This document shows, one piece after another, positions 1 through 28,583 of a DNA stretch of 28,583 nucleotides. The notes beneath the pieces were generated by a model. That model made no database searches. It saw only the letters and a list, made by a program, of their open reading frames with translations, and had not been told where the DNA came from. The stretch is from positions 1 through 28,583 of IMG/VR virus record IMGVR_UViG_3300028608_000061; one strand, given 5' to 3'. The position numbers and the translations under genes were made by a program. Source of the DNA: a virus. Position 1 is the stretch's first letter; each line of letters starts with the position of its first letter.

Positions 1-2
1 CT

Positions 3-1037
3 CCCGAACCCACCCGCCCGACCGCAGGCGACGGCCCGAAGCTCTCCGCACTGCGCCAGGCACTCATGCCGCCGGTCGGACTGCGCGAGGTGATCGTCGA
101 GGCCAGCGAGGCGCCCGCCCTGGCCGCGATCCAGCGAGACATCGACGACAGCCACGCCCTGTACCACGCGGACCACTACGACAGCGTCGCCAAGAAGCTG
201 CCGGGCATCCTGCGCGACGCCGAGGCTGCCGTCTCCCTGAACGAGGACGCCGAGCGCCAACAGGCCGTCGTCGTACGCGCCAGCGCCTTCCTTCTGGCCG
301 GGAAGTACCTCACCCAGGTCCGACGCTACGACATGGCCTACCACGCCCTCTCGCTGGGCATCAGGGACGCCCGCGAGGCCGGCAAGACGCACGTCGCGGC
401 CACCGGAGTCGTCGGCATGGCCTGGCTGCTCCTGCGACAGGACCGCTTCGACGAGGCCGAGCGTCTGGCCACGGTGACGGCCGAAGAGATCGAGCCGCGC
501 CTGTCCACGGCCAAGCCGGGCGAGCTGGCACTCTGGGGCGAGCTGCTCCAGCGCGTAGCCTCGGCGGCGATCAGGAACAACCGGCCCGACGTCGCCAAGG
601 AGGCCCGGCGCATGACGGCGACCGCCGCGAGCGCGCTCAGCCGGGAGCACGTCAACTTCCGGCAGCACTGGACCACCTTCGGGCCGGTGACGGCAGAGGC
701 GAAGGCGATCGAGGATCTCGCGCTCGTCGGGGACCATCGGGGAGTGATCAACCGCGCCGACGAGGGCCCCGTGGGTCCGAAGGGGCTGAAGAAGTTCGGC
801 CGGCCGAGCGCGAACAACTGGGACAGGCACCGCCTCGACGTTGCGCGGGCTCACGCGAAGCTCGGCTCGCACCAGGACGCCATGGATGAGCTCTCGACGA
901 TCAAGGCGTCGTCTCCCGAGTGGCTGCGGCATCAGTCGATGGCCCGGTACGTCATGACGGACATCTTGGAGCGACGCAAGCGCACCCTCACTCAGGACAT
1001 GCGCGAGATGGCCTCCCACCTCGGCGTTACCGGGTAA
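3..1037 (+). CDS. XRE/TPR-type transcriptional regulator, 5' end cut off by window
   Basis: The reading frame is open from the window edge to a TAA at 1037, so the N-terminus is missing. The first ATG at 66 is probably internal, because the upstream codons read as normal protein (KLSALRQALM). What is visible is about 345 residues of alpha-helical, Ala/Arg/Leu-rich repeats with TPR character, for example around AYHALSLGIRDAREAGKTHV and the 'DRFDEAERLA' repeat. This fits the sensor half of Streptomyces regulators that carry an XRE helix-turn-helix at the N-terminus and TPRs behind it. The HTH itself is not in view, so the DNA-binding role is inferred from the family. It is followed by three small same-strand genes. 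This cluster looks like host chromosome rather than phage. The family call is fairly safe; the specific function is unknown. Confidence 0.7.
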   Translation, partial: PEPTRPTAGDGPKLSALRQALMPPVGLREVIVEASEAPALAAIQRDIDDSHALYHADHYDSVAKKLPGILRDAEAAVSLNEDAERQQAVVVRASAFLLAGKYLTQVRRYDMAYHALSLGIRDAREAGKTHVAATGVVGMAWLLLRQDRFDEAERLATVTAEEIEPRLSTAKPGELALWGELLQRVASAAIRNNRPDVAKEARRMTATAASALSREHVNFRQHWTTFGPVTAEAKAIEDLALVGDHRGVINRADEGPVGPKGLKKFGRPSANNWDRHRLDVARAHAKLGSHQDAMDELSTIKASSPEWLRHQSMARYVMTDILERRKRTLTQDMREMASHLGVTG

Positions 1038-1131
1038 CTACCACGCCCCGTGGCACTTCTTGGCGATCAGTCAGGGAACTGCTACGGGGCGTGCCTGGTT
1101 GGTCACGCCCGCCCCTCGTAGGTTCATGGTC

Positions 1132-1368
1132 ATGGCGAGCAACCAGCAAGCCGAGCCCCGGATCGAGATCGGCTCGGTAATGAGGGACACAGAGACCGGC
1201 CGAATCGGCGTCATCCAGCGCGTACACGACGGGGCGGTCCGGATACACGACCTGACCACCGACGAGTACTGGGAGATCGATCCGGCCCTCCTCGCCGAGC
1301 TCTCCTCGGTGGAGAGGCTGAGTGCACGCGTCGCGCTCGCCAACTACCAGTCCAGGAACCGGACGTGA
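1132..1368 (+). CDS. Small hypothetical protein, beta-rich
   Basis: A 78-residue acidic protein starting MASNQQAEPR, with a central 'GSVMRDTETGRIGVIQRV' segment that suggests a small beta-barrel fold. Two ATGs are available, at 1126 and 1132. I chose 1132 because the GTAGG at about 1118-1122 then has a usable spacing; 1126 would add two residues. The end overlaps the GTG of the next gene by 4 bp, so the two are translationally coupled. Similar small proteins travel with XRE regulators and DUF7848-like proteins in Streptomyces chromosomes, from memory. No function can be assigned. Confidence 0.6.
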   Translation: MASNQQAEPRIEIGSVMRDTETGRIGVIQRVHDGAVRIHDLTTDEYWEIDPALLAELSSVERLSARVALANYQSRNRT

Positions 1369-1622
1369 GCCCCGTACGTGCCGTCGTACGGCACATCTCC
1401 TGGACTCTGGCCCCCGACCGCGAGCCGGACGCCGAGCCGGTCACGTACGCCCTTCAGTGCGTCGTGTGCTCCGAGCAGTCGGACCGCGACCAGGACTGGG
1501 AGAAGCCGCAGGAGTGGGCGCTCGAACACTCCGGCCGGAACCCGTCCCACCACACCTACCGGGAGCACATCACTCGGCCGTGGCGGACGTGGATGAATGC
1601 CGAGCCGGGAGTCCACTCATGA
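1365..1622 (+). CDS. DUF7848-like zinc-ribbon protein
   Basis: An 85-residue protein that begins with a GTG overlapping the previous stop (GTGA) and whose own stop overlaps the next ATG (ATGA). It has a CVVC pair near residue 32, then 'WALEHSGRNPSHH' and 'PWRTW', which is the pattern I associate with small Streptomyces proteins annotated as DUF7848. The CxxC plus the downstream histidines suggest one zinc site. No enzymatic motif is seen. It belongs to the regulator cluster, and its tight coupling to both neighbours implies one operon. The function is unknown. Confidence 0.65.
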   Translation: MSPVRAVVRHISWTLAPDREPDAEPVTYALQCVVCSEQSDRDQDWEKPQEWALEHSGRNPSHHTYREHITRPWRTWMNAEPGVHS

Positions 1623-1729
1623 TCTGGCGGGCGATCGGTCGAGCAGCCGGCCCCCTGTTCACCTTTCTGATCCTGGCCTCCATCGGCCTCGTCATCGGCA
1701 TGGCCATCGTCGGTCGGCCGACCCCCTGA
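1619..1729 (+). CDS. Small single-pass membrane peptide
   Basis: A 36-residue peptide starting at an ATG that overlaps the preceding stop by 4 bp. One hydrophobic helix (LFTFLILASIGLVIGMAIV) fills most of it, preceded by a short basic N-terminus (MIWRAIGRAA), so it is probably a one-helix membrane protein with the N-terminus inside. It is too short for family assignment. Operon position and start overlap are the main support that it is real. Confidence 0.55.
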   Translation: MIWRAIGRAAGPLFTFLILASIGLVIGMAIVGRPTP

Positions 1730-1735
1730 ACCGGT

Positions 1736-1785
1736 CCGTCCCGCGCGGTGAACACCTCCCCAGGTACCCCGCCCGCGCGGGACGG
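1736..1785 (+). terminator. Inverted repeat after the rightward cluster
   Basis: Perfect 13-bp arms CCGTCCCGCGCGG (1736-1748) and CCGCGCGGGACGG (1773-1785) lie 7 bp after the last rightward stop. The loop is 24 nt and the T-run is poor (GGGCCTT follows), so this could be a weak terminator or an RNA-stabilising hairpin. Confidence 0.5.
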
Positions 1786-1843
1786 GCCTTCCACGCCCGC
1801 TCCGGTGACGCCCCCGCCCTGTGGCCGGAGCGGGTACGCAAAG

Positions 1844-1876
1844 AAGCCCCCCACCTCGCGAAGAGGTGGGGGGCTT
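1844..1876. terminator. Strong bidirectional terminator beside tRNA-Tyr
   Basis: A perfect 14-bp stem AAGCCCCCCACCTC / GAGGTGGGGGGCTT with a 5-nt loop. On the minus strand it follows the tRNA 3' end by 5 bp and ends in TTCTTT; on the plus strand it ends in TTTG. The lead-in CAAAGAAGCCCCC is identical to that of the terminator at 14864, which hints at a shared replicon but is weak evidence. Confidence 0.8.
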
Positions 1877-1881
1877 TGTTG

Positions 1882-1963
<82 letters not shown>

Positions 1964-1992
1964 TTGCAACGGGGAAGACGATACACGAACGA

Positions 1993-2037
1993 GGGAGGCC
2001 CTCCAAACCAGCCCGAAGGCCGGCCGGAGGGCCTCCC
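1993..2037 (-). terminator. Terminator after the leftmost phage gene
   Basis: Perfect 12-bp arms GGGAGGCCCTCC (1993-2004) and GGAGGGCCTCCC (2026-2037) with a 21-nt loop, starting 9 bp after the stop of the 2047-2493 gene. No clear T-run follows on the minus strand (TCGTTCGTGTAT). Confidence 0.65.
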
Positions 2038-2046
2038 ACCTGCGCC

Positions 2047-2493
2047 TCAGTCCCGAAGTAGGTCCAGTACGGTGGGCCGGCTCAGCGTGCCGTCGACCTT
2101 GCGGGCGACGAAGTTCTTCGACAGTCCCGCCTCGCGCACGGCGGCGTGCATCGCCTCGGCGAGGGTGTCGGTGGCCCGGTCGGACGCGAGGTCGGCAGCC
2201 TGCTTGTGCTCCAGTGCCGCCTCCAGGGCGCCCGTGTGTGTGCCTGCCGGGCTCGGGTCGTCGATCTTGGCGTGCCGGCCATCGTCGCCGTTCACCTCGA
2301 TGTACGCCTTCTCGCCGACGTAGGGCTCGGGGCATGTCTCGTACCAGTTGCGCAGCAGGCTGCGGCCCAGGTCGTGCGCGGTGCCCGCCCACGTCGCCCA
2401 CGTCTCGACGGTGCCCTGCTTGGCGGGCTCCGCCCATCCGGTCGTCGTCTCCGCCAGCGCCGGAACGCGGATCTCGTACTCGTAGGTCGTCAC
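2047..2493 (-). CDS. Hypothetical protein with C-terminal HTH-like segment
   Basis: A 148-residue acidic protein with a GTG start and GGGAGGGG 7 bp upstream. The first 70 residues look like a beta-rich domain (TTYEYEIRVPAL, EKAYIEVNGDDG). The middle is helical and Ala-rich, and the last 30 residues (GLSKNFVARKVDGTLSRPTV) read like a helix-turn-helix. No known family was recognised. It is separated from the reductase by a terminator and has its own strong promoter with overlapping palindromes. It may therefore be expressed in the lysogen as a cargo or immunity gene, which is inference. Confidence 0.7.
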   Translation of the reverse strand: MTTYEYEIRVPALAETTTGWAEPAKQGTVETWATWAGTAHDLGRSLLRNWYETCPEPYVGEKAYIEVNGDDGRHAKIDDPSPAGTHTGALEAALEHKQAADLASDRATDTLAEAMHAAVREAGLSKNFVARKVDGTLSRPTVLDLLRD

Positions 2494-2529
2494 TGCTTGG
2501 CCCCTCCCGTAGTGGTCAACGTGTTGCCC

Positions 2530-2558
2530 ACTTTACAGTCAACGCCTTGACCGGTCAA
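2530..2558 (-). promoter_or_regulatory. Sigma-70-type promoter for the 2047-2493 gene
   Basis: Minus-strand -35 TTGACC (2553-2558), exact 17-bp spacer, -10 TAAAGT (2530-2535). Transcription would begin near 2523, about 30 nt before the GTG at 2493. Confidence 0.7.
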
Positions 2559-2570
2559 GCGTTTGACCGG
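2546..2570. promoter_or_regulatory. Overlapping palindromic operator-like repeats
   Basis: A perfect 14-bp palindrome CTTGACCGGTCAAG (2546-2559) overlaps the -35 box. It shares its right half with a second dyad, CCGGTCAA-gcgt-TTGACCGG (2551-2570). GTCAACG also occurs at 2515-2521 and 2538-2544. The arrangement suggests a dimeric repressor at this promoter, possibly autoregulation by the adjacent HTH-like protein. Confidence 0.5.
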
Positions 2571-2580
2571 GTACGACGAA

Positions 2581-2608
2581 AGCCCCCCACCCGTCAGGGC
2601 AGGGGGCT
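2581..2608 (-). terminator. Terminator after ribonucleotide reductase
   Basis: On the minus strand, AGCCCCC and GGGGGGCT arms with an additional inner CCC/GGG, followed by TTCGT. It closes the long early operon 12 bp after the reductase stop. Confidence 0.7.
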
Positions 2609-2619
2609 CCGTCACGCGC

Positions 2620-4734
2620 TCATCGCACGGGGCAGGCGCCGGTCGTGCAGTCCTCGTCCGTCGAGTCCTCGACCGAGGTCACCTCGTAGGAGTTGAACTC
2701 CTCCTCGGTGATCCGCTCGTACGGGGCCTGCTCCCGCGTTCCGTCCGGCATCAGGGTCGTGCCCTTCAGGTCCGGGAGGAACGCCTGGATCACGTCCGCC
2801 GCCTCTTCGACCGTGTACTTCCCCTCCGGGAAGTTGACCGTGAAGGAGACCGCGTTGTCCGCGTACTCCGTCTGGTACATGGTCTGGAAGTTGAGCATGT
2901 CGTACAGGCTGACCTCATCGGCAGACTGAACGATCGAGGGGTCGTACCCCATGGCCTCGACCTCGGCGACGAGCTTCTCCTTCGTCGGGTAGGTCACGAC
3001 CATCGTGTTGCCGGACTGGTCGTACCGGCACACCTCGACCAGGTGGCCGGCCGCCTCGGCTGCCATGACCGTCTTCACCTGGGCGGGATCGGTCATCGAG
3101 AAGCGAATCCGGCGGTTGAAGTACCGGGCGTAGATGGTGTGGATGCCCTCGGTCACGCCGGGTATCTTCGCGATCGAGCCGGTCGGCGCCACCGTGGTCA
3201 CCTTCACGGGCTCCGGTATGCGGAGCTGGAAGGCGTACGCGCGGGCCTCGTCGCGGACGGTGTCCGCAAGGAAGGTCAGCAGGTTACGGAACTGCGGGTC
3301 GTGCGGGGCGTCGGAGTAGCGCGTGCCGTGCTTCGCGAGGAAGCCCTGCACTCCGAGGTGACCGACGCCGATACGCCGCTCGCTGTGCATGACCTCGCGC
3401 TGCTGGTCGTCGGTCATGTCGCCGTACGTGGCTCGGATCAGGAACCGCGTCATCAGCTCGTGCGCCCGGCGCAGGCCGTCGAAGTCGCTGTGCTCGCCCT
3501 TCACCTTCGGCGCGAAGAAGTCGAGGTTCACATGGCCGAGCACGCAGGCGCCGGTCGGAGGCAGCGCGATCTCCCCACAGGGGTTGGTCGCGATGACCTC
3601 GTTCACCTCGCCCTCGTTCGAGTAGGTCGAGTTCCAGTAGCCGGGCTCTCCGTTGCGGAGCATCCCCTCGACGACCTTCTTGTGGACCATGTACGCCAGC
3701 TCGTTGCCGCCGGGCCCGAAGTCGTCGTGCTTGTCGCCGGACAGGTAGTCGATGAAGTCCTGGTCGATCTCGACGGAGATGTTCGTCGTCCAGTGCTTCG
3801 AGCCGTCCGCCTTACAGTCGAGGAAGTCGTCGATGAACGGATCGTTCCACTTGCAGATGGCCATGCGGGCAGAGCGCCGGACGCCGCCCGACACTACGCA
3901 CTCCGCGATGGCGTGGTCGATCTCCATCGCCTCGACGGGAGTCAGGTGCCCGTAGCTCCAGCCGAAGCCGTCACCGACCTCGACGTGGCGCTCGCCGACC
4001 GCGCCGTTCAGTACGACCGCGACCTCTTCGAGCATCCGGGCGAAGGGGCCGGGGCCGCTCGCGGTACCGCCGAAGGTCTTGAGCCGGCTGCCCTTGCAGC
4101 GGACGCGGCTCACGTCGTAGACGCGGGCGCGGTGCTTCACTTCGCCGTCGCTCATGAACGTGTCGATCAGGTCGACGAGGGCGTCAGCCCATCCCTCGCG
4201 GGAGTCCTCGACCTCGAAGGCGCCGGCCCAGTCCGAGTCGTACTCGGTGGACAGGAGGCCGGCCGCCTTCATCTCGGCGTAGTCCTGGTGCATCGGGTCG
4301 CACACCACGTGGACATCGAGCTCGCGGCGCGGGGCGCCGAACTCCTTGAGGTACTTGGTGCTGTAGTTGCCGCCGACACCGCCGCCCTCCATCAGGCGCA
4401 TGAAGGTGAACTCGAAGTGCCGGGACAGCTTGTCGCCCCACGGCGCGACGTGGCAGTTGAAGAGGTACTGCCTGCCCTTCACGCCTGTCGCCCACAGGTG
4501 GCGCCCTGCGGGGATGATGGCGAACTGGTCCATGTAGGAGACCAGCTCGTCGTGTTCGGCCCGTACGTCGTCACTCCAGGCCGTCTGGTCGGTGCCGTGG
4601 ACGAGGGCGAGGTTGCCGGCTGCGACGCGGCGGACGGTGTCGGGCCAGGTCTCCTTCGAGCCATCGGCCAGCGTGCGGGAATACGTGCGGTTGTAGACGA
4701 GCTCGCCGGTCGGGCCAAAGGGAACGTCGATCAC
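2620..4734 (-). CDS. nrdJ: Adenosylcobalamin-dependent class II ribonucleotide reductase
   Basis: A 704-residue enzyme that reduces ribonucleotides to deoxyribonucleotides for phage DNA synthesis using a B12-derived radical. The active-site motif NPCGEIALP puts N384, C386 (thiyl radical) and E388 in place, with C397 eleven residues on. This spacing equals N406/C408/E410/C419 of the Lactobacillus leichmannii enzyme. The partner cysteine is C94 (LFNCHVAPW), and the C-terminal redox pair is C696/C701 (DCTTGACPVR), also with the family spacing of five. PTGSI (518-521) is the phosphate-binding loop. Length fits the monomeric class II type. The start is a GTG with GGAGG 8 bp upstream. It is the last gene before the early terminator, with a 77-bp leader that holds an exact operator-like site. 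Confidence 0.93.
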   Translation of the reverse strand: MIDVPFGPTGELVYNRTYSRTLADGSKETWPDTVRRVAAGNLALVHGTDQTAWSDDVRAEHDELVSYMDQFAIIPAGRHLWATGVKGRQYLFNCHVAPWGDKLSRHFEFTFMRLMEGGGVGGNYSTKYLKEFGAPRRELDVHVVCDPMHQDYAEMKAAGLLSTEYDSDWAGAFEVEDSREGWADALVDLIDTFMSDGEVKHRARVYDVSRVRCKGSRLKTFGGTASGPGPFARMLEEVAVVLNGAVGERHVEVGDGFGWSYGHLTPVEAMEIDHAIAECVVSGGVRRSARMAICKWNDPFIDDFLDCKADGSKHWTTNISVEIDQDFIDYLSGDKHDDFGPGGNELAYMVHKKVVEGMLRNGEPGYWNSTYSNEGEVNEVIATNPCGEIALPPTGACVLGHVNLDFFAPKVKGEHSDFDGLRRAHELMTRFLIRATYGDMTDDQQREVMHSERRIGVGHLGVQGFLAKHGTRYSDAPHDPQFRNLLTFLADTVRDEARAYAFQLRIPEPVKVTTVAPTGSIAKIPGVTEGIHTIYARYFNRRIRFSMTDPAQVKTVMAAEAAGHLVEVCRYDQSGNTMVVTYPTKEKLVAEVEAMGYDPSIVQSADEVSLYDMLNFQTMYQTEYADNAVSFTVNFPEGKYTVEEAADVIQAFLPDLKGTTLMPDGTREQAPYERITEEEFNSYEVTSVEDSTDEDCTTGACPVR

Positions 4735-4750
4735 GGGTGAATCCTCCAGG

Positions 4751-4799
4751 GGTAGTTGGGTCTCTCACTGCCTCAAGGCGGCAGCCCCGAAGGACTACC
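4751..4799 (-). other. Nested stem-loop in the reductase leader
   Basis: The outer arms are GGTAGT (4751-4756) and ACTACC (4794-4799). Between them CTGCC (4768-4772) pairs with GGCAG (4780-4784). It sits between the operator-like site at 4805 and the reductase RBS. It could be an mRNA processing or stability element. No cobalamin riboswitch boxes were recognised. Confidence 0.3.
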
Positions 4800-4804
4800 G
4801 CCAG

Positions 4805-4819
4805 GCGACACTTACACAG
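4805..4819 (-). promoter_or_regulatory. Stoperator-like site, exact 15-mer
   Basis: GCGACACTTACACAG on the plus strand, so CTGTGTAAGTGTCGC along transcription. It is identical to the 11093 site and the inverse of the 13730 site. It overlaps the stop codon of the 4812-5189 gene and precedes the reductase. Confidence 0.7.
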
Positions 4820-5189
4820 GTCGGCCGGTCAGCTCGCCGAGCACCACGATCAGGCGCTTCAGCGTTCCGGCGCTGTACGCGGCCAGGTCGGACACGAGCT
4901 TGAGCTGGGCCGCCAGCTCTTCCAGCGAGGCCGGCTCCAGCCTCTCGACGTAGGCGAGGCAGATGTCGATCCGCTCGTCGAGGTAGGGGATCGCCTCGTC
5001 GGCCTGGGCTCGCAGCCCGTCGAGCTGGAGCCGCTTCGCCTTGTCGGCGCGCTCCTCCTCGGTGTACGAGCGGTAGAAGATCAGGCCCTTGCTGTCCGTC
5101 CCCTCGTCGCGCCAGAAGTACAGCTCGCGCTCGTCGTCGAAGAAGTCGAACTGCTCCTCGGTCATGCTCTCTGGTGGCGCCTCGCTCAC
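4812..5189 (-). CDS. Hypothetical early protein, acidic and helical
   Basis: A 125-residue acidic protein. The GTG start overlaps the preceding stop by 4 bp. The N-terminal part is acidic and aromatic (EEQFDFFDDERELYFWRD), then helices rich in Glu and Leu follow (ERADKAKRLQLDGLRAQADE), which could form a coiled coil. No family was recognised. It is last in a run of tightly overlapping genes that includes the two sigma-like proteins, so a partner role in transcription is conceivable but unproven. Its TAA stop lies inside an operator-like site. Confidence 0.7.
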   Translation of the reverse strand: MSEAPPESMTEEQFDFFDDERELYFWRDEGTDSKGLIFYRSYTEEERADKAKRLQLDGLRAQADEAIPYLDERIDICLAYVERLEPASLEELAAQLKLVSDLAAYSAGTLKRLIVVLGELTGRPV

Positions 5190-5572
5190 GCGGCCTCATC
5201 CTCCAACTGGTCGTATCCGTCGATGTACTTGACGCCGTTCAGGAAGGCCGTGACCTTGCCGACCGCCCGCTCGGTCGCCCGCTGGGCTCCCGACTTCTGC
5301 ACGCCCCGCAGGAGTCCGATCTCCACGTAGCTGTAGTCGAGCCCGTACCGCAGGACGAGCGACTGGCGCTCGACCACGGTCAGCTCAGCCCGCAGCCACG
5401 CGGTCTTGATGTCGGCGATGTGGGCGTACAGCGTGTTCGCCTGCTTCGGGTTCGCCTTCACCTTCGGCATGTCCGCGTCCGGGGCGCCCTCCTGCTTGAT
5501 CCCGTACGCGACCTCGACGTCCCAGACGGCCGGCAAGATCTGCTCGACCAGGGCCCGGTTGTATCCGCTCAC
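5186..5572 (-). CDS. Sigma-70 region 4-like HTH protein
   Basis: A 128-residue protein whose residues about 63-112 (ELTVVERQSLVLRYGLDYSY through AVGKVTAFLNG) match the pattern of sigma-70 region 4: 'L...ER..L.LRYG' followed by a helix-turn-helix and a recognition-type helix. The N-terminal half is helical and not recognised. The GTG start overlaps the stop of the upstream gene by 4 bp and the end overlaps the next gene by 4 bp. The upstream neighbour looks like region 2, so together they may form a two-part sigma factor. An alternative is a simple HTH regulator. Confidence 0.6.
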   Translation of the reverse strand: MSGYNRALVEQILPAVWDVEVAYGIKQEGAPDADMPKVKANPKQANTLYAHIADIKTAWLRAELTVVERQSLVLRYGLDYSYVEIGLLRGVQKSGAQRATERAVGKVTAFLNGVKYIDGYDQLEDEAA

Positions 5573-5910
5573 GCACCCTCACCGAGGGCTTCGATGTTGG
5601 CCTCGTACGAGACCTGCTTCGAGCGGCGCTTCTCCTTGGTCAGGTGCTGGTCGCGCAGGCGCTGAGTCAGCCATCGATACAGGGCGCCGGGCCCCAGGCG
5701 CAGGGCGGTCTTCGCGTGCTCCGGCCTCGTGGCCAGCAGGACCAAGGCGTCCTGGTAGGCGTCCTCGTACTCCAGCACGGACGGGTACGAGTCGGCAGCC
5801 TTGCGGGCCGCTCGCTGGGCGATGCCGGCGACCTCTTCGGTGATGACGGACCAGTCGGCCCGCGCCTCCTCGGCGCTGCCGTAGGCGTGGGTGATCTCGA
5901 TGATGTTCAC
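5569..5910 (-). CDS. Sigma-70 region 2-like protein
   Basis: A 113-residue protein. I place the start at the GTG at 5908-5910 (VNIIEITHAYG), which overlaps the phosphoesterase stop by 4 bp like its neighbours; the frame is open further upstream but runs inside the phosphoesterase. Residues about 28-92 (AGIAQRAARKAAD, YEDAYQDALVLLA, then WLTQRLRDQHL) have the helix pattern of sigma-70 region 2, where a 'DLxQEaxL' motif binds the core polymerase. A basic stretch KEKRRSKQ follows. The assignment is by pattern and is moderate. Confidence 0.55.
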   Translation of the reverse strand: MNIIEITHAYGSAEEARADWSVITEEVAGIAQRAARKAADSYPSVLEYEDAYQDALVLLATRPEHAKTALRLGPGALYRWLTQRLRDQHLTKEKRRSKQVSYEANIEALGEGA

Positions 5911-7112
5911 TGGCTGACTACCTCCTTCACGGGCACGCGCCCGTCCTTGGTGATCGCGACGATGAGGCCGGGGGCCCCGGTTGTGCCCTTGCTGTGCCGC
6001 CACCACGTCGACTCGGACTCCATCGCGGGCGGCTGGAGGAACGTGCGCCACCCGTCCGTGTCGACGAACTCGTGGTGCAGGTGGCCGGCGAGGAGCAGGT
6101 CCACCAGGTGCATGGGCGACGCCTGGTTGAACGCCTGGCCCTTCCACCACTCGAACTGCTTGCCGGGCCTCCACTGATGGCCGTGCGCGTGGCCCACGAC
6201 CGTGCCCGAGCACTCGACGACCACGACCAGCTCGTCCGTGTCCGGGACGTAGAACTCGACATGACCGAACCGGTCGGGGTTGAGCTCGGCGGCGTCCTTG
6301 ACGGCGATCAGGGACTCGGTGTCGTGGCTGTCGTCGTACCGCGTTACGCCCTTGCCGTTGATCCGGACGGCCTCGCCGTGATTGCCGGGCACGGCGGCCA
6401 TGGTCAGGCGCTCACACAACGGCGCGAAAAGCAGGAGCGCATGGAGCATCACTCGCCTGGTGAGGCGGATCTGCTCGTTGAGCGTGAGCTGCGTACGCCA
6501 GGTGTTCGCACCGCCCTGCGAGACGAAGCCTTCGATGTGGTCGCCGAGCCACGCGATGTGCACGTGGCGGATGGCGAAGCGGTAGCGGTACAAGCTCAGC
6601 AGCTCGGCCGCCTCATCGAGGCAGTCGATCACGCGCTGGAGCGTGCCCTCCACGCCGTCGCCGTCGATCTTGCCGAACTGCATGTCGCCGAGGGCGACGA
6701 TGTAGGTGTGCGGCGAGCCGGCGACTCGCGGCCCCGTCTCCATCGGAACGATCGAGGTCGAGTCGATCGCCGCCAGCAGCTCGTCGATCGGGGGCCGAGC
6801 GTCTGCGACAGTTGCACACTGGGCGCGAGCGAAGGAGAAGCGGGTGGACACGCCCGTGTCCCCGTTGGCCATCGTCCACTCCGAGGAGCGGAAGCCGGTC
6901 ACGGTCCACTCGGCAGGGTCGAGGCCCTGACCCTTGAGGACGTCGGTCGCGGCGGTCTCGGTCTGCTCGAAGGTCGCGGCGCGCACGGTCACGTCCGCAG
7001 CGTCGCCCTTCACCTCGATCTGCCGGGTGAAGTCCTTCTCGGGGTCGGTCTGCCGGGCCGGGACGGTGGGGCCGACAGGCTTGGCCAGGAGTTCGTCAAG
7101 CAGCTCGCTCAC
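5907..7112 (-). CDS. Calcineurin-like metallophosphoesterase
   Basis: A 401-residue protein with the five metal-binding motifs of the family in order: GDMQFGK (D143), GDHIEG (D191), GNHGE (N244, H245), GHAHGH (H308, H310) and GHLHHE (H344, H346). It is thus a two-metal phosphoesterase, possibly acting on nucleic acid as Mre11/SbcD-type nucleases do. The N-terminal 135 residues are extra and not recognised. The GTG start has AAGGAGG 5 bp upstream, inside the end of the preceding gene. A weak copy of the operator motif lies in its coding region at 6805-6819. The fold call is strong; the substrate is unknown. Confidence 0.85.
   Translation of the reverse strand: MSELLDELLAKPVGPTVPARQTDPEKDFTRQIEVKGDAADVTVRAATFEQTETAATDVLKGQGLDPAEWTVTGFRSSEWTMANGDTGVSTRFSFARAQCATVADARPPIDELLAAIDSTSIVPMETGPRVAGSPHTYIVALGDMQFGKIDGDGVEGTLQRVIDCLDEAAELLSLYRYRFAIRHVHIAWLGDHIEGFVSQGGANTWRTQLTLNEQIRLTRRVMLHALLLFAPLCERLTMAAVPGNHGEAVRINGKGVTRYDDSHDTESLIAVKDAAELNPDRFGHVEFYVPDTDELVVVVECSGTVVGHAHGHQWRPGKQFEWWKGQAFNQASPMHLVDLLLAGHLHHEFVDTDGWRTFLQPPAMESESTWWRHSKGTTGAPGLIVAITKDGRVPVKEVVSQ
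6805..6819 (-). promoter_or_regulatory. Stoperator-like site, variant
   Basis: GCGACAGTTGCACAC, three mismatches to the 15-mer, in the common orientation and inside the phosphoesterase coding region. Confidence 0.4.
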
Positions 7113-7320
7113 TGGGGCCTCCTTCCTGCCGGAGTGCCCGGCGGTACGTGCGGATGGTGGTGGCGGATACGTCGTAGTCGAAGCGGCGGAGGGTGGCCGA
7201 CAGCCAGTCGGCCGACGTCTCGCCGAGCAGGTGAGGCACGAAGGCGAGCTGCTCGGCGAGCGTCATCGCGGCGAAGATGTCGATCAGGGTGGGGCCCGGA
7301 TCTCCGGGGAGCTCCGTCAC
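7096..7320 (-). CDS. Small HTH-like early protein
   Basis: A 74-residue protein with GTG start one base after the preceding stop. Residues 38-66 (DWLSATLRRFDYDVSATTIR) look like a helix-turn-helix, preceded by a Leu/Phe-rich helix. It overlaps the 5' end of the phosphoesterase gene by 17 bp and carries that gene's RBS. It is probably a small DNA-binding protein; no family was recognised. Confidence 0.6.
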   Translation of the reverse strand: MTELPGDPGPTLIDIFAAMTLAEQLAFVPHLLGETSADWLSATLRRFDYDVSATTIRTYRRALRQEGGPSERAA

Positions 7321-7321
7321 G

Positions 7322-7510
7322 TCACACGCCCCTGGCGTACGCGAGCTCGACGATCTCGGTATCTTCCGGCCAGGCCGTGAACTCGGTCCCGAAGAAGGCG
7401 AAGTACCCCGGCTCGTCGGGGTCGTGCTGGGTGTACCGGGCGAGCACCACCTCGTGCGTCCCGTGCACTACAACGTAGGCAAGTCGGCCATGCTTCAGTT
7501 CGGCAGCCAC
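7322..7510 (-). CDS. Small hypothetical early protein
   Basis: A 62-residue protein, GTG start directly after the TGA of the upstream gene. The alternating pattern (LAYVVVHGTHEVVLARYTQ) suggests a small beta-sheet protein. It is unrecognised. Support comes from tight packing in the operon. Confidence 0.55.
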   Translation of the reverse strand: MAAELKHGRLAYVVVHGTHEVVLARYTQHDPDEPGYFAFFGTEFTAWPEDTEIVELAYARGV

Positions 7511-7723
7511 TCAGTCGAACACCCCCATCTCTGAGGCCCAGTACACCTGGACCAACTCGAACGTCTCCTCCTTGGTGAAGCCCTCGGCTCGCAGCTCCTT
7601 GCGCAGGTCGCCCACGATCGAGGCGGCCCGCTTCACCGCGCCGTAGTGGTCGATGACCGGCGCGGTGTCGGTGACCTCGACTCCCTCCCAGTCCTCGGGG
7701 AAGTCCTCGTTCTCGGCGCTCAC
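7511..7723 (-). CDS. Small hypothetical acidic protein
   Basis: A 70-residue protein with a 4-bp GTGA overlap with the upstream gene. The acidic N-terminus (ENEDFPEDWEGVEV) is followed by helices (RAASIVGDLRKELRAEGFTK) ending in EMGVFD. It resembles small phage early proteins of unknown role. Confidence 0.55.
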   Translation of the reverse strand: MSAENEDFPEDWEGVEVTDTAPVIDHYGAVKRAASIVGDLRKELRAEGFTKEETFELVQVYWASEMGVFD

Positions 7724-8082
7724 TCGTCGACCGGGTTCTCGGCCAGGTGCAGGGCCGCGCCGGCAAGCTGAAGGAGGGCGTATCGCCGCTCCTGCTTGTA
7801 GCAGGCCAGGGCCTCGAAGGTGAGCGACAGGAGGAAGCCGTCGACCGTGTGCTCGCGGCCGTAGTGGCGGCCCCAGGCTGCCGCGCGGTCGTCGTGGCCG
7901 CGACGCCGGCTGGGCGCCGTGTCCTTGGTGGGCATCGGACCGAGGTGGCTCACCGCCTCGCGCATCTCGGCGAGGAGGGCCTCCATCGGGTCGGGCTTGC
8001 GGGCCGGCGCCTTCTTGCGGGGGGTCGGCTTGGCCTTGGGGGTCTCGGCGGTCTCGGTGTTCTCGTTCTCGATGTCTGCCAC
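7720..8082 (-). CDS. Hypothetical protein with basic Pro/Lys tail
   Basis: A 120-residue protein, GTG start with AAGGAGG 9 bp upstream. The N-terminal 35 residues are Thr/Pro/Lys-rich and disordered (KAKPTPRKKAPARKPDP). The rest is helical, including a YALLQLAGAALHLAENP segment. The basic tail suggests nucleic-acid contact. It sits directly after the primase TOPRIM gene. It is not recognised. Confidence 0.6.
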   Translation of the reverse strand: MADIENENTETAETPKAKPTPRKKAPARKPDPMEALLAEMREAVSHLGPMPTKDTAPSRRRGHDDRAAAWGRHYGREHTVDGFLLSLTFEALACYKQERRYALLQLAGAALHLAENPVDE

Positions 8083-8086
8083 TGGG

Positions 8087-8749
8087 TCAGTCCTCCTTGG
8101 TCTCGACGAGCGAGAGCACGTGCTCTGCTCCGTGGGTCATGTAGGTGTCCGTCACGTCGGCCTTCAGGCGTACGGCCTTGGCGGAACGAAGGGCGCGGGT
8201 GACCTTGCCGGTGAGTTCGGCGCCCGCGTCATCGGGGTCGGCCCAGGTCCACACGCGGCTGAAGCCGGCGAGCATCCTTCGATGCCTCCCGAACCACATG
8301 TTCGCGCCGGGGATGGCGACAGCCGGGAGGCCGAGCTTGTTCAGGATGACCGCGTCGAGCTCGCCCTCGGTGACGTGGATCTCGTCGCCCGCGCGGTGGA
8401 CGGCACCCACGTTGAACATGCGGGGGATGTCGTCCTTGATCGTGTTGTACTTGCCGTGGAAGTAGTCGCGGTGGTTGTGCTCCGCCAGGCAGCGGAAGCG
8501 CACGGTGAGCGGCTGCCCGTCCCGCCCGAGGTAGGGGATCGCGAGCATCCCTCGGTACTTCTCGTGTCCGGGGGCGGGGTCAGCGACGATGCCGAGCCGG
8601 AAGGCCATCGCCTCGTCCCGCCCGATCCCTCGCGCCATCAGGTAGCCCGCCGCCTCCGGGGTGAGGTGGCCCTGGTAGGTGGCTACCGCCTCCTCCAGCA
8701 TCTCCTTCTGGGATGTCGAGAGAGGCGTGAGCGGTTCGTGCTCGGCCAA
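8087..8749 (-). CDS. DNA primase, TOPRIM (catalytic) part
   Basis: A 220-residue protein with the DnaG-type RNA polymerase core. The N-terminal part contains AMAFRLGIVAD and GMLAIPYLGRDGQPLTVRFR. The TOPRIM motif follows: TEGELDAV with E128, then WADPDDAG with D171 and D173, which coordinate magnesium. It would synthesise RNA primers for phage replication. The start is TTG with AAGGAGG 9 bp upstream; no better ATG/GTG is placed there. The zinc-binding domain is encoded by the next gene upstream rather than fused, and no helicase-binding C-domain is present. Confidence 0.85.
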   Translation of the reverse strand: MAEHEPLTPLSTSQKEMLEEAVATYQGHLTPEAAGYLMARGIGRDEAMAFRLGIVADPAPGHEKYRGMLAIPYLGRDGQPLTVRFRCLAEHNHRDYFHGKYNTIKDDIPRMFNVGAVHRAGDEIHVTEGELDAVILNKLGLPAVAIPGANMWFGRHRRMLAGFSRVWTWADPDDAGAELTGKVTRALRSAKAVRLKADVTDTYMTHGAEHVLSLVETKED

Positions 8750-8763
8750 GCTGGTTCTCCTCC

Positions 8764-9198
8764 TTACTTACTGCGCTTCCAGGCGGGCACGTAGCCTCCG
8801 CCTGGCTTCTGTCCGGGCTTCTTGCCCGCTGCCTTCCGGCCGCCTCCGTAGCGGCTGGTGTAGCCCGTCTCCTTGGCGACCGCGCCTTCCTCCAGGCCGT
8901 GCTCCTTGGCGTACGCCTTGGCCTGCTTGAAGTCGATCGCCTTGTTGAGCTGCATGTCGTGGTACTTCTCGATGAGGGTGAAGCTGTCCCCGCCATTCCC
9001 GCAGGAGTGGCAGTTCCAGAGGCCCTCGTCGAGCCGGTAGCTCATGGACGGGGTGTTGTCGTCGTGGAGCGGGCACTTGGCCATGCCCGCGTTGCGCTGG
9101 TCGTTGAAGTCGACGTCGAAGTGGTGCATGGTCGCGTCGAGCAGGGGCTTGCTGTCGGACCCTTCGCCCGAGCGGTCGTCGATGCGGTGGAACCTCAC
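8764..9198 (-). CDS. DNA primase, CHC2 zinc-finger part
   Basis: A 144-residue protein with the DnaG-type zinc ribbon: C42-x2-H45 (KCPLHDDNTPSM) and C63-x2-C66 (WNCHSCGNGGD), a typical CHC2 primase signature that contacts single-stranded template DNA. The C-terminal 40 residues are Gly/Lys-rich and basic (GGRKAAGKKPGQKPGGG). Two GTGs are possible. I prefer 9196-9198, which gives the 4-bp stop/start overlap used throughout this operon, with GAGGGG 8 bp upstream; 9205-9207 would add three residues. It acts with the separate TOPRIM gene 14 bp downstream. Confidence 0.85.
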   Translation of the reverse strand: MRFHRIDDRSGEGSDSKPLLDATMHHFDVDFNDQRNAGMAKCPLHDDNTPSMSYRLDEGLWNCHSCGNGGDSFTLIEKYHDMQLNKAIDFKQAKAYAKEHGLEEGAVAKETGYTSRYGGGRKAAGKKPGQKPGGGYVPAWKRSK

Positions 9199-9332
9199 GG
9201 CATCCACCCCTCGTCGATGTCGCGCATGTCCACCTCGTAGGCGTGCTCGACGGCGAAGATCGCAGTCAGGTTGCCGTCAGGGTCGGAGACGAAGGCGATG
9301 AACGCGGCGATGCCGTCCGCTGTCGCGTTCAC
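9195..9332 (-). CDS. Small hypothetical protein (45 aa)
   Basis: A short gene between the resolvase-like and primase zinc-finger genes. GTG at 9330-9332 overlaps the upstream stop by 4 bp, and the TGA at 9195-9197 overlaps the next GTG by 4 bp. The 45 residues begin MNATADGIAAFIAFVSDPDG and are acidic at the end (MRDIDEGWMP). There is no known family; the double overlap argues it is translated. Confidence 0.5.
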   Translation of the reverse strand: MNATADGIAAFIAFVSDPDGNLTAIFAVEHAYEVDMRDIDEGWMP

Positions 9333-9706
9333 TGCGGGTCCAGCCCGAGGTAGTCCTCGACGGTCGTCAGCACGAACGCCTTGCGCCAGTTCTTGCCACG
9401 GCGCTTGACGACGACGATGGACTCGACGTTCTCCAGGTCCAGGCTCCGGTGCTTGGCGAAGTTCTCGCGCTCGACGATGGCCTCGCCGAGGAAGACGCCG
9501 GGCTCGAACTTGGCGTTCTTGGCCTCGATCACCAGGTACTTGCCGTCGCCCTCCCGGACGACCATGTCGCCCTCGTCCTCCTTGCCGGCCAGGCGGAGCG
9601 ACTCGACGTCGAACCCTTCGGAGCGCAGGCCCTCGCGGAGGTCCGTCTCCCACTGGGCGCCGACTCGCTTGTTGCGCTTGTTCCTGGCGGAGATGCTGTT
9701 GCTCAA
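9329..9706 (-). CDS. Holliday-junction-resolvase-like PD-(D/E)XK nuclease
   Basis: About 125 residues with the Hjc/endonuclease pattern: a basic N-terminus (SARNKRNKRVGAQWE), then E20, the acidic EGDMVV (D47) and the EAK pair (E61, K63) of a PD-(D/E)XK active site, with a final helix-strand region. It probably cuts branched phage DNA or trims ends. The start is uncertain: the TTG at 9704-9706 has GAGAGTAGG 8 bp upstream, while the GTG at 9713-9715 would be too close to it. An operator-like site (9701-9715) covers both candidate starts. Confidence 0.75.
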   Translation of the reverse strand: MSNSISARNKRNKRVGAQWETDLREGLRSEGFDVESLRLAGKEDEGDMVVREGDGKYLVIEAKNAKFEPGVFLGEAIVERENFAKHRSLDLENVESIVVVKRRGKNWRKAFVLTTVEDYLGLDPQ

Positions 9707-9715
9707 CTTGCACAC
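9701..9715 (-). promoter_or_regulatory. Stoperator-like site, core match
   Basis: GCTCAACTTGCACAC contains the exact core ACTTGCACA. It overlaps the translation start of the nuclease gene, in the common orientation. Confidence 0.5.
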
Positions 9716-9730
9716 CTACTCTCAAGTAAG

Positions 9731-9748
9731 GCCGGGCGGATGCCCGGC
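9731..9748 (-). terminator. Hairpin between ATPase and nuclease genes
   Basis: A perfect GCCGGGC-ATCC-GCCCGGC stem-loop on the minus strand, followed by TTACTT. It is a short terminator or attenuator candidate within the early operon. Confidence 0.45.
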
Positions 9749-9755
9749 TGTGTCT

Positions 9756-9770
9756 GCGACAGTATCACAC
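9756..9770 (-). promoter_or_regulatory. Stoperator-like site, variant
   Basis: GCGACAGTATCACAC keeps GCGACA and CACA with four central or terminal changes. It lies immediately after the TAA of the ATPase gene. Confidence 0.4.
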
Positions 9771-10646
9771 TTACGACCCGAGCAACACCTTGGTCGGGGA
9801 CCAGTCCTCGGCCGGCTTCACGGGCGGCGCCGCGACCTGCCGGATCTCCGCCTTGCGGAAGCGGGTGTACTCCGGCTCGCAGATCATCGTGGCGTAGCGC
9901 TGAGCGGTCGGGTCGCACGGGCCCATGCGCTGCTTCACGCAGGCCACGTGGTACGCCATGCTCGTCGGGTCCAGCGCGACGGACAGGGAGAGCTCCGGCT
10001 TCTCGGAGAGGCCGCCCTTGATCTGGTCACGCGACGGGGGGTTCCACGGGGACGTCTTGGCCTCCCACGCCTTGTCGCTCGCGTGGTGCAGGAGGATGAC
10101 CGTAGCGCCCGTGTGACGGGCCAGCTCGGTGGCTCCCTGCATGACCGCCATCTGCTCCGTGTAGTCGCTCTCCGCGCCTTCGAAGTCCATCAGGTTGTCC
10201 ATCACGATCACCTCCGGGTACGCATCCCAGAGCTCGACGTACGCCTCCAGCTCCTCGTCCACGGAGCGCCAGGAGATCGGCGATCCGAACGAGAAGGTGA
10301 TCTTCGAGTCGGCGAGCGCGTCGATGTACGCCTGCCTGTACTTGCCGCCCTCCGCCATGCCGGCCTCGACCATCTCGGTCGTGTCCCGCGTAGCCATGGA
10401 GGCGAGCCGGCTGGACGCCGTGAAGGCGCTCATGTCGGCCGAGAAGTACAAGGTGGGGAGGTTCATCTGCGCGGCCCAGAAGAGCGCGAAGCCGGACTTC
10501 TGTGTCCCGGAGCGGCCGGCGATCATGACGACTTCGCCATGCCTCGGCCTCACGCCCATGGCGTAGAGATCGGCGAACGCTTCTACGCGCGGGAGTTCAC
10601 GGCCCGATTCAGCATGGAGCGCAAGGCTTCGTCCTGGGGTGAGCAC
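9771..10646 (-). CDS. DnaB/RecA-fold replicative ATPase
   Basis: A 291-residue P-loop ATPase. Walker A is GRSGTQKS (residues 44-51) and Walker B is VIVMDNLMDF (D150). A later LLHHAS segment matches the position of the DnaB/RecA-type H3/sensor motif. It lacks the N-terminal primase-binding domain of full DnaB, so it is a compact helicase or a KaiC/RepA-like protein. The GTG at 10644-10646 is chosen because GGAG lies 8 bp upstream; this makes a 64-bp overlap with the dCMP deaminase gene, which is unusual. It is placed among the primase genes, which supports a replication role. Confidence 0.8.
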   Translation of the reverse strand: MLTPGRSLALHAESGRELPRVEAFADLYAMGVRPRHGEVVMIAGRSGTQKSGFALFWAAQMNLPTLYFSADMSAFTASSRLASMATRDTTEMVEAGMAEGGKYRQAYIDALADSKITFSFGSPISWRSVDEELEAYVELWDAYPEVIVMDNLMDFEGAESDYTEQMAVMQGATELARHTGATVILLHHASDKAWEAKTSPWNPPSRDQIKGGLSEKPELSLSVALDPTSMAYHVACVKQRMGPCDPTAQRYATMICEPEYTRFRKAEIRQVAAPPVKPAEDWSPTKVLLGS

Positions 10647-11038
10647 TGAGTGGTCTCCTCTCGGTAGATGGTCGTCTTGATGCCGGACGCCTCGATCAGC
10701 GTCTGACAGGCGGGGCACGGCTTGCGGGTGACGTAGAGCGTGGCGCCGGCCAGCTCGTACGGATCGGCGTGCTCGATGGCGTTGCGCTCGGCGTGTGTGG
10801 CGATGCAGTTCGAGTAGTCGCTGTCCCGAGCGCACTCATCGGTAGACATGCGACCTCGCGGGCAGTTGCCCGCACTCGCGCAGCCGGGAATCCCGGCGAT
10901 GGCCCCGTTGTACCCAACGGCAAGGACACGGTGTGTCCGGCTCAGAATTACGGCGCCCACCTGGGCGCGTGAACAGTCGGCTCTCGTGGCCACCACCTCG
11001 GCGACAGCCAGGGCCCACTCGTCCCAGCTCGGTCTCAC
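10583..11038 (-). CDS. Deoxycytidylate (dCMP) deaminase
   Basis: A 151-residue zinc deaminase converting dCMP to dUMP, the precursor of dTTP. The zinc site is H82-A-E84 (THAERNA) with catalytic E84, and PCPAC (C108, C111). An inserted cysteine cluster (C53, C59, C69, C78) may bind a second structural zinc as in T4-type dCMP deaminases. The GTG start has GAGGGGG just upstream. With the class II reductase it makes a nucleotide supply pair; no thymidylate synthase is visible here. Confidence 0.9.
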   Translation of the reverse strand: MRPSWDEWALAVAEVVATRADCSRAQVGAVILSRTHRVLAVGYNGAIAGIPGCASAGNCPRGRMSTDECARDSDYSNCIATHAERNAIEHADPYELAGATLYVTRKPCPACQTLIEASGIKTTIYREETTQCSPQDEALRSMLNRAVNSRA

Positions 11039-11073
11039 TGAGACCCCCTCTCTGCGGGCTGGCGCCCGCTCAA
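11035..11073 (-). CDS. Possible leader peptide before dCMP deaminase
   Basis: A 12-codon frame begins with TTG at 11071-11073, preceded by a strong AAGGGAGGAAC, and ends in a TGA that overlaps the deaminase GTG by 4 bp. The hairpin GCGGGC-GCCA-GCCCGC (about 11054-11069) lies within it. It may couple translation; it could also be chance. Confidence 0.3.
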   Translation of the reverse strand: MSGRQPAERGSQ

Positions 11074-11092
11074 GTTCCTCCCTTCTCTCGTC

Positions 11093-11107
11093 GCGACACT
11101 TACACAG
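11093..11107 (-). promoter_or_regulatory. Stoperator-like site, exact 15-mer
   Basis: GCGACACTTACACAG, identical to the 4805 site. It lies in the intergenic gap between the SSB-like gene and the dCMP deaminase leader. Confidence 0.7.
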
Positions 11108-11112
11108 TCAGA

Positions 11113-11550
11113 TCAGTCGAAGTCGGGGGCGTCGGCGACAGCGGCCTCCGCCGCCTCGTCGCGCTTGCCGGCGTAGTCGATGACGGCCTTGCGGACGCCC
11201 GCGTCAGCCAGCGGACGCCACACCCACGCCGGGTGCGCACCGGGCTTCTTCGGGGGGACCTGGTCCAGCTTCACGATGGTGGCGCCGCCGACGATGGTCT
11301 CCAGGTCGCGGGCGAGGATGGTCTGCTCGATCCTCTGGCCCTTCGCGACCTCGGGGGTGCCGGCCGCGAGCGAGGCCGCGTCCTTGAAGACGGTCACGTC
11401 CGCGAGGACGGAGTCCTTCGGGCCGTTCGGGGTGGGGCGCTGACGGTCGAAGGAGTGGACCTCGATGAGGATCGCGACCGAGTCGACGTTGTCCTTCGGC
11501 TTGAACCAGCCGCCGCCCTGGACCGGGATGTCGATGAGGTTGAGTGCCAC
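11113..11550 (-). CDS. Putative single-stranded DNA-binding protein
   Basis: A 145-residue protein with a beta-rich body (DSVAILIEVHSFDR, DSVLADVTVFKD) and an acidic C-terminus ending DAPDFD, similar to the acidic tip that SSB proteins use to recruit partners. I suggest an OB-fold SSB; this is by pattern and context (between deaminase and Cas4-like nuclease). The GTG start has AAGGAG 9 bp upstream. Its first nine residues (MALNLIDIP) nearly match those of the Cas4-like protein (MALNLIEIP), which is odd. Confidence 0.5.
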   Translation of the reverse strand: MALNLIDIPVQGGGWFKPKDNVDSVAILIEVHSFDRQRPTPNGPKDSVLADVTVFKDAASLAAGTPEVAKGQRIEQTILARDLETIVGGATIVKLDQVPPKKPGAHPAWVWRPLADAGVRKAVIDYAGKRDEAAEAAVADAPDFD

Positions 11551-11612
11551 TGTGGTGATCTCCTTTGTTCGGTGAGTATTCGCTGGGGTGGTGCTTGCTA
11601 CTGCGGTGTTGC

Positions 11613-12095
11613 TCAGCCTGCGCTGAGCGCCTTGCCCTTCGCCTTGTAGGCGGTCATGACCGCCGGGTCAGCGAAGAAGGACTGGTTCTCCGCCCAGAGC
11701 TTCTTGAGCTCCGCGACGGTGGTCTTCTTGGCGATCTCGCCGAGGATGTACGCGTTGGGGTCCTCGGCCTTCGGCTCTGCGACACTTGCACTGCCGGACC
11801 AGGCGGAAGGCGACTGCTTCGCCGAGGCCGCCGCCCACGGGTCGCCCGCCGGCTTGGCCGGCTCGTCCGTCGTGGTCTCCTCGACGACCGTCGCGCCGAG
11901 CGACGTGGCGATCAGGGCCTTACCGTGCGCGATCTGCGTCGCGTTCACGACGACCGAGCTCAGGCTGAGACCTCGCTGGGTCTCAGGGTCCATCCCGAAA
12001 TACTCCAGGATCTCCGCCCTGACCTCCGGGGCGCCGCCCTCGAAGACTGCCCAGGTGTCCTCGTAGGTCTTGCCGTACTTGATCGTGATCTTCAC
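11613..12095 (-). CDS. Hypothetical early protein with disordered linker
   Basis: A 160-residue protein with three parts: an N-terminal domain (VKITIKYGKTYEDTWAVFEG) of about 75 residues, an Ala/Ser/Pro-rich linker (about 80-115), and a C-terminal helical region (AELKKLWAENQSFF) that resembles small C-terminal protein-protein domains. It lies between SSB-like and nuclease genes, so it may be a recombination or replication accessory. GTG start; GAGGAG lies about 11 bp upstream. A close operator-like variant is in its linker codons. Confidence 0.6.
   Translation of the reverse strand: MKITIKYGKTYEDTWAVFEGGAPEVRAEILEYFGMDPETQRGLSLSSVVVNATQIAHGKALIATSLGATVVEETTTDEPAKPAGDPWAAASAKQSPSAWSGSASVAEPKAEDPNAYILGEIAKKTTVAELKKLWAENQSFFADPAVMTAYKAKGKALSAG
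11779..11793 (-). promoter_or_regulatory. Stoperator-like site, variant
   Basis: GCGACACTTGCACTG, two mismatches to the 15-mer, inside the coding region of the 11613-12095 gene, common orientation. Confidence 0.5.
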
Positions 12096-12131
12096 GCGGT
12101 GTTGTGCTCCTCTCTCTCGCTGTCGTTGTCC

Positions 12132-12160
12132 ACCGTACCGGATTCTCGGTCGGTGTGCAA
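12132..12160 (-). promoter_or_regulatory. Internal early promoter
   Basis: Minus-strand -35 TTGCAC (12155-12160), 17-bp spacer, -10 TACGGT (12132-12137), about 30 bp before the GTG at 12095. An opposite-orientation relative of the operator motif (TGTGCAA at 12154-12160) overlaps the -35. Confidence 0.5.
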
Positions 12161-12199
12161 CCTTCGCAGTTTGTCTCCGGGGGCTTCCCCGTTGACTTT

Positions 12200-12214
12200 G
12201 TTCAACTTACACAC
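12200..12214 (-). promoter_or_regulatory. Stoperator-like site, core match
   Basis: GTTCAACTTACACAC contains the exact core ACTTACACA. It overlaps the TAA stop of the Cas4-like gene, upstream of the internal promoter. Confidence 0.55.
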
Positions 12215-13193
12215 CTTGCGATGCGAAGTCAACTTCAGTCGATGTGGCCTGCGTCACGAACGGCATCATGGCCTTCCGGGACAACCCGCGCATCTCGCGG
12301 ATGGTCAGTGCAAGCTGTGCTGCCTTCCACCCGATGTTCAGGTCGACCCAGTACAACTTACACACCCCCTCGCCAGAAGGCAAGTGGACGATGATGCCCC
12401 AGTCCTGGTTCACGGGCTCCGGCACGGTGTACGCCTTCGCGGCCTCCTCGGGGGAGACCTCGACCTTCTTCCACTTCTGGAAGCCCTTCTCGTCCTGGTC
12501 CCGGATCGGGGCAGGGAAGAGGGTGTGGTCGTACTTCTTCGCCCGCGAGTAGATCGCGAGCTGCATCGCCATCTTCAGGCCGCCGTAGTCCACGGAGCCC
12601 GTCTTCAGGTCCCCGATGAAGCGGCCCGAGATGGGCTTGCCGAGCGGGCCCAGGCCCTCGTAGCCGTAGGTGCGGTCGTAGGTGCCACCGACCCCCAGCT
12701 CGGAGCAGACGACGAACTGCTCGACCGCGTGGACGGTGAGCGGTGCAGTCTCGATCAGGTAGGCAGCCATGTCCTCGATGTCCTGATCAGAGACGTGCGA
12801 GGGGAGCTGCTCCCCACGGTCCACGTACTCCGACAGGTCATGAAGGTAGGTGCCCTTCTCGCGCTTGTCGTTGGCGCCTGAGACGTCCATCGCGCGCTCG
12901 GCCAAGGCGTCGAGCTTCTTCTTGTGCGCCTTGTTGTCCGGGTCCAGCTCGGCAACGGCGTCCAGAAGGGACGGGCGCTTCTGCGCGCCGACCAGGACCA
13001 TCCTCTTGCCCCAGTCCACGAGGTTGCTCTTGTCCTCGATGCAGTCGATGAAGGTCGTGGTGCGGACCAGGGCCTTCGGCTTGCCGCCGGCCTCGGGGAT
13101 GACCAGCGGCTTACCGTGACCGTCTCGCGGGACGGCGTCGTTCGGATGAAGGGGCTTGCTCTGCTGTGGGATCTCGATCAGATTCAGGGCCAC
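12207..13193 (-). CDS. Cas4/RecB-family PD-(D/E)XK exonuclease
   Basis: A 328-residue protein with the RecB-nuclease pattern: KGTYLHDL (H118), an E near 158-165, YDR (D173), FIGDLKTG with D195 and K197, then MQLAIYSRA with Q211 and Y215, the QxxxY motif. It probably processes DNA ends in recombination or replication, as do phage Cas4-like proteins. There are no Fe-S cysteines in the Cas4 arrangement, so a plain RecB-type nuclease is equally possible. The GTG start directly follows the previous TGA, with GAGGAG 6 bp upstream. The N-terminal MALNLIEIP is shared with the SSB-like protein. Confidence 0.75.
   Translation of the reverse strand: MALNLIEIPQQSKPLHPNDAVPRDGHGKPLVIPEAGGKPKALVRTTTFIDCIEDKSNLVDWGKRMVLVGAQKRPSLLDAVAELDPDNKAHKKKLDALAERAMDVSGANDKREKGTYLHDLSEYVDRGEQLPSHVSDQDIEDMAAYLIETAPLTVHAVEQFVVCSELGVGGTYDRTYGYEGLGPLGKPISGRFIGDLKTGSVDYGGLKMAMQLAIYSRAKKYDHTLFPAPIRDQDEKGFQKWKKVEVSPEEAAKAYTVPEPVNQDWGIIVHLPSGEGVCKLYWVDLNIGWKAAQLALTIREMRGLSRKAMMPFVTQATSTEVDFASQGV
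12351..12365 (-). promoter_or_regulatory. Stoperator-like site, core match
   Basis: GTACAACTTACACAC with the exact core ACTTACACA, inside the Cas4-like gene 150 bp from the 12200 site. Confidence 0.5.
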
Positions 13194-13712
13194 TCAGTGC
13201 TCCTCTCGTTCGGCGGATACGGGGACGAGGTTCGTCGTACCGGGGTTCACCACGACCCTGTCGGCCGTGTCGCTCTGGCGCTCATCGCCGATGAGCGGGT
13301 AGTCGTGATGCAGGGGACTCGGAGTCAGCAGGGCGCCAGCCACGCAGGCCACGAGGGCGAAGGCCAGCGACATGCGCTTGGCCGCCGATGCGCGCCTCTT
13401 CTCCTGGATGGTGTAGATGGCGGGCTGCGCGACGATCGCTGACTGCCCGGCGAACACCAGGTAGATACGGACGGTGCCGTCCTCCAGGAGCTCGGGCTCG
13501 CACTCGTCTGCGTCCATCGGCTCCATGCCGCGCGCCCTCGCTTGTGCGAGGACGATCCTCATGCAGGCCGGCGAGTGGCCGGGCCTTGCGTCGATGTGCC
13601 AGTCCATCTCTTCTTCGTTCACGACGAGCTTGATCAGCCCATCGGCAGAGGTGTACTCCCCGGCCCATCCACCGGATGCGTCAGACGGACCATCCCCCAG
13701 GCGTTGCGACAT
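13194..13712 (-). CDS. First early-operon protein, one predicted membrane helix
   Basis: A 172-residue protein starting at ATG 13710-13712 (MSQRLGDGPS), with AAGGGGG 9 bp upstream. A longer frame to 13757 exists, but it would start upstream of the predicted transcription start and across the operator. It has a soluble N-terminal region (residues about 20-95) and one hydrophobic helix (MSLAFALVACVAGALLTPS) near residue 115 with a basic stretch before it. No family was recognised. As the first early gene it could act at the membrane soon after infection, for example in exclusion. Confidence 0.65.
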   Translation of the reverse strand: MSQRLGDGPSDASGGWAGEYTSADGLIKLVVNEEEMDWHIDARPGHSPACMRIVLAQARARGMEPMDADECEPELLEDGTVRIYLVFAGQSAIVAQPAIYTIQEKRRASAAKRMSLAFALVACVAGALLTPSPLHHDYPLIGDERQSDTADRVVVNPGTTNLVPVSAEREEH

Positions 13713-13729
13713 GCTCCAGTACCCCCTTG

Positions 13730-13744
13730 CTGTGTAAGTGTCGC
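13730..13744 (+). promoter_or_regulatory. Stoperator-like operator at the early promoter, exact 15-mer
   Basis: CTGTGTAAGTGTCGC on the plus strand, the exact reverse complement of the 4805 and 11093 sites. It lies between the predicted early transcription start and the first early gene, so binding here would block initiation or early elongation. A partner core (CTTGCAC, 13758-13764) in the other orientation overlaps the -10. Confidence 0.7.
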
Positions 13745-13755
13745 TGATGTGGTCC

Positions 13756-13785
13756 ATCTTGCACGGAACTTCAACGATCTGTCAA
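13756..13785 (-). promoter_or_regulatory. Early leftward promoter
   Basis: Minus-strand -35 TTGACA (13780-13785), 18-bp spacer, -10 CAAGAT (13756-13761), with transcription expected near 13749. Direct repeats TCGTTGAA flank the -35 (plus-strand TTCAACGA at 13770-13777 and 13794-13801). The 13713-13962 gap has no gene; it holds this promoter, the operator and the repressor terminator. Confidence 0.55.
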
Positions 13786-13913
13786 GTGCAGGTTTCAACG
13801 ACTTCAAGGAATCTTCACGCTGCGGAATGTATGACTCCACATCGACACGGATGGTTGTACGGGGAACGTAAGAATTTTGTCTACGTGCCGGTAGCTCCTA
13901 CCCTGAACGACCA

Positions 13914-13946
13914 GAAGCCCCCCGCAGCTCCAATGCGGGGGGCTTC
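13914..13946 (-). terminator. Repressor terminator
   Basis: A perfect 13-bp stem GAAGCCCCCCGCA / TGCGGGGGGCTTC with a 7-nt loop, 16 bp after the repressor stop. On the minus strand it is followed by TGG, so the T-run is short. It insulates the early promoter from repressor transcription. Confidence 0.75.
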
Positions 13947-13962
13947 GCTCATACGGGCCGAC

Positions 13963-14421
13963 CTACTCGCGGTCGGCGTTGGGGCGGGGCGTCGTCTTCT
14001 CGTCGGGCCGGCGGATGATGTCGTCATCCTTCGGCTCGCGCGGGATGTAGAAGAAGCCCTCGTCAGTGTCCGGATCGTAGTGGACGACCGCCTTCTCATC
14101 GTTCAGCATCTCCAGCCAGTTCGCCAGCCGGGACGTGTCCGTCTCGGTCAGCTCCTTGCCTGCCCGGCGCCGGGCCTCCGCCCGCAGCATCGCGAGCGGG
14201 TACGCCCAGCGGTGCTCCTCCTTCACGAACCAGGGGATGAGATCGTCGTCACGCACGATCCGCCGGTCCAGTCCGCGTCGCCGCCGGAAGTTCCCCCACA
14301 TTGAAGGAACTGTGTCGATTCCGTACTTACGCTTGTACTCAGCAATCATCCAAGCGTATGTGCGCCCCTCCTCGAACCATCGGACAACTTCCGATTCGTC
14401 TTGGATCTTGCGCTTGCCCAT
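13963..14421 (-). CDS. L5 gp71-like immunity repressor
   Basis: A 152-residue basic protein. The N-terminal 50 residues (VVRWFEEGRTYAWMIAEY, then SMWGNFRRRRGL) form a helix-turn-helix. The C-terminal domain has a pattern I recall from the mycobacteriophage L5 repressor gp71: 'RLANWLEMLND' against its 'RLLSWWKMLRD', then VVHYDPDTDEGFFYIPRE against a similar 'FDP...FRYVPRD', then DDDIIRR..EKT. That family uses two DNA-binding domains to recognise asymmetric 13-bp sites dispersed over the genome. It lies beside the early promoter, is followed by a terminator, and has operator-like sites at 14456 and around it, so autoregulation is likely. Start ATG; GAAGGG precedes it. The similarity is recalled, not computed. 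Confidence 0.7.
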   Translation of the reverse strand: MGKRKIQDESEVVRWFEEGRTYAWMIAEYKRKYGIDTVPSMWGNFRRRRGLDRRIVRDDDLIPWFVKEEHRWAYPLAMLRAEARRRAGKELTETDTSRLANWLEMLNDEKAVVHYDPDTDEGFFYIPREPKDDDIIRRPDEKTTPRPNADRE

Positions 14422-14455
14422 GTCCCTTCTCTCTCCTCGGTGATCTTGTGAATCT

Positions 14456-14470
14456 GTAACACTTCCACAG
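14456..14470 (-). promoter_or_regulatory. Stoperator-like site upstream of the repressor gene
   Basis: GTAACACTTCCACAG, three mismatches to the 15-mer, 35 bp upstream of the repressor ATG and next to a TACTGT (minus strand) that could be its -10. It suggests autoregulation. Confidence 0.5.
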
Positions 14471-14500
14471 TACTGCACCCAGGTCAACTGTGCACATGTA

Positions 14501-14515
14501 TCGTGGAAGTCACAC
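14501..14515 (+). promoter_or_regulatory. Weak inverted relative of the operator motif
   Basis: TCGTGGAAGTCACAC shares GTGGAAGT with the 14456 site but reads on the opposite strand, just upstream of the divergent gene. It also follows a -10-like TATCGT (14499-14504). It is a marginal match. Confidence 0.3.
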
Positions 14516-14537
14516 CCACATTCACAGAGGGGGAAGC

Positions 14538-14846
14538 GTGAAGCTCCAGGTGACAGCATGCGACATCGACAAGAAGTTCCCGGCGAAGACTTACACAATC
14601 ACAGCCAGCGACGGTCGCAGCATCTCGAAGGATCTGTGCGAAGAGCACGCCGAGCCCTTCGAGGAGTGGCTGGAGGAGGCGGACGTGAAGGAGGAGCCCG
14701 AGCCGGAGTGTGCACCGGAGGCGAAGGCCAAGCCCGAGCCGGCCCCCGCACCGAAGACCACGAAGCGAGCGCCGGCCAAGAAGACGGCCGCTCGACGGCG
14801 ACCGAAGATCATGAGCCTGGAAGAGATCGAAGCCCAGAAGAACTGA
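14538..14846 (+). CDS. Small zinc-ribbon-like protein with histone-like basic tail
   Basis: A 102-residue protein and the only plus-strand gene among the phage genes. I start it at GTG 14538, with GAGGGGGAAG just upstream; an upstream in-frame ATG at 14490 lacks an RBS. The N-terminus (MKLQVTACDIDKK, TYTITASDGR, DLCEEHAEPFEEWLEE) resembles actinobacterial proteins with a small zinc site; here C8, C34 and H37 remain, and the first CxxC is incomplete. The tail is Lys/Ala/Pro-rich (KTTKRAPAKKTAARRRPK), like Lsr2 or histone H1 tails. It is probably a DNA-binding protein. It is divergent from the repressor, with an operator-like site in its 5' codons. Confidence 0.7.
   Translation: MKLQVTACDIDKKFPAKTYTITASDGRSISKDLCEEHAEPFEEWLEEADVKEEPEPECAPEAKAKPEPAPAPKTTKRAPAKKTAARRRPKIMSLEEIEAQKN
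14584..14598 (-). promoter_or_regulatory. Stoperator-like site, core match
   Basis: CGAAGACTTACACAA with the exact core ACTTACACA, about 45 bp inside the divergent plus-strand gene. Confidence 0.45.
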
Positions 14847-14863
14847 GACGGCAGAGACGACAA

Positions 14864-14901
14864 AGAAGCCCCCGCTGGCCTGATGGCTGGCGGGGGCTTC
14901 T
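14864..14901. terminator. Bidirectional terminator between convergent genes
   Basis: A 12-bp stem AGAAGCCCCCGC / GCGGGGGCTTCT with a 14-nt loop, lying between the plus-strand gene and the holin gene. It probably ends both the late leftward transcript and the rightward transcript. Confidence 0.8.
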
Positions 14902-14902
14902 C

Positions 14903-15115
14903 TCATTCCGTGTCGGAGTTCTCGACGAACCCGAAGGCCGTCAGCGCCTGGATGGCGACCGCGATCTGCGGGTAGTCCGTGGTGAACAGGACCGCGACGG
15001 ACAGGACCACGCCCGCGAGGGACGCGACCAGCCCGGCCTTGCTCTTGTACTTCGTGGGCAGGTACTGCGTGATCACAGCCCTGCCCTTCGCGCTCACGCG
15101 CGAGTGCTTACCCAT
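14903..15115 (-). CDS. Holin
   Basis: A 70-residue protein with a basic N-terminus (GKHSRVSAKGR, KYKSKAG) and two hydrophobic helices (GLVASLAGVVLSVAVLFTT and IAVAIQALTAFGFV), then a short acidic end. This size and layout, placed 4 bp after the endolysin stop, fit a two-helix phage holin that permeabilises the membrane. The RBS GGAGGTG lies in the end of the endolysin gene. It is the last late gene before the convergent terminator. Confidence 0.75.
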   Translation of the reverse strand: MGKHSRVSAKGRAVITQYLPTKYKSKAGLVASLAGVVLSVAVLFTTDYPQIAVAIQALTAFGFVENSDTE

Positions 15116-15119
15116 GCGC

Positions 15120-16193
15120 TCACACCTCCGGGACGTGCAGCTTGTCCCAGGACGCCTTGCCGGGGTACCCGTCCGCAGCCGAGCCGGTGTAGCCGAGCTT
15201 GCGCTGCCACTTCGCGTACGACTTCCGGTCGGACTCCGTCCACTGCGGGCCAGGGCCCGAGCTGTAGACGCCGCAGCCCTCGGCCACCAGGCGCTTGCCC
15301 ATGGCCGTGACGATCGCCGACTTCGGCGCGCGCTTGAAGAACGAGGCGCCAGGGAAGGGCTCGTACTTCTTGACGGCCGGCTTCGCGGCGGGAGCGGGAG
15401 CGGACGCGCCCGGCAGGCTGCCGAGCAGAGTCTTCAGGCTGCCCTCGCCGGGCACGCCGTCAGCGTCCGAGCCGGAGTAGCCGAGGCTGCGCTGGAAGTC
15501 GGCGTAGTTCAGGGTGTCCGCGTCCGACCAGGTCGGACCGGGGCCCTCCGCGTAGTGCTTGCCGAAGCCCTTGGCCACCAGAGCCTTGCCGACCGTGGTG
15601 ACGTGGCTGCCCTGCGCGCCGTACCCGTACTTCAGGCCGTTGATCGTGACCTGGTAGCGGGCCACGGTCGTGCCGCCCGAGCTGGAGCCGCCGGTCGAGG
15701 GCGCGTAGCCGTCAGCCGGCATCCCGGCCTGGACCCAGGCGTAGAGCTTGCCGCCGGGGCAGGCGGTCGCGAAGCCGTCCTTGTGGCCCTTCTTGGCCAG
15801 GGTCCGGCCGGTCTTGCGGCACGCCTCGTCGTACAGCGCACGCGCGGCGGACAGCGCCTTCGCGCTCGGCTCCTGGTCACCACCGATGGCGATCTGAACA
15901 CCGAGGCCGGAGATGTTGTGGCCGGGGCAGTGCGCACCCTGGCCGGTCCAGCCACGACCCTCGAAGATGTTGCCCGCCTGGTCGACGACGAAGTTGTAGC
16001 CGATGCCAGCCCACCCCTGCGCCTGGTGCTGGCGGTCGATGGCCTGCGGTACGGAGTTGCCGGTCGCGGTGATGTGGTTCGCGCCGTCGTAGTGGATGAA
16101 GAACTCGGTGCGCTGCGAGAGCGCCACGTAGTCCGGGGTGCCGTTCCATGCGCGAGCGCCCCAGGCGGAGCGGGAGATGATCGAGACGGACAA
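15120..16193 (-). CDS. Endolysin, N-acetylmuramoyl-L-alanine amidase
   Basis: A 357-residue lysis enzyme. The Amidase_2/PGRP domain (about 1-160) has zinc ligands H34 (FIHYDGAN), H137 and C145 (GHKDGFATACPGG), with the eight-residue H-to-C spacing of T7 lysozyme, and Y66 in GYNFVV. A Ser/Gly linker follows. Two homologous C-terminal cell-wall repeats (about 195-258 and 291-353) each carry 'GPGPxW', 'FQ/WQRxLGYxGS' and 'ADGxPG', as in Streptomyces peptidoglycan-binding modules, separated by an Ala/Pro linker. The start is TTG with AAGGAGG 9 bp upstream. No signal peptide is seen, so export depends on the holin. Confidence 0.92.
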   Translation of the reverse strand: MSVSIISRSAWGARAWNGTPDYVALSQRTEFFIHYDGANHITATGNSVPQAIDRQHQAQGWAGIGYNFVVDQAGNIFEGRGWTGQGAHCPGHNISGLGVQIAIGGDQEPSAKALSAARALYDEACRKTGRTLAKKGHKDGFATACPGGKLYAWVQAGMPADGYAPSTGGSSSGGTTVARYQVTINGLKYGYGAQGSHVTTVGKALVAKGFGKHYAEGPGPTWSDADTLNYADFQRSLGYSGSDADGVPGEGSLKTLLGSLPGASAPAPAAKPAVKKYEPFPGASFFKRAPKSAIVTAMGKRLVAEGCGVYSSGPGPQWTESDRKSYAKWQRKLGYTGSAADGYPGKASWDKLHVPEV

Positions 16194-16218
16194 GAGAGTG
16201 AGCCTCCTTGGGTATGGC

Positions 16219-16250
16219 GAAGGCCCCGCCTCGGGTGAGACGGGGCCTTC
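16219..16250 (-). terminator. Hairpin before the lysis genes
   Basis: A 10-bp stem GAAGGCCCCG / CGGGGCCTTC with a 12-nt loop between the 16262 gene and the endolysin RBS. There is no T-run on the minus strand (GCCAT follows), so it is more an attenuator or processing hairpin than a full terminator. Confidence 0.45.
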
Positions 16251-16261
16251 GGGGGAGTGGG

Positions 16262-16633
16262 TCAGGAGTTGCTTGTAGCGACGGTCACGGCAATGTGTCC
16301 GTCGAGGCGTTCGGCCACGGCCAGGCGCTCGGCGCGCTCATGGGCCAGGTCGGTACGCAGGCCGCCGATCTCGCGGCCGTGCTGGCGCAGGGCCTCGTCG
16401 TGACGAGCCTGGCCGGCGAGCACTGCTTCGAGTCCGTCGATCACGCGGTCGAGGTCGTCTCGCAGGTTTGTGGAGTGGGTGTTCGCGACCTGGTCGCGTG
16501 CCTCCTGTGCGTTCTCGCGCACTTCGTTGATCGCGTTGTTCTGCCTGCGCAGGAGCTCTACGAGGGTGCCGATCAGCGTCACGGCTACGGTGCCTCCTGC
16601 TGTGACGAGTGCAACTTGCACAGTGGGGTCCAT
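16262..16633 (-). CDS. Small membrane-anchored coiled-coil phage protein
   Basis: A 123-residue protein with one N-terminal hydrophobic helix (VALVTAGGTVAVTLIGTLVE) and a long polar helix region (residues about 30-115) with heptad-like Leu/Ala, for example 'ERLAVAERLDGH'. This matches the DUF2746-like proteins found next to endolysins in actinobacteriophages, possibly a holin partner or spanin-like anchor. I use ATG 16631-16633, with GGGGTGA 8 bp upstream; a GTG at 16643-16645 overlapping the previous stop would add four residues. An operator-like site overlaps its first codons. Confidence 0.65.
   Translation of the reverse strand: MDPTVQVALVTAGGTVAVTLIGTLVELLRRQNNAINEVRENAQEARDQVANTHSTNLRDDLDRVIDGLEAVLAGQARHDEALRQHGREIGGLRTDLAHERAERLAVAERLDGHIAVTVATSNS
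16609..16623 (-). promoter_or_regulatory. Stoperator-like site, core match
   Basis: GTGCAACTTGCACAG holds the exact core ACTTGCACA and is locally palindromic (GTGCAA-C-TTGCAC). It lies in the first codons of the 16262-16633 gene. Confidence 0.5.
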
Positions 16634-16641
16634 GGTCGGGG

Positions 16642-17922
16642 TCACCCCGCCAGGCGTGCTTCGAGGGCCTCCAGGCGCGCTTCCAGCGCCTTGATCTGCT
16701 TGTCCTGGCGCTGAACCACCGGGACCAGCGCGACGCCCAGGAGGTCGTACCTGAGCCCGTCGACCTGGCCGTCCAAGTAGTTGACCATCCAGTCGAGACC
16801 GGCAGCCTCGACCTCTTCGGCGATGAAGCCGACCTCGTCCTTGCGGCCGACCTTGACCTCGCCGGTCTCGTCGTCGAGCTGGTCCTTGCGGTCGTAGATG
16901 ACCGGGCGCAGGGAGAGGACCGCGTCCTCGTTCACCGCGTAGTCGCGGACGTTCTTCTTGAACTTGATCGAGGAGGTGTTCCGGCAGAAGGTGCCATTCC
17001 CCTCGACCCATACCGAGTACCAAGTGCCTGAGCCGGAGGCCGAGTTGGCGTGCGGCTTCTTCGAGCCGTTGGCCCAGGAGATCGTCTCGCCGGAGGTGAG
17101 GTACCCGGAGTGCGAGTGCGAGCTCGGCGTGAACGTCGAGGGCTTCGAGGTGATCGAGGACCAGGAGTGCGAGTGGGTCGACGGCGCGAACGTGCTGGGC
17201 TTCGACGTGATGTCGTTCCAGGCGTGCGAGTGAGCGCTCGGCGCGAAGGTGGACGGCTTCGAGGTGATGTCGTTCCAGGCGTGCGAGTGCTCGGCCGGGG
17301 GGAAGCTGGCCGGGGCGCCTTCGATCGTGGACCAGGTGATCGTCGGGGCGAGGTCTCGCCACTGCGTCCCGTTCCAGAACTCGAACTGGTTGGTCGACGT
17401 GTTCAGCCCGAGCCGGCCGATGCGCGCGTTGTCGGGGCGAGTTGCGGTGGTCCAGCCGCCCACGGTGTTGCCGAGGAAGCGGCGCTCCCCGGTGACGTTG
17501 CCCGCCGTGATCGTCGAGGCGCCGACCGGGACGAGGACGGTCGCGAGCGGGAACTCGAAGATCCCCGTGTCGGTCTGTGTGAGGGCGGGGAGCCCGCCAC
17601 CCGAGGTGCCCTGAACGACGGCGAGGGTAATGGAGTTCGCGGTCGGGTCGAGGCGAAGGACGACTCGGTCGTAGCGCTGTGCGGCGCTGGCTGCTGCGAT
17701 GGTGATGGTCTCGGTCGCCGTCGACTGGACGGCGTGGCCGCGCACGACCGCGAAGCCGGGGTTGACCTTGACCTGCATACCGGAGCTGTCGCCGTAGGTG
17801 TTGAAGCTGGTGCCGTTGACCGAGTCGGCCACGCCGGAGTGCGAGGCGAGCTCGCGGAAGAGGTAGCTGTACTGGCCCTCCGAGACGGCCTGACCGTCAA
17901 AGGGGTAAGAGCTGAGGGACAC
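16642..17922 (-). CDS. Tail fibre/spike with HSH repeats and S74 chaperone domain
   Basis: A 426-residue fibre protein. The N-terminal half is beta-rich (residues 1-200), probably for attachment and shaft. Residues 212-273 contain a 19-residue tandem repeat of the form HSHxWxxITSKPSTFxPS, whose HSH triplets could bind metal ions along a trimeric fibre. Residues about 310-426 are an intramolecular chaperone of the peptidase S74 type: SSIKFKKNV with candidate catalytic S318/K320, EVGFIAEEVE, and a final coiled coil (ALEARLEALEARL). It likely trimerises the fibre and then cleaves itself off. GTG start with AAGGAGG 9 bp upstream. Confidence 0.85.
   Translation of the reverse strand: MSLSSYPFDGQAVSEGQYSYLFRELASHSGVADSVNGTSFNTYGDSSGMQVKVNPGFAVVRGHAVQSTATETITIAAASAAQRYDRVVLRLDPTANSITLAVVQGTSGGGLPALTQTDTGIFEFPLATVLVPVGASTITAGNVTGERRFLGNTVGGWTTATRPDNARIGRLGLNTSTNQFEFWNGTQWRDLAPTITWSTIEGAPASFPPAEHSHAWNDITSKPSTFAPSAHSHAWNDITSKPSTFAPSTHSHSWSSITSKPSTFTPSSHSHSGYLTSGETISWANGSKKPHANSASGSGTWYSVWVEGNGTFCRNTSSIKFKKNVRDYAVNEDAVLSLRPVIYDRKDQLDDETGEVKVGRKDEVGFIAEEVEAAGLDWMVNYLDGQVDGLRYDLLGVALVPVVQRQDKQIKALEARLEALEARLAG
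17110..17289 (-). repeat. 57-bp tandem repeat in the fibre gene
   Basis: GTGCGAGTG (encoding HSH on the minus strand) recurs at 17110, 17167, 17224 and 17281, an exact 57-bp period (19 codons). The two central units are nearly identical at DNA level, so copy number could change by slippage. Confidence 0.8.
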
Positions 17923-17953
17923 GCGGGGGGTCCTCCTTCGGGAGAGGGGTCAT

Positions 17954-18448
17954 TTACTCGGAGTAGGGGCCGACGTCCTCGACGACCAGGACGGCGCCGC
18001 CGTCTGCGATGTAGCGGACCTGGCCGTAAGTGGCCGACGCCCGGCCGGAGTAGATCGCGATGCCCACGGTCGTCTGCCCGGCGGGCGGGTTGACGATGAA
18101 CCAGCTCGCGCTTACGCCGGTCGCCGAGCTGGAGTCGTCGTCGTAGACGGTCACCCGGTAGTCACCCACGCCCGTGCCGGACGTCGTGACGGTGGAGCCG
18201 GGGGCCCACCTGCATCGGGTGACCAGGCTGTTCTTGCCGTACCGGTTCACGTCGCCGGCCTGGTCGCCGGTCCCGTTGGTGTCGGCCCGGCCGACCCGAA
18301 GCGTCACCTTGTAGATGCGCTTCGGGGCGGCCGTGAACGGGAGTTGGTACACCATCGTCTCGGACTCGCTGACGTACGGGGAGTCGTCGAGGCCGGTTGT
18401 CAGGGCGACCACGCCTCGCGGCATGTGGTCTGCGGACAGAAGTCCCAC
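17954..18448 (-). CDS. Minor tail/virion protein, beta-rich
   Basis: A 164-residue protein that begins GLLSADHMPRGVVAL and continues as a beta-sandwich-like domain (VTLRVGRADTNGTGDQ, YRVTVYDDD, TTVGIAIYSGRAS). It resembles small virion proteins between fibre genes in actinobacteriophages. I chose the GTG at 18446-18448 because AAGGAG lies 7 bp upstream; the GTG at 18452 is too close to it. The RBS overlaps the stop of the preceding gene. An operator-like site covers the RBS-start interval. It may be a carbohydrate-binding fibre component. Confidence 0.65.
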   Translation of the reverse strand: MGLLSADHMPRGVVALTTGLDDSPYVSESETMVYQLPFTAAPKRIYKVTLRVGRADTNGTGDQAGDVNRYGKNSLVTRCRWAPGSTVTTSGTGVGDYRVTVYDDDSSSATGVSASWFIVNPPAGQTTVGIAIYSGRASATYGQVRYIADGGAVLVVEDVGPYSE

Positions 18449-18456
18449 TTGCACAC
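18442..18456 (-). promoter_or_regulatory. Stoperator-like site, core match
   Basis: GTCCCACTTGCACAC with the exact core ACTTGCACA, over the start codon of the 17954-18448 gene. Part of the match comes from the RBS and GTG, so it is less secure. Confidence 0.4.
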
Positions 18457-18459
18457 TCC

Positions 18460-20631
18460 TTACGCGAGAGCGACCCAGAAGCGGATCGGGTCCGTCTCCC
18501 AACCGGAGACAGTGGACGGGGCGGTGGTCGCCGTGGTCGGGAAGGCGCCGAACCGGCGCACCGAGTTGAGCCCGTAGAGGGTGGCGCTCACGTCCGTGCT
18601 CTCGAAGGCCATGAGCAGGGGGCCGTCAGCCGGGGAGGCTGTGTAGTTGAAGCGCCAGGCGATGTAGTACGTGCCCGGCGCCAGCGTGACCGAGGAGGTG
18701 AGGTTCGAGGTCGAGCACCCACCACCCACGCCGTGCTGCTCGCCCGGCTCGTAGGCCGCCGTGCTCAGGTCGCCAGTGCCTCGCACCAGCGCGCCCGAGG
18801 TGTTGTAGATGCCGGCCCAGGAGCCGGTCTTCATGCCGCCCGCGTAGCCGAGGAAGTGCCACACGATCTTGGAGACCGTGGTGGTCTGGCGGACGACGAC
18901 CGCAGCCATGCGACCCTTGCCGGTGCTGCCGTCCCGGAATCCGCTTCGGCAGGTAGCAGGGTCGCCGGCCCACGCCTTCAGCCCGAGGTCTTCGGGCTGG
19001 AAGGCGCCCGGCGTCGCGGCGAGGGGTATCTGCGCGAGCGGGACGCGCTTGCCCGAGTCGAGCGTCGCGAGGCCGTTCGCCTGGCCGACGTTGGAGACGG
19101 AGACGCCTTCAAGGTCTTCGATCGTGAGGTTCACGGCGCCGGTCAGCCCGTTCACCGAGGAGACCGGAGCGTTGGCGACGGTGACGATCGTGCCGTCCGT
19201 CTGGCGGACCTTGAGCTTGCCGGCCTCGGAGTAGGCGATGACACCGTTCGTCGGGTTGGACGTCGGAAGGACGCTCGCGTCCTTGATGCCGAGCACGAAC
19301 TTGCCGCCACCGAAGGGGGCTACGGTGTCGCCGATCCCCAGGTTGTAGAACGTCGAGCGGAGGCTGTTGCTGTACGCGTGGCCATCGGCCGTGACGCGGA
19401 AGTAGGTGGCCGGGTCATTACTGCCGTACGCGGTGAAGGTGTTGCCGGATGCCGGCTGGACGTTCACCGGTCCGGTCAGGGTTCCACCCGTGATCGGGAG
19501 GGCGTTGATGTCCGACGCGGCCAGCGTGACGATGCCGGTCTTACCGTTGACGGAGTCGACCGCGCCACCACCGGAGCCGCCCGAGCCCACCGTGAAGACG
19601 GTCCCGTCGCCCTTCTTGATCGTGGGGTTGCCGTCAACGGCGTAGAGCTGGAAGCCGGCCGGGTCGACCTCGGGCTCCCAGGCGATGTTCTCGAACCCGT
19701 GCGGGCCGGCGGTCGTGGCCTTCGCCCCGCCGACCGGAGAGCCGTCACCGAAGACGACCTGGCCGCTGTCGCGGTGCACGTACATGGCGGTCGCCTTGAA
19801 CGAGCCGTCGTCCGTCCGGGAGATGATCCGGAAGTTGGAGCCGTCGTCGGTGCCGGTGCCCTCGACAGTGGTGTCCGCCTGGATCGACCAGCGCTTCACG
19901 CCGGACGTGTTGAGGGACAGCTCGCGAGCCGTGCCCGCGCTGCCGTTGAGCTGAACGTCACCGTTGACTGTGCCGCCCGTAGCGGCGTCGAGCGCGCCCA
20001 CGTCGGCCGCGCCGAGGTTGACGTTCCCGGTCTCGCCGTTCACCGAGGTGACGGGGTAGCTGATCGGTTGGACCTTGAAGCTCGTGCCGTCCGCGTTCTT
20101 GAAGTACGGGACGCCGCCCTTGGAGTACAGGAAGATGCCGCCGGACGCCGTCGCCGGGTCGGTGGTGCGGTCCCTCACGCCAAGGGCGCCGTGCGCCGTG
20201 ACCTGCGCCTCGCCGTGCAGGGTGGTAGCCCCGAAGGACACCGCCCCGGTAGAGCGCTTGGCGTACAGGGCGTGCTTCTGGAAGGCGCCCGTGTCGGTGC
20301 GGGCGGTGATGACGAGGTCGGAGCCCGCAGCGCTGCCGGACTCGGCCGTGTTGTCGGCCTGCACGTACCAGCGGTCCGAGCCGGCCGAGGACAGGGCCAG
20401 CGTGCGGTATGTGCCCGCACCGCCATTCGCCTTGATGGAGCCGTTGACGAATCCGCCCGTGCTCGGGAAGGCGCCCACGTCGGCCGCGTTGAGGACGACA
20501 TCCTGTGCGCTCTTACCGTTGACGGACTGCACAACGCCGGGCGTACCGGCCGCGCCGGGCGGGCCCTGCGGTCCTTCGGGGCCGGTCGGTCCGACCGTGC
20601 CGTTGTCGTAGGGGTACCAAGTTGTGGGCAC
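18460..20631 (-). CDS. Large tail fibre with collagen-like segment and repeated modules
   Basis: A 723-residue fibre protein. Residues 11-32 are collagen-like Gly-X-Y triplets (GPTGPEGPQGPPGAAG). The motif 'SVNGxTGxVxLxxxDVGAL' occurs about four times, starting near residues 36, 196, 360 and 492, and marks long repeat modules; the first two (about 160 residues each) are clearly duplicates, both with GxVNG and RWxxQAD segments. Residues about 540-723 form a separate beta-rich C-terminal domain with two cysteines (CRSGF and GGCSTS), probably the receptor-binding tip. The GTG start directly follows the TAA of the next gene upstream. Confidence 0.85.
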   Translation of the reverse strand: MPTTWYPYDNGTVGPTGPEGPQGPPGAAGTPGVVQSVNGKSAQDVVLNAADVGAFPSTGGFVNGSIKANGGAGTYRTLALSSAGSDRWYVQADNTAESGSAAGSDLVITARTDTGAFQKHALYAKRSTGAVSFGATTLHGEAQVTAHGALGVRDRTTDPATASGGIFLYSKGGVPYFKNADGTSFKVQPISYPVTSVNGETGNVNLGAADVGALDAATGGTVNGDVQLNGSAGTARELSLNTSGVKRWSIQADTTVEGTGTDDGSNFRIISRTDDGSFKATAMYVHRDSGQVVFGDGSPVGGAKATTAGPHGFENIAWEPEVDPAGFQLYAVDGNPTIKKGDGTVFTVGSGGSGGGAVDSVNGKTGIVTLAASDINALPITGGTLTGPVNVQPASGNTFTAYGSNDPATYFRVTADGHAYSNSLRSTFYNLGIGDTVAPFGGGKFVLGIKDASVLPTSNPTNGVIAYSEAGKLKVRQTDGTIVTVANAPVSSVNGLTGAVNLTIEDLEGVSVSNVGQANGLATLDSGKRVPLAQIPLAATPGAFQPEDLGLKAWAGDPATCRSGFRDGSTGKGRMAAVVVRQTTTVSKIVWHFLGYAGGMKTGSWAGIYNTSGALVRGTGDLSTAAYEPGEQHGVGGGCSTSNLTSSVTLAPGTYYIAWRFNYTASPADGPLLMAFESTDVSATLYGLNSVRRFGAFPTTATTAPSTVSGWETDPIRFWVALA

Positions 20632-20934
20632 TTACGCGACCTCCACTCCGCTGATGTGGGCGTAGGCCGTGGCCGCGTTGCCCTGAATGCTGATCGAGTC
20701 GTTGGGTTCGAGTACCTGCGAGATCCGCAGCGTGAAGACGCCATTCGGATGGATGCCGACATTCGCGAGCAACGGGACTCCGTTGATCTTGATCGCGATG
20801 AGCGCACTCGAAGCGCTCACGTTCGTGGCGACGATGTCGGTGATGATCGCCTGCCCGTTGGCCGGCGCGGTGTAGATGATCGTGTCCAGATCGGGGAGCT
20901 CGCCCCGCCAGAAGTTCTTCGGCGCAGTGGCCAT
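20632..20934 (-). CDS. Small virion-associated protein
   Basis: A 100-residue beta-rich protein (IIYTAPANGQAIITDIVATN, ALIAIKINGVPLL). It sits between the Gp37-like tail protein and the fibre, so it is probably a small baseplate or fibre-connector component. ATG start 5 bp after the previous stop. No precise family was recognised. Confidence 0.65.
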   Translation of the reverse strand: MATAPKNFWRGELPDLDTIIYTAPANGQAIITDIVATNVSASSALIAIKINGVPLLANVGIHPNGVFTLRISQVLEPNDSISIQGNAATAYAHISGVEVA

Positions 20935-20938
20935 CTGT

Positions 20939-22150
20939 TCACCACACTCCCATGATCGACATCAGTTGGTTGAGCGCTGCGGCGCCCGCGTCTGTCATTC
21001 GTTCCAGTTGCGAGACACGCGTCTCGGTGTTCGTCACACGCTTCGACATCGCGGCACCGGAGTTGAAGCCGGTGGGGTCACCCAGCAAGACGCCGACCCG
21101 GAAGCCGTCCGAGTCGATCTTCATCACCATGCCGGTGGCGTTGGACGTGAGCTCCTGGCCCTCGACGACGACGGAGACCTTGTCACCCAGGCCCCAGTCG
21201 AGGCCGAAGCGCATGGCTCCGTCCTCCATCGGAACGACCTGGACGTTGACGGCCGTGAAGCCGGAGGTCTCCATCGCCTCGTCGCCGGCCTGCTGGAGCT
21301 CTTCCCACTTGTCGGTCTGTCGCTGGTCGATGAACTGCTCGATGCGACGGCCCCAGTCAGCCTCTGCGGCGACAGACTCAGGCGTCTGCACCTGAAGGAA
21401 CTGGCGCTTCACCAACTCGCCCTGACCTGCGACGACAGCGCGTGTGACACCGGGAGGCGAGATCGCCACACGCTGTCCTGCGAGCGAGCCGTTCTGCACG
21501 TCGAGACGGATCAGCGCGGTGCGGTCGGTGATCTCGTAGGTCTCGAAGACCAGGCTCGATCCACGCTGCACGACACGGAAGCCGAGCTTGCCCAGCAGGG
21601 CCAGTTCGGCGAGGAGGTTGCCCAGCACGGGGAAGCGCGCGGACTTGATGACGGCCGGCCCGCGCCCCGCGCTGGCGCTCGCCGCGAGGTGCGGCTTGCG
21701 CCGCTCGATGGGCGCGGTCGGACCGATGTTCGCCATGACGAAGGAGTGCATGACGTCCTCCGCAGGACCCTGTCTGACATCGTGCGCCTTCGTCTGGCTG
21801 GCCCCGTTGGGGTTCGTCGGGTCGGGGAAGGCGAGGGCGTCCGCGAGACAGACGGTGTCGGACACGCCCTCGAAGGTGATGCTCCCTCCGGGGTCCTCCT
21901 GCGTCGCGGCGAACTCCGCCTTCACCATCGGCCCGGACATGAGGATGTCGGTCGGGCCGGTGATGATGACGCCAGCTCCCGGCGTACGCAGGACGCCCGC
22001 GAGGGGGTTCTCCGCAGCGAGCGTCAGCTTCCACTCGCCCACGTTGTTGAAGTTGTCGGTGAGCTCAAGCCGGAGCTCCTCGGGCCGGACGAGGCCGCGA
22101 CGAGTCAGTGACTTGTCGCGGACCTCGACCGTGATGTCCTCAAGACGCAC
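20939..22150 (-). CDS. Minor tail protein, ReqiPepy6 Gp37-like
   Basis: A 403-residue tail-tip protein. The beginning (ITVEVRDKSLTRRGLV, LELTDNFNNVGEWKL) and the 'NPLAGVL..PGAGVII' region match the Gp37-like siphovirus tail family, which follows the distal tail protein in many actinobacteriophages and probably forms the tail hub. The C-terminus ends in a predicted helix (VSQLERMTDAGAAALNQL). GTG start directly after the previous TGA. Order and family agree; the biochemical role is structural. Confidence 0.8.
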   Translation of the reverse strand: MRLEDITVEVRDKSLTRRGLVRPEELRLELTDNFNNVGEWKLTLAAENPLAGVLRTPGAGVIITGPTDILMSGPMVKAEFAATQEDPGGSITFEGVSDTVCLADALAFPDPTNPNGASQTKAHDVRQGPAEDVMHSFVMANIGPTAPIERRKPHLAASASAGRGPAVIKSARFPVLGNLLAELALLGKLGFRVVQRGSSLVFETYEITDRTALIRLDVQNGSLAGQRVAISPPGVTRAVVAGQGELVKRQFLQVQTPESVAAEADWGRRIEQFIDQRQTDKWEELQQAGDEAMETSGFTAVNVQVVPMEDGAMRFGLDWGLGDKVSVVVEGQELTSNATGMVMKIDSDGFRVGVLLGDPTGFNSGAAMSKRVTNTETRVSQLERMTDAGAAALNQLMSIMGVW

Positions 22151-23023
22151 TCAGATCACCATCCACTTCCGTGGCCGCCAGGAGCACGTGATCTTCGAGG
22201 CGGCCCCGATCTCTTCGAGCTGAGCGGTCGCGGTGGACAGACCGGGCTTGACGGTCCAGAAGCGCGGGGCCTCTTCGAGCTCGGCGTAGCGGTTCTCGCC
22301 GTCCTGGTCGACGACGGTCCCCTTGCGGGTGTCGATGATCAGGCGCTGATTCGCGGCGAGCGTTCCGGACCAGGCCAGGCGCTGAACCCGCCCGTCCTTG
22401 TCGGGGGGCGAGACGGCCAGGAACTTGGTGCCCGGTCCGGTGATCTCCCAGATGGGGTACGCCTCTGCGGTGCCCCGGTTGTCGAGCTGGATCTCGCCGA
22501 TCGCCTGCGATGCCGCAACGGGCACCGAGGCGAGCGAGGAGAGGAAGCCGGCTGTCGACTCATCTCCGCCGATGTACCGGATCTGAGCCTCCGAGGAGGT
22601 CCAGTACGGGTCCGGCGAGCGGAAGGTGATGACGGTCTGGAACTCGCGCTCACCTGTGGTGTCGGAGCCGTAGGCGTACTCGCCGCCGCCGACGCGGTAG
22701 ACCTCAGTGGTCCACCTGGTGCCGTCGTCGTCGAGCAGGGTCAGGGTGCACTGACCGTCCAGCGCGAGGGCCAGCCGGTCAGTGAGTTCCTGGAGGTGTC
22801 GACGATCCCGGGCCAGGATCTCCAGAGGTACGTCGATGTCCCGCGTGAGGACTCGGCGCCTCCGGAAGACGGCGCCATCTCCGGCGCCTTCAAGCCACTG
22901 GACGGAGACGGGGGGAAGGCCGAAGCCTGTCGCCCCCGTCTTGGCCTGGTAGCCCAGGCCCTTGTCCATGATCTCGTTGAGGTCGAGCGTGTCCGTCTCA
23001 CTGGCGAGCAGGAGCTTGGGCAC
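22151..23023 (-). CDS. Distal tail / phage tail family protein
   Basis: A 290-residue protein of the siphovirus tail-component type: a conserved N-terminal part (LPPVSVQWLEGAGDG, RRRRVLTRDIDVPLEIL) followed by a galectin-like C-terminal region (AYPIWEITGPGTKF, RLIIDTRKGTVV). It connects the tail tube to the tip. It follows the tape measure gene (stop at 23030) and precedes the Gp37-like gene, the expected order. GTG start. Confidence 0.85.
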   Translation of the reverse strand: MPKLLLASETDTLDLNEIMDKGLGYQAKTGATGFGLPPVSVQWLEGAGDGAVFRRRRVLTRDIDVPLEILARDRRHLQELTDRLALALDGQCTLTLLDDDGTRWTTEVYRVGGGEYAYGSDTTGEREFQTVITFRSPDPYWTSSEAQIRYIGGDESTAGFLSSLASVPVAASQAIGEIQLDNRGTAEAYPIWEITGPGTKFLAVSPPDKDGRVQRLAWSGTLAANQRLIIDTRKGTVVDQDGENRYAELEEAPRFWTVKPGLSTATAQLEEIGAASKITCSWRPRKWMVI

Positions 23024-23029
23024 TGATCA

Positions 23030-26000
23030 TCACCATCCAAACCTTGCTCGGTTGCCAGCGGCGAACAGATCCTCTTCGGACCCGAGGGAGGAGCCAGGCG
23101 CCGCGTAGTAGTTGAGGACCTTCGTGGTGCCGCCTCCTTCCGAGCCGGCGAGTGCGCCGTTCACGGCCGCCGAGAGGCTGCCTGATGCGCTGACCTGGCC
23201 GACGCCGAGAGCGTCGAACTCGGTACCGGCGACGTCCTCCGTCAGACCCCGCAGGGTCTTGCGGACTGCGTCGTACCGGGACTCCAGGCCGTTGATGAAG
23301 CCGTCGATGACGAGCTTTCCGGCGTTCACCAGGAGGACGCGGTCCAGGGACTCCGGACCCTTCCAGTCGGTGAGCTTGCTGGTGAGGTCGCCGAGCTTGT
23401 CCTTGACGGTGTTGAACATGCCGGTGATGCCGTCGATGAAGCCCTGGATGAGCTTCTTACCGGCGTCCTTCAGCGTGGAGCCGAGGGAGCCGAGCGCGGA
23501 CTTCGCCTTGCCAGGCAGCTCCTTGACCTTGGCCACGGCCTTGCCGATGTACTCGGTCACGGTCGTCACGAGCTTGTAGAGCATCGTGGCCGCCGTGTCC
23601 TTGATCGAGTTCCAGGCCGAGGAGAAGAAGCCCTTGATCGACGAGAGACCCGAGGTCACCTTCGACACGGCGCCGCTGAAGAACGACGTGACGCCGCGCG
23701 TGATGGACGCCCAGCCGTCCGAGAAGAACTTCCCGATGGCCTTGAGGCCGTCCATGAACAGGCCCTTGGCGCCGGTCAGGAACACGCCGATGTATCCACG
23801 GATCGCCGCGAAGGCGCCCGTGAAGATGTCGGCGATGGCCTTCCAGGCGGACTTGAACAGGGCGCCGATCGCCTTGAACGCCTTGCCGGCCGTGCCCAGG
23901 ATTCCGACGTTCAGGAAGACTTCGAGGAGGCCGAGGATGACGTCCCAGATGCCCTTGAGGAGGCCCTTGATGCCCTCCCAGAGCTGGTCGAAGCCTTCCT
24001 GGAAGGTGCTCCAGTCGTTGCTCCAGAGGCCCTCGAAGATGCCCCAGATCATCGTGAAGTAGCCGACGATGTAGTCCCACACGCCGACGAAGATCTCCTT
24101 CAGACCTTCGAGGATCAGGCCCACACCGTTGATCGCAGCGACCAGCGCGCCGGCCAGGATCTCCACCAGGAACTGAATGATGGGGACCAGGATCGGCATG
24201 ATGAAGTCGACGACCGCGAGGAGCGCCTGAAGGAAGGGCTGGAGGGCCTCGACGACGCGAGTGATCGCGTCGGACAGCGGAGGCAGGACGGCAGCGATGA
24301 CCGTGGACAGGATCTCGATCAGGGGACCGAGGACTGCCGAGAGGATCTGGAGCGCGATCTGGACGATCGGCTGGAGCGCGGTGAAGATCTGCGCCAGGGC
24401 CTCGCCGAGGATCGGCAGGATCGGAGCCAAGGCGCCGATGAGCTGCTCGACGAGCGGGGCGACCGCAGCGACGATCATCTGGAAGAGCTGGGCGATCGGG
24501 GGCAGGATCGCAGCGAGCAGCCCGAAGGCTGCACCCAGCATCTCGCCGACGACCGGTACGAGCTGGTTGATCACCGGAGTGAGCATCTGGAAGGCGGACG
24601 TCAGTGCACCGCCCAGGAGCTCGACGATCGGGATGACCATCGGGGCGAGGGTGGTGAAGGCGTTCGCCAGCGGGATGATCGCAGCGGTGACGAGTCCGGC
24701 GAAGACCGGGAGCATCGCGGCGACGACCTGCATCAGCGCGCCGAGAGCCTGGCCGAGCGGAGCCATCGCGGGAGCGAGGAGCTGCACGGCCTGGAAGAGC
24801 CCGGTGAACATGGCCTCGATGCCGTCAGTCACGGCGGCCTGGGACAGGGCATCAGCGATGGCGCCGAGCGCCACGCCGAGGATCGAGCCAGCCTGCGGGA
24901 GGATGGTCGTCAGGAGCGAGCCGAGCTCGATGAAGAGGTTCTTCACGGCCGGGCCGGCGCCGTTGGCGAGGTTGCTCATCGCGAGGTGGGCCGCCGTGAA
25001 GACGTCGACCATGCCGCTCTGGAAGCCGTCCGAGTCGACGACGTCATGGATGCTCGCGAGGGAGTCGCGGAGCATTCCCAGGGTGGAGCCGCCAGCCTCG
25101 GTGGCTGCACGGGAGAGGCCGGCGAGGATGCCGCCCGTCTCGTACAGGACACCACCGAGATCCTTCAGCGAGGTGATGCCCGCGTCGATCTCTTCCTGGA
25201 GTCCGATCTGCCCCTTCTTCTGGAGCCAGACGTCGAACTGCTTGGAGATGTCGACGAACCAGCCGGCCAGGTTCGGCAGGTAGGAGGCGCCGACTTCGCC
25301 GAGCTGGGCGATGATCGAGGAGAAGACCTTGGTGCCGCCAGTGGCGGTGGCGATCGACTCGTTGAGGTAGCCGAACATCTTGTCGACCAGCGAGGGGTCG
25401 AGGGCTGCCGTCAGGTCGGTGGCGAACGAGCCGAAGAACTTCCCGATCGCAGTGGACGAGGAGGCGAAGCCCTTCTCGAAGCGAGGCAGGAGGTTGTCGA
25501 CCAGGTCACTGATCGGCTTGCGGGCCTCCGCCCAGAAGTTCGAGCTGATCGTGTTCTGCATGTCCGCGAGCGCGGCCTTGGCCTGCGGGACTTCCTTGTT
25601 GAAGTCCTTGAACGCTGCGACGGTGATTCCGATGCCGACTGCGAAGCCGCCGAGGAGGCCGGGCATGGTCAGGGCCAAGGCCCCGATCTGCGCGAGTGAC
25701 GCGGACAGCGCGAAGAGGTTGCTCGCCGAGGTGAGCGCCATCGCAGCCAGGCCGGCCATTGCCGACGCCAGCGAACCGATGATCGGCACGCTCTTGTCGA
25801 GGTTCTTCAGGATGTTGCTGAACCTCTCGAAGAGGTTGTTCAGCACGCGGATACCGGAGAGAGCGGCCAGCGCGGTGGCCACCTTGGCGACAGCTGCCTC
25901 GTTCAGCTTCGGGATGATCGAGACCGTGCGGGGACGGGTGAGGATGCCGAGGCGCGCGTTCGTGGTGGCGGAGCTCAGGGCCGAGACGTCCGGCTCGATC

Positions 26001-26431
26001 TTGATCGTGAGCGGGGAGTTGTCGTCCCGCCAGTCCTTGAGCTGGTCGGTCATCTTCCGAAGCGACTGAGCCGAGATCTCCACATCGACCGCACCGGCGT
26101 CCAAGGTGGACTGGAGCTTCACCTTCTGGCCGTTCTTGGCCCGGTTGGTGTAGGCGCGGATCGCCCGCGCCAGCTCGCCGTTCATGGTGCTCGTGTCGAT
26201 GCGGGTGTAGATCCGCACCTTGCGCGCGTCCGACTGACGGTTGCGCTGGTTGATCTTGCCGATCTCGCCGAGCATCTCGCGCTCGAAGCCGGCCATGTTG
26301 GGCATGACCTGCACTTCGACCTTGAGCTGCTTCTCGATCTTGGTGAGCTGCTTGCTCGCCTTGCTTCGGAACTCGTCGGTGTCGGGTAGCACACGGACGC
26401 TGACGCGACCGATTACCTGACCCTGGGGCAT
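23030..26431 (-). CDS. Tape measure protein
   Basis: A 1133-residue protein that sets tail length and fills the tail tube. The N-terminal 200 residues are basic and helical (FRSKASKQLTKIEKQLKVEV). A hydrophobic stretch runs through residues about 215-275, and a long central part (about 500-830) is built from repeating amphipathic segments such as 'LAPILPILGEALAQIF'. The end has the family signature: 'KLTDWKGPESLDRVLL', 'GKLVIDGFINGLE', 'VRKTLRGLTEDV'. It is preceded by the tail chaperones and followed by the distal tail protein. ATG start with GGAGGT upstream. Confidence 0.95.
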   Translation of the reverse strand: MPQGQVIGRVSVRVLPDTDEFRSKASKQLTKIEKQLKVEVQVMPNMAGFEREMLGEIGKINQRNRQSDARKVRIYTRIDTSTMNGELARAIRAYTNRAKNGQKVKLQSTLDAGAVDVEISAQSLRKMTDQLKDWRDDNSPLTIKIEPDVSALSSATTNARLGILTRPRTVSIIPKLNEAAVAKVATALAALSGIRVLNNLFERFSNILKNLDKSVPIIGSLASAMAGLAAMALTSASNLFALSASLAQIGALALTMPGLLGGFAVGIGITVAAFKDFNKEVPQAKAALADMQNTISSNFWAEARKPISDLVDNLLPRFEKGFASSSTAIGKFFGSFATDLTAALDPSLVDKMFGYLNESIATATGGTKVFSSIIAQLGEVGASYLPNLAGWFVDISKQFDVWLQKKGQIGLQEEIDAGITSLKDLGGVLYETGGILAGLSRAATEAGGSTLGMLRDSLASIHDVVDSDGFQSGMVDVFTAAHLAMSNLANGAGPAVKNLFIELGSLLTTILPQAGSILGVALGAIADALSQAAVTDGIEAMFTGLFQAVQLLAPAMAPLGQALGALMQVVAAMLPVFAGLVTAAIIPLANAFTTLAPMVIPIVELLGGALTSAFQMLTPVINQLVPVVGEMLGAAFGLLAAILPPIAQLFQMIVAAVAPLVEQLIGALAPILPILGEALAQIFTALQPIVQIALQILSAVLGPLIEILSTVIAAVLPPLSDAITRVVEALQPFLQALLAVVDFIMPILVPIIQFLVEILAGALVAAINGVGLILEGLKEIFVGVWDYIVGYFTMIWGIFEGLWSNDWSTFQEGFDQLWEGIKGLLKGIWDVILGLLEVFLNVGILGTAGKAFKAIGALFKSAWKAIADIFTGAFAAIRGYIGVFLTGAKGLFMDGLKAIGKFFSDGWASITRGVTSFFSGAVSKVTSGLSSIKGFFSSAWNSIKDTAATMLYKLVTTVTEYIGKAVAKVKELPGKAKSALGSLGSTLKDAGKKLIQGFIDGITGMFNTVKDKLGDLTSKLTDWKGPESLDRVLLVNAGKLVIDGFINGLESRYDAVRKTLRGLTEDVAGTEFDALGVGQVSASGSLSAAVNGALAGSEGGGTTKVLNYYAAPGSSLGSEEDLFAAGNRARFGW

Positions 26432-26434
26432 GGG

Positions 26435-27165
26435 CTACCTCCGGGCTGTGAACCGCTTGTAGATCTCCGCGACGGAGACCTTCTTGCCGGCCGTCTTGGG
26501 GCCGCTGGACTTGGTGGGCTTCTTCAGCGCCTTCGGGCGCGGCCATGCCGGGATCTTGGGCGCCTTGCCCTTGGCCCACTGGCCGGTCGACCGGGTGTTC
26601 TGGTTGATCGCATCGAAGAGGTCGGCCGAGAGGTGACGGTCGATACCCCAGCCGAAGTGCTCCCGGCCGCCCGATGCGAGAGCGACGGTCAGGGAGGTGT
26701 CGGGCAGCCTCCGCACAAGCGCGAGGACGAACAGCGGGGAGGGGCCTCGGCCCTCGATCACGTCCACCAGGTCGATGCCGTAGTGGAAGCGGAGGTCGGC
26801 GTACAGCCCCTCCCCGAAGTCGTCGATCAGGCGGCAGAGGCTGAGGCTTCCCCCACCTGCGCACCCTCGATGTAGGTGTTGAAGATCTGCGCCAGGACCG
26901 CGAGGTCGTCGCCCACGGCCTTCAGGAGGACTTCGCCCTTCTTGGGGTGGTCGACGACGATGAGGATGGCCTCGGCCAGGAGCGCCTCCTGGTCCACGCC
27001 GTCAGCGTCCATCCGGTCCTGGATGCCCTGGAGCTGCTCGCGCTTCTCCTTCGACAGGCGGAGCGGGTTGAGCAGGCGGGCGGTGGTCTTCTCGTCCACC
27101 ACGATGTCGGTCGAGCTGTACTTCGAGTCGGCTGCGGCGCGGATGTCGTCGAGAGTGAACTGCAT
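26435..27165 (-). CDS. Tail assembly chaperone, long form by -1 frameshift (gpGT-like)
   Basis: The frameshifted product joins the short chaperone (from 27165) to the frame that ends at 26435. At G_GGG_GAA (minus strand, 26854-26848) a -1 slip changes GAA to GGA and the new frame reads GSLSLCRLIDDFGEGLYADL, the classic start of the T part ('LIDDFG..LYADL.FHYG'). It continues through LVRRLPDTSLTVALASGG and HLSADLFDAINQNT, then a basic tail. The frame relation is exactly -1 and there is no good separate start for T. The chaperones coat the tape measure during tail assembly. Confidence 0.85.
26827..27165 (-). CDS. Tail assembly chaperone, short form (gpG-like)
   Basis: A 112-residue acidic protein. 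I start it at ATG 27163-27165 (MQFTLDDIRAAAD), with GGAGGT 10 bp upstream; a TTG at 27183 would have no RBS. It has helical segments (LSKEKREQLQGIQDR, EVLLKAVGDDLAVLAQIFNT) typical of the small tail chaperone, and it ends shortly after the slippery sequence. It is located between the major tail protein and the tape measure, the standard position. Confidence 0.85.
   Translation of the reverse strand: MQFTLDDIRAAADSKYSSTDIVVDEKTTARLLNPLRLSKEKREQLQGIQDRMDADGVDQEALLAEAILIVVDHPKKGEVLLKAVGDDLAVLAQIFNTYIEGAQVGEASASAA
26848..26854 (-). promoter_or_regulatory. -1 programmed frameshift slippery site
   Basis: GGGGGAA on the minus strand, in frame as G_GGG_GAA after CAG GTG. The P-site glycine tRNA can re-pair with GGG one base back, giving the chaperone fusion. 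Confidence 0.75.
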
Positions 27166-27205
27166 GGGGTTGCGGACCTCCAAGTTGTAGGGAATGCGAT
27201 GCGGT

Positions 27206-27260
27206 GCGGACCTTGAGGAGAGGGCCCCCGGAGGGGCCCCGGCCGTGCAAGGAGGTCCGC
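27206..27260. terminator. Long hairpin between major tail and chaperone genes
   Basis: The outer arms GCGGACCT (27206-27213) and AGGTCCGC (27253-27260) enclose a strong GGGCCCC (27222-27228) / GGGGCCC (27233-27239) stem. There is no T-run on the minus strand, so it may be a partial terminator that lowers chaperone expression relative to the abundant major tail protein, or an RNA-processing site. Confidence 0.55.
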
Positions 27261-27273
27261 GTCACTTGCACAG
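27259..27273 (-). promoter_or_regulatory. Stoperator-like site, close variant
   Basis: GCGTCACTTGCACAG, two mismatches to the 15-mer, intergenic after the major tail gene and touching the long hairpin. An inverted core GTGCAAG is 14 bp away (27245-27251). Confidence 0.6.
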
Positions 27274-27288
27274 CCGGGGAGTTCAGGA

Positions 27289-28029
27289 TCAGGCAGCGAT
27301 GCCGGTGACCCAGTCGGCGCCGTCCCAGTAGGCGTTGGAGCCGTCGCCGAGGGTGACGTACTGACCGGTGGTCCAGGCAGTCGCCGGGTCGGCGGTGACG
27401 AGGTCGAGGTCGACCAGGTCGTACGGGGCGAGCGAGCCGGTCGGGCTGAAGGTGCCCGGCGTGCCGGCGGTCGCGCCGGTCGCAGCGACGGTCCCCAGCG
27501 GGGTGATCGCGTACGTCCAGGAGTTCGCGCCGTAGGCCATCGGCTTCACGCCCAGGGGCAGGCCGGCCAGGCTCTCCGTGTCACCGAAGGACACGTCGTC
27601 GCCACGGTAGATCTCGGCCTTCGGGGCGTAGAACGCGAACACGTTCTCGCCGTCCACGAAGACGGCGAGGAACGCGGCCGTGGTCGGGACCGGGTCGGTC
27701 GGGACGCCGACGCTGCCATCGGGCAGGATCGGGGCGTTCGAGCCGTAGTAGAGCTTCAGGCCCTTGACGTCGAACTGCTGGAGGACGAAGGCCATCGTCT
27801 CGGTGCGCGCCGAGTACTTCGTGCGGAGGCTCTTGTTCTGGAGGGAGCCGATGGTGGTGGCCTCTCCACCCTCGGAGGTGATCGAGAAGATGTCCTCCAG
27901 GCTGGTGTGGCCCACGGCTTCCCACGGGGAGACGGGGACGAGCAGGTCATCGGGGATGTCGGTACCGGCGGGGGCCGTCAAGTAGTTGCCGGAGCCGATG
28001 ACGAGGGTGGCGTTGTCGTTCAGTGCCAC
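27289..28029 (-). CDS. Major tail protein
   Basis: A 246-residue tail-tube protein. The body has the tube-protein pattern (NDNATLVIGSGNYLTAP, WEAVGHTSLEDIFSI, TKYSARTETMAFVLQQFD). The C-terminal 50 residues (LVDLDLVTADPATAWTTG and AYWDGADWVTG) form an extra decoration domain after a Gly/Thr/Ala linker. GTG start with AAGGAG 8 bp upstream, a strong site fitting a highly expressed protein. It lies between the tail terminator and the chaperones. Confidence 0.88.
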   Translation of the reverse strand: MALNDNATLVIGSGNYLTAPAGTDIPDDLLVPVSPWEAVGHTSLEDIFSITSEGGEATTIGSLQNKSLRTKYSARTETMAFVLQQFDVKGLKLYYGSNAPILPDGSVGVPTDPVPTTAAFLAVFVDGENVFAFYAPKAEIYRGDDVSFGDTESLAGLPLGVKPMAYGANSWTYAITPLGTVAATGATAGTPGTFSPTGSLAPYDLVDLDLVTADPATAWTTGQYVTLGDGSNAYWDGADWVTGIAA

Positions 28030-28041
28030 GAAGGGTTCTCC

Positions 28042-28539
28042 TTACGGGGTGGGGTATGGGCGAGTGCGGGGCTTGCGGATCTCGATGTCGTAGGTCGCCT
28101 CGTAGCGCCAGACACCGGTCGGAAGGTCCGCGTACTGGACGGGTCCGGTAGAGGTGGCCCAGTCCGTGACTCGACGCGGAGCGGAGATGAGGTCGACTCG
28201 GGTGATGTGGCCCAGGCCGGGGTAGACCGTCTGCTTCAGCCAGGCGTCGCGCATGACGACGCGCACGGCCTCGGAGAGGATCGCCGCGTCCTCGTCTCCG
28301 TCCGGGTCCGCACAGAAGGTGTGGATCGCCACGCGGGCCGCGTCGAGGAATCGGGTGTCGCCGCCCCAGTTCCCGAAGGAAGGGTCGCGGCGCGCGAGCA
28401 CGAGCGGGAAGGTCTGGCCCTTCGCGATCAGGGAGTTGACCTGGATGCCGGGCAGTCCTTGACGGAGCACCGCGAGCATCAGGTCTTCGACGGGCGAGAG
28501 CTCGGCCAGCGCCTTGATCTCCGGGGGGAGTCCAGCCAT
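28042..28539 (-). CDS. Tail terminator-like protein
   Basis: A 165-residue protein with an alpha/beta pattern (LMLAVLRQGLPGIQVNSLI, LVLARRDPSFGNWGGD, RFLDAARVAIHTF) typical of gpU-like tail terminators of actinobacteriophages, which cap the tail tube before joining the head. It directly precedes the major tail gene, as expected. The ATG overlaps the upstream stop by one base (TGATG). Confidence 0.75.
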   Translation of the reverse strand: MAGLPPEIKALAELSPVEDLMLAVLRQGLPGIQVNSLIAKGQTFPLVLARRDPSFGNWGGDTRFLDAARVAIHTFCADPDGDEDAAILSEAVRVVMRDAWLKQTVYPGLGHITRVDLISAPRRVTDWATSTGPVQYADLPTGVWRYEATYDIEIRKPRTRPYPTP

Positions 28540-28583
28540 CAGCCGTCACCCCCGCTCGTCTTGCGCTTCTTCTGCTTGATCCG
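28539..28583 (-). CDS. C-terminal end of an upstream virion gene (partial)
   Basis: The frame is open from the window edge to a TGA at 28539-28541 and encodes RIKQKKRKTSGGDG. The TGATG overlap with the tail terminator gene supports a real gene. By order it is probably a head-tail joining or neck protein. Too little is visible to name it. Confidence 0.5.
   Translation of the reverse strand, partial: RIKQKKRKTSGGDG

Follow-up and report, generated by a model that had tools for sequence, protein, structure and literature searches.

Along this stretch of viral DNA a short asymmetric word recurs at widely spaced positions, which raises the question of what kind of signal it is and what reads it. 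The stretch, here called the window, is a 28.6-kb virus record (28,583 nucleotides) and a fragment of a larger phage genome. By its DNA similarity, it is a piece of an R4-like (Arquatrovirinae) Streptomyces phage: used as the query, it matches R4 and phiELB20 at ∼93% over 85–86% of its length, and Paedore and Loofah at 91% over 89%, with a gene order reversed relative to all four records. It encompasses, in order, tail genes, lysis, Lsr2, a repressor and replication genes, and extends past the ribonucleotide reductase; the R4 genes across it all match minus-strand genes here, Lsr2 excepted.

A recurrent and strongly oriented motif

The earlier note had listed three exact copies of a 15-mer (at 4805, 11093 and, inverted, 13730) and ten ACTTRCACA cores, and all of them are indeed present. 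Dinucleotide shuffling gives 0.03 expected cores, and none of 100 shuffles reached ten, so that the rough estimate of about 0.1 made at the time was cautious. The site is ∼15 bp long and asymmetric, with the consensus TGTGYAAGTGTNGCA when read with transcription; GCGACACTTACACAG is the antisense reading of the same site, shifted by one base. With an independent 15-bp matrix, trained only on the phages Sentinel, Issmi, Janus, Alvy, Pablito and Amethyst, 13 sites in the window score 13 or more, against 0.15 on average in order-3 Markov sequences and 0.1–0.3 in shuffles, and R4 itself has 28 such sites against 0.55. The four listed variants (6805, 9756, 11779 and 14456) are scored as sites, too. 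As claimed, nearly all copies face the same way: 12 of the 13 strong sites lie on the minus (sense) strand, and only that at 13731–13745 is on the plus strand.

Host DNA, the control proposed in the earlier note, is not enriched. Allowing at most one mismatch, the motif occurs four times in a 9.2-Mb Streptomyces genome and six times in one of 8.2 Mb, in both cases more rarely than a control read backward (37 and 36 times, respectively), while it occurs 22 times in the 51 kb of R4. An artefact of chance or codon usage, for which speaks that one listed core (14589) looks like a chance hit, is refuted by the shuffles and by the sister lineages and host genomes that lack the motif, and its probability is negligible. 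The core at 14589 itself exists, but was rejected as a site: it falls within the Lsr2-like gene, its fit to the motif breaks down in the 3′ half, it scores 5.0 against a threshold of 12.4, and Loofah has no exact core at the equivalent position. It is probably a chance match.

A two-domain repressor related to that of cluster A

The protein encoded at 13963–14421, which had been put forward as the repressor of the network, is 94.7% identical to the R4 repressor gp29, is encoded at the same position, between lysis and early genes, and belongs to phrog_3929 (“transcriptional repressor”); a search of Pfam returned no family for it. It is also homologous, across both DNA-binding domains, to the repressor of the cluster A mycobacteriophage TipsytheTRex (phmmer, 1e-06; profile, 8e-09), which was crystallised on its stoperator DNA (7r6r; PMC9283540). 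Its AlphaFold model (mean pLDDT 85) has a helix-turn-helix (HTH) and a second domain, and 7r6r is the only PDB match to the predicted fold at E ≤ 0.001 (Z 11.2, residues 2–144); the rmsd of 6.6 Å points to a different placement of the two domains. W50 and R108, essential in the TipsytheTRex repressor (PMC9283540), align with W42 and R98 when the offset of 20 in the PDB chain numbering is taken into account, and both are invariant in 31 relatives. A difference from cluster A is found at R45, which aligns with T37, a position that is not conserved. Repressor homology, the layout and orientation of the sites, and the orphan genes described below together argue for this protein as the repressor of the network.

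Sites at gene boundaries and putative promoters

The predicted sites and associated features are collected in Table 1. In the public annotation of R4, 25 of 28 sites are concordant with local transcription (p = 3e-5), the exceptions being the inverted site before gp30 and two in the non-coding right end; these two, we infer, would face rightward genes if the genome circularises. Twenty-four of the 28 are intergenic or at most 20 bp from a gene end, against 4.4 at random. A few sites are intragenic and far from any gene boundary (6804 and 11778 in the window), which counts against a reading as operators and stoperators.

Table 1. Predicted repressor sites and associated features in the window.
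Position	Strand	Feature	Score or context
3843–3857	-	Weak possible site within ribonucleotide reductase, may be chance	14.7
4804–4818	-	Predicted stoperator, 3′ end of gp48, before ribonucleotide reductase	22.3
6804–6818	-	Site within exonuclease gp45 gene, TGTGCAACTGTCGCA	17.8
9700–9714	-	Predicted stoperator at start of gp37 (Holliday junction resolvase)	22.7
9755–9769	-	Weaker variant site upstream of gp37, TGTGATACTGTCGCA	17.9 (R4 matrix)
11092–11106	-	Predicted stoperator after gp34	22.7
11778–11792	-	Site within gp33, AGTGCAAGTGTCGCA	16.7
12199–12213	-	Site at gp32 start, operator or stoperator	22.7; TTGACT 19 bp upstream
12350–12364	-	Predicted stoperator near 3′ end of Cas4-like exonuclease gene	21.2
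13731–13745	+	Inverted predicted operator, TGTGTAAGTGTCGCT, just past putative gp30 early promoter	24.2
13756–13785	-	Putative early promoter of gp30, TTGACA-N18-CAAGAT	Read directly in the sequence
13963–14421	-	Immunity repressor gene, 152 aa, N-terminal HTH and stoperator domain	R4 gp29/L5 gp71 homologue
14455–14469	-	Predicted operator upstream of repressor gene, TGTGGAAGTGTTACA	18 bp after TTGACC box at 14482–14487
16608–16622	-	Predicted stoperator just after tail gene gp24, within gp25 per R4 annotation	21.8
18441–18455	-	Predicted stoperator at gp23 start	22.6
27258–27272	-	Predicted stoperator after major tail protein gene	21.3

A TTGAC box is found 18–19 bp upstream of 30 of 348 sites in the R4 group and of 14 of 98 in the Camvirus group, with one or few occurrences at most other offsets in both groups. 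The sites thus linked include those at the repressor promoter and at the head of the R4 leftward early operon, and sites abut such boxes at putative early and repressor promoters alike. Since only a subset carries the box, the sites appear to comprise a class of promoter-linked operators and one of stand-alone stoperators. The site at 14455–14469 likely serves repressor autoregulation, and its arrangement upstream of the repressor gene is also kept at an orphan chromosomal repressor. The inverted site at 13731–13745 lies ∼10 bp after its promoter-like sequence, of which TTGACA-N17/18-CARGAT forms are seen at the gp30 junction of several relatives. R4 also has a copy of the site at the gp32 start.

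Upstream of gp37 (9700–9769), we observed a GC-rich hairpin, gccgggcatccgcccggc, between the two predicted repressor sites; it is possibly a terminator between two roadblocks, and the two-site arrangement recurs in most relatives.

Could the motif instead be a promoter element of the phage, for example a -10 box recognised by a sigma factor of the host or the phage, before middle or late genes? The sites face transcription and lie near gene starts, ∼10% of them have the TTGAC box, and R4 has an annotated sigma factor (gp47). Against this, most sites have neither a -35 box nor any other conserved flank, many are found at gene ends, directly on either side of stop codons, and the copy at the gp30 junction is inverted in 13 of 17 phages. 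Together with the evidence from other lineages and from orphan repressors given below, this makes a promoter element improbable. A general promoter derived from the flank information was likewise rejected, as the -35 box accompanies only a subset of the sites.

The motif very probably represents the predicted operators and stoperators of the phage's own immunity repressor, which would silence the prophage. In a lysogen, the repressor would bind ∼28 sites genome-wide, ∼13 of them in the window fragment. Where sites overlap or abut promoters (at the repressor promoter, the gp30 early promoter and the R4 leftward early operon), they would act as operators at which bound repressor blocks initiation, with the repressor itself autoregulated, while stand-alone, sense-oriented sites at gene ends and starts would act as stoperators. 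By analogy with the solved homologue, a monomer would grip one asymmetric site with its HTH and stoperator domain and, once bound, would stop RNA polymerase leaking through the prophage. Binding of the motif by this repressor, a stop of elongation upon binding and the split into operators and stoperators are all inferred, and for L5-type phages roadblocking is the model that is accepted (PMC9283540, PMC6550527).

The same junctions hold different motifs across phage lineages

We counted over-represented 8-mers in each genome without a prior motif, and in most genomes, including the cluster A control, the top enriched words are motif-like and lineage-specific. The word is TGTGYAAGTG in Arequatrovirus, Sentinelvirus, Caelumvirus, Janusvirus and Omarvirus, TGTGTAAGT and GTGATAGTGT in Celiavirus, GTGTGYAACCTT in Likavirus (weaker in BryanRecycles), TGTGACAGTGTGA in Camvirus, TGTGATAGNNTGA in phiHau3 and GGTGGGTGTCAAG in EricB, the cluster A control. 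Exact TGTGYAAGT falls from 13–27 copies per genome in some groups to 1–4 in others. In the Celiavirus Itza, the two forms are of similar frequency, and the -10-box-like GTGATAGTGT may indicate operators that overlap promoters or a specificity in transition.

The orthologous junctions 3′ of gp34, 5′ of gp37, 3′ of TerL and 3′ of gp79 each hold the motif of the respective lineage; the first two are filled in 17 of 17 genomes and the last two in all 16 that include them. That other lineages have a different sequence at the same junctions speaks against a promoter element. Motif distances follow the distances between repressors (r = 0.74; partial Mantel controlling for other proteins, 0.43, p = 0.002), but those between gp37 proteins slightly more closely (r = 0.80), for which reason a co-evolution of the motif with the repressor specifically is supported, but not proven.

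A dispersed DNA signal unrelated to immunity, be it for recombination, packaging, replication or the start of translation, would also yield a short, strand-biased motif scattered through a phage genome. However, the distance of the sites to start codons varies widely, several copies follow stop codons, the motif is limited to some lineages, and copies lie upstream of repressor genes that stand alone in chromosomes, so that we regard such a signal as very improbable.

Orphan and prophage repressors in bacterial chromosomes

Relatives of the repressor are encoded in 14 of 393 Streptomyces genomes (15 genes). Ten of the 15 are surrounded by tail, exonuclease or replication genes of R4-like prophages, and the other five, one of them a fragment, are orphans without R4-like neighbours apart from an occasional Lsr2 and, near the fragment, endolysin-like matches. 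The orphan loci noted in bacterial chromosomes overall are L118/L139 (Streptomyces mangrovisoli), L140, L142, L148/L123 and L153, as well as L119, L121 and L122; L121 is near a contig end, L153 is a fragment, and an Lsr2-like neighbour is found in several. Two orphans (L139 and L140) have a high-scoring R4-type site 41–44 bp before the start codon, with TGTGGAAGTGTCGCA in S. mangrovisoli and TGTGCAAGTGTCGCG in genome G045. A third has a similar CGTGGAAGTGTAATC, which scores under the threshold, and in a fourth TGTGCAAGGTTGACA lies 88 bp upstream. The 9.2-Mb genome of S. mangrovisoli has only four near-matches, of which the site before its orphan is one. Because the motif survives where the phage is gone, it is best read as the predicted operator of the repressor itself and would otherwise be hard to explain. 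That the motif is retained at orphan repressors after the loss of the phage genes also counts against a promoter element.

In the window, an Lsr2-like gene (∼14540–14850, plus strand) adjoins the repressor gene in divergent orientation. As this arrangement is also kept beside several orphan chromosomal repressors, it hints at a functional pair.

Two further observations concern R4-like repressors. A Cellulomonas contig (L120:1–20441) harbours an R4-like prophage region, in which tail, repressor and replication genes are accompanied by eight copies of GTGCAAGT, one exact TGTGCAAGTGACGCA among them; judged by these copies, the R4-type site also occurs outside Streptomyces. The Streptomyces genome G197 encodes two R4-like repressors (L144 and L146) in separate prophage-like regions, and a search of both neighbourhoods yielded no clear R4-type motif, which suggests that these repressors have yet other site specificities.

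Relation to known repressor systems

In the Streptomyces phage phiC31, the CIS repressor sites are inverted repeats. The window resembles that system in having many dispersed repressor sites in a Streptomyces phage, but differs from it in that its site is asymmetric, not an inverted repeat, and its repressor of the L5 type. The 2013 abstract by Smith and colleagues reportedly describes the R4-like phages and cluster A as having similar repressor-stoperator regulatory systems.

The window shares with cluster A phages (L5, Bxb1, TipsytheTRex) a homologous two-domain repressor and a layout of some 20–30 asymmetric, mainly intergenic sites in mostly one orientation relative to transcription (28 in R4, 13 in the window fragment), and may also share with them sites at early and repressor promoters, which here are putative. 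It differs in the site, which is the ∼15-bp TGTGYAAGTGTNGCA and not GGTGGMTGTCAAG. In line with the earlier note, which had seen the layout of L5 in another sequence, the matrix of the cluster A phage EricB finds only 0–2 sites of the L5-like 13-bp consensus in R4-like genomes; site specificity within cluster A varies between subclusters. We thus consider the system in the window as related to that of L5 and probably working alike, but, given these 0–2 sites, not as a member with L5 specificity. A homology between R4 and L5 sites via TGTGCAAG/TGTCAAG was rejected, because the cluster A motif is antisense and the R4 motif sense to transcription.

With the R4 system (Arquatrovirinae, PhagesDB cluster BD), on the other hand, the window shares the repressor, the motif, the junctions and the orientation, and differs in few single sites and, as far as we found, in nothing essential. 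According to PMC10276819, which refers to Smith et al. (2013, J Bacteriol 195:4924), R4 possesses a repressor-stoperator system; twelve R4-like phages carry eight or more R4 stoperator sites, as the former also reports; cluster A-like immunity systems in Streptomyces phages were also noted elsewhere (PMC6550527). Therefore, while the stoperator-like reading of the earlier note is supported, its description of the network as undescribed is not: the finding itself is already known, and one more member of the R4 family of systems is confirmed here.

What we add is modest and all computational. It comprises a complete map of the predicted sites in this phage, the inverted predicted operator at gp30, the orphan repressors, and the observation that orthologous junctions keep a site while its motif varies with the phage lineage.

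Implications for phage and host immunity

It is conceivable, if rather doubtful, that some actinobacterial chromosomes carry domesticated R4-type repressors as a stand-alone resistance, which would silence incoming phages at dozens of stoperators, and that the drift of the phage motif would reflect escape from such domesticated repressors and from rival prophages. The orphan chromosomal repressors are in any case a testable lead for prophage-derived host immunity. Among the 16 Streptomyces phages compared, the same junctions feature at least four natural site specificities; this set is suited to testing how a two-domain monomeric repressor changes its specificity.
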